Shown: positions 1-59,993 of the stretch, one piece after another | Position numbering within the stretch: position 1 is the first letter of the stretch | Layout of the letters: each line of letters opens with the position of its first letter | From: Sphingomonadaceae bacterium | Lineage (GTDB): Bacteria; Pseudomonadota; Alphaproteobacteria; Sphingomonadales; Sphingomonadaceae | Assembly (NCBI GenBank): GCA_021300355.1 | Contig: JAJTEF010000021.1 | Location: 1,826-61,818, forward strand | Direction: 5' to 3' | Length of the DNA: 59,993 nt | Notes under the pieces: generated by a model | What the model was told of the DNA's origin: nothing | Databases searched by the model: none | What the model saw: the letters and a program-made list of their open reading frames with translations, nothing else | Position numbers and translations under genes: made by a program

Positions 1-242
1 ATCTTGATAGGGTGGCTGGGTGTCGCGGGCACTAGTGTCATCGAGGTCCGTCACTGGCGGCGCATAACGAAAATACAGAACTCTGCGCCCATAGAGCATC
101 TTCTCGTACATAACTCACTCCCCAATAAGCACTTCTGGAAAAGAACTAATTCCAGAGTCGCCTTAGACCGCCCCCCCCATCGAAAGCTAGAGAGAGGTTA
201 TCGGCAGCATGGTGCTAGCCGAAAATATGAAAGACCTTAATC
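1..242. other. Leader region of the accessory element, no supported gene
   Basis: I see no convincing gene here. The plus-strand open frame across it has no recognisable domain, an odd composition and no ribosome-binding site. The stretch contains a run of eight C (171-178). A short hairpin at 202-221 has arms CGGCAGCA and TGCT-A-GCCG around a TGG loop and lies just before the gene starting at 243, so it may be part of that gene's leader. The element continues off the left edge of the window. Confidence 0.4.
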
Positions 243-1000
243 ATGACTACTACACTTGAAACTACCGTAAACTTCAACGCCGCTGACATCACTTCATCAT
301 CCAGTATCACCGTTCCAGCTAACGCAACTATCTCGGTTGACGCTGGCGAAGTTGAGTGGGTCGCTCCTGTCATCAATGACGCATACAATACAATTGTAAG
401 CCTTGTCGCAGATCAAGAAATCTGGCTCAACGGAGTACATCGCACCGCAAACGAGCAGCTTTATGTCATTTTGCAGCGTTGCTATCACCTCTACTCGTTG
501 ATGGCTTCTGACAAGGTTCAGAACGAAAAGCTCAAAGCTGCGATTGAGCGTCACAACAATGAACGCAATCTTGGCATCGACACAAATTCGCATACGATGA
601 CAAATATCATTAAAGTGGTGTTTGGCGCAGATCGTCGTCGTGCAAGCTCATACAGTTCGGCGCTGCGTGTTGCGCTTGCTCAAAAGGTCGAAGTGCAAGA
701 TTTGCCTCAGTTCTTGCGGGATGCTGCGACGCAGACGCAATCTCTTCGAAGCTCGACTGTGGCGCAATCGGTAAGCAAGTCGTTCTTGTAGCAACGCAAG
801 ATGTCAACGGCACTTTGATCATCAACTCGGTGGTGCAAACGGAAGGTGTTGCAAAGGCTGTGCTCACTGCAATCTACAACGCCGAACATAAAGAATGGTC
901 AAAGCAGAAAGAAGAAGAGCAGCCAGCTTCGGAGGCCGACGAACTTGACGCTCTCATCAATGCTGCGGTGAACGACACTGATTTTGCTGCTGCAGCGTAA
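243..1000 (+). pseudogene. Hypothetical element protein, apparently split by a frameshift
   Basis: The first frame (243-791) gives 182 residues with a Thr/Ser-rich N-terminus and a helical, basic middle. The codon frame of the downstream piece (stop at 998-1000, acidic C-terminus with a run of Glu) is open well upstream of its nominal TTG at 815, at least back to about 701, so the two frames overlap for ~90 nt. Restoring one base near 722-728 would join them into one protein of about 250 residues. I do not recognise the family. It sits directly before a clamp-loader-like ATPase gene and is separated from it by a terminator. Alternatives are two overlapping genes or programmed frameshifting, but I see no clear slippery heptamer. 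Confidence 0.45.
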
Positions 1001-1016
1001 TTTATGAAGCACAAAC

Positions 1017-1043
1017 GGGGGAGGCATTTTGTCTCCCCTTTTT
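1017..1043 (+). terminator. Rho-independent terminator after the split hypothetical gene
   Basis: Arms GGGGAG (1018-1023) and CTCCCC (1033-1038) pair around a 9-nt loop and are followed by five T (1039-1043). It lies between the stop at 1000 and the ATPase start at 1061, so the two genes can be expressed at different levels. Confidence 0.7.
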
Positions 1044-1060
1044 ATTGAAAGGAAACTGAT

Positions 1061-1774
1061 ATGTCCGATTATAGCAACGCCTATTCACCCCAAAACATTA
1101 CTGATATCGTTTATGGCAGTGACAACGCAAAAGAACTCGTATCGCAAATCGTATCGGGAGAAATACCCTTCCCATTTTCTGGCGTAAACGGCATCATTCT
1201 TTACGGTCCAAATGGAACTGGAAAATCTGCACTAGCCCGTATTTTGCCTGCTGCGATTGATAGCTTTGGGAAAGCAAATGCCGATGAGGTCGATTACAAC
1301 TTTTACAAGATTACCGTCGCTACCGATGCAAAAGCGCTAATCGGGAAAATTGCATATCAAACGCAGTTAACACCCATTAACCGTTTTCGGTATTTCATTT
1401 TCGATGAATTCGACCTTCTCAACCCCTACTTTATGCCATCCATCAAGTCAGTCATGAACTGCGAAACGGCGGTGTTTATCATGACGACAAATAGCATCAG
1501 CAAGATCGAGAACAGCATCAAAAGCCGTGCGCATTTGATCTCCATGCCGTTTGCTGCAGCAGGGCGTTGGGTTCCCGCTATGCAATCAATCCTAATAGAT
1601 CAGAAGGTACTTGCTCCAAGCGAACAGTATCTTTGTAATATCGTTACTAGTTGCAAATATGATGCACGGAAGATCATGGGAGCGACACTGCGGTTAGCAA
1701 ACGATCTTCGCAGCGCGGGTAAGATAATTCTGCCAACCATCCAGGCCGATGATGCCCTTATGATCGCTGCATGA
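1061..1774 (+). CDS. Small AAA+ ATPase, clamp-loader-like (element gene)
   Basis: This 237-residue protein has a Walker A motif GPNGTGKS at residues 49-56, a Walker B motif FIFDEFD at 112-118, a sensor-1-like segment MTTNS at 141-145 and a KSRA motif around 154-157. The last resembles the SRC arginine-finger motif of RFC, DnaX and T4 gp44 clamp-loader subunits. A helical lid domain follows, with a possible sensor-2 region near the C-terminus. The ATG follows a GAAAGGAAA ribosome-binding site. A clamp-loader-like or replication-helper role in a mobile element is inferred from motifs only; other AAA+ roles such as helicase loading or partitioning are possible. Codon use is A/T-rich compared with the chromosome to the right, consistent with transfer. 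Confidence 0.75.
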   Translation: MSDYSNAYSPQNITDIVYGSDNAKELVSQIVSGEIPFPFSGVNGIILYGPNGTGKSALARILPAAIDSFGKANADEVDYNFYKITVATDAKALIGKIAYQTQLTPINRFRYFIFDEFDLLNPYFMPSIKSVMNCETAVFIMTTNSISKIENSIKSRAHLISMPFAAAGRWVPAMQSILIDQKVLAPSEQYLCNIVTSCKYDARKIMGATLRLANDLRSAGKIILPTIQADDALMIAA

Positions 1775-1818
1775 TCATCACTGTCGGGTTACCCGACAAC
1801 AAAGTCTACAAGAGTTCA

Positions 1819-1845
1819 AGCCCCGCCATTTGTGCGGGGCTTTTT
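1819..1845 (+). terminator. Rho-independent terminator after the AAA+ gene
   Basis: AGCCCCGC (1819-1826) pairs perfectly with GCGGGGCT (1834-1841) around a 7-nt loop and is followed by a T run to 1845. It closes the plus-strand transcription unit of the accessory region before the minus-strand tRNA. Confidence 0.85.
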
Positions 1846-1876
1846 GTATACTCACATCACAAAATTAGCCGCAACA

Positions 1877-1886
1877 CTATACAACA
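1877..1886 (+). promoter_or_regulatory. Copy of a 10-bp motif also found at the integrase start
   Basis: CTATACAACA here is identical to the right arm of the perfect inverted repeat at 3374-3383. It lies 95 bp left of the first attachment-core copy (1981). A degenerate opposite-strand copy may lie near 1842-1850. It could be an arm-type binding site for the recombinase or an operator of the element; the role is inferred from position and repetition only. Confidence 0.4.
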
Positions 1887-1944
1887 AAAATAACGAAAGT
1901 TTCCACTCGCGGCACCCAAAATTTGTTGATTTATATGGGAAAAA

Positions 1945-2020
1945 TGGTGCCGCCTATAGGATTCGAACCTACGACCCCCGCATTACGAATGCGATGCTCT
2001 ACCAACTGAGCTAAGGCGGC
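1945..2020 (-). tRNA. tRNA-Thr (anticodon CGT)
   Basis: Read on the minus strand, this is a complete 76-nt tRNA with a 7-bp acceptor stem, D-arm, an anticodon stem TCGCA/TGCGG-type around loop TTCGTAA (anticodon CGT), a TTCGAAT T-loop and an encoded CCA end at 1945-1947. Its 5' half (1981-2020) is repeated at 3446-3485. The intact gene therefore appears to have been rebuilt at an attachment site, with its 5' flank supplied by the inserted DNA rather than by the host. Confidence 0.93.
1981..2020 (-). repeat. Attachment-site direct repeat, copy 1 (5' half of tRNA-Thr)
   Basis: These 40 bp are identical to 3446-3485. The block runs from the anticodon loop to the 5' end of the tRNA and stops exactly there: 2021 differs from 3486, and 1980 differs from 3445. 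It lies on the far side of the integrase gene from copy 2. Together they look like the two junction copies left by site-specific integration. Confidence 0.85.
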
Positions 2021-2083
2021 AATGGCGTGTCCATTAGCGGGAATGCGTCCGATTTCCCAGCCTTTTTTTAACGACTTTCACCG

Positions 2084-3352
2084 TCAGTCTATAGCGCCAC
2101 TCTGCAACTGAGCGATGTTCATCTCGGCAGTGAGATGCTTGGCATAGAACCTATCAATCATCTCGACAGACGTTCTTGCGCTGCGGGCAATAGTAAGCAG
2201 ATCAATGCCTTCTCCATGTATCATGCGGAACATGATACATGTGTGCCTCAAGCTGTAGAGCGTCCTTGCATCGCCATTTGAGCCCGTTTTTAACCCAGCA
2301 ACCTTCAGCACTTGATCAAATTGCCGTGTGATATCCCGCAATGCATAATCACGGTTCAACTGCTGTGGACAAAACAGATAGTCATCTGGCTTCCCAAAGC
2401 CTTCTGCCTTTTGACGCTCCAGCAATCCGTCATAAACCTCGACAGCCTTTTTGAGCGTCACGACTGGGCTTCCATGACCCTTTGTCGGTGGATGAGTCAG
2501 TCGCAGATAAGTGTCCTTGCCGCGAATAATCGCAACATGTTTATGCTGAAGTACCTTAATGTCGGTGGGACGAATGAACGAGTTCGTCATGAAGATGATC
2601 AGATCATACACATCTTGCGTAATCTCGACATTGCGAAGGAACTTTCCAGCCTTTGTATCCACCCGTATTTTCGTGCCAATGCGTGACCTACAGACGGAAT
2701 GAAGCGTACTATACTCTTTGCTGTTGAACCAAGGACGGGCTGTGTCAGTCGTTTTGAGACGCGGGAACGCTGGAAGCCCCGTAATCACGCCAACTCGCTG
2801 AGCGTACTTTAATATCGTCTTGATATGCGACAGATGTATCTTCAGCGTATTGATCGTAAGCGGACGATCTTTAGTACTCAGCTTGTTGATGTAATCGCTG
2901 ATGACGCTGTAATCTATGTCCGCAATCTCATACTTTCCAAAGTGCGGTAGCAAGTCAGCTTCCAGACGCCCTGCGTCATAGCTAATTTTCTGCTTTGATA
3001 ATTCGCCACGCTTGAACCGTGCATCATTCTCTTTGGCAAGACCACGAGCGCAAACTTCAAAGCCACTCGTTTTGGTGAACGGCAGATTGTTCATCTTGCG
3101 ATGCTTGAGATCAACAAAGACCTTCTTTGCAGCTTTGATCGCTTCCTTTTTGTCAGCAACCTTCAAACTACGACGAACGATTTTTCCGTCTTCGTAGTAC
3201 CGCGCATACCAGAATGGAGACGCTGCCATTTTGTAGATTGTGAGCGTCCCAAAGCCGCCAACCTTGAACAGCGAACTTGGAATGGGCTGCGTGCGGTCAC
3301 GCATTGTCGGGTCAGCACGACTTTGACTATTTTTTACAATGCCTTTGGTCAT
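2084..3352 (-). CDS. Tyrosine recombinase (site-specific integrase)
   Basis: This 422-residue phage-type integrase has an N-terminal SAM-like/arm-binding region to about residue 200 and a C-terminal catalytic domain. Visible catalytic residues are Arg261 in FIRPTD, Lys291 in PTKGHG, the SLRHT box (Arg369, His370) and the likely nucleophile Tyr403 in RFYAKH. Its length is normal for the family and the frame is intact. It lies between two copies of the 5' half of tRNA-Thr, 63 bp downstream of copy 1 and 93 bp from copy 2, so tRNA-Thr is its probable target. A perfect 10-bp inverted repeat abuts its start, suggesting autoregulation. Confidence 0.92.
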   Translation of the reverse strand: MTKGIVKNSQSRADPTMRDRTQPIPSSLFKVGGFGTLTIYKMAASPFWYARYYEDGKIVRRSLKVADKKEAIKAAKKVFVDLKHRKMNNLPFTKTSGFEVCARGLAKENDARFKRGELSKQKISYDAGRLEADLLPHFGKYEIADIDYSVISDYINKLSTKDRPLTINTLKIHLSHIKTILKYAQRVGVITGLPAFPRLKTTDTARPWFNSKEYSTLHSVCRSRIGTKIRVDTKAGKFLRNVEITQDVYDLIIFMTNSFIRPTDIKVLQHKHVAIIRGKDTYLRLTHPPTKGHGSPVVTLKKAVEVYDGLLERQKAEGFGKPDDYLFCPQQLNRDYALRDITRQFDQVLKVAGLKTGSNGDARTLYSLRHTCIMFRMIHGEGIDLLTIARSARTSVEMIDRFYAKHLTAEMNIAQLQSGAID

Positions 3353-3357
3353 GAAAT

Positions 3358-3383
3358 TGTTGTATAGTAAAAACTATACAACA
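3358..3383. promoter_or_regulatory. Perfect inverted repeat at the integrase start
   Basis: TGTTGTATAG (3358-3367) and CTATACAACA (3374-3383) form a perfect 10-bp palindrome with a 6-bp A-rich spacer, ending 5 bp before the integrase start codon at 3352. It is well placed to be an operator or a recombinase-binding site. One half-site recurs at 1877-1886. Confidence 0.6.
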
Positions 3384-3445
3384 GCAAGCGTGTCTAAATC
3401 ACTGTAAGTGATGCATTTCTGGGAAAAATTGAGGTTCCGCCAACA

Positions 3446-3485
3446 CATTACGAATGCGATGCTCTACCAACTGAGCTAAGGCGGC
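3446..3485 (-). repeat. Attachment-site direct repeat, copy 2 (orphan 5' half of tRNA-Thr)
   Basis: Identical to 1981-2020. The sequence left of it (to 3440) does not continue into a tRNA 3' half, so this is a remnant and not a second tRNA gene. It joins ordinary chromosome at 3486 and keeps what looks like the original tRNA promoter upstream (3509-3537). Confidence 0.85.
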
Positions 3486-3508
3486 GCTGGCCTGTTGGCC
3501 GTGGGGAG

Positions 3509-3537
3509 CGCATAGCCAAGTGCGTCTGTGAGTTCAA
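3509..3537 (-). promoter_or_regulatory. Probable native tRNA-Thr promoter, now facing the integrase
   Basis: On the minus strand, a -35-like TTGAAC (3532-3537) is separated by exactly 17 bp from a -10-like TATGCG (3509-3514), about 23 nt before the tRNA half at 3485. After insertion this promoter reads through the half tRNA towards the integrase gene. Confidence 0.45.
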
Positions 3538-3594
3538 GTGACCTTGTGCCAAATACGCGGACCGCATGAAATGCACGTGCGAAATAGCGTGTCG

Positions 3595-4500
3595 TTATTC
3601 GCCGGACAGCACCCAGCCGACGCTGATTTCTTTGGCAGCCAGCGGAACGTCGAGCCGTGCCTCGCTAAAATCGACCTTTTCTCCGGGGCCAAGGGCGCGT
3701 GTCTTTGCCTTCATTTTCCAGCTATAGACGGACCGGCCGCTCGCATCCTTCAGCGTGACCAGCATTTCAGGCACATTTTGCTCCACGGCTGTCGGATTAA
3801 CGATACTGCCGCTCGCGATGAAATAAGGCGTGCCATCTTCGCGTTCGTTGAGTTCGAGATTGTCTTTCAAAACGATGGTCAGATCGGGTTCTGCGGCCGC
3901 GTTTGAAAGGCCGATTTCGGGCATTCCGAAATAGGATATCGCGCCGCCAATGGCCACCACCAAAATGGCAATGGCGACCGCCGCCATCGTCCATATTTTG
4001 GCCGGATTTCGGCGGGCCTTGAACGGTGGCTCATGGGCAAAATGGCTCTGCGCAGGCGCATCGTCCAATAATCCGCCGCGCGGCACAGAGGGTTCCGCAT
4101 AAGCCGTAGGGGCTTCAGCGGATCCAGCGCGCATGTCCGCAAAAGTTGGAAATGCAGGTTCCGTCGCAATGGCATCATTTTTGCGTTCTGTGCCCACCGC
4201 ACTTGGCGAAACGAATGGCGTTGGCGCAGGTTGCGGAACGGGTGCAGGCGCGGGTTCGCCCACGGGTGTAGCCGGTGGCACCGCCTGCGCTGGCGGCGTT
4301 GCCTCAACAGATGTGGCGGGTGGCACGCTCTGCGTGTCCACGGGTGCAACAGCGACGGGTGCCGGCGCTACCTGTGGTGCAACCGCCGCCTGAAACCAGC
4401 TATGTTTGCAGTTGGCACAGCGCACTTGGCGGCCGTCAACCCCAACGGCATTGTCAGGGACAGCATAACGTGTGCGGCAGGATGGACAAACGAGCAGCAT
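3595..4500 (-). CDS. Zinc-ribbon membrane protein (MJ0042 / DUF3426 type)
   Basis: Start ATG at 4498-4500 was chosen because the zinc ribbon then begins at residue 5: CPSC (5-8) and CANC (28-31) are the four metal ligands typical of the MJ0042 ribbon. A Pro/Ala/Val-rich linker spans about residues 37-105. One membrane segment lies near 169-192 and a C-terminal DUF3426-like domain follows (301 residues in all). Such proteins commonly sit next to ftsEX in sphingomonads and their function is not established. It diverges from ftsE across about 137 bp that must hold both promoters. Confidence 0.85.
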
Positions 4501-4637
4501 CTCTGCGCATAAACAGCAGCAGCCGATGACTTGCAACCCTGCTTTCATAAAATGCTGTGGACGGAGGAGGTTCATCGGCTGCTGGTCGTATGAATAGCCT
4601 TTGCCCCGTCATGCCGTTTGTGCCATTTATCGCATTG

Positions 4638-5281
4638 ATGCAAAGCGTGGTAGAATTCGACAATGTCGGGCTAAGATACGGAGCGGGGGTGGAAACACTC
4701 ACCGACCTCAGCTTTACTTTGTACCCCGGAAGCTTCCATTTCCTGACCGGCGCGTCGGGCGCGGGCATGACGCCAGTACCTTGCCGCGCGACCGCTTGCC
4801 GGGGCTTCGACGCCGGATTGGTGTCGTTTTCCAAGACTTCCGCTTGGTTCCACATTTGTCGACCTTCGACAACATCGCCCTGCCGCTGCGCATTGCCGGC
4901 GTTCAGGAAAAGGATTTACGCGGCACAGTCGCCGAAATGTTGGCGTGGATTGGCCTTACCGAACGGGCAGAAGCACGGCCAGCGACGCTTTCGGGCGGTG
5001 AACAGCAACGGGTCGCGATTGCCCGCGCGGTTATTGGCCGCCCCGAAATGCTTGTGGCGGACGAGCCGACGGGAAATGTCGATCCGGAAATGGCCCGCCG
5101 GTTGCTTCAGCTGTTTGCTGCGCTGAACAAGCTGGGAACCACTGTCGTGGTCGCAACGCACGACATCCATTTGCTGCAAGAGATTGAAGGCGCGCAAATG
5201 ATGCGGCTGGACAAAGGCCGCCTGTCTGATCCCACAGGATCCTTGCGTCACCCGCCACGGCCATTGGTTTTGGACAACTGA
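4638..5281 (+). pseudogene. Cell-division ABC ATPase FtsE, internal out-of-frame deletion
   Basis: FtsE is the ATPase partner of FtsX and normally controls periplasmic murein hydrolases at the septum. From ATG 4638 the protein reads normally to GASGAG (about 4743-4760), the start of Walker A. The rest (IGVVFQDFRLVPHLS Q-loop, LSGGEQQR signature, VADEPTGN Walker B, ATHD switch) is in another frame, from about 4770 to the TGA at 5279-5281. Compared with E. coli FtsE about 24 residues are missing, including the Walker A Lys-Ser/Thr, so roughly 70 nt are gone and the frame is broken. The stop overlaps the ftsX ATG by one base as in intact operons. True loss or an assembly error are both possible. 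Confidence 0.85.
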
Positions 5282-6177
5282 TGCTGCTGGATTTCGCCCT
5301 TCCTGCGCATGACCGCAAGCTCATCCCCGAAGGCCGTTTATCGGGGCCGATGCCATGGGTGATTGCCATCATGTTGTTTCTGACATTGCTGGTGGCGGCA
5401 GGCGGGCTGACGCTGGCTGAGGCTGCGCGCCAAGGTGGTCAGGATCTCGCACGGCAAGTGACTGTCCAAATCATCGAGTCAGACCCTGCACAACGCGCAG
5501 CGCAACGCGCCGCGGTCACCCGCGCGCTGCGCAAGTTGGACAGCATTGCAGAGGTGAAGCCTGTGCCGGATGCACAAGTGCGGGCTTTGCTCGAACCATG
5601 GCTGGGCACGGGCGTTATTGACGCCGATGTACCCGTCCCGGCATTGGTCGATGTGCGCTTCGCCTCTGAACCCACTGCCGAAACGCTCGCCAACTTACAG
5701 TCAACGCTGCGTTCGGTTGCGCCAAACATCCGGGTGGATTCGCACAGCAGTTGGATGGCGCCGTTTTTCGATCTCATGCGCGCATTGCTATGGCTGGCGG
5801 CGGCCGTGTTCCTTTTGCTGCTGGTCGCCACGTCGGCTGTTGTGATTTTGGCGGTTCGAAGCACGCTGAATACCCATCGTGAAACGATAGAGATTATGCA
5901 CATGATGGGCGGCACCGATATTCAGGCCGCGCGCCTGTTCCAGCGCCGCGTTGCCTTGGATGCGTTGCTCGGCGGCATCGTGGGCTTCATTGTTGCAGCG
6001 GTTGTTATCATTACCGTGGGTGGCCGGTTCGCGGCGGTTGAGCCCGGACTTTTGTCTGGCGCGCACTTTCCCTATTATGGCTGGGCGATCCTTGCGCTCA
6101 TTCCGCTTGCCGTAATGGCGCTTGCCATGCTTATGGCGCGTATGACGGTGATTTCGGCGTTGAAGAGAATGTTATGA
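5281..6177 (+). CDS. Cell-division protein FtsX
   Basis: A 298-residue membrane subunit of the FtsEX complex with four predicted transmembrane segments: near residues 22-44, 168-192, 218-248 and 265-288. A large periplasmic domain lies between the first two. The region after segment 2 carries the THRETIEIMHMMG sequence characteristic of FtsX. Its ATG overlaps the ftsE stop and its own stop overlaps the next gene by 4 bp, so translation is coupled. Since the preceding ftsE is broken, FtsX might act without its own ATPase, or the ftsE lesion may not be real. Confidence 0.92.
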   Translation: MLLDFALPAHDRKLIPEGRLSGPMPWVIAIMLFLTLLVAAGGLTLAEAARQGGQDLARQVTVQIIESDPAQRAAQRAAVTRALRKLDSIAEVKPVPDAQVRALLEPWLGTGVIDADVPVPALVDVRFASEPTAETLANLQSTLRSVAPNIRVDSHSSWMAPFFDLMRALLWLAAAVFLLLLVATSAVVILAVRSTLNTHRETIEIMHMMGGTDIQAARLFQRRVALDALLGGIVGFIVAAVVIITVGGRFAAVEPGLLSGAHFPYYGWAILALIPLAVMALAMLMARMTVISALKRML

Positions 6178-6704
6178 TTAGACGATCCATTGCTTTTGTG
6201 TTGCTTGTCTGGATGCTTGGCTTCGCCTGGTTTGCGTTGCTTTTGCCGCAACCCGCCGCAATCACGCCAACCGACGCCGTCGTTGTCCTAACCGGCGGTC
6301 CGAACCGGATTGACCGTGGGCTTGAGATATTGGCATCGGGGCAGTCGCAAAAAATGCTGATTTCCGGGGTCGACCGCGATGTCAAACCGCGGGAGCTTGC
6401 CGCGCAATATCCCGGTTCGTCAAAATATTTCAAATGCTGCATCGACCTGGGTTTCCAGTCGGTCGACACCCGATCGAACGCATTGGAAACGGCGGCATGG
6501 GCAAAACGGAACAAAGTGACCAGTTTGCGGCTTATTACGCATGATTTGCATATGCGACGCGCACGCTTTGAACTCGACCGGGAATTGTCCGCCAATGTGG
6601 CTGTCACCAATGATGCCGTATCGACCCACCCGTCGCTGGGCGCCCTGTTCAAAGAATATAATAAATATTGGTTGCGGGCTGTCGCGTCTCTGCTGGGCAT
6701 GTAA
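6174..6704 (+). CDS. YdcF/DUF218-family protein
   Basis: 176 residues with an N-terminal membrane anchor (about 6-24) and a DUF218 domain: VVVLTGG at the start of the fold, then RIDRGLEIL, SRSNALETA-like and THDLHMRRA segments. Members include SanA, ElyC and YdcF, linked to envelope integrity and undecaprenyl-phosphate metabolism, but the biochemical activity is generally unknown. The start overlaps the ftsX stop in an ATGA arrangement, so it belongs to the ftsEX operon. The domain is somewhat shorter than in SanA/ElyC. Confidence 0.8.
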   Translation: MIRRSIAFVLLVWMLGFAWFALLLPQPAAITPTDAVVVLTGGPNRIDRGLEILASGQSQKMLISGVDRDVKPRELAAQYPGSSKYFKCCIDLGFQSVDTRSNALETAAWAKRNKVTSLRLITHDLHMRRARFELDRELSANVAVTNDAVSTHPSLGALFKEYNKYWLRAVASLLGM

Positions 6705-6707
6705 CCG

Positions 6708-7394
6708 ATGATCGCGTTGATCCGATCTGCTCTATACATTGCCATTTTCTACACGGGGTCGGTGTTTTTCGTGGCCACGGCGTTTTTCGCGCAATGGTTT
6801 TCGATTCCGCTGATGCAGTGGGCCGTTCGCGGTTGGTCGCGCTGGCAATATGCCTGCTACCGCCGCATTTTGGGCATCACGATTAAAATTGAGGGCCACT
6901 TGCCGCACAAGCCCGTGCTCTATGCGATCAAGCATGAAAGCATGTTTGAGACGATCGACATGCCCCGTATGTTTAACAAGCCAGCCGTGGTCACCAAAAA
7001 AGAACTGTTCGACATACCCTTTTGGGGGCCCGCCGCGCGCGCTTATGGCATGATACCCGTTGACCGCAACGGCGGCGCGTCCGCATTGCGCGCCATGCTC
7101 GTTTTGGCCAAAAAGATGATCGCAGACGGACGACCCATTGTGATTTTCCCGGAAGGCACGCGCGTCGCGCCGGGCAGCCAACCGCCGCTGCAATCGGGAT
7201 TTGCCGGATTGTATAAGCTCATAAACCTGCCCGTCGTGCCAATCGCGGTCAACAGCGGCACCTTAAGCCCGCGCAAGACCGGTATCTGGAAATCGGGGAC
7301 GATTACGTACAGGGTCGGCGAAGAACTTCCCACGGGCCTGCCCCGCGAAGACATTGAAGCGCGGGTGCATGCGGCGATTAACGCGCTGAATTAA
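6708..7394 (+). CDS. 1-acyl-sn-glycerol-3-phosphate acyltransferase (PlsC family)
   Basis: A 228-residue lysophospholipid acyltransferase that would make phosphatidic acid from lysophosphatidate at the inner membrane. It has an N-terminal hydrophobic segment, the catalytic HX4(D/E) motif as HESMFE, a VDRNGG block and FPEGTR, the glycerophosphate-binding motif. Glu in place of Asp in HX4D occurs in other proteobacterial PlsC proteins, so I do not read it as inactivating. It follows the DUF218 gene by 3 bp and overlaps the convergent tyrA stop. Confidence 0.88.
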   Translation: MIALIRSALYIAIFYTGSVFFVATAFFAQWFSIPLMQWAVRGWSRWQYACYRRILGITIKIEGHLPHKPVLYAIKHESMFETIDMPRMFNKPAVVTKKELFDIPFWGPAARAYGMIPVDRNGGASALRAMLVLAKKMIADGRPIVIFPEGTRVAPGSQPPLQSGFAGLYKLINLPVVPIAVNSGTLSPRKTGIWKSGTITYRVGEELPTGLPREDIEARVHAAINALN

Positions 7395-8296
7395 TGCTTG
7401 CGCCCAAAGTCGGGCGCGTCGTCATCTTGGCCCTGTTCGACAATCGACCGCCGGATGTCACGCGTGCGGCTGAACAACGCCTCCAACTCTTCGCCTTTGT
7501 CGTACCGGATGGCGCGTTGCAGGACGCTTAAATCTTCCGAAAAACGCTGCAGCATCTCAAGCACAGCGTCCTTGTTCGACAGGAATACGTCGCGCCACAT
7601 CACGGGATCGGACGCGGCGATGCGGGTGAAATCGCGGAAACCACCGGCGGAATATTTGATAACTTCGCTTTGCGTTACGCCTTCAAGATCATCGGCGGTT
7701 CCGACAATCGTATAAGCGATAAGATGCGGCAGATGGCTGGTGACTGCCAACACCATATCATGGTGGCGCGCATCCATGATTTCGACATCCGCGCCAAGGC
7801 GCTGCCAAAAACTGCGCAAGCGCTCGACAGCTGCCTCTGGCGCATTTTCAGGCGGCGTCAATATGCACCAGCGGCCTTTGAACAGGGTCGCAAAACCCGC
7901 ATCGGGGCCGCTTTTTTCCGTACCGGCAACAGGGTGGGCGGGAATGATCATCGCGTTGGGCAGAACGGCAGCAAGCGCGTCCGCCACGCTTTGCTTACAT
8001 GAACCAACGTCACTGACGATCGCATCCGCAGGCAGGTCGGAGGCGAAGTCCGCCGCCACTGCCCCCATCGCGCCTACCGGCACGCACAAAATGACAAGGT
8101 CAGCGTCCATGACCGACGCGCCCGCGGTATCGGTGACATCGTCGCATATGCCCAATTGGACAGCGCGCGCACGGACAAGCGGATCGGCATCATGGCCGGT
8201 AATCCGCACCGATGGCATCTGCGCCTTTACGGCGCGCGCGACGGACGAGCCGATGAGCCCAAGCCCGATCACCGTTAAACGCGCAAATGGCAGCAT
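7391..8296 (-). CDS. tyrA: Prephenate/arogenate dehydrogenase
   Basis: 301 residues. The Rossmann GLGLIG motif is at 11-16, followed by the central VTSHLPHLIAY helix with the catalytic His typical of TyrA. It oxidatively decarboxylates prephenate or arogenate in tyrosine synthesis; the NAD/NADP and substrate preference cannot be read here. Its ATG overlaps the hisC stop, so the two genes form an operon. That makes biological sense, because HisC-type aminotransferases in alphaproteobacteria often also transaminate aromatic intermediates. Confidence 0.92.
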   Translation of the reverse strand: MLPFARLTVIGLGLIGSSVARAVKAQMPSVRITGHDADPLVRARAVQLGICDDVTDTAGASVMDADLVILCVPVGAMGAVAADFASDLPADAIVSDVGSCKQSVADALAAVLPNAMIIPAHPVAGTEKSGPDAGFATLFKGRWCILTPPENAPEAAVERLRSFWQRLGADVEIMDARHHDMVLAVTSHLPHLIAYTIVGTADDLEGVTQSEVIKYSAGGFRDFTRIAASDPVMWRDVFLSNKDAVLEMLQRFSEDLSVLQRAIRYDKGEELEALFSRTRDIRRSIVEQGQDDDAPDFGRKH

Positions 8297-9393
8297 CAGG
8301 CGTTTGCTTCCAATATCTTGCGCAACGCCGCCATGACACCGCGATTTTCATCCTCGGTACCAATCGTAATCCGCAGCCCGCTGCCAAGGCCCTGACCCGG
8401 TAACCAGCGCACGATATAGCCTTCGGCCATCAGGCCATTATAGGCCGCTTCCGCGCTGCAATTGCCTTCAAACAATATCATCAGGAAGTTCGCCCACGAC
8501 GGGATGACTTTCACGCCATGGTTCGACAATGCCGCACATTCCGCTGCCATCCAGTCGCGCCATTCGGCATTATGCTGGCGGCTGCGCGTCACGAAATCTG
8601 TATCGCCAAGCGCGGCAATCGCTGCGGCTTGCCCTGCAGCGGTGACATTGAACGGCGCACGCACGCGGTTGAGCGTCGCGATCAGGCCCGGCTGACCATA
8701 GCACCAGCCAATGCGTTCGGCGGCAAGGCCATAGATTTTGGAAAATGTGCGCGTAATCAGGACATTGTCATGCTGGCGCGCAAGCTCGAGCGCGGCAGGG
8801 CCGTCATCCTCAAGATACTCGCCATAGGCTTGGTCCAAAACAAGGACGCAGTTGCCCGGCAGGCCAGCATGAAGCCGTGCGATTTCTGCGTCGCTGCAAT
8901 AGGTGCCGGTCGGGTTATTGGGATTTGCGACGAAAACAACGCGTGTCTTATCCGTCACCAACGCCAACAACGCATCCACGTCCGTGCCATAATCCTTATC
9001 AGGGGCGACAATCACATTGGCAGCGGTCTTCCGCGCGGCGATGTCGTACACCGAAAAGCCGTAGCGGACATAAATGATATCATCGCCAGCGCCGGCATAG
9101 CCCATGGCGATCAGGTTCAGCAGTTCGTCGGAACCCGTACCGCAAACGATCAGGTCGCTGTCGACTTCATAGGCTGCGCCCAAAGCCTCGCGCAGCGCCG
9201 TGCTGGCGGGGTCAGGGTACCGCGCAAGTGACGCGCCTTTATCGACAAGCGCCGCGGCCGCGTGTGGGCTGCAGCCAAGCGGATTTTCGTTCGCGGATAA
9301 TTTTATCAACACCCGTCCATCATCCGACTTTGCTTTGCCGGGGGTATAGGCGCTGATGGCTTCGATCCATGGTTTGGCGGTAGGTGTGCTCAT
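8296..9393 (-). CDS. hisC: Histidinol-phosphate / aromatic aminotransferase
   Basis: A PLP fold-type I aminotransferase. The ATG at 9391-9393 (365 residues) was chosen because the protein then starts with the usual PKPWIE-like segment; longer upstream frame is not conserved in type. Visible are SANENPLG, the NPNNPTG PLP-binding loop, DQAYGEY and the Schiff-base lysine in TFSKIYGL (Lys219), plus the C-terminal GLRITIGT block. It acts in histidine synthesis and possibly in Tyr/Phe synthesis given the coupled tyrA. It diverges from metX with only about 100 bp between start codons. Confidence 0.92.
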
Positions 9394-9492
9394 GCCAGCG
9401 GCCATAGCGGCGCAAGCAGCGAAGCGCAACGCTCGCCTTATTTGGCCAACGCACATGAAAGAGTTTCTATTGTTTCGCACGGCCACGCTGAT

Positions 9493-10626
9493 ATGGCGTT
9501 GCTTATGCAAGAAGATACGCGTTTCGGTCTGGATAAGAAGGCACGCCTGCTGGGGCCAGTGCGACTGGACAGCGGCGCGGAATTTGCGCCTGTCGATATC
9601 GCATATGAAACCTATGGCGCATTAAACGCCGATAAATCGAACGCCATTCTCATCTGCCACGCGCTGACCGGCGACCAATATGTGGCGTCCACGCATCCTA
9701 TGACCGGCAAGGACGGTTGGTGGACGCGTATGGTTGGGGCAGGCAAGCCCATCGACCCCGCACGGCATTGTATCATCAGCATCAACGTCATGGGCAGCTG
9801 CATGGGCTCTTCGGGACCCGCCAGCATCGATCCCACAACGGGCGCAGCCTACGCCATGGCCTTTCCCGTCATCACAATCCCCGACATGGTGCGCGCGCAG
9901 GCGTTGTTGCTTGACCATCTGGGTATTGAAACGCTTGAGGCGGTCGTTGGCGGATCGATGGGCGGCATGCAGGCGTTAAGCTGGGCCGCCTTATATCCCG
10001 AGCGCGTGAAGTCGGCGGTCGTGATTGCGTCTACCGCCCGCCATTCCGCACAGAATATCGCCTTTCACGAGGTCGGGCGTCAGGCCATTATGGCGGACCC
10101 ACGTTGGAACAATGGCGCTTATTATGGCGACGAGGCGCCATCATCGGGCCTCGCCGTCGCCCGTATGGCCGCCCACATCACTTATCTATCGGAGGCAGGC
10201 CTTACCGAGAAATTTGGCCGCCGCCTGCAAAACCGCGATGCCAAAAGCTTCGGATTTGACGCCGATTTTCAGGTTGAAAGCTATTTGCGTTATCAAGGTC
10301 TTAGCTTTGTCGATCGCTTTGACGCCAACAGCTATCTCTACATCACACGCGCGATGGACTATTTTGACCTCGCCGAACCGCATGACGGCGTTTTGGCAAA
10401 GGCATTTGCAGGCACAAAGACACGCTTTTGCCTGATCAGTTTTGACAGTGACTGGTTGTACCCGACCGCAGAATCGCGCCGCATTGTTCACGCATTGAAC
10501 GCTGCGGGCGCTGCGGTCAGTTTCGTTGAGCTATCAAGCCCCTTTGGCCATGATGCCTTCTTGCTGGAAGCGCCGGAGATGAACCGCATCGTGGACGGTT
10601 TCTTGCGCGCAGGAGAGCAGTCATGA
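9493..10626 (+). CDS. metX: Homoserine O-acetyltransferase
   Basis: An alpha/beta-hydrolase of about 377 residues that acylates homoserine in methionine synthesis. The nucleophile elbow is GGSMGG, with the acid at SDWLYP and the histidine at GHDAFL. The HALTGDQYV and [10 protein letters not shown] segments are typical of MetX. I prefer the ATG at 9493; a TTG at 9442 would add 17 residues and an ATG at 9505 would remove 4. The ribosome-binding site is weak in each case. The downstream metW overlaps by 4 bp, the usual metX-metW pair. I looked for a SAM-II riboswitch in the short leader and saw none. Confidence 0.92.
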
Positions 10627-11216
10627 GCGCCCTTCGTCCGGACCTTGCCATCATTGCCCGCGAAGTCCGCGCGGGGGCCCGTGTGCTTGATGTTGGCTGC
10701 GGTGACGGGCAGTTGATGGCGGCGTTACGTGATACCAAAAATGTCGATGCCCGCGGTCTTGAGCTGAATGCGCACGATGTTGCGACCGCAGTATCCCGGG
10801 GCCTATCGGTCATTCAAGGCGATGCCGATACCGATTTGGCGGAATATCCAGACGGCAGCTTTGATTATGCCATTCTCAGCCAGACATTGCAGACGACCAA
10901 AAGACCGGATCTGGTTCTTGACCATCTGGTCCGGATCGGGCGTGAGGCATTTGTCTCCTTCCCCAACTTTGCGCAGTGGCGCATCCGGTTTGCGCATATG
11001 TTTGGCGGACGTATGCCGGTGACCAAGCAGCTTCCACATCTCTGGTACGACACACCCAATATCCACCATGTGACCATCGACGATTTCCGAAGCTTGTTAC
11101 ACGAACGGAATATCGAGATTGAAGGCCAGTGGTTTCTGTCTGGAAACAAGCCGCGCGCCGACCGCTTCGCCAACCTGCTGGCGCAACATGCGGTGTTCAA
11201 ACTGCGCCGGAAATAG
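10623..11216 (+). CDS. metW: Methionine biosynthesis protein MetW
   Basis: A 197-residue class I methyltransferase-fold protein with VLDVGCGDG as the SAM-binding loop, then LSQTLQ and SFPNFAQW segments that define MetW. In bacteria that use MetX, MetW is generally required alongside it for homoserine acylation. The ATG overlaps the metX stop (ATGA), so translation is coupled. Confidence 0.92.
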
Positions 11217-11263
11217 TCCCACATCGAAACGATGCGCCGATATCGCGTCGGCCATTTGGCCTT

Positions 11264-11419
11264 TCAGTAAAACTCAACCATCGGCTTGGCTTCACGCACA
11301 CTGATTTGGCGATCCTGTTTTGCCGTGCTTTCCGCGACCACAGCAGCTGCTGCGGCAGCCAAAAGGACTGCGGTGCAAACCATGCCCATAATAAACGATC
11401 CATTTGCCAATATAGGCAC
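11264..11419 (-). CDS. Putative 51-residue single-pass membrane protein
   Basis: From GTG at 11417-11419 the frame gives a short N-terminus, one Ala/Val/Leu-rich membrane segment at about residues 11-28 and a charged tail (KQDRQISVREAK) to a TGA at 11264-11266. The hydrophobic-then-charged layout is what a small membrane protein looks like, but I recognise no family and see no strong ribosome-binding site. An ATG at the MGM segment would give 41 residues. It is convergent with metW. This could be chance. Confidence 0.35.
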   Translation of the reverse strand: MPILANGSFIMGMVCTAVLLAAAAAAVVAESTAKQDRQISVREAKPMVEFY

Positions 11420-11591
11420 GCGTTAATGAAGGTAATTGGCCGTGCCATTGCCCGGAAATAAGGCCAATCGCCGGTCAAGTTTCATCCTGTGCCGATTTGC
11501 GACGTTGCCTTCACCCTTTCTAAACCGATAAAGCCTGTTGCGCCGGCCAACGGGCTTTGCTAGTGGCCCCCTCCTACCTGTCGAGGCGCGT

Positions 11592-11678
11592 GCGGCCATG
11601 GCGGAATTGGTAGACGCGCAACGTTGAGGTCGTTGTGGGCGAAAGCCCGTGGAAGTTCGAGTCTTCTTGGCCGCACCA
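11592..11678 (+). tRNA. tRNA-Leu (anticodon GAG)
   Basis: An 87-nt class II tRNA with acceptor stem GCGGCCA pairing to TGGCCGC, anticodon stem CAACG/CGTTG around TTGAGGT (anticodon GAG), a long variable arm (TGGGCGAAAGCCCGT), a TTCGAGT T-loop and an encoded CCA end. Confidence 0.94.
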
Positions 11679-11730
11679 GACAGCCTGTATTCCTCACCCA
11701 GACACGCAAAAACCTGACCTCAGCGAGCCC

Positions 11731-12495
11731 TCAAAAGGCCAGCAGGACGATGGCGAATGCGGCAACGCCTAGAAAGCTTCCAAATGGAAGTGCATTGCGC
11801 TGATGCTTGGCGATTACATGCAGGCTGGAAACCACAGCTAGTCCGATGGCGCTCGCAATCAGCAACGTCATCGGCAGTGCCTGCCAACCCAACCAGATTC
11901 CCAAAGCACCAAAGAGTTTAGGATCGCCAGCACCCATGCCATCATGTTTCCTAAAGAATTTGTACGCCTGCCTAATAACTTCCAAGCTCAAAAAGCCTGC
12001 CAACATTCCTGTGGCCCTGTCTGTCCAGGCGATGTCGGGTGTAAGCATCGGGCCCACCAGAACACCCATGACCGCTAACAAAAGCACCAGTCGGTTTGGT
12101 AGCCAAAGGTGCTGATAATCCAGCACAATGAGCGGGAGTAATAGCCAGCCAAACACAGCAGCTGCGATGGCTTGCTCTGGCGGAAGCAACAGAACGGGCA
12201 CGGCACCGATTAAGGCTGCGATCAATTCGGTTGCCAAAGGCAGCGGTCCAATAGGCCCACGGCAATGTCTGCATTTGCCCTTTAACAATACGTACGATGC
12301 AATTGGAACTAGGTCATAGGCAGCAATCTGATGCCCGCAATTATCGCAGTGAGAGCGCCCCGTTGCCACACTTTTGCCAGTCGGCCACCGACTGCACATG
12401 GCGGCGACGAAGCTTCCCCAGATCGCGCCCACCGTCAGTTGTGATGCGAGCAAGAACCATAAAGGCAATCCCGCAACTAATGTGCTTAACTGCAA
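11731..12495 (-). CDS. gspO: Prepilin peptidase GspO (A24 family)
   Basis: A 254-residue integral membrane aspartic peptidase that cleaves and N-methylates the type II secretion pseudopilins. Two CxxC pairs (CDNC, CRHC) form the cytoplasmic zinc site. One catalytic Asp is in VLDYQHLWLP and the other in the GMGAGDPKLFGALG motif. It is the last gene of the 13-gene gsp operon, 11 bp after gspN. Putative substrates GspG, H, I, J and K are encoded upstream in the same operon. Confidence 0.93.
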   Translation of the reverse strand: MQLSTLVAGLPLWFLLASQLTVGAIWGSFVAAMCSRWPTGKSVATGRSHCDNCGHQIAAYDLVPIASYVLLKGKCRHCRGPIGPLPLATELIAALIGAVPVLLLPPEQAIAAAVFGWLLLPLIVLDYQHLWLPNRLVLLLAVMGVLVGPMLTPDIAWTDRATGMLAGFLSLEVIRQAYKFFRKHDGMGAGDPKLFGALGIWLGWQALPMTLLIASAIGLAVVSSLHVIAKHQRNALPFGSFLGVAAFAIVLLAF

Positions 12496-12506
12496 CAGAG
12501 CGCCGT

Positions 12507-13202
12507 TCAGAACCGGCCCTTTTGCAAAAGGCGATAGCCGCCCGCGACCAGACGGAAGCCGGCAAGCGTCAGCATCGTACCCTGCTCTACCGCCTCGGTT
12601 TCAAGCGTTACGGTCACCGTGTAGCTACCGTCCGCGGACAGCCGGATGTCGGCGCGTTCCATGGCCGATTGGCTGACCAAGGGCAGCAAAATCCCAGCAC
12701 CATCGCAGCGCGGTTGTCCAAGCATGCCATTTTGCAGGTTCAGCCCGGGCAAACTGTCCGACATGATCAGACGCACCTGGCCCCCTGCCTGCATGCACCG
12801 GCCCGCCGCGAATTTCGCGGAGAAGCCTTCAAACTGGATATTTTCAGCTGGAAAAGGCGCAAAAAGCGCAGCGACCGGAAGTGTTGCGTTCAGATTATTG
12901 ACGGACATGCCGCCAAAACCGCGCGACACTGTCCCTGTAAATCCGGGGCGATAGGGTGCATTGCCCCGCGACAATAGGATGTCAGCGCGGCCCAAAAACA
13001 GTGGCCCAACCAAAAGACGCGCATTCACATCGCCAATGGGCAATTTGCCAAGGCGCAAGTCACGGATAGACCCGTCCCAGATGATGCCGTCCACTTTGCG
13101 CGCCGACACGCCCTCACCGCCCACAATGGTCCGCAGCGGCATGAATAGGATCACCGAGAGCATCAGTAGCACGGCACTGGCGACAACCAGACGGCGGCTC
13201 AT
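12507..13202 (-). CDS. gspN: Type II secretion protein GspN
   Basis: 231 residues with one N-terminal membrane segment (about 5-22) and a periplasmic GspN domain rich in beta strands (GIIWDGSIRDLRLG, GRADILLSRG). GspN is an accessory component that is not present in every T2SS. Its start overlaps the gspM stop by 4 bp. Confidence 0.85.
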   Translation of the reverse strand: MSRRLVVASAVLLMLSVILFMPLRTIVGGEGVSARKVDGIIWDGSIRDLRLGKLPIGDVNARLLVGPLFLGRADILLSRGNAPYRPGFTGTVSRGFGGMSVNNLNATLPVAALFAPFPAENIQFEGFSAKFAAGRCMQAGGQVRLIMSDSLPGLNLQNGMLGQPRCDGAGILLPLVSQSAMERADIRLSADGSYTVTVTLETEAVEQGTMLTLAGFRLVAGGYRLLQKGRF

Positions 13203-13678
13203 GGCGCATCCTGTTGCAGCTGGGCATCGACGGTGACACTGCCATTGGTGCCTGTGCGCAATGTAAGGGCGCTGACGGTGACATTCTGGCTCTCAAGCTC
13301 CGTCAGCCATGCAAGCAACGCAGGCGCACGTGCCTGATCGATACGAAAGCGCATTTGGCCCGGCGCGGCATTGCCGGACGTGATGATGTCAAAGCCCTTT
13401 TCGCCCGCACTTTGTGTAATCAGCACATCGATATTGGCGGGAGCCGTTGTACGGGCAACGCGTGGCTTTGCCAGTGCGGCATCAACCGTGGCGACAATGC
13501 GCCCACGACGCTGCACCGCGGCGTCATGGTCAAGCTTTGCCTGCTCGACGGCGGATAACACCGGCATGATAATCCCAAAGACCAGCACCACAAAAGCGGT
13601 TAGGACGCCGGCTGAACCGACAAGCCATTGCTCACGCCGCGTCAGCGCAGCAAACCACACACGTGCTGCAGCGATCAT
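13199..13678 (-). CDS. gspM: Type II secretion protein GspM
   Basis: 159 residues with a short cytoplasmic start (FAALTRREQWLVG), a membrane segment at about 20-38 and a small periplasmic ferredoxin-like domain. It forms the inner-membrane platform with GspL, GspC and GspF. It overlaps both neighbours by 4 bp. Confidence 0.87.
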   Translation of the reverse strand: MIAAARVWFAALTRREQWLVGSAGVLTAFVVLVFGIIMPVLSAVEQAKLDHDAAVQRRGRIVATVDAALAKPRVARTTAPANIDVLITQSAGEKGFDIITSGNAAPGQMRFRIDQARAPALLAWLTELESQNVTVSALTLRTGTNGSVTVDAQLQQDAP

Positions 13679-14760
13679 GGCATCCTCATCGTAAGATCGA
13701 CCAGCGTCGCGCCCGTCGCGTCAGTACGCGGTGTGGCGGTGATGGGAAAACCATCCTGCTGTATGGCGAGTAACGTCTGGTTGATATTGTCGGAACTTGG
13801 CGCGGCCAAAACGACCGTCAGAACGCCATCTTGGCCAAAGCGCATGTCACGCACCGAAACATTGGGCGACGCTTTCACACTGCGCCACAACGCGGCCGAT
13901 AATGGCGAAAAGCGCCCTTGCATTATGCCTTGTTTGCGCATGGCAGCGGCGAGTTGCACCTCCGCCTGATCAATATCGGTAATCGCCGGATCAACCTTTT
14001 GCGCCGCGGCAAGCGCGATGCTGTTTTCGTTGCTGGTTGCGCTCCAATATTTCCCAAGCGTCACAAACATGGTCAGCGCGCTAATCACAACAAGCGCGAT
14101 GCACAGGCGCTTAATCCATGTCAGCTGTTCTGCCGTTGCCCAGATGGACCGCACTTTCTTGACAAACATGCCTTCGCGCAAATTTAGCAGCGGTTGCTGG
14201 CTCGCTGTCCAAAGCATTGTCCGCACTGTGTCCGCGTCCAAAGTCTCAACGGCGGTCTCGCCTGCAAAGATGCTGCGGAAAACAGGCTCATCGGGCATCG
14301 CAAATTGCGCGCTGCGAAGGACGTTCGTACCTTCAAACGCGGCTGTGACGACCACGTCCGTCGGTGGATCAATTGCAAGACCAAAGGGCAACACAATGTC
14401 CGGATTCACGCCGTGTGCTGCTAACCGGTCCAGCCCATATTGCATGACTTCGGGCGCGATTGTGGCTGTGACATAATCATCGCCAACATGCTGCGCCGCG
14501 CTGGCGTGCACCAGTCCAAGCGATTGTTCGGCGGCGCGAAGCTTGGCCACGCCTTCTGCTTGGCGCGCCTCCAACCCTTGCAGCGAAAACCAACTGCAAC
14601 GCACATCAGCAGGCGACACCACAGCCATGACGGTTTCGTCATCCGCCGAAGGCATAAATTCGGACAATAAACCGGCATGTTGCCACACGCCGTCTGTCAC
14701 GCGGAACAGTGCGGGATCATCGACGTCGGACGACGGGAAGCGCAGGATAACGACGGTCAT
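13675..14760 (-). CDS. gspL: Type II secretion protein GspL
   Basis: Start ATG at 14758-14760 was chosen because it overlaps the gspK stop in the ATGA pattern used throughout the operon (361 residues). The N-terminal two thirds are the cytoplasmic actin-like domain that binds GspE. A membrane segment near residues 225-245 (RLCIALVVISALTMF) leads to a periplasmic domain that pairs with GspM. Confidence 0.87.
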   Translation of the reverse strand: MTVVILRFPSSDVDDPALFRVTDGVWQHAGLLSEFMPSADDETVMAVVSPADVRCSWFSLQGLEARQAEGVAKLRAAEQSLGLVHASAAQHVGDDYVTATIAPEVMQYGLDRLAAHGVNPDIVLPFGLAIDPPTDVVVTAAFEGTNVLRSAQFAMPDEPVFRSIFAGETAVETLDADTVRTMLWTASQQPLLNLREGMFVKKVRSIWATAEQLTWIKRLCIALVVISALTMFVTLGKYWSATSNENSIALAAAQKVDPAITDIDQAEVQLAAAMRKQGIMQGRFSPLSAALWRSVKASPNVSVRDMRFGQDGVLTVVLAAPSSDNINQTLLAIQQDGFPITATPRTDATGATLVDLTMRMP

Positions 14761-15740
14761 TCCTCTTCCCCCCAACTGCGCCAAATGACGCGCGCAGGCG
14801 CAGGCGAAGCGACGATCATCGATTCACCAGCGAGCGCCAGTTCCCCAAGCGATACCCGTGTATCCAGCAAGAAATAATTGCTCGTCAGTTTGACCTGCCC
14901 TTGAACCAGAGGTGCCGGTTCCAGCGCTGCCAGTTCGGGGGCAGCCCAGAATCGAATGAGGCTGCCATAGCCACTCGATGGCCGCTTGGCGAGATAGCTC
15001 CGTGCGGTCGCGATATTCAATTTGCCTGGCGGGAAAAGCATCACCAACAATGGCGCCTGTTCGGGCAACAAGGTATTGACGTTCAACGGCGACAATATGG
15101 TTTCGGGCAGAACGCAAATCCAGTTCTGCAGCTTGCTATAAATGGCGGGGCTCACGCCTTTTACCGCACGCAGTTCGCTTGGATGGGCAAACGGCCGATT
15201 GGCAACCATATAAGGCACTGGCGCGGCGCGGTACGCATCATCCTCTGCGCCATTGGGCAACGGGGTAATATCGCTATCAGCCCAATCTGCTGCTGCAGCT
15301 GCGATTGCGCGGGCGGCATTCTCATCGGTACCAAGAACCACCAACAACGACGTCAACTGATCCTGACCCGCCGTGCTGGCCTGATATCGTTCCTCCAACT
15401 TAGTCACCAAGCTGTTAAGGTTAAAACAATTTCCGGCATCACGCACTGTCGCCGTTGCCGTACCGATGGGAATAGGCAGGCTTTGTGGAGCCCCCAGCCA
15501 GCCGCCTGCCAAAGTGGTTTGCGCGGCATCGCGTGCAACCAAGTCCTCAATCCGCGCCGCCGCAATGGACTCAGCGGCGTAGGTAAACATCCGCGCCTGC
15601 GCCAAAGCATTACCATTGGTGGACAATTTGCTCGACAGGGTCAGCCGGTCCAGCGTCGTCGCGGCAATGACCGCAAGCACAGCGACCATCAGCAATACCG
15701 ACAGCAATGCCGCGCCGCGTTCAGATGACTTGGGCAACAT
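14757..15740 (-). CDS. gspK: Type II secretion minor pseudopilin GspK
   Basis: The ATG at 15738-15740 gives 327 residues that begin with a short leader, then RGAALLSVLLMVAVLAV, a pseudopilin hydrophobic helix lacking the usual Glu5, as is normal for GspK. A large periplasmic domain follows, including two helix-hairpin-like segments (LRAVKGVSPAIYSKL). GspK caps the pseudopilus with GspI and GspJ. It overlaps gspJ at its start. Confidence 0.9.
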   Translation of the reverse strand: MLPKSSERGAALLSVLLMVAVLAVIAATTLDRLTLSSKLSTNGNALAQARMFTYAAESIAAARIEDLVARDAAQTTLAGGWLGAPQSLPIPIGTATATVRDAGNCFNLNSLVTKLEERYQASTAGQDQLTSLLVVLGTDENAARAIAAAAADWADSDITPLPNGAEDDAYRAAPVPYMVANRPFAHPSELRAVKGVSPAIYSKLQNWICVLPETILSPLNVNTLLPEQAPLLVMLFPPGKLNIATARSYLAKRPSSGYGSLIRFWAAPELAALEPAPLVQGQVKLTSNYFLLDTRVSLGELALAGESMIVASPAPARVIWRSWGEEE

Positions 15741-16387
15741 CAGCCAGCCGCCCCTTCTTCTGCACTCGGTGTTGGCAAGATGCGTGTCTGCGGCCCCACA
15801 AGGAACAACATGCGCTGTTCCGGCTTGCCCTTGACGGTAACCGTCAGGGCGATGGCCCGTGGTAAGGCGTTCGCATCGGTTGCGGTCCAATCGCCCCGCC
15901 ATTGCCCTTTATCGTCGCGATATTCGGCGGTCGCTGTCACAACATCCTCAAGCATCGTTGCCGCGTCAGCAGGCGCAGCACCGTCAAGCATGGGCCAACT
16001 CACACGTTTCAACGCACCGTTCTCAAGCACATAGGTCACGCGCTGCAGGCCCGCGCGTGGCGCAGCATCGAAATTGGACCAGCCCCCCCGCACCAGCCCA
16101 AATATTCCTCCGGGCACAGTGGCATCGCCTTGGGTAAAGGCGGGCACGGGCTGTCCGGATTGGTCACGCACCGGCCGCGCGATGGCTTGCGCAAGGTCTG
16201 CCTCCAGCGCGTTGGTCAGCCTTTGTGAAAGGGCCATTTCGCCCAGACGCTTTTTAACGGCAATCTGCGTGTCTGTGCCTGACCGCAGAAGCGTAACGCC
16301 CGCAACCGAAATGAGCGCAAAAATGGCCAGCGCCACAAGCAGCTCAATCAGCGTAAATCCTGCCTCCGATTGCCGTCCCGCATTCAT
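15740..16387 (-). CDS. gspJ: Type II secretion minor pseudopilin GspJ
   Basis: 215 residues. Prepilin cleavage motif AGFTLIELLVALAIF with cleavage after Gly at about residue 10, then a globular domain. It forms the pseudopilus tip complex with GspH, GspI and GspK. ATGA overlap with gspI and one-base contact with gspK. Confidence 0.9.
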   Translation of the reverse strand: MNAGRQSEAGFTLIELLVALAIFALISVAGVTLLRSGTDTQIAVKKRLGEMALSQRLTNALEADLAQAIARPVRDQSGQPVPAFTQGDATVPGGIFGLVRGGWSNFDAAPRAGLQRVTYVLENGALKRVSWPMLDGAAPADAATMLEDVVTATAEYRDDKGQWRGDWTATDANALPRAIALTVTVKGKPEQRMLFLVGPQTRILPTPSAEEGAAG

Positions 16388-16767
16388 TGTTCAACCGGCC
16401 TTGCGATCGTTAAACGCGCCTTACGCAAGGCCGCATTGCCGGTGCCGACAACGTCGATGTCGACCATCACGAGGCGCGTATCGTCGGTCGGGCTGGCGGT
16501 TGCTGTCCAGCGCCAATTCTGGCCGCCATTCATTTCTTCGCCGCGTGTTTCGCCCAAGGTTGGCGGCGCGGGATTTGACAGGATTTCGACCGCCACATTG
16601 CGCGCCACTTGCCATGCCATGCTGCTGTCGCCCAAATTGGACGTGGAGCGCACCGAATATCCCTGCAGGCGGACCATCGCCAGTGCAGCAAGGCTGAAAA
16701 TCGCCAGCGCAACCATGATCTCCAGCAATGTGAAGCCATTTTGTGTTGGTTGTGAATTACCGGACAA
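16384..16767 (-). CDS. gspI: Type II secretion minor pseudopilin GspI
   Basis: I place the start at TTG 16765-16767, giving a 10-residue leader before the prepilin motif NGFTLLEIMVALAIF and about 127 residues. An ATG at 16797 would give a longer leader and a 41-bp overlap with gspH. The family is clear from the prepilin motif and gene order. GspI nucleates the pseudopilus tip. Confidence 0.88.
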   Translation of the reverse strand: MSGNSQPTQNGFTLLEIMVALAIFSLAALAMVRLQGYSVRSTSNLGDSSMAWQVARNVAVEILSNPAPPTLGETRGEEMNGGQNWRWTATASPTDDTRLVMVDIDVVGTGNAALRKARLTIARPVEQ

Positions 16768-17203
16768 TGCGCACGTCCCCGGTCGCGGCCAGCGCAAGTG
16801 TTACGGTTACCGCATCATGCTTTAGCGTAATATTGGCCGCGCTTGATGGCATACCCGTACTGTCAAAGGCGATGCGCATTTGCCGCGCACCAGCCATGTG
16901 CACAGAGGTGCCACTTTTCCAATCCGTTGCCGTAAAGGGCGCCTCGGACAATGGTTGCCACGCACCAGCAGTGCGTGCCTCAAAACCATAGCCAGACGGG
17001 CGCACGGTTACTGCCATGCTGCGCGACTGCAATATGGCGTGATCGCGCAAGGCAGCAACACGCGCGGCAAATTGCTCCGCCTCGTCGCGTGCACCGCGAT
17101 CGGTTGACTGCACCGTCATGACGACCGCTGCACTCGCAACGCCGATGATGAAGATAACCACCATCAGTTCCACCAAAGTGAAACCGCGTTCATCGGCTTT
17201 CAT
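16757..17203 (-). CDS. gspH: Type II secretion minor pseudopilin GspH
   Basis: ATG at 17201-17203 gives 148 residues with a six-residue leader before RGFTLVELMVVIFIIG, the usual short prepilin leader; the frame is open far upstream but that part is not pseudopilin-like. A globular C-terminal beta domain follows. It lies about 19 bp after gspG. Confidence 0.89.
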   Translation of the reverse strand: MKADERGFTLVELMVVIFIIGVASAAVVMTVQSTDRGARDEAEQFAARVAALRDHAILQSRSMAVTVRPSGYGFEARTAGAWQPLSEAPFTATDWKSGTSVHMAGARQMRIAFDSTGMPSSAANITLKHDAVTVTLALAATGDVRIVR

Positions 17204-17222
17204 ATGCGGATGGATTGACGGC

Positions 17223-17699
17223 TTAGTCGCCGTAAATATCGGCATTTTCATTCTCGCCACCCGGCGCGCCATCGGCACCAAGCGAGTAGATGTCAAAAGC
17301 GCCGGTCTTGCCCGGCGTTGTATATTGGTACGGGCGGTTCCACGGATCCGACGGCAGTTTTTTGATATAACCCACGCTGCGCACGCCTGCAGCGACAGGC
17401 GGCGTGACCAAAGCCTGCAATCCGGCACCGGCATCTGGATAGGTCAGATTATCCAAACGATATGTCTCAAGCGCTTGTCCCAAGACAGCAATGTCAGCCT
17501 TTGCCTTTTGCACCATCGCCTTGTCTTGATTGGGCAAGACATTGAGGGCGACGATGGTCGTCAGCAGCGCGAGAATGAACAAGGTCACCATCATTTCGAC
17601 CAAAGTGAAGCCATTAGGCTGTGCCGCCGCAGCCTTGCGGCTAAATTTCGCCGACGGACGGCTTGTGTCAGTGAAAAGATTAAAAATGATGCGGAGCAT
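17223..17699 (-). CDS. gspG: Type II secretion major pseudopilin GspG
   Basis: 158 residues with a leader of about 29 residues, prepilin motif NGFTLVEMMVTLFILAL, and the conserved GspG body: LETYRLDNLTYPDAGAGL, YIKKLPSDPWNRPYQY and the C-terminal calcium-site region DIYSLGADGAPGGENENAD. It polymerises into the pseudopilus shaft. Confidence 0.94.
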   Translation of the reverse strand: MLRIIFNLFTDTSRPSAKFSRKAAAAQPNGFTLVEMMVTLFILALLTTIVALNVLPNQDKAMVQKAKADIAVLGQALETYRLDNLTYPDAGAGLQALVTPPVAAGVRSVGYIKKLPSDPWNRPYQYTTPGKTGAFDIYSLGADGAPGGENENADIYGD

Positions 17700-17701
17700 G
17701 A

Positions 17702-18919
17702 CTAAAGTCCCGTGAGGTTTTGGAGTTGAAGTATAGGCAGCAAAATTGCCAAAATGATGACAGCAACGACACCGCCCATCGCGACGATGATGAGTGGTTC
17801 GAGCAGCGACAAAGCGGTGCTGGTGAAATTATCAAATTCGCGCTCAAGATATTCCGCCGCGCGTTCGAGCATTATATCCAACTGCCCGGCGCTCTCGCCG
17901 CTTGCGGTCAAATATACCAGCAGCGGTGGGAAAACCCCGCTTGTGCGCATCGCGCCCGAAAGACTGCCCCCGCTCCGCACCGATTCCACGATATCGTCAT
18001 TGGCGGCGGAGAGCACTTTATTGCGAATGGTGCCACCGGTCAGGCGCAGGCCCTCCAGCAACGGCAAGCGGCTGGCGACCATCGTTGCCAACGTCCGTGC
18101 CATGCGCGCAGCGTGCAGGTTGCGCAGCAGCTTCCCAAGCAAAGGAATGTGCAGCACGGTGCGGTCAACCGACAGGCGGAACGCTGGCCGCTTAAGCGCT
18201 TGCGCAAACAGCAAGCCACCAAGGACAACAGCGATAATAAGCACCCAATAATAATTCGCCAAAAACGCCGATATGCCAATGACGATGCGCGTAATCAGCG
18301 GCAGTTGCTGGTCGACATTGTCAAACTGTTCGACAACACGCGGGACCACCGAGACCATGAGGCCCATCACCACCAAAAGCGCGACCAGTGACAAAATCGC
18401 AGGGTACGCCAGCGCACCAATCAACTTGCCGCGCATCTCCGCCTGCCGTTCGAGCAATACCGCAAGACGCTCCGTAATAAGCGGCAATGTGCCCGCCCCC
18501 TCGCCCGCGGCAATCATCGCGCGGTATAATGGCGGGAAGCTGTTGCCTTCACGGCGCATGGCTTCGGATAGGCGCTGTCCCTCGACCACGCCTGCATGCA
18601 CTTCCGTCAGTATCTGCCGGACATGTGGCTGCTCGCTCTGGCGGCTGATCGTCCGCAACGCTTCCTCCAACGGGGAAACTTGCGCCAATGAGGACAATTG
18701 CCGGGTAAACAAAGTCAGCTGCTTGGCATTCAAACGCGGCTGCCGCTTAATCGGCAGGCTGGCGAGTAAAGACGCGCGCGCGGGTGCGGGCGCGACGCTC
18801 ACAATATAGAGATTCTTGGATGTCAGGCGATCACGCGCGGCATCATCATTGGCCGCCGCTATCCGCCCGCGCTGTTCACGGCCATCCGGATCAATCGCAT
18901 GATATGCGAATTCAGGCAT
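17702..18919 (-). CDS. gspF: Type II secretion inner-membrane protein GspF
   Basis: 405 residues with two repeated GspF/TadC-type cytoplasmic domains (about 70-190 and 275-395) and three membrane helices (near 170-195, 220-245 and 375-400). Motifs LPLLEGL and FPPLLVYLTASGESAG are typical. It is the platform protein contacting GspE and GspL. It overlaps gspE by 8 bp. Confidence 0.93.
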   Translation of the reverse strand: MPEFAYHAIDPDGREQRGRIAAANDDAARDRLTSKNLYIVSVAPAPARASLLASLPIKRQPRLNAKQLTLFTRQLSSLAQVSPLEEALRTISRQSEQPHVRQILTEVHAGVVEGQRLSEAMRREGNSFPPLYRAMIAAGEGAGTLPLITERLAVLLERQAEMRGKLIGALAYPAILSLVALLVVMGLMVSVVPRVVEQFDNVDQQLPLITRIVIGISAFLANYYWVLIIAVVLGGLLFAQALKRPAFRLSVDRTVLHIPLLGKLLRNLHAARMARTLATMVASRLPLLEGLRLTGGTIRNKVLSAANDDIVESVRSGGSLSGAMRTSGVFPPLLVYLTASGESAGQLDIMLERAAEYLEREFDNFTSTALSLLEPLIIVAMGGVVAVIILAILLPILQLQNLTGL

Positions 18920-20468
18920 CTACAATGTCTTCGCGGCGCGAAATGCGAATGGCTTCTTCGGGCGTCGTGTGGCCCGCACGCACTAGTTTGCGCGCAGCGG
19001 CGCTCAAATTGGGCTGGTTCACAAAAGCATGGCGCGCAAGGATGGCTTCGTCGCCGCCATCGTTGATGAGGCGGCGGATAGTATCATCGACACGGACAGC
19101 TTCAAACACCCCGATGCGACCCTGAAACCCTGTATTGTTGCACTCTGGGCAACCAACGGCCTTGTAGACCGCTGTCCCCTTGTCAAAGCCCAACAATGAC
19201 GCCGCGTTACCATCGGCCTGAACCGTCTGGCGGCAGCTTGGGCATAGACGACGGACCAAGCGCTGGGCGACGACAGCACGCAAGGTGGACGCCAGCAGGA
19301 ACGGCTCAACCTTCATATCGCGCATACGTGTGATCGCACCGAGTGCGTCGTTGGTGTGCACGGTGGTGAGCACGAGGTGCCCCGTCAGCGCAGCCTGCAC
19401 GGCGATATCGGCCGTCTCACGATCGCGGATTTCGCCGACCATGACGACATCGGGATCCTGACGCAAAATGGCGCGCAGTCCTGCGGCAAATGTCATCCCG
19501 ACCTTGGCATTCACCTGAGTCTGGCCGATGCCCTCCACCGCATATTCCACCGGATCTTCCACGGTGAGGATATTGCGCGTGCCATCGTTCAGCCGTTTCA
19601 GGCCGGCATATAAGGTCGTGGTTTTACCTGACCCTGTTGGCCCTGTGACCAAGATGATGCCATTGGGTTCAGCCAGCGCCTCATGCAGGATTTTCAGCGT
19701 TTCTTCCGACATGCCTAACAAATCGAGCGATATGCCAGCATTTTCCTTATCCAAGATACGCATAACCACACGCTCGCCTGCACGGCTCGGCAGGGTCGAC
19801 ACACGCACATCGACAAGCTTGCCACCCAGCGTCAGACCGATGCGGCCATCCTGCGGAATGCGGCGCTCTGCGATGTCGAGGCGCGCCATGACCTTGATAC
19901 GGCTGACGACAACCGGCGCGACATTAGCAGGCAAGCGGAGGCGTTCCTGCAACACGCCGTCGGCGCGCATGCGAATGACCAGGCCCGTTTCATATGGCTC
20001 GACGTGAATATCGGATACGCCCTGGCGGACAGCCTCAGCAATGATGCCGTTGATTAACCGGATAACGGGCGCGTCGTCGGCGCTGTCGAGCAAATCGTCT
20101 GCGCTCGGCAACATATCCGACAGCAAATCTCCGTCATTGGTTCCAATTGAGCCAGCCATCGCCGCGGCGCTGCCATCCATGGCATAATGGTCGGACAAAT
20201 AACGGTCAAAGGTAGCATTGTCGGCCATTTCGACATCGAATGGCATCGACAGATAGCGCCGGACCTCAAGCAACATCAGCGGATCAGCGCCCTCACGCAT
20301 TGCCACCACAATGCGACCATCGCTTTCATGCCGCAGCACCAGACCATGCGCCTTGGCAAAGGCATAAGGCAAATCGAGCAGAGGCGCGATCAAAGCCGGT
20401 GCAATGGCGACGTTTGCCTCCGCCGGTATATGGGATGCTTGCTCGGTCGTCCCCTCGTGCGATGTCAT
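18912..20468 (-). CDS. gspE: Type II secretion ATPase GspE
   Basis: 518 residues. Walker A is GPTGSGKT, the Asp box is around LTVEDPVEY, Walker B is DPDVVMVGEIRD, the His box is TTVHTNDA, and a tetracysteine zinc site CPSC/CPEC lies near the C-terminus. N-terminal domains bind GspL. It powers pseudopilus assembly. Its start overlaps the gspD stop by 4 bp. Confidence 0.95.
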   Translation of the reverse strand: MTSHEGTTEQASHIPAEANVAIAPALIAPLLDLPYAFAKAHGLVLRHESDGRIVVAMREGADPLMLLEVRRYLSMPFDVEMADNATFDRYLSDHYAMDGSAAAMAGSIGTNDGDLLSDMLPSADDLLDSADDAPVIRLINGIIAEAVRQGVSDIHVEPYETGLVIRMRADGVLQERLRLPANVAPVVVSRIKVMARLDIAERRIPQDGRIGLTLGGKLVDVRVSTLPSRAGERVVMRILDKENAGISLDLLGMSEETLKILHEALAEPNGIILVTGPTGSGKTTTLYAGLKRLNDGTRNILTVEDPVEYAVEGIGQTQVNAKVGMTFAAGLRAILRQDPDVVMVGEIRDRETADIAVQAALTGHLVLTTVHTNDALGAITRMRDMKVEPFLLASTLRAVVAQRLVRRLCPSCRQTVQADGNAASLLGFDKGTAVYKAVGCPECNNTGFQGRIGVFEAVRVDDTIRRLINDGGDEAILARHAFVNQPNLSAAARKLVRAGHTTPEEAIRISRREDIVDA

Positions 20469-22654
20469 GATTTCGGATCCCCAGTGGCGGACGAGACCGC
20501 GCTTGCCGGAACCTCCGCCGGTTGCAACGCGCCACCGGTCTGGGGCCGCGTCAATTTGCCATCAGCACCGATCATGATGTCATTTGTCCGAACATCCGGC
20601 GCAACGGGCGGCACAGCGCCCATATAATCGCGCAGCAATTCGTCGATGCTTGGTTCGGCATCTGGATTGCGCGTCAACTGCATGTCACGGACATAGTCAT
20701 AACGTCGCGCCGTCAACCGGTCGCCATCTTCGCGGCTACGCAAGATGGTCGGCCGAATGAAGACCATCAAATTGGTTTTGCTGCGGCTGCGGCTGCGTGA
20801 TTTGAACAGCTCGCCAATGAGCGGAATGTCACTCAAAAGTGGAATGCGCTCAATCGTGCGGCGTTCATCATCATTGAGCAAGCCACCAATGGCCAGCAAT
20901 TGGCCGTCACCAACGGTCAACGTCGTTTCAAACTCGCGCTTGTTGAGGATGAGGTCACTCGAGCGTGACGACACAGGCCCTGCAACGCTCGACACTTCCT
21001 GTTTCAGGAACAGCTTCACGTCGCCCTGCGCGTTCACTTGCGGGGTCACCTCAAGCTTGATGCCGACTTCCTGACGCTGAACCGTGCGGAAGGCGTTTTC
21101 GAAATTGGCGGACAATTGCTCGCCGGTGCTCACGGGCACTTCTTGTCCGACGAGGAACTTTGCCTTTTGGTTATTCAGCGTCACAATATGCGGCGTCGCG
21201 AGCAAGTTGGACTCGGTGTCCGCCGCAATCGCATTGATAATCGTGCCAAAGACCGCATTCTTACCGATATCCATCGCAAAACCACCAAAGCCGCCTGTTG
21301 CGCTCAGGATCGACGCCGCCGCAGCTTCCTGCAGGCTGTCACCCAGCGCGCTGTTCGTCGCGGTCGTGGTCGTATTGCCATTCACCGTCGTCGTGGTGCG
21401 CGTCAGTTCTTCGGCGCCAATTGCGCCCGCAATCGTCAGGATATTGGGTGAGGCGTTAGCGTAATTTGTCGCCGCAAATGGTGCGTCCTTGCCACCGACG
21501 AGGAATTGCACGCCAAGCTTTTTCGCCGCTTCATTGCCGATTTCAACAACAATTGCCTCAACCAAAACCTGTTCGGGCCGTGTGTCCAGCTGACGGATGA
21601 GCTCGCCCAACGTGCGTTGCATTTCGGGGTTTGCGGCGATGATAAGGGCGTTGGTGCCTTCATAACGGGTCACGACAACGGGGCCACGGCCACCAATGCC
21701 ATTGGGGCCGGTTCCCGACGAAGATGCAACGATAGGCGCAACGACAGCGGCAGCGCCGCCGCCTGCAGCCGGCGCAGCAACGGGTGGCGCGTTACTAGAT
21801 ACAGACGATCCGCTCTGCCCGCCAATCAACGACTGGACGGTCTCCAGCAAGGTAGCGGCATTGGCATGCTCAAGCCGGTACACGCGAATTTCGGCGCCTG
21901 ATTGTGCCCGCGCATCCAATTCCTTGGCCATCGCGGCAAAGCGCGCAACCGACGTCGGGTCACCACGCAGGGCAATGGCGTTGCTGCTATCAATGGCCGC
22001 GATGGAAACAGGCGGCCTCGCGCCCTCGCCGCCGCCTTGACCAGCCAGCGCCTGAAGCGCGGTGGCAATTTCACGCGCACCGGCGTTATCGAGTGCGACG
22101 ATCTGCGTCGCTGCGCTATCGCGGTCAATCTGGCGGAGCAAATCGCGGATGCGGCCAATATTGTCGGCATAATCGGCAACCACAAGGCTGTTGGCATTTT
22201 TATTGGCCGTCAACGAACCTTCGCGGCTTATCAATGGACGCAGCGTTTCAACGGCTGAGGCGGCGTCAATCGAACGCAGGCGGAACACTTCCGTCACAAA
22301 TTGGCTTGAAGTTGCGGCCCGGCTACCCACGCGGGTCGGTTGCGTTGCGGCGCCGTCGGAAGGCTGGATCCGGTAACCACCGCCACGAATGGGAATCGCG
22401 ACGAGACCATTTGCGCGCAGCGTCGAGAGGAACACCTCAAAATATTCCGAACGCGACAATGGCCGGTCCGTAACCACCGACACCTTCCCATTCACACGGC
22501 CATCGACAATGAACGTCTGTCCGGTGACGCGGGCAGCATCCTGAACAAAGGCACGGATGTCGGCATCACGCACATTCAATGTCTGCTGCGCGGCGATAGG
22601 CTGGGCAAAAACGAGCGTGCTGCATGCCAGCAAAAGGGTAAATTTACGGATCAC
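20465..22654 (-). CDS. gspD: Type II secretion outer-membrane secretin GspD
   Basis: 729 residues, GTG start overlapping the gspC stop. A signal peptide (cleavage near AQPIAA) is followed by N0-N3 domains, a Gly/Ala/Ser-rich insert around residues 275-310, and the secretin beta-barrel domain with the PHIVTLNNQKAKFLVGQEVP and IPLLSDIPLIGELF gate motifs. A C-terminal S-like tail is present. I see no pilotin gene (gspS) nearby. Confidence 0.95.
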   Translation of the reverse strand: MIRKFTLLLACSTLVFAQPIAAQQTLNVRDADIRAFVQDAARVTGQTFIVDGRVNGKVSVVTDRPLSRSEYFEVFLSTLRANGLVAIPIRGGGYRIQPSDGAATQPTRVGSRAATSSQFVTEVFRLRSIDAASAVETLRPLISREGSLTANKNANSLVVADYADNIGRIRDLLRQIDRDSAATQIVALDNAGAREIATALQALAGQGGGEGARPPVSIAAIDSSNAIALRGDPTSVARFAAMAKELDARAQSGAEIRVYRLEHANAATLLETVQSLIGGQSGSSVSSNAPPVAAPAAGGGAAAVVAPIVASSSGTGPNGIGGRGPVVVTRYEGTNALIIAANPEMQRTLGELIRQLDTRPEQVLVEAIVVEIGNEAAKKLGVQFLVGGKDAPFAATNYANASPNILTIAGAIGAEELTRTTTTVNGNTTTTATNSALGDSLQEAAAASILSATGGFGGFAMDIGKNAVFGTIINAIAADTESNLLATPHIVTLNNQKAKFLVGQEVPVSTGEQLSANFENAFRTVQRQEVGIKLEVTPQVNAQGDVKLFLKQEVSSVAGPVSSRSSDLILNKREFETTLTVGDGQLLAIGGLLNDDERRTIERIPLLSDIPLIGELFKSRSRSRSKTNLMVFIRPTILRSREDGDRLTARRYDYVRDMQLTRNPDAEPSIDELLRDYMGAVPPVAPDVRTNDIMIGADGKLTRPQTGGALQPAEVPASAVSSATGDPKS

Positions 22655-23444
22655 TGTTGTTCCAGATTTAGAGCAATGGGGACCTTTGCGCCGCCGCGTT
22701 CAACTTCAACGCTTAAGCGGGCTCCGGGCCTGATTTGAGAAGCAATGTCAGCCGCCGAGGATACCGGACGGCCGTTTATGCCAACGACAATGTCGCCAGC
22801 CTGAAATCCGGCGAGGCGCAACATCGTGCCATCATCGCGGGCTTGCAGAACGAGACCGGTGACCCTGCCGATTTCTGAAGCGTGTCTGCGTTCAGGCCGA
22901 CGCCTCCGCCGGACGTCGTTGGCGTGGTTACAGCCGAACCTGATGCTGGCGGGCTAACCGTTTCCGCAGGCACCGACTGATCAAGATACAGCGATTCTTT
23001 GACGCCGCCGCGCGACAAAATGACATGGTCGAAGGCAACGGAATCCAAAGTGACGCCGGGCGCGACTTCTTCGCCAATGGCAAAACTGTTCTGCACGCCA
23101 TCTTCACCAGCGATGATAGCCGAACCGCCGCCCGAGCTTTCATTGGTGCGCACGCCGAACAATGTCAGGCTTAACGATGTGACATTCTGGGTGGAATCTG
23201 CAGCCGCGTCATTGCGAAAAAACGGGTCAAATCCGGCAAATAACGCCATGCGGGCAGGCTGCGGCACCACATTAACCGACGGCGCGCGCCAGTCATTGAC
23301 CGGGCCAACGGGGGTTATCAATATCCAGAAAAGACGTGCGGTTTGGACGGCGGTCAATATGGCCAGAACGCCCAGGATCAGGCGACCCGCGGGCACAGAA
23401 CTGAATCGGTGCGACTGCGCTTTCACCCTTTCCGCCAATGTCAT
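22651..23444 (-). pseudogene. gspC: Type II secretion protein GspC, frameshifted before the PDZ domain
   Basis: Start ATG 23442-23444 is preceded by a strong GGGGGGAA site; an upstream ATG at 23483 has none and would probably lie before the transcript start. The protein has a membrane segment and a homology region (DPFFRN, LTLFGVRTN). Around 22871-22878 the frame is lost and runs out of frame to a stop near 22776. In the adjacent frame the expected PDZ domain continues (LRLAGFQAGDIVVGINGRPV, then PGARLSVEVERGG) to a TGA at 22651-22653 that overlaps the gspD GTG. One missing base, for example one G, explains it. With that base the protein is about 264 residues, a normal GspC. Confidence 0.88.
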
Positions 23445-23499
23445 GCCACTGATTCCCCCCGGACGAATCCGCTTGAAGAACATGCGTTAAGGCGCGGCT

Positions 23500-23539
23500 G
23501 TGACTGTTGGATGAATTATAAATGACAGTTTAATGACTG
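23500..23539 (-). promoter_or_regulatory. Pho-box array upstream of the gsp operon
   Basis: On the minus strand four 7-bp half-sites follow each other with 4-bp spacers: CAGTCAT (23533-23539), CTGTCAT (23522-23528), AATTCAT (23511-23517), CAGTCAC (23500-23506). The PhoB consensus is CTGTCAT-N4-CTGTCAT, so the first pair matches 13 of 14 positions. The array ends 55 bp before the preferred gspC start. A TATAAT hexamer (23515-23520) lies inside the array. Confidence 0.75.
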
Positions 23540-23565
23540 TGCATCCGCGCCAATCGGACGACGCA

Positions 23566-23602
23566 CAAAACAAAGGCGGCGCGTTGATGACAACGCGCCG
23601 CC
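23566..23602 (-). terminator. Terminator between the TonB receptor and gspC
   Basis: GGCGGCGCGTTG (23575-23586) and CAACGCGCCGCC (23591-23602) form a perfect 12-bp stem with a 4-nt loop, followed on the minus strand by a T-rich stretch (TTTGTTTTG). It ends the receptor transcript and leaves the gsp operon to its own promoter. Confidence 0.85.
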
Positions 23603-23623
23603 GTAAGTTGGGGGGTATTAGCT

Positions 23624-26320
23624 TTAGAAATTCAGCTCTACGCCAATCGAGGCGCTGATGCCTTGTTTGTAACGGTTATAGAAAATCTTGTTCTCGCCAT
23701 TTTCCTGCAACTCCTGATATTTGGTGTTGGTCAGGTTGCGGACTTCGAACTTCAATTCAGCTTCTTTGCCGCCAAGCGTAAATCCTTCACGCGCAACGAA
23801 ATCAAGCTGAATGCCAGGCTTTTCCTTGATATCCGGCTGACCCGATGCACCACGGCTGGTAACCCGGTCGGTCGAATAGCTGAGCAAAATCGTCTGCTGC
23901 GAAAGGCGCTCGGTATCTTCGAGACCGAATTGCAAGTTGATCAGATGATCCGCTTGGCCGGTCAACGGCGAACCGTCGGTGAAGAAGTCGAGCGCGTTGG
24001 TCGACGATGCGTTAAACACCGCAACCGTGTCACCCGCCTTCACACTGATTTTTGACTTGGTGTAGGTGTAGTTGGCAATGACAACCGCACGGCGTGTCGC
24101 AAAAAAGCCTTCGTCGCCAATCGCAGAAAGATCGAAATATTTCTGCGTTTCGATTTCTACCCCGTGCAAATCAGCCTTCGGTGCGTTCGCGAAGCTGGTG
24201 ATGACAGAGTTATCATCAAAGCTTGAGAACGACTCGATAGGGCTGTCGATACGCTTGAAAAAGCCGGCAATCGTGAAACGTTGCTCACGGTCGAAATACC
24301 ATTCATAGCGCGCTTCAGCATTGTACAACTGGCTGTCCGTCAACAGCGGGTTACCGCGGAAAAGACGGTTGGAGTCGGTATCGTAGAAGTTCTGGAAAAT
24401 CAGTTCGCGGAATTGCGGACGCGCGATGGTTTTCGACGCGCTCACCCGGAACTTCATCTGTTCATTCATGTCCCACGTCAGCGTCGCTGCGGGCAACCAA
24501 TAGCTCCGATCCAAGCTGGTGGAGGCGAGCGAGGCTGTTGGCGTCGTGAACACCTGAACCGGCACAACGGTCTGTTCAGCGGTTTCGTAACGCACGCCAA
24601 GGTTCAGGCTGATTGCTGGGGTAATGAACGCCTGAATTTGGCCGTACCCAGCGTGGTTCAACAAGCTTGCATCAAAGACCGGGTTTGCTTCGTTGGTATC
24701 GATCAACGCGATGTTGTAAAAATCGATAATGTCCGGTTGCAGCAAAAAGTCTGGACGGAATAATGACGGCGCGATGGGCGTGCCGCCGGGTGCGACAAAT
24801 TGGAAGTCACGACGTTCGGTGCGGCGAACCGTGTCCGAATAGGCATAACCTATCGTCGCGGTTATTTCCGGCGTGACCTTTGCCGACAGATCCAAACCAC
24901 CGGCCCACAGATTTTCATTCAGATAGGAATAGCTGACTTCAGCGCTTCCTTGTTGACCGTTGTTAAGACGGTTGATGAACAATTGGCCATAAGGATCGGA
25001 CGTGATGTTGCTGCGGTAATATTCTAGGCTGATTTCATCCGGCGCCTCGCGCTGAGAATTGGCGTAGGCTGCGCGGAAGCTCAAATTCACGTCGGGTGAC
25101 AATTTGAACTCACCAACCAGCTGGCTATCCACCAACTGACGTTCGAGCCATGCTGTATCCTGCTGCATCAATGTCGCGGTGGGCGATGTTGTCTGACGGG
25201 TACCGACACCGAGACGCGCTTGTTTCAGCGTGTCGCGAATGAACAGATTGGTCCAACGGATTTTTTGTTCGCCCACTTCGATACCGAAGCCAAGCAGGCC
25301 GTTCACAACCATGCGGTTGTCGGTAATGACTTTCTGGAAATCCAGCTCTTTCTGGTTCAGGTCGAGCGTCGATGCCGTTTGTTGGATCGTGTCGCGGGTA
25401 CGCCATTTGTTGCTGTAACCGGCGTTGAAGATGACCCCCATAGTGGCGTCATCGCCAATTTCGAAGTTCGTCCCACCGGTAATCGTACCTGAGCCATTAG
25501 GCGGCAGTTTCTTGTCACGCTGAACAACAGCATTCCGGCCGGTGATGAGCTCGCTGGCAATAGCCTGCGTATCGACGGTGCCGGCGCTGATGCGTGCGCC
25601 GCTGGCAAGATAGGATGCAAGCGCGGGTTTTAGGTCACGGTTGCCATTGTCGAAACCACTCCAATCCTGCGAGCTACCATAATATGTGTAGCCCAGTTGA
25701 TTGGTGGTCTCGCTATTGACGCTCAAGTCGCCGCCGACCGTCAGGAATGTTTCGCGCGGTATCGCTTTGGTGGTCAGGTTGATAACGCCGCCGCCAAATT
25801 CACCGGGGAAGTTTGCCGAATAGGTTTTTTGCACAAGCGAAGATGCAATCACGCTTGTGGGGAAAAGATCGAGCGGAACAACGCGCTTCAATGGCTCAGG
25901 GCTTGGAAGCGGCGAACCGTTAAGCAATGCGAGCGAATAACGATCACCAAGGCCACGAACATAGACAAAACCGCCGCCAACGACGCTTAGGCCAGTGACA
26001 CGCGATAGTGCGCCGGCAATGTCGCCTTCACCGGTACGTTCAATATCCGCGCTCGACAGCACGGAAACAACTTGCGCCGCGTTCTTGGAAATGTTGCGAT
26101 CCAGATATCCGCGTACGACGATTTCTTCGCCACCCGGAATAGAGACATCGACATCCTCTTCGACTGGCTCGGCTGCGTCTGCTGGCGTGTCTGCTGGTGC
26201 TGCTTCAGCACTGGCTTGTTCGGCCTGTTCCGCTGCGGCGTCTTGCGCCATCAACATGGAAGGCGAAACGAGCGCCGACGTCAAAAGCAACAGTCTGATT
26301 GCCCCTACTGGCTTCAACAT
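23624..26320 (-). CDS. TonB-dependent outer-membrane receptor
   Basis: 898 residues with a signal peptide (cleavage near MLMAQDA), an acidic Ala/Glu linker, a plug domain (about 65-190 with EEIVVRGYLDR, a TonB-box-like segment, and NGSPLPSPEP) and a 22-strand-type barrel ending in GVELNF with a terminal Phe. The substrate is unknown. It lies between an ElpS-like lipoprotein gene and the gsp operon, the same order I recall for the phosphate-starvation locus of Caulobacter crescentus (elpS, TonB receptor, gsp genes). Uptake of a phosphorus source is therefore a reasonable inference but not shown by the sequence. Confidence 0.92.
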   Translation of the reverse strand: MLKPVGAIRLLLLTSALVSPSMLMAQDAAAEQAEQASAEAAPADTPADAAEPVEEDVDVSIPGGEEIVVRGYLDRNISKNAAQVVSVLSSADIERTGEGDIAGALSRVTGLSVVGGGFVYVRGLGDRYSLALLNGSPLPSPEPLKRVVPLDLFPTSVIASSLVQKTYSANFPGEFGGGVINLTTKAIPRETFLTVGGDLSVNSETTNQLGYTYYGSSQDWSGFDNGNRDLKPALASYLASGARISAGTVDTQAIASELITGRNAVVQRDKKLPPNGSGTITGGTNFEIGDDATMGVIFNAGYSNKWRTRDTIQQTASTLDLNQKELDFQKVITDNRMVVNGLLGFGIEVGEQKIRWTNLFIRDTLKQARLGVGTRQTTSPTATLMQQDTAWLERQLVDSQLVGEFKLSPDVNLSFRAAYANSQREAPDEISLEYYRSNITSDPYGQLFINRLNNGQQGSAEVSYSYLNENLWAGGLDLSAKVTPEITATIGYAYSDTVRRTERRDFQFVAPGGTPIAPSLFRPDFLLQPDIIDFYNIALIDTNEANPVFDASLLNHAGYGQIQAFITPAISLNLGVRYETAEQTVVPVQVFTTPTASLASTSLDRSYWLPAATLTWDMNEQMKFRVSASKTIARPQFRELIFQNFYDTDSNRLFRGNPLLTDSQLYNAEARYEWYFDREQRFTIAGFFKRIDSPIESFSSFDDNSVITSFANAPKADLHGVEIETQKYFDLSAIGDEGFFATRRAVVIANYTYTKSKISVKAGDTVAVFNASSTNALDFFTDGSPLTGQADHLINLQFGLEDTERLSQQTILLSYSTDRVTSRGASGQPDIKEKPGIQLDFVAREGFTLGGKEAELKFEVRNLTNTKYQELQENGENKIFYNRYKQGISASIGVELNF

Positions 26321-26343
26321 TGTAATTCCCTTTTATAAATTCG

Positions 26344-26385
26344 AAAAAAGGGTGAGGTGCATGCCCGCGTGGCCGCACCTCACCC
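26344..26385 (-). terminator. Strong terminator between the lipoprotein and TonB receptor genes
   Basis: GGGTGAGGTGC (26350-26360) pairs perfectly over 11 bp with GCACCTCACCC (26375-26385). On the minus strand six T follow (complement of 26344-26349). It lies in the 83 bp between the two genes, only 24 bp before the receptor start, so it should separate or attenuate their expression. Confidence 0.85.
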
Positions 26386-26403
26386 GATATTATCCGCCAG
26401 CTA

Positions 26404-27975
26404 TCAGTATGTTGGCAGTGAGGTGCAGAGACCGGTTACGCTGGTGCCCAGATTGGCCGTCGAGCTGTTGCAGGTCCAGCCTGCGTACCAAGTGTCGTTG
26501 GCGTCACGGACAGCACCGATATAGGTTGTTGCATCAAAGTAAGATGCGATGCTGCTGGCGTTGAACGCTGTAACTGCGTTTTCGGTGGCACCATTGATGA
26601 ACAATGACGTCAAGCTTGGTGTGAACGCGCTGTTATTGTTGGTCGCTCCCGAACCGAACACCGCGCTTACTTGCGCCTCTGTTACACCGTTCGAACCAAC
26701 AAACGCTGGCGATCCACACTGCATAACAACCGAACGGAATACTGGCGCACCAGCTTCGTCAATGCTTGCATCTGCTGTTGCCGATACGGTTTGTGCACGG
26801 CTGATCCGCAGGCATGATGTCGATGGGCTGACAACCACACCGTTAAACATGCTGTAGTCGGTACCACCACGCAGCAACATTGCCGACAGGTTACTAGTAT
26901 TGTTGCGCTGAATGAAGGTGAAGTTCGACAGACGTGTGTTCTGGCGCGGCGTATTGCCGTCCGTAGCGTTATCCGAGTCAGCTTCGATCATCGAGTCACC
27001 CGCATTTGGACGCTGCACTGCCAATACATATTGGAAGTTCGCTTTAACACCGGTATCCGTATCCAAGTTATCGTCATCCGCACCAATCGACACGAAATAC
27101 TTCATGTTGACGTTACCGCCGAAGAATTCTGCGCCATCGTCAGAGCTGTTGAACGACTGGATGTTGTTCAGAATAGTACCGGTGCCGGTGCCGCCCGTGG
27201 TCAGCGATTGCAGTTCGGAGTTACCCGAGAGAACAAAGCCCGAGTAGCGGATTTGGACAAAGCTCAAACGGCCGCTGTTATCGGCGGTGTTCGCGCCACC
27301 ATAAAGTGCCGGGTCAACTGCGCCTTCAACCTGACGCTCGCAAGCAACAGTGCCTGGAGTTGCAGCAGGTGCTGCGCAATCAGTGATGGGTGCGCGACCG
27401 TTAAGAACGATACCGCCCCACTGACCAATCGAGCTGTCGTTGTTGAGACCGAGGACGTTGTCACGGCTGGTGAAGATGATTGGGAGGGCAGCCGTACCAA
27501 CAGCGTTGATGCGGTTACCGCGGTTAACGTTCAACCATGACACGCCGGTTCCACCAAAGACGATAACGCCTGGTTCGATGTTCAGCGTGACGACATTGTT
27601 AGTCGATGAAGGACCTTGGTCCGTACCAACGTCAACACGGCCACCAAGACGATACAGAACGCCCGCAATCTTTGGCAATGTGCTGGTGGTGTTGACGCGC
27701 GCTGGCAATGTGCAGACGCGATATGTGCCGGTTGGACCAGTGATCGTACCACTGTCGGTCAAGCCTTGCGCATCAGCGATGGTTGGGCAGCCGCCAGCAG
27801 GTGTAACTGTCGCAGGTGGCGGTGGTGGCGGTGGTGGCGGCGGAGGTGCAGCCGGATTGTTGATGGTGATGTTACCACCAGTGCCTGGTGACGCGATATC
27901 ATCTGCGCCACAGCCGGTGACGAGGGCAGCAGCTGCCGTCGCATACACGATCCCACGCAATTTTGGGTTTAACAT
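26404..27975 (-). CDS. ElpS-like extracellular lipoprotein, predicted type II secretion substrate
   Basis: ATG at 27973-27975 gives 523 residues starting with a lipoprotein signal ending LVTGC (lipid-modified Cys22). Next come a flexible segment and eleven consecutive prolines (about 44-54). The large remainder is a Gly/Asn/Thr-rich predicted beta-helix (IGQWGGIVLNGRAPI, DDGAEFFGGNVNMKYF, several Cys). The family and its position beside a TonB receptor and the gsp operon match, as I recall it, Caulobacter ElpS, a T2SS-exported lipoprotein induced by phosphate starvation that stimulates alkaline phosphatase activity. Pho half-sites lie 155-195 bp upstream. A longer start at 28023 lacks a signal sequence at its N-terminus. 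Confidence 0.75.
   Translation of the reverse strand: MLNPKLRGIVYATAAAALVTGCGADDIASPGTGGNITINNPAAPPPPPPPPPPPATVTPAGGCPTIADAQGLTDSGTITGPTGTYRVCTLPARVNTTSTLPKIAGVLYRLGGRVDVGTDQGPSSTNNVVTLNIEPGVIVFGGTGVSWLNVNRGNRINAVGTAALPIIFTSRDNVLGLNNDSSIGQWGGIVLNGRAPITDCAAPAATPGTVACERQVEGAVDPALYGGANTADNSGRLSFVQIRYSGFVLSGNSELQSLTTGGTGTGTILNNIQSFNSSDDGAEFFGGNVNMKYFVSIGADDDNLDTDTGVKANFQYVLAVQRPNAGDSMIEADSDNATDGNTPRQNTRLSNFTFIQRNNTSNLSAMLLRGGTDYSMFNGVVVSPSTSCLRISRAQTVSATADASIDEAGAPVFRSVVMQCGSPAFVGSNGVTEAQVSAVFGSGATNNNSAFTPSLTSLFINGATENAVTAFNASSIASYFDATTYIGAVRDANDTWYAGWTCNSSTANLGTSVTGLCTSLPTY
27815..27847 (-). repeat. Polyproline-encoding GGT/GGC tract in the lipoprotein gene
   Basis: On the plus strand this is an imperfect GGTGGC repeat, which encodes eleven consecutive prolines on the minus strand, just after the lipobox. 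It is a likely spacer between membrane anchor and folded domain and a potential slippage site. Confidence 0.8.
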
Positions 27976-28130
27976 TCTAAATCTCCGCAACAAATAAGAC
28001 GTGCCCGATATGGGCAAATGCAACGGACCAGAATCGAATCATCATAAGGCCCCACCCGTTGACCATGCGGCGAATAGGGGCAAGCTGTGACATGGCTGTG
28101 CTTATCACATTGCATTTAGAAGAATGTTTT

Positions 28131-28170
28131 GCGTCAGATATGTGACAGCGGCAGAACAGGCGGGTCACAG
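28131..28170 (-). promoter_or_regulatory. Pho-box array upstream of the ElpS-like lipoprotein
   Basis: On the minus strand four half-sites sit at exact 11-bp intervals: CTGTGAC (28164-28170), CTGTTCT (28153-28159), CTGTCAC (28142-28148), CTGACGC (28131-28137). The central pair is the best match to the PhoB consensus. A separate plus-strand look-alike, CTGTGAC-ATGG-CTGTGCT, lies at 28085-28102. The leader to the lipoprotein ATG would be over 100 nt. Confidence 0.65.
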
Positions 28171-28186
28171 CAAAATTATGCGCTAG

Positions 28187-28220
28187 AAAAAACGAAAGGC
28201 GAGCCGTTAGGCCCGCCTTT
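28187..28220 (-). terminator. Terminator after the small TPR protein gene
   Basis: AAAGGCG-A-GCC (28195-28205) pairs with GGC-C-CGCCTTT (28210-28220) around GTTA with one mismatch. Six T follow on the minus strand after CG (complement of 28187-28192). It separates this gene from the Pho-box array and the lipoprotein gene. Confidence 0.8.
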
Positions 28221-28262
28221 TATAAAGCGTTAGACGTGAGATGTTAGCTCAGTACATTTGGA

Positions 28263-28643
28263 TCAGCGTGTCGCAATACGCATCTGCAAACCGGCATAGG
28301 CCTTACGCGCAGCGTCTTTTGAATTCATCACACGACCGTCGGCGAGCACCAGATCGACGGTATCACGGCTCTGCATCGCAGCGGCGAACATATTCGAAGC
28401 CTCTTCCATACGGCCCATACGCGCATAGGCACGGCCAAGGTTGAGCAGCTTCGCAGGATCATGCCGGCTCACTTGCGCGCTTGTCAGTATTTGAGAAACT
28501 GCCCGTTCATTGTCGCCCTTTACGAGAGCCTCATAGCCAATGGACCCCTTTGGGTATGCTGTTTCAATATTCATGGTCGGTTGGGCGTGAGCTGCAGCGC
28601 CCATCAAGCCACTTACCAAGGCGCCTGTTAGTAGCAGTTTCAT
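28263..28643 (-). CDS. Small exported TPR-repeat protein
   Basis: 126 residues: a signal peptide to AAAHA (about residue 20), then about two TPR-like helix pairs (GYEALVKGDNERAVSQI and LLNLGRAYARMGRMEEASNMFAAAM). Function is unknown; periplasmic protein-protein interaction is the usual role of such repeats. A good AAGGAGAAAA ribosome-binding site precedes the ATG. It lies upstream of the lipoprotein on the same strand but has its own terminator, so co-regulation is not shown. Confidence 0.75.
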   Translation of the reverse strand: MKLLLTGALVSGLMGAAAHAQPTMNIETAYPKGSIGYEALVKGDNERAVSQILTSAQVSRHDPAKLLNLGRAYARMGRMEEASNMFAAAMQSRDTVDLVLADGRVMNSKDAARKAYAGLQMRIATR

Positions 28644-28864
28644 CGGTTTTCTCCTTATCCCTGATGCGAATATTACACTTATATGACATCACTGCAATAT
28701 ATTTGTAATATAATTGTCATTTTTTCCATGGGACGAAAACTGCGCTTCAAATTCGGTAATATTTCAGACACATAACTTCTATCAAAGTCGCTCAAGAACC
28801 GCATCAAAGTGCCACCACCCTTCCCTAGTTGGGCGCTACAAACCTATGCAGGGAAGGTACCAAA
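28644..28864. other. A/T-rich divergent intergenic region
   Basis: This spacer lies between the TPR gene and a possible small plus-strand gene at 28865. It is distinctly A/T-rich around 28665-28730, with palindromic TA-rich stretches that could hold the TPR gene promoter. I see no clean Pho box here. Confidence 0.4.
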
Positions 28865-29046
28865 ATGCGTAAAATTACTATGATGCTTTTAGCCGGAGTC
28901 GCTTTCGGATCTGTGCCAGTTCGCGTCTAGCAGCAAAGGCATGCACGGATATTCCCCATAGTCCAATGATGCGCTCCATCGCACCAACGCTTGCAAAAGC
29001 CATGGGTGCGCTTCTACCTGACGCAGAGATGCCTGCGGTCCGATAA
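28865..29046 (+). pseudogene. Possible small exported protein, frameshifted
   Basis: ATG 28865 follows a GGGAAGG site and starts a convincing signal peptide (MRKITMMLLAGVAFGS), but the frame stops at a TAG near 28928. In the frame reached by restoring one base near 28912 the sequence continues through SSRLAAKACTDIPHS and KAMGALLPDAEMPAV to a TAA at 29044-29046, giving about 60 residues. I recognise no family. The split matches the single-base losses seen elsewhere in the window. It could also be a decayed gene or coincidence. Confidence 0.4.
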
Positions 29047-29077
29047 TGACAATTGGCAATTCTTAATGGCAAAAAAA

Positions 29078-29095
29078 CTGTCATTGATCTGCCAC
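29078..29095 (+). promoter_or_regulatory. Pho box upstream of plcP-agt
   Basis: CTGTCAT (29078-29084), four bases, CTGCCAC (29089-29095). The first half-site is a perfect match to the PhoB consensus and the second has two mismatches. It ends 55 bp before the preferred start codon at 29151, which leaves room for a -10 and a leader. Confidence 0.75.
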
Positions 29096-29150
29096 GCACA
29101 TGACTCATCCGTCGTTTAGGGCTTCATTAAGACAACGGGGGATGGGCAAT

Positions 29151-30029
29151 ATGACAACCACTGAATTAAGCGACAGCCTGCTTTTTAAAAGCGATGGAAA
29201 AGGTCCAAAACTGCCGGCATGGTTCGATAAGCCCGAACCCAAAAGCTACCAACCAAAGATGCGGTTTCGCACGGTGTGGATTTCTGATGTGCATTTGGGG
29301 ACAGCAGGGTGCCAGGCGGGACTGCTGAGCGATTTTCTGCATTCCATCGAATGTGAGACGCTTTATCTGGTCGGCGACATTGTCGATGGCTGGCGGTTAC
29401 GCAAGGGTTGGTATTGGCCCGACCAGCACAATGAAGTCATTCGACGGGTTTTGAAAATGGCGCATCGCGGGACCCGCGTCGTCTATATTCCCGGCAACCA
29501 TGACGAAATGTTCCGCGATTATGCGGGCCTTAGCTTTGGCGGCGTTGAGGTTCAGTTGGAGGCGATCCACCAGACCGCCGACGGCCGCGCATTACTCGTT
29601 ACGCACGGCGATGCCTTTGACGGCATCGTGCTATATGCCCGCTGGCTCGCTTTTTTGGGTGACCAAGCGTATACGCTGCTGTTGAAAGCCAACGTCGTTC
29701 TCAACGCGGTGCGCCGCAGGTTGAACATGCCGTATTGGTCGCTTTCATCCTATCTTAAAATGCGCGTCAAAAACGCAGTGCAGTTTATCGGGCAATATGA
29801 AGAAGTGGTCGCGCGCGAGGCCGCGCTTCGCGGTGTTCAAGGCGTTGTGTGCGGTCACATCCATTCTGCCGAAATCCGGCAGTTTGGATCTATTACCTAT
29901 TATAATGACGGCGACTGGGTCGAAAGCTGCACCGCGTTGACCGAGGCGAAGGACGGATCCATGGCGATTATCGATTGGGCTGCGCATGTCCGTAAAGCTG
30001 CTGAAAAGCGGGCTTCGATCGCGGCGTGA
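29151..30029 (+). CDS. plcP: Calcineurin-like metallophosphoesterase, PlcP-type phospholipase C candidate
   Basis: Start ATG 29151 is preceded by a GGGGG site; upstream ATGs at 29142 and 29100 are poorer and 29100 is too close to the Pho box. The 292-residue protein has the metallophosphoesterase motifs SDVHLG, GDIVDGW, PGNHDE, THGDAFD and GHIH, as in LpxH/COG2908 proteins. In alphaproteobacteria such a gene paired with a glycosyltransferase is PlcP, which removes phospholipid headgroups during phosphate starvation. Context and the Pho box favour this over lipid A synthesis (LpxH), which would be unregulated by phosphate. Confidence 0.82.
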   Translation: MTTTELSDSLLFKSDGKGPKLPAWFDKPEPKSYQPKMRFRTVWISDVHLGTAGCQAGLLSDFLHSIECETLYLVGDIVDGWRLRKGWYWPDQHNEVIRRVLKMAHRGTRVVYIPGNHDEMFRDYAGLSFGGVEVQLEAIHQTADGRALLVTHGDAFDGIVLYARWLAFLGDQAYTLLLKANVVLNAVRRRLNMPYWSLSSYLKMRVKNAVQFIGQYEEVVAREAALRGVQGVVCGHIHSAEIRQFGSITYYNDGDWVESCTALTEAKDGSMAIIDWAAHVRKAAEKRASIAA

Positions 30030-31075
30030 GGATCGCCATCGCAACGGACGCTTGGCTGCCGCAAGTCAATGGCGTTGTCCGGACGATGACCGAAACGGTC
30101 AACCGGCTGAAATCGCGCGGACATACCGTCGAAGTGATCGCGCCGGACAGGTTCACCACCATTCCCTGCCCCGGCTATGCGGAAATCCGCCTTGCGCTGG
30201 CACCCCGCTTTGGCGTGCGCAAGGCTTTACACGCCATGGCTCCGGACATTGTCCATATCGCGACCGAAGGCCCAATTGGTTGGAGCGCACGGGCATGGTG
30301 CCTTGCGCATGATGTGCCCTTTACCTCGGCATTTCATACCCGCTTTCCGGATTATCTTGCCGTGCGAACGGGGCTATCCGCTGAGTGGTTTTGGCCAATC
30401 ATGCGGATGTTCCATAAGCCATCTCGTGCCGTCCTGACCGCGACAAAGGGTTTGATGGATGAGCTTTCAGTGCGGGGCATCCCCAATACGCGCCTGTGGT
30501 CACGCGGCATCGACCATGGCCTTTTTCATGGAGATCAGCCAGACCATCCCCGGTTGGCAAACCTACCCAAACCCATCATGATTTCCGTGGGCCGTGTTTC
30601 CGTGGAGAAAAATCTGGAAGCCTTTCTATCTGCGGACGTCGCAGGCAGTAAGGTCGTGATCGGCGACGGCCCTGCTTTGTCTGAATTAAGAATAAAATAT
30701 CCCAATGCCATTTTCCTGAGAACGCTCAAGGGAACTGAACTGGCAAGCGCCTATGCCACCGCAGACGTTTTTGTATTTCCCAGTCGAACCGATACATTTG
30801 GGTTGGTGATGATCGAAGCGTTGGCATCTGGACTTCCGGTCGCTGCATTTCCCGTCGCTGGTCCTTTGGATATTATCGGTCCGGATGGCCGCGGTCCCTG
30901 GTCCGAATTGCCACGACCGATCGGATCTTTAAGCGACGACCTGTCCTCTGCCATTCGGAACGCGCTTAGTGTGCGCAAAGCCGACGCTGCAGCATATGCG
31001 CAGAGTTTCGATTGGGATCGATGCACCGACCAGTTCATTGGCGCATTGGGTGAAGTCACTAATCAAAATGCCTGA
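30026..31075 (+). CDS. Glycosyltransferase family 4, Agt-type diacylglycerol glucosyltransferase candidate
   Basis: 349 residues from a GTG that overlaps the plcP stop (GTGA), so translation is coupled. It has a GT-B fold with an N-terminal TDAWLPQVNGVVRT acceptor loop and a C-terminal donor site VFVFPSRTDTFGLVMIEALASGLPVAA, including the retaining-GT E-x7-E-like pattern. Next to PlcP, the known role of such enzymes is to glycosylate diacylglycerol into glucosyl or glucuronosyl lipids that replace phospholipids. The sugar cannot be read from the sequence. Confidence 0.82.
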   Translation: MRIAIATDAWLPQVNGVVRTMTETVNRLKSRGHTVEVIAPDRFTTIPCPGYAEIRLALAPRFGVRKALHAMAPDIVHIATEGPIGWSARAWCLAHDVPFTSAFHTRFPDYLAVRTGLSAEWFWPIMRMFHKPSRAVLTATKGLMDELSVRGIPNTRLWSRGIDHGLFHGDQPDHPRLANLPKPIMISVGRVSVEKNLEAFLSADVAGSKVVIGDGPALSELRIKYPNAIFLRTLKGTELASAYATADVFVFPSRTDTFGLVMIEALASGLPVAAFPVAGPLDIIGPDGRGPWSELPRPIGSLSDDLSSAIRNALSVRKADAAAYAQSFDWDRCTDQFIGALGEVTNQNA

Positions 31076-31081
31076 CATATA

Positions 31082-31108
31082 ATCCCTTATATGGAGGGAT
31101 CTGCTTTT
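31082..31108 (+). terminator. Weak terminator after the glycosyltransferase
   Basis: ATCCCT and AGGGAT arms (31082-31100) enclose a short A/T loop and are followed by CTGC and five T (31104-31108). The stem is only 6 bp, so it is likely but weak. Confidence 0.5.
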
Positions 31109-31267
31109 TCTCATGAAATACCCAGCAATGACGTCCAAAGAACACGCCTAGCCGCACCAAAGCGTTAACGGCACGTGGGCTATCGATTATTAGCTGCGCA
31201 ATAAGGTACAAACGGCCGCCGCTCGCGACAACCGTTCGCACTGTGTATATTGATCGGCTCTTAGAGC

Positions 31268-33268
31268 TTACGCCTTGGCCTTCAGGCTTTCTGCTACCGC
31301 AACGCCGTGCCGCTCAATTGCTTTGACGATCTTGCCAGCACCTTCAAGGTCGCCCCAGAACATGGGGCCGCCGCGGTAAATGGGCCAGCCATAGCCATAG
31401 ATCCAGACCACATCGATATCGGATGGACGCTGGGCTTTGCCTTCCTGAAGTATTTTGTAGCCCTCATTGACCATCGGATAGAGTGTCCGCTCGACAATCT
31501 CCTGATCGCTGATCTCGCGTTTCGGCAAGTTAGATGTCGACCGGAACTCTTCAATGATAGCGAGCGCCTCAGCGCTTGGCGTGCCGACGCGCTTTTCATC
31601 ATAATCGTAAAAGCCCTTGCCGTTTTTCTGACCAAAACGTCCCGCCGCACACAAGGCGTCACGGATCGTGTCAATGCGGCTTGGGTCGCGGTGCCAGCCA
31701 ATATCGAGGCCAGCGAGATCGCTCATCTGGAATGGCCCCATCGGCATGCCAAAATCGGTATGGACCTTGTCGATCTGCGCCGGTGTTGCGCCTTCCAATA
31801 ATAATTGCATCGCTGGCTGTTGGCGCGTTGACAGCATCCGGTTGCCAATAAAGCCATGGCAAACACCTGCGACCACCGCCACTTTGCCAATTTTCTTGCC
31901 GATGGCCATCGCGGTTGCGAGCACGTCATCCGCAGTCTTTGCGCCGCGGACGACCTCCAACAATTTCATCACATTGGCGGGCGAGAAGAAGTGCATTCCA
32001 ACCACGTCTTGAGGACGCGAGGTGCTATCCGCGATTTCATCGACATCGAGATAGGATGTGTTCGAGGCCAAAATTGCACCCGGCTTACAAATGGCATCAA
32101 GCTTGCCAAACACCTCTTTCTTGACGTCCATGCTTTCATACACAGCTTCGATCACAAGGTCGCAATCTGCGAGGTCCTCAAGCGCGAGTGACGGCGTCAA
32201 CAGACCCATCATGCCCTCAACCTGTTCAGTCGTGAAGCGGCCCTTGGCGGCACTATTTTCGTAATTCTTGCGGATAACGCCGACACCGCGATCCAGATTT
32301 TCCTTAACCATTTCGACGATGGTCACGGGGATTCCCTTGGATAGGAAATTCATCGATATGCCGCCACCCATGGTGCCTGCGCCAATGACGCCGACTTTCT
32401 TAATGTGGCGCAGGGCCAAATCCTTGGGCAGCCCGTCAATTTTCGCAGCCTGTCGTTCGGCAAAGAACATGTGGCGCTGAGCAGCCGATTGGGAACCGCC
32501 CATCAGCTTGAGAAATTCAGTACGTTCGAATTTCATGCCTTCATCAAATGGCAGGCGTGTCGCGGCCTCAACGCACGCCAAATTGGCGTAAGGCGCATCA
32601 AAGCCCCGCCACTTTTTCGCATTGGCAGCCTTCAACTGTTCAATGACGCCGACATCGCCAGCAAGGGGCCGATCGCGGGTTGGCCGAGGACCGGCAGAAA
32701 TCAATTCACGTGCATAAGCGATGGCATCTTCCGCCAGGCTATCTTCACCGGCAAGCCTGTCGACTAAGCCAATTGCGGCGGCCTTAGCGGCGGGCAAATG
32801 CTCCCCAAGTGCGCACATCGTTGCGGCAGCCTCAATCCCCACGACACGAGGAAGCCGTTGCGTGCCACCCGCACCCGGCAGCAGGCCAAGCTTGACCTCT
32901 GGAACACCAAGTCGCGCGGATGGCACCGCGATACGGTAATGGCAGACAAGCGCGGTTTCCAATCCCCCGCCAAGCGCCGTCCCATGGATGGCAGCGACGA
33001 CAGGCTTATGTGCCGCTTCAATCATGTTGAGCACCGCGTTGAAATCGGGTCCTTGCGGCGCCTTTCCAAATTCCGTGATGTCGGCGCCTGCAATGAAGGT
33101 TGATCCCGCGCAACGCAGCACAATCGCTTTGACCGAGTCGTCGGCAAGCGCCTGTTCAAAACCGTCTTTCAGCCCCTGCCGGACATGCCATGACAGCGCA
33201 TTAACGGGCGGGTTATCGACAAGAACAACAAGGATATCATCGATTTTCTGCGTGGTGACTGACTGCAC
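31268..33268 (-). CDS. Bifunctional enoyl-CoA hydratase / 3-hydroxyacyl-CoA dehydrogenase (FadJ/FadB alpha type)
   Basis: I place the start at GTG 33266-33268 because GAGGAG lies six bases upstream; an ATG at 33298 would add ten residues. The 666-residue protein has an N-terminal crotonase domain ([38 protein letters not shown]), a Rossmann domain ([16 protein letters not shown]) and two C-terminal 3HCDH domains (FIGNRML). It carries out two beta-oxidation steps. It is downstream of mmsA-mmsB, so it may also serve branched-chain amino-acid breakdown. Confidence 0.92.
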
Positions 33269-33408
33269 GGTAAACTCCTCAATATCAGCGCAGGCCATGT
33301 TTGATCTGCTCGCTGGGTAAAATTGAATGTCTCGGTGGTTCTAGAATGTTTTGGGTCGCGCTGGCAATCCCGCTGCGTCATCAAAGCGCAGCGCGCAGAT
33401 GTCTGGCG

Positions 33409-34284
33409 TTAGTTTTTCAGGCTTTGAATGATCGCCGAAAAATCCATGCCGCCTTTTCCAGCCGCATCAAATTGCGCATATAGTTCGGCCGCCCGCGCGC
33501 CCATGGGCACATCGGCGTCAACGGACTGCGCAGCTTCCATTGCCAGCTTAAGGTCCTTCAGCATCAGTGCGGTCGCAAATCCGCCCTGATAATCATTATC
33601 CGCAGGCGATGTCGGTCCGACGCCTGGAACGGGGCAATAGCTTGTCATCGACCAATTTTGGCCAGAGGCTTTCGACGAAATGTTGTAAAAGGTTTGAAGG
33701 TCGAGCCCAAGCTTTTCAGCCATGGCAAAAGTTTCGCAGGTCGCAATCATCGATGCACCCAGCAGCATGTTGTTGCATATCTTTGCCGCCTGACCCGCCC
33801 CTGATCCGCCAGCATGAATGACAGCCTTGCCCATCGCCGACAGGATCGGCTCTGCCCGCGCAAAGGCAGTATCGGTGCCACCCACCATGAAGGTCAACGT
33901 GCCCCCATTGGCCGCCGCAATGCCGCCCGACACCGGGGCATCGACCATGTCATAGCCAGCGGCGACAGCATACGCCGTCACCTTGCGCGCGGTATCAACA
34001 TCAATCGTCGAACAATCGAGCAATATCGCGCCTGTGGGGGCATGGCCCAATACATCATTTTCAAATACGCTATCGACGATACTGCCATTGGGCAGCATCG
34101 ATACGACAGCGTCAACGCCATCGACTGCGTCGCGCACGGACGTAAATGTAGCGCAGCCATTTTCCTGCGCGCGCGCCAATGGGTCAGCCGACAGATCAAA
34201 CGCATTTACCCTGTGCCCTGCCTTAACGAGGTTTGCGGCCATGCCGCCGCCCATGTTGCCCAGACCGATAAATGCGATTTTCAT
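33409..34284 (-). CDS. mmsB: 3-hydroxyisobutyrate dehydrogenase
   Basis: 291 residues. NAD-binding GLGNMGGGMAANL at the N-terminus, DAPVSGG substrate loop, GSGAGQAAKICNNM with the catalytic lysine, and the C-terminal KDLKLA helix all match the valine-pathway enzyme. It converts 3-hydroxyisobutyrate to methylmalonate semialdehyde, the substrate of the mmsA product encoded 5 bp upstream. Confidence 0.93.
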   Translation of the reverse strand: MKIAFIGLGNMGGGMAANLVKAGHRVNAFDLSADPLARAQENGCATFTSVRDAVDGVDAVVSMLPNGSIVDSVFENDVLGHAPTGAILLDCSTIDVDTARKVTAYAVAAGYDMVDAPVSGGIAAANGGTLTFMVGGTDTAFARAEPILSAMGKAVIHAGGSGAGQAAKICNNMLLGASMIATCETFAMAEKLGLDLQTFYNISSKASGQNWSMTSYCPVPGVGPTSPADNDYQGGFATALMLKDLKLAMEAAQSVDADVPMGARAAELYAQFDAAGKGGMDFSAIIQSLKN

Positions 34285-34289
34285 GTGAT

Positions 34290-35786
34290 TTACCCCATGG
34301 TGGGAATGACGAACGCGTTGCCACCGTCGGGAGATCCGTCCGGCCAGCGCTGGGTGATTGTCTTGACCTTGGTCCAGAACTTCACGCCTTCCATGCCGTG
34401 CTGGTTGGTGTCGCCAAAGGCAGAGCGTTTCCAGCCGCCAAAGCTGTGATAGGCAACCGGCACGGGGATCGGCACGTTGATGCCGACCATGCCGACATTG
34501 ACGCGCGCTGCAAATTCACGGGCGGCGTGGCCATTGCGCGTAAAGATCGCGACGCCATTGCCATATTGGTGCTTTGAAGGAAGCGCCAAGGCCTCTTCAA
34601 AGTTGGCCGCGCGGACGATCTGCAGCACTGGGCCGAAGATTTCTTCCTTATAGCTTTCCATGTCAGTGGTGACATGGTCGAACAAGGTTGGGCCTATGAA
34701 GTAACCTTCTTCATGTCCCTGCAGCTTGAACCCGCGTCCATCGACAATCAGCTCGCCGCCTTCATCAACACAGGTCTGGATCCAGCCCTCAACCTTTGCC
34801 TTGTGCTGTGCGGTTACAACCGGACCATAATGCGCTTCGGCATCGGTTGAAACGCCGACGCGTAGTGCTTGTATCGCCGGAATGAGCTTCGCCTTCAAAC
34901 GCTCTGCCGTGTCGTCGCCAACTGGCACGACGACAGGAAGCGCCATGCAACGTTCACCGGCTGAACCAAAGGCCGCACCTGCCAAATCATTGACGACTTG
35001 GTCGAGGTCAGCATCGGGCATGACGATGCCATGGTTCTTCGCGCCGCCCATGGCCTGCACACGCTTACCGTTGGCAACGCCGCGATTGTAGACATAATGC
35101 GCAATGTCGGACGAACCGACAAAGCTGACAGCGCCGATGGCGGGGTGATCAAGAATGGCGTCAACCATTTCCTTGTCGCCATGCACAACCTGGCAAATGC
35201 CTTCGGGCAAGCCAGCTTCGATAAACAGTTCCGCCAACCGCACAGGAACGCTTGGGTCGCGCTCGCTTGGCTTGATGATGAAGGCATTGCCCGTCGCAAT
35301 CGCGGGGCCACACATCCACAAGGGGATCATGCCGGGGAAGTTGAACGGGGTAATACCTGCACCAACGCCAATAGGCTGACGCATCGAATATACGTCAATG
35401 CCGGGGCCAGCGCCTTGGCTATATTCGCCCTTCATAACATGCGGGATGCCGCAGCAAAATTCGATGACTTCCAACCCGCGCTGAATGTCGCCCTTGCTGT
35501 CGGCAATGACTTTGCCATGTTCGGACGAAAGCATATGCGCCAGATCGTCCATATTGGCTTCAACCAGACGCTTGAATTCAAACATCACGCGCGCACGGCG
35601 CTGCGGGTTGGTCGTCGCCCACGCCGGTTGCGCGGCCAATGCTGCCTGCACCGCGCGTTCCAACACTGCGGCATCGCCCAATGCAACGCGGGCCTGAACG
35701 CCGCCATTGTTTGGATCCATTATGTCGCCAAAACGCGATGCGCTGGCGCCCGTGCCACCGCTAATGAAATGATCGATTTGACGCAT
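34290..35786 (-). CDS. mmsA: Methylmalonate-semialdehyde dehydrogenase (acylating)
   Basis: ATG 35784-35786 with an AGGAGAAG site gives 498 residues. ALDH-fold motifs: PFNFPGMIPLWM, FVGSSDIAHYVY, and the catalytic cysteine in GERCMALPV. Produces propionyl-CoA from methylmalonate semialdehyde, or acetyl-CoA from malonate semialdehyde. First gene of the mmsA-mmsB-fad unit. Confidence 0.94.
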   Translation of the reverse strand: MRQIDHFISGGTGASASRFGDIMDPNNGGVQARVALGDAAVLERAVQAALAAQPAWATTNPQRRARVMFEFKRLVEANMDDLAHMLSSEHGKVIADSKGDIQRGLEVIEFCCGIPHVMKGEYSQGAGPGIDVYSMRQPIGVGAGITPFNFPGMIPLWMCGPAIATGNAFIIKPSERDPSVPVRLAELFIEAGLPEGICQVVHGDKEMVDAILDHPAIGAVSFVGSSDIAHYVYNRGVANGKRVQAMGGAKNHGIVMPDADLDQVVNDLAGAAFGSAGERCMALPVVVPVGDDTAERLKAKLIPAIQALRVGVSTDAEAHYGPVVTAQHKAKVEGWIQTCVDEGGELIVDGRGFKLQGHEEGYFIGPTLFDHVTTDMESYKEEIFGPVLQIVRAANFEEALALPSKHQYGNGVAIFTRNGHAAREFAARVNVGMVGINVPIPVPVAYHSFGGWKRSAFGDTNQHGMEGVKFWTKVKTITQRWPDGSPDGGNAFVIPTMG

Positions 35787-35935
35787 AGCTCTTCTCCTAA
35801 TTCCGTGAGCCGCCAATGCCCGTGTCGGACCATTAATGCAACCTCGGTATATTATGGTTCAAAAATTGTTGACGGTGCATATATGGGCTTCAGAACGCCG
35901 CAATATCCTTATCCTTCATTTTTTCGGGAACCTGC

Positions 35936-37948
35936 ATGATCACGCTATTGGCTCGGACCTCGCTACTGGCGTTCGTCATCGGTGCGCCTGCCGCTTATGC
36001 GCAGGAGAGCGCCGAGCCGATTATCATTGTCACCGGAAAAGGGCTCGACCAGACGAAGGGGGACCCCGCTTATGGCTCGGTGGAAATCGACCGCACGCGC
36101 CTAAGCAGCGAAGCGTCTGGCCGGATTGAAAATATCCTCGCCGATGTTGCGGGATTTCAACAGTTTCGGCGTTCGGACAGCCGGTCAGCCAATCCATCGG
36201 CGCAAGGGGCCACCTTGCGCGCGCTTGGCGGCAATGCATCAAGCCGCACGCTGGTGCTGCTTGATGGCGTGCCTCAGGCCGACCCGTTTTTTGGTTACAT
36301 CCCCTTTAGCGCGATCACCCCCGAACGTTTATCCTCCATTCGCGTCACGCGCGGCGGCGGCAATGGTGCCTTTGGTGCAGGGGCCGTCGCAGGGACCATC
36401 GAACTGAACAGCGCGGGGCGAACCGACCTGCCCGACGCGGCATTGTCGGCCTTTTACGGCAGTGGCAACGCCAGCGAATTGTCCGCTGGCCTCGCGACTG
36501 ATCTCGGTGCCGGATTTGTCAGCATATCGGGTCGGTGGGATCGCGGCGACGGGTTTTACACCGCGCCAAGCGCCACCCGCCAGCCAACCGACGTCCGCGC
36601 CGCCTACGACAGCTGGTCAACCGGATTGCGCGCCGTTGCGCCGTTGGCGGACGGTGTTGAACTGCAGGTCCGTGGGCTGATTTTTCAGGACCATCGGACG
36701 TTAAGATTTGCAGGCGCAGACAGCAGCTCCGAAGGACAGGACGCGAGCATTCGCATCGTGTCGCAGGGCCGCTGGCAAGTCGACGCTCTGGCCTATGTGC
36801 AAGCGCGCAACTTTACCAACATCGTGATCAGCGCAACATCGTTCCGCAAAACGCTCGACCAAAGAAACACGCCATCCACGGGCATCGGCGGCAAAATTGA
36901 GGTCAGGCCACCCGTTGGCGGCGATCATCAATTGCGCATGGGCGTAGACGCGCGGCTATCCGAAGGCGAGCTATTTGAGGATGTCTACAGCGGCGTCACC
37001 GGCCTCGTGACCGCACGCCGCAACGCCGGTGGCAACAGCGCGACATTTGGTGTTTTTGCAGAAAATGATTGGACGCTTGGCGATCTGACGCTGACCGGCG
37101 GCATCCGGGCAGATCGCTGGACCATCGACAATGGCTTTTTTGCAGAGCGCGCCACCAACGGAACCGTCGTGCGCGATGATGTCTTTGCCGATCGCGCAAG
37201 TTGGCAGTCCAGCGCACGCGTTGGCGCACTCTATGCACTGACCGATGGCGTCGCGCTCCGTGCTGCGGCCTATACCGGCTTTCGTTTGCCAACGCTGAAC
37301 GAACTCTACCGCCCGTTCACGGTCTTCCCGGTCGCAACGCGCGCCAATGAGGCGTTGGACGTGGAAAAGCTGCGCGGTTTTGAGGCTGGGTTTGACGTCC
37401 GGCCAGCCACCGGCGTGACGCTTGGCGCAACATTATTCTACAACAGGCTCAACGACGCCATCGCCAACGTCACGATTGGCACTAATCTGCGCCGACGCGG
37501 CAATGTCGACGCTTTCATTGCCAAGGGCGTCGAGCTCAGCGGCGAAGCGCAATTTGCTGCGGTCAGCATTGCCGCATCGTACGCGTTCAGCCACAGCAAA
37601 GTGCGCGCATCAGGCATCGCCAGCGGCCTCAACGGGCTCACCCCGGCCCAAAGCCCCCGCCATGCCGCAAATGCGACCGTGCGGTGGACGCCACGCGCCG
37701 ACGCCATATTGTCGGCAACAGCCCGTTATGTCGGCGCACAATTTGAAGATGATCTTGAGGCGAATATTTTGCCATCGGCGCTAACCTTTGACGGCTTTGC
37801 ACAAATCCCCCTCACCCGGCAAATCGCATTGACCGGCCGAGTTGAGAATATCCTCAATGAACAGGTTGTAACCCGCAAAGTGGGAACGTCGATAGACCTT
37901 GGAACACCCCGGATATTTTGGATCGGCCTGAAATTTTCAGGTCGATAG
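35936..37948 (+). CDS. TonB-dependent outer-membrane receptor (BtuB-like size)
   Basis: 670 residues with a signal peptide (cleavage after AYA, about residue 22), a TonB-box-like PIIIVTG near 28-34, a plug (NILADVAGFQQFRRSDSR, LVLLDGVPQADPFFG) and a barrel ending in IGLKFSGR. Substrate unknown; I see no B12, Zur or Fur signal in the short leader. It diverges from mmsA across 149 bp and converges with a methyltransferase gene. Confidence 0.9.
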   Translation: MITLLARTSLLAFVIGAPAAYAQESAEPIIIVTGKGLDQTKGDPAYGSVEIDRTRLSSEASGRIENILADVAGFQQFRRSDSRSANPSAQGATLRALGGNASSRTLVLLDGVPQADPFFGYIPFSAITPERLSSIRVTRGGGNGAFGAGAVAGTIELNSAGRTDLPDAALSAFYGSGNASELSAGLATDLGAGFVSISGRWDRGDGFYTAPSATRQPTDVRAAYDSWSTGLRAVAPLADGVELQVRGLIFQDHRTLRFAGADSSSEGQDASIRIVSQGRWQVDALAYVQARNFTNIVISATSFRKTLDQRNTPSTGIGGKIEVRPPVGGDHQLRMGVDARLSEGELFEDVYSGVTGLVTARRNAGGNSATFGVFAENDWTLGDLTLTGGIRADRWTIDNGFFAERATNGTVVRDDVFADRASWQSSARVGALYALTDGVALRAAAYTGFRLPTLNELYRPFTVFPVATRANEALDVEKLRGFEAGFDVRPATGVTLGATLFYNRLNDAIANVTIGTNLRRRGNVDAFIAKGVELSGEAQFAAVSIAASYAFSHSKVRASGIASGLNGLTPAQSPRHAANATVRWTPRADAILSATARYVGAQFEDDLEANILPSALTFDGFAQIPLTRQIALTGRVENILNEQVVTRKVGTSIDLGTPRIFWIGLKFSGR

Positions 37949-38097
37949 CGGCGAAGGCTTCATCATGTCTCGCGCGGCTGAATAAAGAGCAGCGCAAATG
38001 CCGCGAGTCAGTCTTCGCCCATAGGTCGCCGGTGACATGCGGCAGGCGGGCATCAAGTTGTTGAAGCGCCGCATAAGCGCCAGTGCGACTGGGGCAG

Positions 38098-38604
38098 TTA
38101 TTGCATGAAACCCAAATTGTCGCGTGGTGGACCCCAGACCGCCAGATCAATCCGCGCACCGGGACGCAGCAGAGAGTGCAAATTTGCAAAGGCCTTATGC
38201 GGTTCGGGAAAAAACATACTGCCAAAGCGCGAAAAGAGCCTGTCAAATGGGGCATCTTCCAACTGGACCGTGGCTCCATCAGCGCAGATGAACCCAATGT
38301 TGGTGACTCCAGCGTCTTTGGCACGCCGCAGAGACGCGGTCGTCAAGTCGGGTGAAATGTCGATGCCAACAACTTCGCCGGAAGGCGCGACGGCCTTGGC
38401 GATGGCAATTGTCGTCCCGCCGCCACCGCAGCCGATATCAAGCACGCGTTCGCCGGGTTTAAAATCGGCTTGCCGAAGAAGCGCTTCGCCAATGGGCGCG
38501 ATCATGCCTTCAAAACATGCGAGATTGGCGAGCCATTTGGCACCCATTTCGCCTGCCCAATCTTCGCCCTTCAATGTTTCCGGGCCGTTGTTCATCTCGG
38601 TCAT
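38098..38604 (-). CDS. Class I SAM methyltransferase, C-terminally short
   Basis: ATG 38602-38604 follows an AGGAG site; 168 residues. The SAM loop is VLDIGCGGGGTTIA, followed by GIDISPDLTTASL and DRLFSRFGSMFF. After AVWGPPRDN the frame ends at a TAA, whereas relatives I know of continue for about another 100 residues. Minus-strand frames between here and 37937 stay open for about 50 codons, but none clearly resembles the missing part. It may be a truncated gene or have lost a segment. It is last in the sulfide-defence operon, 26 bp after the DUF2474 gene. Confidence 0.7.
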   Translation of the reverse strand: MTEMNNGPETLKGEDWAGEMGAKWLANLACFEGMIAPIGEALLRQADFKPGERVLDIGCGGGGTTIAIAKAVAPSGEVVGIDISPDLTTASLRRAKDAGVTNIGFICADGATVQLEDAPFDRLFSRFGSMFFPEPHKAFANLHSLLRPGARIDLAVWGPPRDNLGFMQ

Positions 38605-38630
38605 TTTTGCGCCACTCCTTATGCAACCTT

Positions 38631-38732
38631 TTAGAGCAATATCCAGCGGATAGCACTTCCGACGATCGCCAGCGCTGCAACGCTCAGCGCCCAGATGCCG
38701 AAGAACCAGCCCAATTGTTTGGCGCGCGGCAT
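38631..38732 (-). CDS. DUF2474 / CydX-like small oxidase subunit
   Basis: A 33-residue protein with a basic start (MPRAKQLGW), one membrane helix (about 8-31) and a short end. Its ATG overlaps the cioB stop (ATGA). Small single-helix proteins of the DUF2474 or CydX type directly after cydB/cioB are known partners that stabilise bd-type oxidases. It is too short for many gene finders. Confidence 0.82.
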   Translation of the reverse strand: MPRAKQLGWFFGIWALSVAALAIVGSAIRWILL

Positions 38733-39730
38733 CAATGATATCCGTCGTGGCCGACTTTGCCGCGAAACACCCAATAGGACCATGCGGTATAAGCAACAAT
38801 GATCGGGACCATGATGGATGCGCCGATCAACATGAAGACTTGGCTGCGATGTGGCGCTGCTGCTTCCCAGATGGTGACCCGCGCCGGAATGACGTTTGGC
38901 CAGATCGAAATGCCAAGGCCAATCAAGCATAAGCCAAACAATGCGAGTGCCCAAAAGAACGGCTGCGCGTCCTTGGTCTGGCGCAGGCTGCGGTAGAAAA
39001 GGAATGTCACGGCGATGGTGGCAATCGGCACTATCGCCGTTGCCAGTACACCCGGATAGCTCAACCAGCGCAGATAATATTGCGCCTCAAGCGTCAGCGT
39101 GGCGAGGCTGATGAGGCCGATCATCAAAAGCAAGCTTATGCCCAGCCGTCCGGCATACGTGACCGATTGACGCTGCAATGCGCCTTCGGTCTTCCAGTTC
39201 AGCCAGCACGCGCCCAAAAGCGCATAGCCAACCACCAGCCCAAAGCCGGTCAAAATGCTAAATGGCGACAGCCATTCCCACCATCCGCCTGCATAGGAGC
39301 GGCCTTCAACGGTAATGCCTTGGAGCAGCGCGCCAAGCGCTATCCCTTGCGCGAAGGTGGCAATGAACGAGCCCAGCGTGAATGCGCGATCCCACAGTTC
39401 GCGATGTGCGGGGTCACGCCAGCGAAATTCGAACGCAACGCCGCGGAACACAAGGCCGAGCAGCATCGCAATCATCGGTGCATAGAGCGCAGGTAAAATG
39501 ATGGCGTACGCCAGCGGGAAGGCCGCAAGCAAACCGCCGACCCCCATCACCAGCCATGTTTCGTTTCCGTCCCAGACAGGCGCGATGCTGTTCATCGCGG
39601 TATCGCGGTCCTTGCCCACTTTGAAAAAGGGAAACAATATGCCGATGCCAAGGTCAAAGCCGTCCATGACGACATAAGCAATGATGGCAAAGCCAATGAT
39701 GCTGGCCCAAATGACTGTCAGATCGATCAT
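38732..39730 (-). CDS. cioB: bd-type (cyanide-insensitive) quinol oxidase subunit II
   Basis: 332 residues with about eight to nine membrane helices and motifs GNETWLVMGVGGLLAAFPLAY and FEFRWRD typical of CydB/CioB. Start overlaps the cioA stop by 4 bp. Partner of the heme-binding subunit I in the inner membrane. Confidence 0.93.
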   Translation of the reverse strand: MIDLTVIWASIIGFAIIAYVVMDGFDLGIGILFPFFKVGKDRDTAMNSIAPVWDGNETWLVMGVGGLLAAFPLAYAIILPALYAPMIAMLLGLVFRGVAFEFRWRDPAHRELWDRAFTLGSFIATFAQGIALGALLQGITVEGRSYAGGWWEWLSPFSILTGFGLVVGYALLGACWLNWKTEGALQRQSVTYAGRLGISLLLMIGLISLATLTLEAQYYLRWLSYPGVLATAIVPIATIAVTFLFYRSLRQTKDAQPFFWALALFGLCLIGLGISIWPNVIPARVTIWEAAAPHRSQVFMLIGASIMVPIIVAYTAWSYWVFRGKVGHDGYH

Positions 39731-41136
39731 GCCGATGCTCCTTCCAATACCGCGGGTGCAGGTGTGATGCCTGCGCTTCGGATTGGGGCACCATCGAGCG
39801 CGCTTTCATGTGCCTCCGGTGCTTTCTTCATCAAGCGCAGCAAATACCAAATGCCCATGCCGAACACTGTGAAATATACGACGACAAAGGCGAGAAGCGA
39901 GAAAGCAACCGCGGGTGCATCCAATGGCGACGCACTATCAACGGTGCGCAGCACGCCATAAATCGTGAAGGGTTGCCGCCCAACTTCGGTCACCACCCAG
40001 CCGGCCAGCACCGCAATGAAGCCAGACGGGCCCATCACTAATGCGGCCTTATGGAGCCACGACCATTCATATAGCCGCTTTCTTGCCCGCGCGAGCAGGC
40101 TCCACATGCCGATGGCCACCATCGCCATGCCGAGGCCGACCATGATCCGGAATGCCCAAAAGACAATGCCAACCGGCGGCTCGTCTGCATCGGGGATGGT
40201 ATCAAGCCCCGCGAGCGGTGCATTCAGATCATGCTTCAGGATCAACGAAGATGCTTTGGGAATTTCGATGGCGTAATCGACCGTCCGCTCTTTGCTGTTG
40301 GGAATGCCAAACAATATCAATGGCGCGCCGTTGGGATGGCTTTGATAATGCCCCTCCATCGCCATGACCTTCGCGGGTTGATGCTCGAGCGTATTGATGC
40401 CGTGAAAGTCACCCGCGACAACCTGAAGCGGTGCGACAATTGCCGCCATCCACATCGCCATCGAGAACATTTTGCGCGCCCCCGGATTGCTTTTGTCTTT
40501 CAACAAATGCCAGGCACCAACCGCCCCCACTGCAAAGGCCGTGGTCAGATAAGCCGCCAGCAAAGTGTGGACGAGGCGGTAGGGGAAGCTTGGGTTGAAG
40601 ATGATCATCCACCAGCTATCACCGGGCATCAACTGACCATTGGCCGCGATCTCATATCCCACCGGCGTTTGCATCCAGCTGTTCACGGACAGTATCCAGA
40701 ATGCGGAAATGAAGGTGCCGATGGCGACGGCCAGTGTCGCAACAAAGTGGAGCTTGCGCCCAACCTTGTTGATACCGAAAAGCATGACGCCCAGAAAGCC
40801 AGCCTCCAAAAAGAATGCCGTCAGCACTTCATAGGCCATTAACGGCCCAATGACGGGTCCGGCCTTGTCCGAAAATACCGACCAGTTGGTGCCGAATTGG
40901 TAGGACATGACGATGCCCGACACGACGCCCATCGCAAAAACGACGGCGAATATCTTGAGCCAGTAACGATAGAGATTGGCGTACACGCCCTTACCGGTTT
41001 TGAGCCACAGCCCCTCAAGAACCGCGAGAAAGCTCGCCAGCCCAATCGAAAACGCCGGGAACAGAAAGTGGAAGCTTACGGTAAAAGCAAATTGTGCGCG
41101 GGCCAGAATTATTGCCCATTCCTGCTCAATCATCAT
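39727..41136 (-). CDS. cioA: bd-type (cyanide-insensitive) quinol oxidase subunit I
   Basis: From ATG 41134-41136, about 469 residues. N-terminal ARAQFAFTVSFHFLFPAFSIG carries the heme-ligand His; GDFHGINTLEHQPAKVMAMEGHY includes further conserved ligand and quinol-site residues; GRQPFTIYGVLRT is diagnostic. The Q-loop is short, as in the Cio subgroup. bd oxidases are resistant to sulfide, which fits the SQR, Blh and YeeE/YedE genes in the same operon. Confidence 0.94.
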   Translation of the reverse strand: MMIEQEWAIILARAQFAFTVSFHFLFPAFSIGLASFLAVLEGLWLKTGKGVYANLYRYWLKIFAVVFAMGVVSGIVMSYQFGTNWSVFSDKAGPVIGPLMAYEVLTAFFLEAGFLGVMLFGINKVGRKLHFVATLAVAIGTFISAFWILSVNSWMQTPVGYEIAANGQLMPGDSWWMIIFNPSFPYRLVHTLLAAYLTTAFAVGAVGAWHLLKDKSNPGARKMFSMAMWMAAIVAPLQVVAGDFHGINTLEHQPAKVMAMEGHYQSHPNGAPLILFGIPNSKERTVDYAIEIPKASSLILKHDLNAPLAGLDTIPDADEPPVGIVFWAFRIMVGLGMAMVAIGMWSLLARARKRLYEWSWLHKAALVMGPSGFIAVLAGWVVTEVGRQPFTIYGVLRTVDSASPLDAPAVAFSLLAFVVVYFTVFGMGIWYLLRLMKKAPEAHESALDGAPIRSAGITPAPAVLEGASA

Positions 41137-42902
41137 ATCAGTCCCCTTGCCATCCACAGATCGGCTGGCGTTTGCGTTTCTTCTTCGCGATTGGCGATTT
41201 CCAGCACGGCTTCAAAAGCTTCATTTTGTGAAAGCCACACCCGTCCGGTAAGTTCGTGCAGGAAATGCCCGCGTTCGAGCGCGTCCATCACCGGGCCTTT
41301 GACTTCGGACAGGTGTAGGCACACGCCAGCATCGGCCATGCGGTGGTTGATGGCCTCGATGCTCTCAAGAGCAGAAGCATCAATCGCGTTGACCGCCGAG
41401 GCCATCAGGATGAGATGCTTGAGCTTGGGATGTGCGGCAATCTCCTCCAGCACGAATTCTTCCAACCAGCGCGCGTTGAGATAGGTCAGGCTTTCATCAA
41501 TGCGGATGGTCAGGATGCGCGGATCAGTGAACACCTTGTGGCGTTTCACATTTCGGAAATGCTCCGTCTCGGGAACTCGTCCCACAATGGCGGCATGTGG
41601 CCGTGAGGCGCGCCAGAGGAACAGTGCGAGGCTTAGGCCGACGCCGGCCATCACACCGGGTTCAACGCCAATCAGGAGCGTCACAGCTATCGTCGCCGCC
41701 ATCGCGGCAAAATCGGCTTTGGAATAATGCCAGATCGCACGCGGCGTTTTAAAATCGACGAGGCTCAAGACCGCAACGATGATTGTACCTGCCAATGTCG
41801 CGATGGGGAGAGAGGCGAGCAATGGCGTCAGGAACAAGGCCGCGAGCAATATGCCAATTGCGGTAAATGCACCTGCGGCCGGGGTCTCTGCGCCCGCATC
41901 AAAGTTGACGACCGAGCGGGCAAAGCCGCCCGTCACGGGATAGCCGCCCGAAAAAGCGGCGGCGACATTGGCTGCGCCCAGACCAATGAGCTCCTGATCC
42001 GGAACAATGCGTTGCCGCTTTTTCGCTGCAAGCGTTTGCGCGACCGAGACCGATTCCACAAACCCAATGATGCTGAGTAATAAAGCAGGAACAGCCAGTC
42101 GCTGCCATAAACCGGCATCAAACAAGGGAACGGTAAAGGGCGGCAAGCTTTGCGGGATGTCGCCCACCACCTTCACGCCTTTGGCTTCGAGATCGAAGGT
42201 AATGACCGCCAAAATCGACAACGCGACCGCCACGATGGGTCCGGCTTTGGCAACAAGATCAGCGGGCCGCGCCGCCAGCCCGAAACCGACGAGCATGGGT
42301 TTTAAACCTTTGCGTACCCAGAATAGAAATCCGGTCGCAATCACGCCAATCGCAAGGGTGTAAGGATTGGTATCCTTGGCATTTTCGATCAACGTCGTGA
42401 TCAGCTCGGGCATTGCCTCACCCGACGCCTTAATGCCCAACAGCGACTTGAGTTGGCTGGTGGCAATAATGATACCGCTTGCGGTAATAAATCCTGACAC
42501 AACAGGATGCGATAACAGGTTGGCGAGAAAACCCAGACGCAACACACCCATGACAATCAGGATCAGCCCGGACAGTAACGCGAGGACAAGGGTAGCGGCG
42601 ATAAATTCGGCGCTGCCCGGTGCGGCAACGGCGCTCGCCGCTGTCAAAGTCATCAGCGAAATCACCGCTACGGGGCCGACGGCGAGTGCGCGGCTCGTCC
42701 CGAACAGGGCATAAGCAATGATGGGAAGAATAGACGCGTATAGCCCGATTTCCGGTGGCAAGCCCGCCAACATGGCATAAGCCAGGCTTTGCGGGATGAG
42801 CATGATCGTGACGATTGCGGCAGCGACCAAATCATTGGTCAACGTCACGCCGCCATAGCCGCGTCCCCATTCCAATATCGGCAAATAGCGCGCCAATTTC
42901 AT
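41133..42902 (-). CDS. SulP-family anion transporter with STAS domain
   Basis: 589 residues from ATG 42900-42902: a SLC26/SulP membrane domain with the signature GLPPEIGLYASILPIIAYALFG-type region at about 48-70, then a cytoplasmic STAS domain from about 430 (DESLTYLNARWLEEF, LKHLILMASAVNAIDASALE). It transports sulfate or another oxyanion, possibly bicarbonate or organic acids. Its position in a sulfide-oxidation operon suggests export or exchange of an oxidised sulfur product, which is inference. Confidence 0.88.
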   Translation of the reverse strand: MKLARYLPILEWGRGYGGVTLTNDLVAAAIVTIMLIPQSLAYAMLAGLPPEIGLYASILPIIAYALFGTSRALAVGPVAVISLMTLTAASAVAAPGSAEFIAATLVLALLSGLILIVMGVLRLGFLANLLSHPVVSGFITASGIIIATSQLKSLLGIKASGEAMPELITTLIENAKDTNPYTLAIGVIATGFLFWVRKGLKPMLVGFGLAARPADLVAKAGPIVAVALSILAVITFDLEAKGVKVVGDIPQSLPPFTVPLFDAGLWQRLAVPALLLSIIGFVESVSVAQTLAAKKRQRIVPDQELIGLGAANVAAAFSGGYPVTGGFARSVVNFDAGAETPAAGAFTAIGILLAALFLTPLLASLPIATLAGTIIVAVLSLVDFKTPRAIWHYSKADFAAMAATIAVTLLIGVEPGVMAGVGLSLALFLWRASRPHAAIVGRVPETEHFRNVKRHKVFTDPRILTIRIDESLTYLNARWLEEFVLEEIAAHPKLKHLILMASAVNAIDASALESIEAINHRMADAGVCLHLSEVKGPVMDALERGHFLHELTGRVWLSQNEAFEAVLEIANREEETQTPADLWMARGLI

Positions 42903-42907
42903 AGCCG

Positions 42908-44409
42908 TTATGCCGCGCCGATCTTGTGGGGCTTGACCATCCACTCATGCCCTTTGAGCATACCGTGCCAGTAAATTGGGGGAAGGATGGTGTCCTTTAA
43001 CAGCCATGACAGGCGCGATGGGCGCGTGCCGTCAATCAACCAATTCGGGAAGCTCGGCAGCAATTTTCCGCCATAACCAAATTCGGCGAGCACAATCTTG
43101 CCGTGCTCAACCGTCAACGGGCAACTGCCATAGCCGTCATAATCGGCGACCGGCGGTTTGCCCTCAAGAGCAGCCAATACGTTCACCGCGACCACAGGCG
43201 CTTGCTTGCGCGCTGCCGCCATGGTCTTAGCGTTTGATGCTGAGCAGGCATCGCCCAAGGCGAAGACATTCGCATACCGCACATGCTGCAACGTTGCTTC
43301 ATTGACCTCGATAAAACCACTCGCGGCAGCCAGCGGACTGTTGCGCACAAAATCTGGCGCGACTTGCGGCGGGACGACATGGATCATGTCGAACTTTTCT
43401 TCGACCCGCTTGACGATGTCCCCGCGCTTCTGTTCAAATGTCGCAATTTTGGCAGGGCCATCAATCGCAACCAGCTTCGATTCGAAATTTAGATGCGCGT
43501 TATAACGTTCAATATATTCCATCAATGCGGGGACATAGGCCGCAACCCCGAACAGCACTGCGCCGCTGTTATGGAATTGCACATCAATGTCGTTTAACAC
43601 CCCGGCACGTTCCCACGCGCTGCACGACAGATACATTGATTTTTGCGGCGCGCCTGCACATTTGATCGGCATGGGCGGCTGCGTGAACAGCGCGCGGCCT
43701 TGCTTTAAATCCTTCACAAGGCGGTTGGTATAAGGGGCGAGGTCGTAACGATAGTTGGACGTTACACCATTTTGACCGAGCGTTTCGGTCAAGCCGTAAA
43801 TGGCATCCCAATCCAGCTTGATCCCGGGGCAAGCCACCAGCACGCGATAGGCAACCGAACTGCCATCGGCGAGCAGCACTTTGTTGTCCTCAGGCACAAA
43901 TCCAGAGGCTGCTTTCTTGATCCAGTCAACCGCTTTGGGCATGACCGATTTTTCGGTGCACTTGGTGAATTCAGCCGAGAAAACGCCAGCCCCAACCATA
44001 GTCCAGCCGGGCTGATAATAATGGTCTTCTGACGGTTCGATAACGGCAATCGATAGCTTCTGATTGCGTTTGAGGAGGCTGGAGGCTGTGGCGATTCCCG
44101 CACTGCCGCCGCCCACAATAACCACATCATAGATTTTGGCGGAGGATGGCATTTTGTCCTGACCTTTTGTCGCCATTTCCCAAAGCTTGGTTGAACGCGC
44201 GCCGGAGCGGCAATAGGCAAGAATGGAAATGAGAGGCCAAGCGCTTCTGCTTCTTTCTGGATAGCGGCGGCGGATGGTTGCCCCGCCTCTTCGCCATCGG
44301 GCCGGTTGCAGATAACCGATTTGAAGCCCTGCGCGGCGGCGTGATGCAGATCTTCTGTCGTCAATTGCCCTGAGACAGAAAAGCCTGGCGTGATGGATTT
44401 GAACGTCAT
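42908..44409 (-). pseudogene. Fused DUF442 phosphatase-like / sulfide:quinone oxidoreductase, broken by internal deletion
   Basis: From ATG 44407-44409 the DUF442 (Blh-type phosphatase) domain starts normally (ITPGFSVSGQLTTEDL, ICNRPDGEEAGQP). Near 44213-44228 it jumps out of frame; its CX4R signature (AYCRSGARS) is in the other frame, which then continues unbroken into a flavoprotein. About 25 residues (~75-80 nt) are missing. The flavoprotein has FAD-binding VVIVGGGSAG, IKCAGAPQK and GDACSASNAKT, as in SQOR-type sulfide:quinone oxidoreductases, and is complete to 42908. An internal ATG at 44152 could still express an SQR of about 414 residues without the phosphatase domain. Confidence 0.85.
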
Positions 44410-44849
44410 TTAAGCCCCGCTTGTTTTGGTTTTTGGGATGAAAAAGGTACGAAGCGTTGCGCGGCCATGCCGACAAACATCGCAATGACAAATGGCGCAA
44501 CATCGCCCGGCGCAATCGCCAAGTCAGCAAGCGCAGGTCCGGGGCAAAGGCCGGCAACGCCCCAACCCATTCCAAACAATATGGCGCCAAAAGCGAGCGG
44601 GCGATCCAGCGTGCTTGTGCCAGGCAAATCAAATGCTGGTGCCGCAAGCGGCGCCGACAGCCGCGATCTAATCACCCAAGCCACGGCCATTGGCAGCATG
44701 GCGCCGCCCATGACGAAAGCGAGCGTTGGATCCCATTGGCCAAGCAGATCCAGAAACGCCTGAACGCGCGCAGGGTCCGACATGCCCGAATAGGCAAGGC
44801 CGGCCCCGAACAGCGTTCCAGAGACTAATGCGATAAGCGCCCGGGTCAT
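44406..44849 (-). CDS. YeeE/YedE-family sulfur transport protein, second half-unit
   Basis: 147 residues from ATG 44847-44849, which overlaps the preceding gene (ATGA). Four membrane helices, with the GxxFGxGLAYSGM and [13 protein letters not shown] repeats carrying the conserved Cys of the YeeE/YedE (TsuA-like) fold. Together with the next gene it makes up one full transporter for a sulfur compound such as thiosulfate. Confidence 0.88.
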
Positions 44850-45286
44850 AGCCAACCTCCTGCGCGCAGAATCCCTACAGTCACAAACCCGCTTGCCATG
44901 AACATGCCTGTTGCCACCATCGACCGCGGCGAAAGACGCGACAGCCCGCATACGCCATGGCCACTGGTGCAGCCCGAGCCGAGCCGTGTGCCATAACCAA
45001 CGAGTAAGCCGCCGATGATCAGCGGCCAGATGGATGCTGGAAAGTTGACGTTCACCGCACCAACGGTCTGCGCGATCAGAAGCGCACCAAGCGGAAGGCC
45101 GACGACAAATGCGATTGCGACATTTCGTGGCGCTCCGCTATCCGCGATGCCCGTTGCCCGTGCCGCCATTCCGCTTACGCCGGCGATCCGGCCAAGGCCG
45201 AGCAGCATGATTGCGGCCGCAAGCCCAATCAGCAAGCCGCCCATAAAGCCCTCAACAGGCATGGCGTTGGGAAAGGGCGCCATCAT
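44846..45286 (-). CDS. YeeE/YedE-family sulfur transport protein, first half-unit
   Basis: 146 residues, four membrane helices, with [18 protein letters not shown], the conserved Cys-containing loop of this family. It overlaps blh and its partner by 4 bp each. Two-gene YeeE/YedE units next to blh are typical of BigR regulons in Agrobacterium and Xylella. Confidence 0.9.
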
Positions 45287-46200
45287 ACGGCGTTTACCGG
45301 GATTTTGAGGTAGGTTATGCCATTGTCGTCCGCGGCGGGCATATGGCCTGCGCGCATATTCACTTGCACCGACGGCAAAATCAGGCGCGGCATATCCAGC
45401 GTCGCATCGCGCGCCTCACGCATCGCGACAAATTCATCCTCGGTTATGCCGTCATGGGCATGGATATTGCCCGCACGCTCGGCCTCCACCGTCGTTTCCC
45501 ATGCATATTCCGTGCGACCAGCAGGCAGATAGTCGTGGCACATAAAGAGCCGCGTCGTGGCAGGCAGCGACAAAATCCGCCGCAACGACTGGAACAATTG
45601 CCGCGCGTTCCCGCCGGGAAAATCCGCGCGTGCCGTGCCGTAATCGGGCATGAACATTGTGTCGCCCGTGAACACGGCATCACCAATGACATAGGCAATG
45701 TCCGCAGGCGTATGACCAGGGACATGGAGGACGGTTACGTCCAGCTTCCCAATTTGGAAGTGGTCGCCATCGGCAAACAGCCGGTCAAAGTCCGACCCAT
45801 CACGCTGAAAATCAGTGCCAGCGTTAAACAGCTTTCCGAACACATTCTGGACAGTGACGATATGTTCGCCGATGGCGATTTTGCCGCCAAGCTTTTGCTG
45901 CAAATAAGGTGCCGCCGAAAGGTGATCGGCATGCGCATGGGTTTCGAGCAGCCAATCAACGGCCAAGCCCTGCTGTGCAACATATGCGATAATGGCATCC
46001 GCCGACGCGAACGAGGTCCGGCCAGAAGCAGGATCAAAATCAAGCACACTATCAATGATCGCAGCCTGTTTGGTCTCGGGATCGTGGACCACATAGCTGA
46101 CGGTGAAAGTCGGTTTGTCGAAAAAGGCACGAATTATCGGAACACCCTTTTGGGCATCGCTCACCTGCGCAATGGCATTTTCTAACGCTGAGTCGGGCAT
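45283..46200 (-). CDS. blh: Blh-type metallo-hydrolase (persulfide dioxygenase family)
   Basis: 305 residues; ATG follows AGGAG by six bases. MBL-fold metal ligands: THAHADHL, the His of VPGHTPAD, Asp in FTGDTMF and His in MCHDY. This matches ETHE1/Blh-type persulfide dioxygenases that oxidise glutathione persulfide to sulfite. First gene of the minus-strand sulfide operon, diverging from prx-bigR. Family assignment is firm; substrate is inferred. Confidence 0.9.
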   Translation of the reverse strand: MPDSALENAIAQVSDAQKGVPIIRAFFDKPTFTVSYVVHDPETKQAAIIDSVLDFDPASGRTSFASADAIIAYVAQQGLAVDWLLETHAHADHLSAAPYLQQKLGGKIAIGEHIVTVQNVFGKLFNAGTDFQRDGSDFDRLFADGDHFQIGKLDVTVLHVPGHTPADIAYVIGDAVFTGDTMFMPDYGTARADFPGGNARQLFQSLRRILSLPATTRLFMCHDYLPAGRTEYAWETTVEAERAGNIHAHDGITEDEFVAMREARDATLDMPRLILPSVQVNMRAGHMPAADDNGITYLKIPVNAV

Positions 46201-46223
46201 GGAAAACTCCTATAAATTCATAT

Positions 46224-46240
46224 TTACATAAATTGTGTAA
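46224..46240. promoter_or_regulatory. Candidate BigR-type operator between blh and the peroxiredoxin gene
   Basis: TTACA (46224-46228) and TGTAA (46236-46240) form an inverted repeat with a 7-bp A/T spacer, centred about 32 bp upstream of the blh ATG in an A/T-rich island. An ArsR-family dimer could bind it and control both directions. Confidence 0.55.
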
Positions 46241-46305
46241 TCGATTATCCGTGTTGCGTCAATACAAGTCTCGTGGCAGCGTCGACCGATGAACAGGATG
46301 AAGAA

Positions 46306-46938
46306 ATGAACGACACGAAAGCAGTTGCAGCACAGCCCATTAGGATCGGCGAAACAGCGCCGGACTTTCGGGCGCGGACAACGCTCGGGGAACGGAGCCT
46401 ATCGGACTATCGGGGGCAATGGCTCATCTTGTTTTCGCACCCTGCGGACTTTACGCCCGTGTGCACGACGGAATTTGTTGCACTTGCCAAGTCGGCCACC
46501 GAATTTGAAGCGGCTGGTTGTGCATTGCTCGGGCTTTCCGTGGACAGCGTCTATTCGCACATTGCGTGGGTAGCAGCGATTAAACATAAATTTGGGGTAA
46601 GCGTTCCTTTCCCGATCATTGAAGACACCTCCATGGTGATCGGTCGCGCCTATGGCATGATCGATGATGCCGCGGTTGATAGCGCCGCGGTTCGCTCAAC
46701 CTATTTCATCGACCCCGACGGCATCATTCGTGCCATTACCACTTATCCGCATAATGTGGGGCGCTCGGTCAGTGAAATGCTGCGCCTGCTTCGGGCATTG
46801 CAAGCTACTCAGGGCGGCACTGGCCTTGCGCCAGAGGGATGGCAGCCAGGAGACGGATTGCTTGCATTTCCAACTATAAACAGCGCTGAAATCAGTGGTG
46901 ACGATGATTGGTTTTGCCATTTGGCCGACACGAAATGA
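46306..46938 (+). CDS. Peroxiredoxin (Prx6/1-Cys type)
   Basis: 210 residues from ATG 46306 (AGGATGAAG site); upstream extension to 46273 is unlikely. Active-site PADFTPVCTTEF has the peroxidatic Cys in PXXXTXXC, followed by the long C-terminal extension of Prx6-type enzymes (YPHNVGRSVSEMLRLL). I see no obvious resolving Cys in a canonical place. Its stop overlaps the start of the ArsR regulator. Reduction of peroxide or persulfide under the same regulator is inferred. Confidence 0.88.
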   Translation: MNDTKAVAAQPIRIGETAPDFRARTTLGERSLSDYRGQWLILFSHPADFTPVCTTEFVALAKSATEFEAAGCALLGLSVDSVYSHIAWVAAIKHKFGVSVPFPIIEDTSMVIGRAYGMIDDAAVDSAAVRSTYFIDPDGIIRAITTYPHNVGRSVSEMLRLLRALQATQGGTGLAPEGWQPGDGLLAFPTINSAEISGDDDWFCHLADTK

Positions 46939-47333
46939 TGTCGCTTTTTGAAAGTCGCGACCGCGCCGTAAAAGCGGCGGACAAGCTAAAAGTCTATGCG
47001 CAGCCGCAGCGGCTCATGATCTTGTCTTGCCTTTTGCGCGGCGAACGCACGGTGAGCGAAATCGATGCCGCAACGGGCATAGGCCAACCTGCACTTAGCC
47101 AGCAACTTGCGGAACTGCGCCGCAACGACCTCGTCAAAACGCGCCGTGCGTCCAAGCAAATCTGGTATGATTTAGCGGATGATAAAGTCTGCTTATGCGT
47201 CCGCAGCATGGAAGCCATCCTTGGGGACGAAGGCGATGTGGGGCAAATGTTGAATTCCGCCCTGCAATTGAACAAGCCTAAGGCAATTTCACCCCCAGCG
47301 AGTGGTGCGGCAGGGTTCGCCCGCATCATTTAA
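46935..47333 (+). CDS. ArsR-family regulator, BigR/SqrR-like persulfide sensor
   Basis: 132 residues from ATG 46935 (overlap ATGA with prx). Winged-helix segment TVSEIDAATGIGQPALSQQLAELRR is the recognition helix region typical of BigR/SqrR. Cys32 (LSCLLRG) and Cys86/Cys88 (VCLCV) could form the thiol switch, although the C-terminal cysteine position is not exactly that of SqrR. Genome context (blh, YeeE/YedE pair, SQR) supports sulfide or persulfide sensing. Converges with the desaturase gene, 8-bp overlap. Confidence 0.85.
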   Translation: MMSLFESRDRAVKAADKLKVYAQPQRLMILSCLLRGERTVSEIDAATGIGQPALSQQLAELRRNDLVKTRRASKQIWYDLADDKVCLCVRSMEAILGDEGDVGQMLNSALQLNKPKAISPPASGAAGFARII

Positions 47334-48450
47334 CGGGTTGATGTTGGAGCCGCGTGCTGCGCGCAAGACGATATACCAATCCGGCAAGCCCGTCATAATT
47401 GGCACGGTGGTAAGCCGAATCGGGTGCCAATTGTGCGGTCAGGCGTTTGTGCGCTGTCCCAAGTGCATGATACGGCACGCTGGGCAGCAAGTGATGCAAC
47501 GCGTGGTAACGCAGGCCCACAGGTGCCCAGATCTCTGCCAGCAGGCCGGGGGGCGGGACGTTGACGCTGTCGAGGAACTGGGCGGTCACACTCAATGGCT
47601 CACCATCATTTTCCCATAAATGCGCGACAAGCGTGCGGACTTGGTTGAGCACGGCAACGCTTGCGACGATGGCAAGGAAGATGAGGAAAGACTGAAGCTG
47701 GATGAAGCCTGTAAATACGCCGGTAAGCAGCGCAATCGACCAGATGCTTGCTGCAGTTTCCTGCACGATCCAGTTGCGATGTGCGTCCCCCTCCGCGGGT
47801 CTGCGCCGGAATGCTGGGTTGATCGCAAGGCCCGAGTAACGTTCGACCACGATCTGGCGCAAAGCCGGGATGAACAGCGAAAGCGGTGCAAGCACGGCGT
47901 TGCGGAACAGCAAAGCAAAGGGCGCGAGCAGCGAGGCGAATATGAACAATGGCAGCGTCCAGGGCTTCATCAGTGCCAAGGGCAGATATTCAGGATCCTG
48001 ATCGGTGCCATAACGCGTGCGCGCGTGGTGCAGGTTGTGGATGCCTTCATACATATATGACGGCACGAGCAGGGGCACGCCAATAACGGCGTTAAAGCCA
48101 AAGCGGAAACCGGGAAGCGCGGAATGCTTCACATGCGTCACTTCGTGAATGAAGCCGCCGGCGCGATATAGACCAAGGATCGAGACCAAAGCCGCAACGC
48201 ACTGAACCCACAGGGTTCCGGACATGATGGCCACCGCGAGCCCGGCATAGCCAACCAGCGCCGACAAAAGGAAGTCCGACCAGAAAATGCGCGGGTTCGG
48301 CGCAGCAAGATCACGCGTGAGTTCGGCAACCGCACGCAACATCGCTTTGTCATCAGGAACCTGTTTGAGGCGCGCTGCGCGGTCGACGAGATCACCGCCC
48401 AAAATGGCGCCGTCTGTGTGCGTGTGCGGGGTCAGTAACATTTCACTCAT
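47326..48450 (-). CDS. Membrane fatty acid desaturase
   Basis: 374 residues from ATG 48448-48450. Three histidine boxes: HEVTHVKH, HNLHHAR and HALHH, with four predicted membrane helices, place it in the FADS/DesA superfamily. It would introduce a double bond into acyl chains or act on a carotenoid-type substrate; regiochemistry is not readable. The frame is open 52 codons upstream but lacks desaturase-like sequence. Confidence 0.88.
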   Translation of the reverse strand: MSEMLLTPHTHTDGAILGGDLVDRAARLKQVPDDKAMLRAVAELTRDLAAPNPRIFWSDFLLSALVGYAGLAVAIMSGTLWVQCVAALVSILGLYRAGGFIHEVTHVKHSALPGFRFGFNAVIGVPLLVPSYMYEGIHNLHHARTRYGTDQDPEYLPLALMKPWTLPLFIFASLLAPFALLFRNAVLAPLSLFIPALRQIVVERYSGLAINPAFRRRPAEGDAHRNWIVQETAASIWSIALLTGVFTGFIQLQSFLIFLAIVASVAVLNQVRTLVAHLWENDGEPLSVTAQFLDSVNVPPPGLLAEIWAPVGLRYHALHHLLPSVPYHALGTAHKRLTAQLAPDSAYHRANYDGLAGLVYRLARSTRLQHQPVK

Positions 48451-48612
48451 GCGCGTATCAATCTGCCTGTCGGACCTGTTTGATCGTACATAGGCATTAG
48501 TCGTGGCGATAAAATGGCAGAATATATGAATTATGGCCGTTTTCTTTCGGCGCGCGAAGCCTAACATGTGCATAGGCTTGCCAGCCGTGGGTTGGGCGTT
48601 AAACAAACGGGC

Positions 48613-50571
48613 ATGTTAGGTGTCTGTTATTATCCCGAGCATTGGTCCGAGGATCATTGGCCCCGCGACGCGCAAAGAATGTATGATCTTGGGCTGCGCT
48701 TTGTCCGGATTGGCGAATTTGCGTGGGGCCGTATCGAAAAAGCGGAAGGCATATTCGATTGGGCGTGGATGGACCGCGCGATAGACGTGCTCGGCGGGGC
48801 GGGACTGAAAGTCGTGCTTGGAACCCCGACTGCAACGCCGCCCAAATGGCTGTGCGAAAAATATCCCGACATTTTGCCTGTCGATATTCACACCCGCCAA
48901 GTCCGTGGTTTCGGATCGCGCCGCCATTATGACTTTTCGAGCGAAACATATCTTGTCCACGCGGAACGTATCACTGCCGCCATGGCTGCGCGTTATGGCA
49001 GTCATCCGCATGTGGCAGGATGGCAGACCGACAATGAATTGTGCTGCCACGATACGACCATGAGCGCATCGCCAGCGGCGCTAGAAAAATTCCGGGCCTA
49101 TTGTGCGCAACGTTATGGCACGATTGCGGCGCTGAATGCGGCGTGGGGCAATGTGTTTTGGTCAATGGAATATGACCATTTTGACCAGATCGACCTGCCC
49201 TTTTTCACGGTGTGCGAAACGAACCCCGCGCATCGCTTGGCCTATCGGCGCTTTGCGTCGGAACAGGTCGTGCGCTTTCATGACGTCATGATATCGGCCA
49301 TTCGCCGCCACGCCGCGCCGCACCAGTGGGTGACGCATAATATCATTCCGCCAGCAACAACGGGTGTCGATAATGCCGCGCTGACCCGCGATCTCGATTT
49401 TGTCAGCTATGACAATTATCCGCTCGGTTTTTCCGATCAGCTCATGGCCAAAGCATCGGCTGATGAATGGAAACCATTCATGCGCACGGGGCATCCTGAT
49501 TTGGCGGCGCTCAATTTTGATTCGGTGCGCGGGCTATCCAAAGGTGCATGGTGGGTGATGGAGCAGCAGCCCGGGCCCGTAAACTGGGCGCCGCATAATC
49601 CGCGCCCTGCGCGGGGCATGGTCCGCCACTGGACGCTTCAGGCATTTGCCCATGGCGCGGCCTGCGTGGCCTATTTCCGCTGGCGACAAGTACCCTTTGC
49701 GCAAGAACAAATGCATGCCGGGCTCAGACGGCCCGATGACATGCCCGCCGCGGCGTGGGCGGAAGTGGAACAGGCCGCATCGGACATGCAGTTGCTTGGC
49801 GATTTGTCCGTTGTCGCGGCGAAGTCCCCCGTCGCCATCGTCATTGATCCGATGTCCGGCTGGGTCGACGATATTGAACGGCAGGGTGCTGGCTATCGCT
49901 ATGATGCGGTCGTCTTCCAATATTATCGTGCATTGCGTGGCCTGGGCGTGGATGTCGACTTTGTGTCCGCAGGCGACGCGCAGCTGGCTGGATATCGACT
50001 GGTCATCGTGCCGACCATGGCGGTGGTTGACGATGCCGCGTTCGATGCGTTGCACGCGAGCGATGGCCTATTGCTCTTCGGGCCACGCGCGGGCGCGAAG
50101 ACCGATGAATTCTCGATGAGCGAAGGCCTGCCGCCCGGGCGCCTGCGTGAGCTTGTGCCGGTGAAAGTCGCTTCAGTCGAAACGCTGCGCGCGGATTGCG
50201 GGGGCATCGTTGCGTATAAAGGCGCGGAATATGAAAGCGGCCGTTGGCGCGAGACGATTGAAGTTGGCGACGCGGACATCATCGCAACTTATGAAGACGG
50301 CGCGCCGGCAGCGGTGCGGGCAGGCCGAAGCATCTATCTTGCGACGCTGACGGACGACGCCTTTCTGACGAACGTGCTCGTCGATTTATGTGCGGAGGCG
50401 GACGTGCAGATTACACCGCTGCCGCCCACGCTGCGCTTGCGCCGACGGGGCGAACTTACGTTTGCATTCAATCTGGATAGCGTCAGCGCGCGCGCGCCTG
50501 CACCCGCAGGCGCAGAGTTTGTCATCGGCGGTTCGGACATCGAACCCTATGGCGTTGCTGTCTGGCGTTAG
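48613..50571 (+). CDS. Beta-galactosidase, GH42 family
   Basis: 652 residues from ATG 48613 ([11 protein letters not shown], the usual GH42 start). A TIM barrel with acid/base Glu in QTDNELCCH and nucleophile Glu in VMEQQPG, followed by the trimerisation domain (about 400-590) and a small C-terminal beta domain. No signal peptide, so a cytoplasmic exo-beta-galactosidase is likely. Its transporter or regulator is not adjacent; a TonB-receptor remnant on the same strand lies at 52155-52304. Convergent with prfC. Confidence 0.92.
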
Positions 50572-52130
50572 CGTTCTTTGGTCGCGCTGAATTTCAGGTC
50601 CGGATGCTTTTCCTGCTGATAACCAACATCCCATGACGAACGCGCCATAAATACGGGATGGCCATCGCGGTCTTTCGCCATGTTTCCGCCATTGAACGAG
50701 ATGAATTGCGCAAGCGCCGTGTCCGACCCGATGAGCCAGCGCGCGGTGTCATAAGGCGCGGGCTCCAGAAACGCATCGACTTTATATTCCGCCTCAAGCC
50801 GCGAAATCAGAACGTCGAGCTGAAGTTGCCCGACGACGCCAATCACCCAGTTTGAACCGATCTCTGGATAGAAGACTTGAATGACGCCCTCTTCGCTCAG
50901 GTCATCCAGCGCCTTGCGCAGCTGCTTGGTCTTCGTGGGGTCGCGTAAGACGACGCGGCGCAAAATTTCCGGTGCGAAGTTGGGCAGGCCCGTAAAGCGC
51001 ACGTCATTGCGTTCGGACAAAGTGTCGCCGACGCGCAAGGTGCCGTGGTTTGGAATACCGATGATATCACCGGGTTCCGCGCTGTCGGCAATTTCGCGAT
51101 CTTGCGCGAAAAACAGGATCGGCGAATGAATCGCAACCGGCTTGCCAAGCCCCGAAGGCGTCAGCTTCATGCCCCGTTTGAAGGTGCCGGAGCATAATCG
51201 CATGAACGCAATGCGGTCACGATGCTGCGGGTCCATATTGGCCTGCACCTTGAAAATGAAGCCGGTGACTTCTTTCTCGGACGGATCAATGTCGCCCTTT
51301 GAACTGGGTTGCGGGCGCGGTGGCGGCGCATATTTGGCGATGGCGGTAATAAGCTCGATCACGCCGAATTCTTTCAGCGCGGAGCCGAAATAAACAGGCG
51401 TTAGGTCACCATTTTGGAAAGCGGTCAGGTCGAACTCGGAATATCCAGCCTGCGCGAGCTCCGCCTCTTCGCGCAGCCGCGCGACGCCCGCGGGCGTGAG
51501 CACATCTTCAAGGCTTGTCGCATTCAGGCCGGCATGGTCACTGATTTTGCCTTCAAACGCCTTGCTGTCGCCCGATGGCTGGCTCAGGCGACCGCTGTTG
51601 AAGTCATAAAGCCCTTCAAACTCGCCGCCCATGCCCACGGGCCAGTTCATGGGGCACACATCCAGCGCCAGCGCATCTGCGACTTCATCGATGGTCTCAA
51701 ATGCGGGGCGACCTTCGCGATCCACCTTGTTGACGAAGGTGATGATCGGAACGCTGCGCAGGCGACAGACTTCGAAAAGCTTGCGGGTCTGCGGCTCAAT
51801 ACCTTTTGCGGCGTCGATGACCATGATGGCAGAATCGACCGCAGTCAGCGTCCGGTAGGTATCTTCGGAGAAATCTTCATGCCCCGGCGTGTCGAGCAGA
51901 TTGAAGACAATGCCGTCTTTTTGAAACGTCATCACCGATGACGTAACCGAAATTCCGCGCTGCTGTTCGATCTTCATCCAGTCGGAACGCGCACGGCGTG
52001 CCTGACCGCGCGCCTTTACTTCGCCGGCCAAGTGAATGGCGCCACCTTGAAGCAAAAGCTTTTCCGTAAGCGTTGTTTTACCCGCATCGGGGTGGGAGAT
52101 AATGGCAAAGGTTCGGCGGTTGAGCGTCAT
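50568..52130 (-). CDS. prfC: Peptide chain release factor 3
   Basis: 520 residues. GTPase motifs [14 protein letters not shown] (G1), [12 protein letters not shown] (G3) and NKVDRE (G4), with RF3-specific [20 protein letters not shown]. Recycles RF1/RF2 from the ribosome. Ends by overlapping the GH42 stop. Confidence 0.96.
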
Positions 52131-52154
52131 ACCGCGCGGCTTAGGGATGATTGA

Positions 52155-52304
52155 TTATCGCTTCAACCCGTTTGTCAGAAGGTCAGCGGCGATAGTCGCA
52201 ACTTCAGCAAGGGCGGCGGCTTTGATCCGCCCGATGATTGTTGGAGCATTGGTCTCTTCGGCAACCCGCGTCGGGTGTTTGTGACCGCTGGCGTGAAGTT
52301 CTAA
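52155..52304 (+). pseudogene. C-terminal remnant of a TonB-dependent receptor
   Basis: A 49-codon plus-strand frame without a start ends SIGLFGNPRRVFVTAGVKF and TAA at 52302-52304. The NPRRV motif followed by an alternating beta-strand with a terminal Phe is how sphingomonad TonB receptors usually end. Nothing receptor-like lies upstream, where prfC occupies the other strand, so this looks like the tail left after a deletion or rearrangement. Confidence 0.55.
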
Positions 52305-52327
52305 AAAGCTTGCGCGAAAGCGCGTTG

Positions 52328-52367
52328 AAAAAAGAAGGCCGGGCCATCATGCCCGGCCTTTCTTTTT
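52328..52367. terminator. Bidirectional terminator at the pheT end
   Basis: AAGGCCGGGC (52335-52344) and GCCCGGCCTT (52351-52360) form a perfect 10-bp stem with a CATCAT loop. T runs flank it in both directions: TCTTTTT on plus, and six T on minus (complement of 52328-52333). It terminates pheT. Confidence 0.88.
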
Positions 52368-54765
52368 ATCCGCGAAGCACCGCGCCCAGTTTGGCCGCGG
52401 CCGCAATGACCTTATCTGAAATCAGTTTCAGATCATCATCGCCATAGCTTTTGTCGGTGGGTTGAAGCGTAATTTCAACCGCCAGGCTGACTTGGCCCTC
52501 GGGTACGCCCTGCCCGGCAAAGCGGTCAAACAAACGCGCGGCGACAATGTTGTCTTTGTCGCATCCCTTAATGGCCCGAACCAGATCATTGGCTGGCGTA
52601 TCTTGCGAAACCAGAAACGCAAAGTCGCGGGTAACGGCTTGCAATGCAGGTGGCGTAAACGCCGGACGCATAAAGCCAGTGGCTTTTTTGAGCGGTATCG
52701 CATCCAAAAATATTTCTGCGGCGACAACGCTGCCATCCAGGTCAAAGGCCTTTGCCGTTGCCGGATGCAGTGTGCCGAATGCGCCAAGAATATTCTTTGG
52801 TCCCATGCGCAATGTTGCCGATTGTCCGGGATGATAATGCACGCCGGCATCGTCCATCACCAGCAAGCCGTCGGTTGCGACACCCGCTGCCTTGAGCAAC
52901 GCGATGGCCTCAGCCTTGGCATCAAAAGCATCAAATTTTGCTGATTTGCCCGTCGCCCAGTTACGTACAGACTTGTCGCCCGCCAGCACAATTCCCGCCG
53001 TCAGACGCTCGTCGCTTGTGCCATCCGCTGCGGCAAAATAACGCCGTCCGATTTCGAACAGACGCACCGATGATGCACCGCGGTCCATGTTTCGCTGCGC
53101 GGCAGAGAGCAGACCCGGCAACAATGAAGGGCGCATGACCTTCATGTCTTCGGAGATCGGGTTGGCGAGGCTCCATGTGCCGCCGCCAAATGCGTCCGCT
53201 GCCTTTTGCGGCAGGAACGACCAGTTGATCGCTTCGTTCAAGCCACGTGCCGCCGCCGCACGGCGCACTTTGCGTTCCAGCGACTGGACAGGCGTTGCGG
53301 TTGGCTTGGCGACGCCGTCTGCACGGGGCAATGGCACGGACACGACATTGTCGAGGCCGACGATACGCACAACTTCTTCGACAATATCTGCAGGGCCATC
53401 GACGTCACGACGCCATGTCGGCACGGTAACGCGCCAGTCGTCGCTTACGGCAAAACCCAGTCTTTCCAATATATTGCGCTGTTCCTCCGGCGTAACATCA
53501 ACGCCGCCAAGTTGCTGGCAATATTGGGTGTCATAAGAAATGTTGCGCGGTGCAACTGGTGCAGCCCCCGACCGGGTGATCGCACTTGGCGTCCCGCCGC
53601 AATGATCGAGCACGAGCTTGGTCGCGATCGCCAATCCGTCTTCCAGAAACGCAGGGTCAACGCCGCGCTCAAAACGTTGCCGCGCATCGCTGGTCAAAGC
53701 CAGCTTCTGTCCGGTGCGCGCAATATGTTCAGGGTCGAAATAGGCGCACTCAATGAGGACATCCGTGGTCGTTTCCGAAACGCCGCTATGCTCGCCACCC
53801 ATGATACCGCCAATGTCATGCACCATGCTGTCGTCAGCAATGACGGTCATGCTGGAATCCAGCGTATAGGTCTTGCCGTTGAGGGCGACCATATCTTCAC
53901 CATCGACCGCCTTGCGCGCCACCAGCGCGCCATTCAGCTTTGCGCGGTCGTAAACGTGCAACGGCCGGCCAAGATCGATGGAGATGAAGTTGGTGATGTC
54001 GACGAGCACTGAAATCGGCTTCTGGCCAATGGCTTTCAGCTTGCTGCGCATCCATTCGGGGGCATCGCCATTGCGGACGCCCGATACAGCCTGAGCGTAG
54101 AACGCAGGGCAGCCTGCGGCGTCGTCTGTGCGTACGACCGGCGCGGGGCCGCTGCCTTCATTGGGCACATCCAAATTGATGCGGTAGACTTCGTTCAGCG
54201 GGCGCAATGTCCCAAGGCCAGCTGCGGCAAGGTCACGTGCGATGCCGCGAACGCCCATGCAATCCTGACGGTTGGGGGTGATGCTGACATCAATGACCGG
54301 GTCGTCCAAACCAGCCCAATCGGCATAGACTGTCCCCACCGTCGCATCGGCTGCGAGTTCGATGATGCCGTCATGATCGTCGCCCAATTCCAGCTCCGCA
54401 ATCGAACACATCATGCCGTTGGATTCGACGCCCCTGATCGCGGCGACCTTTAGCACCATGCCATTTGCGGGAACGACTGCGCCGGCTGGACCGAATACGC
54501 CAAGCATGCCTGCCCGCGCATTGGGTGCGCCACAGACAACCTGAAGCGGTTCGCCGCCTGCATCGACGGACAACACTTGCAATTTATCCGCATGCGGATG
54601 CGGCGCCGCACTCAGCACCTTTGCAATGCGGAACGCGGACAATTTTTCTGCCGGGTTTTCGATGCCTTCAACCTCAAGCCCGATACGGTTCAGACAATCG
54701 GCAACGGCCTGCATATCGGCGTCGGTATCGAGATGCTCTTTCAGCCATGACAGTGAGAATTTCAT
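52366..54765 (-). CDS. pheT: Phenylalanyl-tRNA synthetase beta subunit
   Basis: 799 residues with N-terminal tRNA-binding (OB) domain ([22 protein letters not shown]), B3/B4 editing domain, B5 domain ([13 protein letters not shown]) and C-terminal ferredoxin-like anticodon-binding domain (RDFAFLV). Start overlaps the pheS stop by 4 bp. Length is normal. Confidence 0.97.
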
Positions 54766-55847
54766 GCGCCTACTCCTCCGCTCAGCGTCGGAACATCGAG
54801 CGCGTCAAATCCGTAATGTTGCAGCCAGCGATTATCGCCGTCGAAGAAGGCGCGCAGATCGTCCATCCCATATTTCAGCATGGCAAGCCGGTCGACACCG
54901 GTACCGAAGGCAAAGCCCTGCCATATATCGGGATCAAGCCCGCAGGCCTCGATAACCTTGCGATGGACCATGCCGGAGCCAAGAACCTCCATCCAGCCTT
55001 CCGATCCGCCAATGACCCGCTTGCCGTTGACCATCGAATAGCCGACGTCGACTTCGACCGATGGTTCGGTGAACGGGAAATAGCTTGGACGCAGACGCAA
55101 GACGACATCTTCGCGTTCGAAATAGGCTTTCAGAAATGTCTCCAGCGTCCATTTCAGATGACCAAGGTGAATGCCCTTGTCGATGACAAGGCCTTCGATC
55201 TGGTGGAACATCGGCGTGTGCGTCGCATCGCTGTCGCTGCGGTAGACGCGGCCAGGTGCGATAATGCGGATTGGCGGTTCCTGTGACGTCATGGTGCGGA
55301 TTTGCACCGGTGATGTGTGCGTGCGCAGCAGCATTTTGCTGCCCTCGCGCGCCATTTCGTCGGGGAAATAGAATGTATCATGCATTGCGCGTGCAGGATG
55401 TGTTTCGGGAATGTTGAGCGCGGTGAAATTGTGCCAATCGTCTTCAATCTCACGCCCTTCGGCCACGGCGAAGCCCATGTCCGCAAAGATTTCGGCAAGC
55501 TCGTCCATGACTTGGCTGACCGGATGCACTGTGCCGCGCGGTGCTTCGGGCGCAGGCAATGTCATGTCGACATATTCGCTTGCGAGACGCCGGTTCAACT
55601 CGGCTGTTTCCAAGGCGGCTTTTTTCGCGGCCAGTGCCGCGGTAACGCTTTCGCGCAGACCGTTGATGATCGGGCCTTGCGTCTGACGTTCATCGGGCGA
55701 CATCGCGCCCATCGTCTTGAGCAACGCCGAAACGCTGCCTTGCTTACCAAGGGCGGATATCCGAACAGCCTCGAGCGTATCCAGCGTATCCGCGGAATCA
55801 ATCGCTGCCATCAGTTCGGTTTGGAGTGTCGCAATATCTGTCATCAT
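54762..55847 (-). CDS. pheS: Phenylalanyl-tRNA synthetase alpha subunit
   Basis: About 361 residues from ATG 55845-55847 (or the next codon); an AGGCG site lies upstream, and the longer open frame is unrelated to PheS. N-terminal coiled coil, then class II motifs: [24 protein letters not shown], and [16 protein letters not shown]. Confidence 0.97.
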
Positions 55848-55862
55848 GGTTCGCCTGAATAA

Positions 55863-55904
55863 GCAAAAGGGCGCGAACGGCAAGTGCCGCCCACGCCCTT
55901 TTGC
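55863..55904 (-). promoter_or_regulatory. Large hairpin between rplT and pheS
   Basis: GCAAAAGGGCG (55863-55873) pairs perfectly over 11 bp with CGCCCTTTTGC (55894-55904), with an inner CGGCA/TGCCG hairpin. It falls in the 79-bp gap between rplT and pheS and could reduce read-through from the ribosomal protein genes into pheST or act as an attenuator. Confidence 0.6.
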
Positions 55905-55926
55905 GCAATATCGAAGTTTTAGGAGC

Positions 55927-56292
55927 TTATGCTGCTTTCGCGAGCGCTGCCTTCGACTGCGCAATGATCGTGCTAAACATCGCGGCTTCGTGCATCGCGA
56001 GGTCGGCAAGAACCTTGCGGTCCAGTTCGACATTAGCAAGCTTCAGGCCATGCATGAACACGCCATAGGTCATGCCTTCGGCGCGGACTGCGGCGTTGAT
56101 ACGCTGGATCCACAATGCGCGGAAGTTCCGCTTGTTTACCTTACGGTCGCGATATGCGTACTGACCTGCCTTTTCGACGGCCTGACGTGCGACGCGGATG
56201 GTATTTTTGCGACGGCCATAATAGCCCTTCGCCTGCTCTAAAATTCTTTTATGTTTAGCTTTGGTGGTCACACCACGTTTGACGCGTGCCAT
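55927..56292 (-). CDS. rplT: 50S ribosomal protein L20
   Basis: 121 residues starting [15 protein letters not shown], with [19 protein letters not shown] and [12 protein letters not shown], the RNA-binding helices of L20. In many bacteria L20 represses its own operon by binding the rpmI leader. Order rpmI-rplT-pheS-pheT is conserved; infC is not upstream here. Confidence 0.97.
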
Positions 56293-56328
56293 AATCTATA
56301 TCCTTTTCGTTAAAACGTACGCGCAGTC

Positions 56329-56529
56329 TTAAAGACCGTATGGCGCCCATTTCTTGATTGTCTTGGCATCGGGATCAGAGATCACGCTGGTGCCACGGTT
56401 TTGGCGGATATACTTGGCATTATGGCTGCTCAAACGGTGCCGTTTTCCAACGACGCCATGCTTGATCTTGCCTGTTGCGGTGATTTTGAAGCGTTTCTTC
56501 ACACCGCTCTTGGTCTTGAGCTTGGGCAT
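56329..56529 (-). CDS. rpmI: 50S ribosomal protein L35
   Basis: 66 residues starting [15 protein letters not shown], with [19 protein letters not shown], which is diagnostic of L35. First gene of the rpmI-rplT-pheST unit. Confidence 0.97.
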
Positions 56530-56746
56530 TTTGGTCTCCTTTGTTGAGTCCGTATCAAGCCGACATGGCAGCCCTATTGGCCAGCCTGCTTATTCGGAAG
56601 GGGCGCGCCTAACCGGATTCGCGCCCGATTGCAAGCTTAATGCCGGTAATATGGCCCGAACGCTGAAGCGTTTGCAGCAAATGACCATGATCGCGCGCTG
56701 GGAAGCGGCGCTGCGGATCACATGAAACGGACGGGACTGCTGCGTT

Positions 56747-57529
56747 TTAGTGTTGGCACGCCAATGCTTCGAGCACGTCATCAAGGCGGGCTGGGTCGCC
56801 CACCGCAATGATATGGCCGTCGGAAGCGCCGTGTAGTGGCTCCCCGGACCAATCGCTCATCATCCCCCCCGCGCCCGTTACGATGGGGATTAAGGCCGCA
56901 AAATCATGCAGCTTCAATCCGGCTTCGACGACGATGTCGATGTGCCCGCTGGCGAGCAGGGCGTAATTGTAACAATCGCCACCAAACAGCATTTTTTTAT
57001 GTGCGGTTTGCGCGGCGAGTTCCATAAAATGATCGCCGTCATGCTGCGTAAAATATTGTGGCCCCGTCGTGGCCAGCATCGCCTGATTCAACGCGGTGCA
57101 TGCTCGTGTCGTGACAGGATTTCCGTTCAGCGTCGTCGGATACCCCGCAGCGCCGACCCAGCGCTCGCCACTAATGCATTGGTCAATGACACCAAGGACA
57201 GGCCAGCCGTCTTCGAGCAGCGCAATCAATGTTCCGAATATCGGGCGCCCGGCCATGAAACTTACAGTTCCGTCGATCGGATCGATAATCCAGCTGCGGC
57301 CCGAGCTGCCGGTTTTTTCGCCATATTCCTCCCCGATGATCGTGTCGCGGGGGCACTCCGCATCCAAAATGCGGCGGATGGCGCTTTCGGCGGCGCGGTC
57401 GGCTTCTGTCACTGGGGAGGCATCGGCCTTTGCCTCATGGCTATGGGCTGACCGGAAAAAGGGCCGAATGGCTTGGCCCGCTGCCTCGGCCAAACGGTTG
57501 GCCAGAAGGATATCCGCCGGTGTCATCAA
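56747..57529 (-). CDS. Inositol-monophosphatase-family phosphatase, probable histidinol-phosphatase
   Basis: 260 residues. Metal-site motifs: [16 protein letters not shown] and [16 protein letters not shown] (the last with HD in place of the common WD). This subgroup is usually annotated as HisN, the histidinol-phosphate phosphatase. A general IMPase or other sugar-phosphatase role is possible. ATG at 57526 is an alternative start and would overlap the prs stop region exactly. Confidence 0.82.
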
Positions 57530-58461
57530 TCGAACAAAGAACTGACAGAACTTTCATCCGCAATGCGCTTAATCGCTTCGCCCAACAATGGCGCGATGGG
57601 CAGCTGGCGTATTTTGGGGCTGGCATTGGCAATGTCGGACGCCAAGATGGAGTCGGTGATGACCAGCTTGCGCAATGCGGATGCGTTGACCCGGTTCACA
57701 GCTTCGCCGGACAATACGCCATGCGTAATATAGGCGACGACGTCTGACGCGCCGGCGGCTTTTAACGCGTCGGCCGCGTTGCACAGCGTGCCAGCGCTGT
57801 CCGCGATGTCATCAATCAATATGCAGAATCGGTCTTTCACGTCGCCGATGATGTTCATGACCTCTGAAACACCGGCTTTTTCGCGGCGCTTGTCGACGAT
57901 AGCCAGTGGCGCATCATCAAGACGCTTTGCCAGCGCGCGCGCACGGACAACGCCGCCAACATCCGGCGATACGACGGTGATATTCTTATCGCCATGGCGC
58001 TCCAGAATATCCGCGCTCATAACAGGCGCGCCGTAAAGATTGTCGGTTGGAATATCGAAAAAGCCCTGAATCTGGCCGGCATGCAAATCCACGGTCAACA
58101 CGCGGTCAGCGCCAGCCTGGGTAATCAGATTCGCGACAAGCTTCGCCGAAATGGGCGTGCGTGGCCCCGGTTTCCGATCCTGCCGCGCATAGCCGAAATA
58201 AGGAAGAACCGCGGTGATGCGCTTTGCCGATGCACGGCGCAACGCATCAATCATGATCAGCAATTCCATCAAATTGTCATTGGCTGGGTGGCTGGTGGAC
58301 TGGATAGCAAACATATCCTCACCGCGCACATTTTCGTGGATTTCGACGAAAATCTCATTGTCGGCGAAACGGCGCACGCTGGCGTCGGTCAGCGGCAAGT
58401 TCATATAATCTGCAATGCCCTTCGCCAAAGGAAGGTTGCTGTTACCTGTCATCAATTTCAT
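57526..58461 (-). CDS. prs: Ribose-phosphate pyrophosphokinase
   Basis: 311 residues. ATP-binding flexible loop [25 protein letters not shown], and the PRPP loop [11 protein letters not shown]. It makes PRPP for nucleotide, histidine, tryptophan and NAD synthesis. Ends by overlapping the phosphatase gene start (ATGA-type contact). Confidence 0.96.
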
Positions 58462-58584
58462 GTGCGTGTCCTCGGACCCCTGAGCTTTGAATCGCGCGCC
58501 AAAGTTTCGCCAAACGCCTTAGCGGCGCGCGACTGGCCTGACAATCGGCTTGCCCCGCTACATTGTGGACAATAGGGTGGTGAA

Positions 58585-59993
58585 ATGACAAATCGGCTCA
58601 ATATTGCAATGGCGCAGCTTAACCAGCGCGTGGGTGACCTGGCAGGTAACGCCGGCAAGATGCTTGAATGGCGCGCAAAAGCGACAGATGCCGACCTGAT
58701 CGTGTTTCCCGAACAGCAGTTGATTGGGTATCCGGCCGAGGATCTGGTGCTGAAGCCAGCCTTTGCAGCACGCGCTGCGGTGGAGCTTGCGGAGCTTGCG
58801 GAGGCGACCGCCGATGGCGGGCCCGCGATGCTCGTGGGTTCGATATTCCTCGACGATGGCGCACTGTACAACGGAATCGCATTGCTCGATGGCGGTCAGA
58901 TTGCTGCGGTGCGTTACAAGCATGAGCTGCCCAATTACGGAACCTTTGATGAAAAGCGGATCTTTGCATCTGGTCCATTGCCGGAACCCATGCTGTTTAA
59001 GGGCGTGCGCATTGGCGTTCCGATTTGCGAAGATGGATGGCTCGCCCCGGTCAGCCTCCATTTGAAGGAACGCGGCGCTGAGTTGCTGATTTCGACCAAC
59101 GGCAGCCCGTATGAAATCGACAAGGATGACCGGCGTTTGGAAGAGGTTTTTGCGGCACGTGTGCGCGAAACCGGATTGCCGCTGATGTTTCTAAATCGGG
59201 TCGGTGGGCAGGACGAGCTGGTGTTCGACGGCAGCTCCTTTGTCCTGAACGCGGATGGCGTGGCGGCACATCGTTTGCCCGACTGGGAAGAGCATTTGCG
59301 CATGACGCATTGGACGCGCGGTGACGATGGCTGGCAATGTGCCGATGGGCCAAAGGCGCTTTGGGAAGACCATCCCGCGGATATCTACAGCGCCATGGTC
59401 ACGGGCCTGCGCGATTATGTGAACAGCAATGGCTTTCCCGGCGTTGTGTTGGGCATGTCGGGCGGCATTGATAGTGCCATTTGCGCCGCTATTGCCGCTG
59501 ATGCGCTTGGGCCCGATCGCGTCTGGTGTGTCATGTTGCCCAGCCGCTATACCAGCCAATCCAGTCTGGACGATGCTGCGCAATGCGCAGAAATGATTGG
59601 GTGCCGGATCGATACGATTCCCATTTCGCCGGCCGTTGGCGCTTTTGACGATATGCTCTCGGGCAGCTTTGCCGACCGCGATGTCGACATTACCGAAGAA
59701 AATATTCAGTCGCGTATTCGCGGCGTCACCTTAATGGCCCTGTCTAACAAATTTGGACATATGCTTTTGACGACGGGCAACAAAAGCGAAATGAGCGTCG
59801 GCTATGCGACGATTTATGGTGATATGGCCGGTGGCTATAACCCAATAAAAGACGCCTATAAAATGACGGTGTTTGCCATTTCCGAATGGCGCAATGCGCA
59901 CAAGCCGCGCATTGGTCTCGGCCGGGATGGCCCGGTGATACCAGAAAATATCATTACCAAGCCCCCCAGCGCGGAATTGCGGCCGGACCAGAA
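58585..59993 (+). CDS. nadE: Glutamine-dependent NAD+ synthetase (5' part, runs off the window)
   Basis: ATG 58585 starts a frame that is still open at the window edge (about 469 codons). The N-terminal nitrilase/glutaminase domain has Glu43, Lys112 (YKHELPNYGTFDE) and Cys148 (VPICEDGW) as catalytic triad. The C-terminal synthetase domain has the ATP loop LGMSGGIDSA (Ser-Gly-Gly-Ile-Asp-Ser at 292-297) and TTGNKSEMSVGYATIYGDMAGG. It amidates deamido-NAD using glutamine. Diverges from prs, a PRPP source for NAD synthesis. Confidence 0.95.
   Translation, partial: MTNRLNIAMAQLNQRVGDLAGNAGKMLEWRAKATDADLIVFPEQQLIGYPAEDLVLKPAFAARAAVELAELAEATADGGPAMLVGSIFLDDGALYNGIALLDGGQIAAVRYKHELPNYGTFDEKRIFASGPLPEPMLFKGVRIGVPICEDGWLAPVSLHLKERGAELLISTNGSPYEIDKDDRRLEEVFAARVRETGLPLMFLNRVGGQDELVFDGSSFVLNADGVAAHRLPDWEEHLRMTHWTRGDDGWQCADGPKALWEDHPADIYSAMVTGLRDYVNSNGFPGVVLGMSGGIDSAICAAIAADALGPDRVWCVMLPSRYTSQSSLDDAAQCAEMIGCRIDTIPISPAVGAFDDMLSGSFADRDVDITEENIQSRIRGVTLMALSNKFGHMLLTTGNKSEMSVGYATIYGDMAGGYNPIKDAYKMTVFAISEWRNAHKPRIGLGRDGPVIPENIITKPPSAELRPDQ

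Follow-up and report, generated by a model that had tools for sequence, protein, structure and literature searches.

Are the genes for a type II secretion system (T2SS) and for membrane lipid remodelling, found side by side in one alphaproteobacterial genome, controlled together by phosphate? In the window, by which we mean the whole stretch of 59,993 nucleotides that was analysed, a span of 19.3 kb holds gspC to gspO, a TonB receptor, an ElpS orthologue, a small TPR gene and a plcP-agt pair, in agreement with the original prediction, which placed these units, the TPR gene apart, within 20 kb. Taken as a whole, the locus is very probably a phosphate-starvation island under PhoB control, in a freshwater alphaproteobacterium resembling Sphingorhabdus; its gene content, its gene order, the conserved architecture of its predicted binding sites and a deletion within it are directly established.

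Gene content of the island

The full T2SS core set, gspC to gspO, lies in one operon:

11731..12495, minus strand: gspO, prepilin peptidase (Pfam A24_N_bact, Peptidase_A24)
12507..13202, minus strand: gspN (Pfam T2SSN)
13199..13678, minus strand: gspM (Pfam T2SSM)
13675..14784, minus strand: gspL, divergent (Pfam GspL_C and TIGR01709 below cut-off; operon position)
14757..15902, minus strand: gspK (Pfam T2SSK)
15740..16387, minus strand: gspJ (Pfam T2SSJ)
16384..16797, minus strand: gspI (Pfam T2SSI)
16757..17434, minus strand: gspH (Pfam GspH, N_methyl)
17223..17699, minus strand: gspG, major pseudopilin (Pfam T2SSG)
17702..18919, minus strand: gspF (Pfam T2SSF)
18912..20468, minus strand: gspE, ATPase (Pfam T2SSE)
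20465..22654, minus strand: gspD, secretin (Pfam Secretin)
22776..23483, minus strand: gspC, first gene of the gsp operon (Pfam T2SSC)

Twelve of the 13 genes (gspC, D, E, F, G, H, I, J, K, M, N and O) scored above their curated Pfam cut-offs; GspL remained below in both libraries (GspL_C, 24.6 versus 29.6 bits; TIGR01709, 54.9 versus 65 bits, E 7.7e-15) but stands in order, and the operon is complete, as had been claimed. The gspH reading frame probably begins too far upstream, its N_methyl motif lying at residue 81.

The remaining genes of the island, with a hairpin between two of them, are:

23624..26320, minus strand: TonB-dependent receptor, CC0171-like, without a Pho box of its own (Pfam Plug and barrel; follows elpS in the C. 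vibrioides locus)
26404..27975, minus strand: ElpS orthologue, surface lipoprotein, lipobox LVTGC (alignment to the C. vibrioides protein)
28187..28220, minus strand: terminator-like hairpin and T run, 3' of the TPR gene (fold of 28170-28260, z -2.72; sequence)
28263..28643, minus strand: small TPR-repeat protein, signal peptide by eye (weak Pfam TPR match below cut-off; neighbour of elpS in the genus)
29100..30029, plus strand: plcP-like metallophosphoesterase (Pfam Metallophos)
30026..31075, plus strand: agt-like GT4 glycosyltransferase, overlapping plcP (Pfam Glyco_transf_4, Glycos_transf_1)

The receptor adjoining gsp, as expected, passed Pfam with both its plug and its barrel domain. The lipobox protein, with a predicted beta-helix, had been called ElpS-like, and residues 7-522 of the query proved 60% identical to the Caulobacter vibrioides protein among the best 80 of 568 confirmed relatives; the homology is full-length, the lipobox can be read from the sequence, and in C. 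vibrioides the ElpS-like gene, a TonB receptor and gspC-E follow one another in the same order as in the window. The protein matched no Pfam or NCBIfam family, and a search of solved structures returned a single chance-level match (E 0.41). Two of the 35 ElpS genomes (G021 and G022) gave weak partial matches only. In Caulobacter, ElpS is made on phosphate starvation, according to PMC2996285. It had been taken for a simple T2SS export; the abstract of that paper speaks against this, having the T2SS act in the release of ElpS, which suggests a secreted protease. Read-through from the TPR promoter into elpS is not favoured, because the terminator-like hairpin separates the two genes.

Putative Pho boxes within the window

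A scan of the window with the consensus CTGTCATN4CTGTCAT, allowing three mismatches at most, gave 8 matches where 3.86 were expected (2 of 100 shuffles were as high); alone this was too weak, and it was therefore replaced by a matrix trained only on the pstS promoters of the genus. Five sites are considered here:

23511..23539, minus strand: putative Pho box of the gsp operon (CAGTCAT, CTGTCAT and a weaker AATTCAT at 11-nt spacing; ranked first in the window by the pstS-trained matrix)
28131..28170, minus strand: four Pho-like half-sites in a degenerate array upstream of elpS (periodic by eye)
28672..28689, minus strand: putative Pho box of the TPR gene (second-ranked 2-unit site)
28692..28720, plus strand: putative orphan Pho box of a deleted TonB receptor 2-phosphodiesterase unit (pstS-trained matrix)
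29078..29095, plus strand: putative Pho box of plcP-agt (CTGTCATN4CTGCCAC, two mismatches)

The three best 2-unit sites of the window all fell within the island, before gspC, the TPR gene and the deletion scar described below. When scored with 3 units, the gspC box (23.4, or 21.6 in an overlapping register) and the box before the scar (23.2) exceeded the best of 30 shuffled windows (15.45), whereas the TPR box (13.8) and the plcP box (8.8) fell below it. The plcP site scored 13.3 with 2 units; in the 2-unit scan, one shuffled window reached 19.77 against 19.5 for the best site of the window, so that a single 2-unit site is not proof and the weight of the TPR and plcP boxes rests on conservation. 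Pho-box-like repeats had been announced before three units: tandem half-sites resembling those of pstS, at 11-nt spacing, are strong before gspC, the TPR gene and the scar and moderate before plcP, but none were found for the adjacent TonB receptor. The array before elpS is periodic by eye, but its best 2-unit score of 5.8 is not above chance, and no Pho box is claimed there. Translation of plcP probably starts at 29142 or 29151, outside the Pho box; for 30 of the 36 genus genomes, the best plcP match starts later than residue 1.

Across the whole genome, the consensus with up to three mismatches occurred at 133 places and the reversed pattern at 59; three sites have a single mismatch, the gspC box among them. 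The matrix found boxes before a phosphate-selective porin (14.2), another TonB receptor (20.3) and pstS (17.4, itself in the training set); that of a PhoA-type phosphatase (11.2) lay under the threshold of 12. Genes for a PhoR-like kinase, pstS, phoU and phoB share one contig, and the region upstream of the phoR-like gene scored -2.8.

Conservation of the boxes in the genus

Upstream regions scoring at least 12 with the pstS-trained matrix were counted, excluding matches that started beyond query residue 60, regions with less than 150 nt upstream and identical upstream sequences. The half-site spacing was conserved before gspC in 26 of 27 genus regions, before the TPR gene in 29 of 29 (reversed control, 4/29) and, at the same place, before plcP in 23 of 35. 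Within the window's clade every one of the 23 genomes had a strong plcP box, and in none of the 12 genus regions outside that clade did it reach 12; the box of the second TonB receptor (TBDR2) was present in 14 of 18. No site of at least 12 was found in the genus upstream of the adjacent TBDR (0/28), agt (0/36), gspD (0/27) or NPP (0/20), and gspE had one in 1 of 27 regions. For elpS such a site was seen in 7 of 31 genus regions and at 42 of 74 named loci, two sets that are not independent, as the named loci include genomes also present in the remaining set. In C. vibrioides the same matrix gave 8.0 for gspC and 3.1 for elpS.

Upstream of UDP-glucose dehydrogenase, a site of at least 12 was found in 6 of 29 regions (one of 30 loci being too short), and PhoB control of this enzyme as a general GADG partner was rejected on that count.

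A deleted receptor-phosphodiesterase unit

In relatives, Sphingorhabdus rigui included, a second TonB receptor and a phosphodiesterase precede plcP. The window's genome has deleted both, and a scar and a Pho box remain:

28865..29046, plus strand: deletion scar, the 5' end of TonB receptor 2 fused to the 3' end of the phosphodiesterase (blastn against loci L067 and L068 of relatives)

Some proposed ORF ends (in L108 and L174) were wrong and played no part in this comparison. The two genes are dispensable, since the window's own genome lost them. Neither the unit nor its deletion had been noticed in the original prediction. Proteins with Pfam Phosphodiest or PhoD domains adjoin plcP in relatives; PhoD stands beside plcP in another genus and is not present in the window's island.

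Linkage across the family

Few genomes of the family have plcP-agt joined to elpS-TonB-gsp, though the layouts in which this is seen are several. Among 69 family genomes in both the PlcP and the ElpS listings, 8 had the genes within 20 kb; in 23 they shared a contig at a greater distance, and in 38 they lay on separate contigs, possibly owing to a contig break; the count used listed places only (150 of 222 PlcP genomes, 149 of 215 ElpS genomes), and an elpS near plcP in a further genome (G308), absent from it, was found separately. The genes are unlinked in five genus genomes, with S. contaminans; four of these belong to the group that is sister to the PlcP-Agt clade of the window (a comparison of 68 rows minus four loci from genomes already present, L136 having been left out beforehand).

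Such rarity would suit a reading in which each gene simply has an ordinary Pho-regulon promoter under PhoB and the adjacency is accidental or inherited, without functional meaning. Against this, plcP-agt is joined to elpS-TonB-gsp at either end, in other genera too, and at least four layouts are seen; the genes in between are themselves of phosphate-scavenging types. We regard accidental adjacency as possible but doubtful. The regulatory part of the island reading is compatible with it.

Identity of the plcP-agt pair

The predicted metallophosphoesterase-glycosyltransferase pair was confirmed, in that a calcineurin-like metallophosphoesterase (Pfam Metallophos) is directly followed by a GT4-type glycosyltransferase, the two genes overlapping at 30026-30029. 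Its probable function, judged from sequence, is that of the lipid-remodelling enzymes PlcP and Agt. In a 3.5-Mb Sinorhizobium record a single place, unannotated there, matched the PlcP-like protein, with 48% identity across 94% of the query; a search of plasmid records for a characterised PlcP found relatives, none of them characterised, and a search of solved structures gave no match.

The pair might instead serve envelope glycolipid or lipid A metabolism. In the plasmid records, most of the 15 relatives listed bear the name UDP-2,3-diacylglucosamine diphosphatase, and the plcP box is weaker than those of gspC and the TPR gene and absent at such strength outside the window's clade. However, LpxH models scored only 28.1 and 33.6 bits (cut-offs, 190.35 and 134), LpxB had no match in the window's genome, and the layout is that of published remodelling loci; we therefore consider a lipid A role unlikely. 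Still less credible is a reading that restricts phosphate control to plcP-agt and treats the T2SS and ElpS as constitutive or as serving nutrition in general, given that the window's strongest conserved box stands before gspC and that a 2024 study places the Caulobacter T2SS in the PhoB regulon (PMC11208175).

A model for the island

The favoured reading thus remains a PhoB-controlled island. Induction, secretion, enzyme activities and receptor substrates are all inferred from relatives. Once phosphate becomes scarce, PhoR-PhoB, whose genes lie with pst at another place in the genome, would bind the tandem 11-nt half-sites. Separate transcripts would then be turned on, one for the gsp operon, one for the TPR gene and one for plcP-agt; relatives would make a further one, for TonB receptor 2 and the phosphodiesterase. 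Phosphate-harvesting proteins would be released by the T2SS, which would also bring about the release of ElpS, as in Caulobacter, while the TonB receptors would import the products of harvesting; PlcP may remove phospholipid headgroups and Agt glycosylate the remaining diacylglycerol, so that phosphate would be saved. As to Pho control of a combined secretion and lipid-remodelling island, the original prediction is partly borne out, by the conserved half-site spacing at gspC, the TPR gene and plcP; the site of elpS is weak, the adjacent TonB receptor has none, and the plcP box is limited to its clade.

Two phosphate responses described separately, secretion-based harvest and phospholipid replacement, would here become one physical unit; in a cultured type strain, Sphingorhabdus rigui DSM 29050 for example, all of it is open to deletion or measurement at once. 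The phosphodiesterase and PhoD are candidate cargo of a phosphate-regulated T2SS, and the conserved small TPR protein is a further candidate member. We suggest, tentatively, that a modular phosphate-crisis island arose repeatedly in sphingomonads and that selection has kept its outer harvest and its inner saving together, the PhoB-controlled TPR protein being a member as well. On that suggestion, outer harvest would comprise the T2SS, ElpS, the TonB receptors and either a secreted phosphodiesterase or PhoD; the PlcP-Agt lipid exchange would be the inner saving. The block made up of TonB receptor 2, the phosphodiesterase, plcP and agt adjoins elpS in one clade, while in another it is found on the gspO side.

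Comparison with known systems

Hxc, the phosphate-regulated second T2SS of Pseudomonas aeruginosa, resembles the present system in being tied to phosphate limitation. Its gene context differs, and we know of no ElpS or plcP-agt adjacency for it.

The original prediction knew of no description of the combination in sphingomonads. The parts are already published: plcP-agt with Pho boxes, the gene order elpS-TonB-gsp, and a Caulobacter T2SS controlled by PhoB; our literature search found no paper joining elpS-TonB-gsp or the T2SS to plcP-agt, and to that extent the claim stands.

In the published remodelling operons of Erythrobacter sp. NAP1, Pelagibacter and Methylosinus, a metallophosphoesterase is likewise directly followed by a GT4 glycosyltransferase, and the available text of these sources mentions no T2SS or elpS neighbour, which the window has (PMC4796936, PMC9239053). 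According to PMC4796936, agt lies downstream of plcP in Erythrobacter sp. NAP1, which forms MGDG and GADG on P limitation, and Pho boxes are reported in plcP clusters, as before the window's plcP.

The elpS-cc0171-gsp cluster of Caulobacter has the same order of lipoprotein, TonB receptor and gspC onward, an order published with Sphingomonas alaskensis included, but gspO, which runs with the operon in the window, is opposite in Caulobacter (PMC2996285). To that cluster the window adds the adjoining TPR gene, plcP-agt and a strong gspC box, and its relatives add TonB receptor 2 and the phosphodiesterase.

Gene content of the island

The island (positions 11731-31075) lies in a source assembly of 2.18 Mb and 99.7% completeness, and consists of the following features:

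within 11731-31075, minus strand: small TPR gene, then elpS, a TonB receptor gene and the gsp genes from gspC to gspO, in transcription order
within 11731-31075, plus strand, divergent from the TPR-elpS-gsp genes: the metallophosphoesterase-glycosyltransferase pair plcP-agt
28692-29046: deletion scar and leftover Pho box, the latter that of a second TonB receptor (receptor 2) at 28692-28720

The complete gsp operon, adjacent TonB receptor and metallophosphoesterase-glycosyltransferase pair of the original prediction were all found; 12 of the 13 T2SS genes passed the curated Pfam cut-off, and gspL was recognisable, yet below the cut-off in both profile libraries. The lipoprotein, likewise predicted to be ElpS-like, carries a lipobox and matched no Pfam or NCBIfam family. 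ElpS relatives were sought in named genomes with an alignment of 20 family members, and the best 80 of 568 were taken; among these was a Caulobacter vibrioides protein 60% identical to the lipoprotein. Given this identity, and because a TonB receptor and gspC-E lie behind the C. vibrioides gene as well, the lipoprotein is, judged by sequence, the ElpS orthologue. PlcP is unlikely to be LpxH, since its scores fall far below the LpxH cut-offs and LpxB has no match in the window's genome.

Pho boxes in the window and its genome

The genome contains 133 matches to the Pho consensus at up to three mismatches and 59 to the reversed pattern; just three of the consensus matches have a single mismatch, the gspC box among them. 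As an independent test, a 7-column half-site matrix was trained solely on 30 regions upstream of pstS from the genus, most of which carry 3 or 4 half-sites at 11-nt spacing, and the window was then scanned. With two units, the highest score in the window belonged to the gspC box (19.5), followed by the TPR box (19.4) and by a box at 28703 on the plus strand (18.9), with the plcP box ranking sixth (13.3); the maximum over 30 shuffled windows was 19.77. With three units, the best of the 30 shuffled windows scored 15.45, which was exceeded by the gspC box (23.4; 21.6 for its overlapping register) and the pre-scar box (23.2) but not by the TPR box (13.8) or the plcP box (8.8).

The first ATG of plcP falls inside the third half-site of its box, and the best match to the product starts after residue 1 in 30 of 36 genus genomes; for these reasons translation probably begins at 29142 or 29151. 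The box would then lie near -64 or -73, as it does at pstS.

Elsewhere in the genome, sites were scored at pstS (17.4, within the training set), a phosphate-selective porin (14.2), a PhoA-type phosphatase (11.2) and a phoR-like gene (-2.8); contig 47 carries a PhoR-like kinase, pstS, phoU and phoB together. A strong Pho-like box (20.3; L009, contig 60, 12643-12660) precedes another TonB receptor, a candidate for phosphate esters. Another (19.4; L011, contig 4, 16034-16051) lies 60 nt ahead of UDP-glucose dehydrogenase, which would provide UDP-glucuronate for GADG; of the 29 genus regions, six, all from close relatives, have a site of at least 12 before this gene.

Conservation of the Pho boxes

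Upstream regions with a site scoring at least 12 (reversed-sequence control hits in brackets)
Gene; genus; loci of the best 80 of 568 relatives
gspC; 26/27 (0); 25/39 (0)
TPR; 29/29 (4); 19/33 (2)
TonB receptor 2; 14/18 (0); 10/14 (0)
plcP; 23/35 (1); 13/17 (0)
elpS; 7/31 (1); 42/74 (1)
TonB receptor beside elpS; 0/28; 0/75
agt; 0/36; not listed
gspD; 0/27; not listed
gspE; 1/27; not listed
NPP; 0/20; not listed

Half-site conservation at orthologous promoters was borne out for gspC and TPR, with 0 and 4 reversed hits. For plcP the box is confined, within the genus, to the window's clade: the 23 boxed plcP regions are exactly that clade, each with the box at its own position, and none of the 12 remaining genus regions has one. 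No genus region has a site at this score before the TonB receptor beside elpS, and few do before elpS. By the matrix, many loci carry a Pho box before elpS (42/74 among the best 80 of 568 relatives), but this box has decayed in the window's lineage (7/31 in the genus), where a strong box sits on the neighbouring TPR gene.

Loss of a receptor and a phosphodiesterase

The TPR-plcP gap measures 0.46 kb in the window; in nine related loci (L067-L069, L072, L075, L076, L078, L082, L084) it is occupied by two genes, one for a TonB receptor of ~740 residues, the other for a phosphodiesterase of 444 residues; in L068 their products matched the Pfam TonB barrel and Phosphodiest families. Gap genes also occur in L070 and, at contig ends, in L073, L079 and L081, and L083 keeps the phosphodiesterase with the receptor reduced to a 61-residue remnant. 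The window's scar joins the first codons of receptor 2 to the last part of the phosphodiesterase at ~28921. In all, the gap genes are missing from seven clade genomes, the window's and six judged by gap length (L074, L077, L080, L085, L086, L087).

In three unlinked loci (L120, L121, L123) the TPR gene has receptor 2 and the phosphodiesterase as neighbours, but not plcP, and in L183, from a second genus, the gap is filled by a TonB receptor together with a phosphatase of the PhoD type. The gap genes are of a type expected for phosphate harvest and would be the leading candidates for cargo of the T2SS and for uptake.

Distribution and origin of the linkage

PlcP is found in 36 of 45 genus genomes and an ElpS match in 35, two of them weak and partial. 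Among the 36 PlcP genomes, 17, including the window's, carry plcP-agt next to the elpS end (layout A); in four (G001, G007, G009, G034) it adjoins gspO in convergent orientation (layout B); one (G044) is rearranged, with elpS ~14 kb away; five are cut by a contig end; five are unlinked (G003, G004, G006, G020, G030); and in four elpS is absent or the genes are on different contigs (G011, G018, G019, G024). In three of the four layout B genomes plcP is preceded by receptor 2 and the phosphodiesterase, at the gspO end. L096, L097 and L098 have receptor 2, the phosphodiesterase, plcP and agt grouped there, so this block adjoins the elpS-gsp unit on the elpS side in one clade and on the gspO side in another.

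In the family, the genes lie within 20 kb in 8 of the 69 genomes among matches listed for both PlcP and ElpS, from two genera; they are farther apart on one contig in 23 and on different contigs in 38. plcP was in the examined flank of 17 of the 80 loci (best 80 of 568 relatives). One of these is from Novosphingobium marinum: elpS and the receptor adjoin plcP-agt there, and matches to gspC, D, E and O are lacking from the stretch examined. An additional family genome, G308, with two ElpS matches, has a TonB receptor-elpS pair ~7 kb from plcP; this pair (L187) is of lower identity (51% and 47%) and lies near plcP-agt without gsp matches in the stretch examined.

On a Sphingomonas parapaucimobilis plasmid (L330), an annotated TonB receptor directly precedes a plcP-agt-like pair. 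In two gammaproteobacterial metagenome assemblies (L253, L264; contamination possible), elpS and its TonB receptor lie ~7 kb from a pstS-like gene (47-49% identity).

A midpoint-rooted tree of PlcP-Agt (64 rows) placed the 17 layout A, five cut and one rearranged loci in the window's clade (support 100/100); the sister of this clade, joined at 89/86, comprised four unlinked and three undetermined rows. A single origin (92/89) may underlie layout B (100/100) and the layout C of the second genus (100/100); Novosphingobium-like loci grouped with G308 (99/88). The linkage could have arisen in several separate joinings, or once, long ago, followed by losses.

Comparison with known systems

Under low phosphate, PhoB would become active and most likely induce secretion, uptake and lipid exchange, each from a transcript of its own. 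The island is real, conserved and largely accounted for by known parts; the combined, expandable arrangement is a novel version of them, and no paper joining the elpS-T2SS and plcP-agt systems was found in the open-licence literature. The Caulobacter PhoB regulon is described as including the T2SS, TonB receptors and phospholipid-degrading enzymes (PMC11208175). For Erythrobacter sp. NAP1, agt downstream of plcP, Pho boxes, MGDG and GADG are reported (PMC4796936), and plcP-agt is reported for Methylosinus (PMC9239053). In Caulobacter, ElpS was seen on phosphate starvation, cc0171 was constitutive and ElpS release was T2SS-dependent; the gene order elpS, cc0171, gsp reported there, and displayed also for Sphingomonas alaskensis, is the same as the elpS-TonB receptor-gsp order of the window (PMC2996285).
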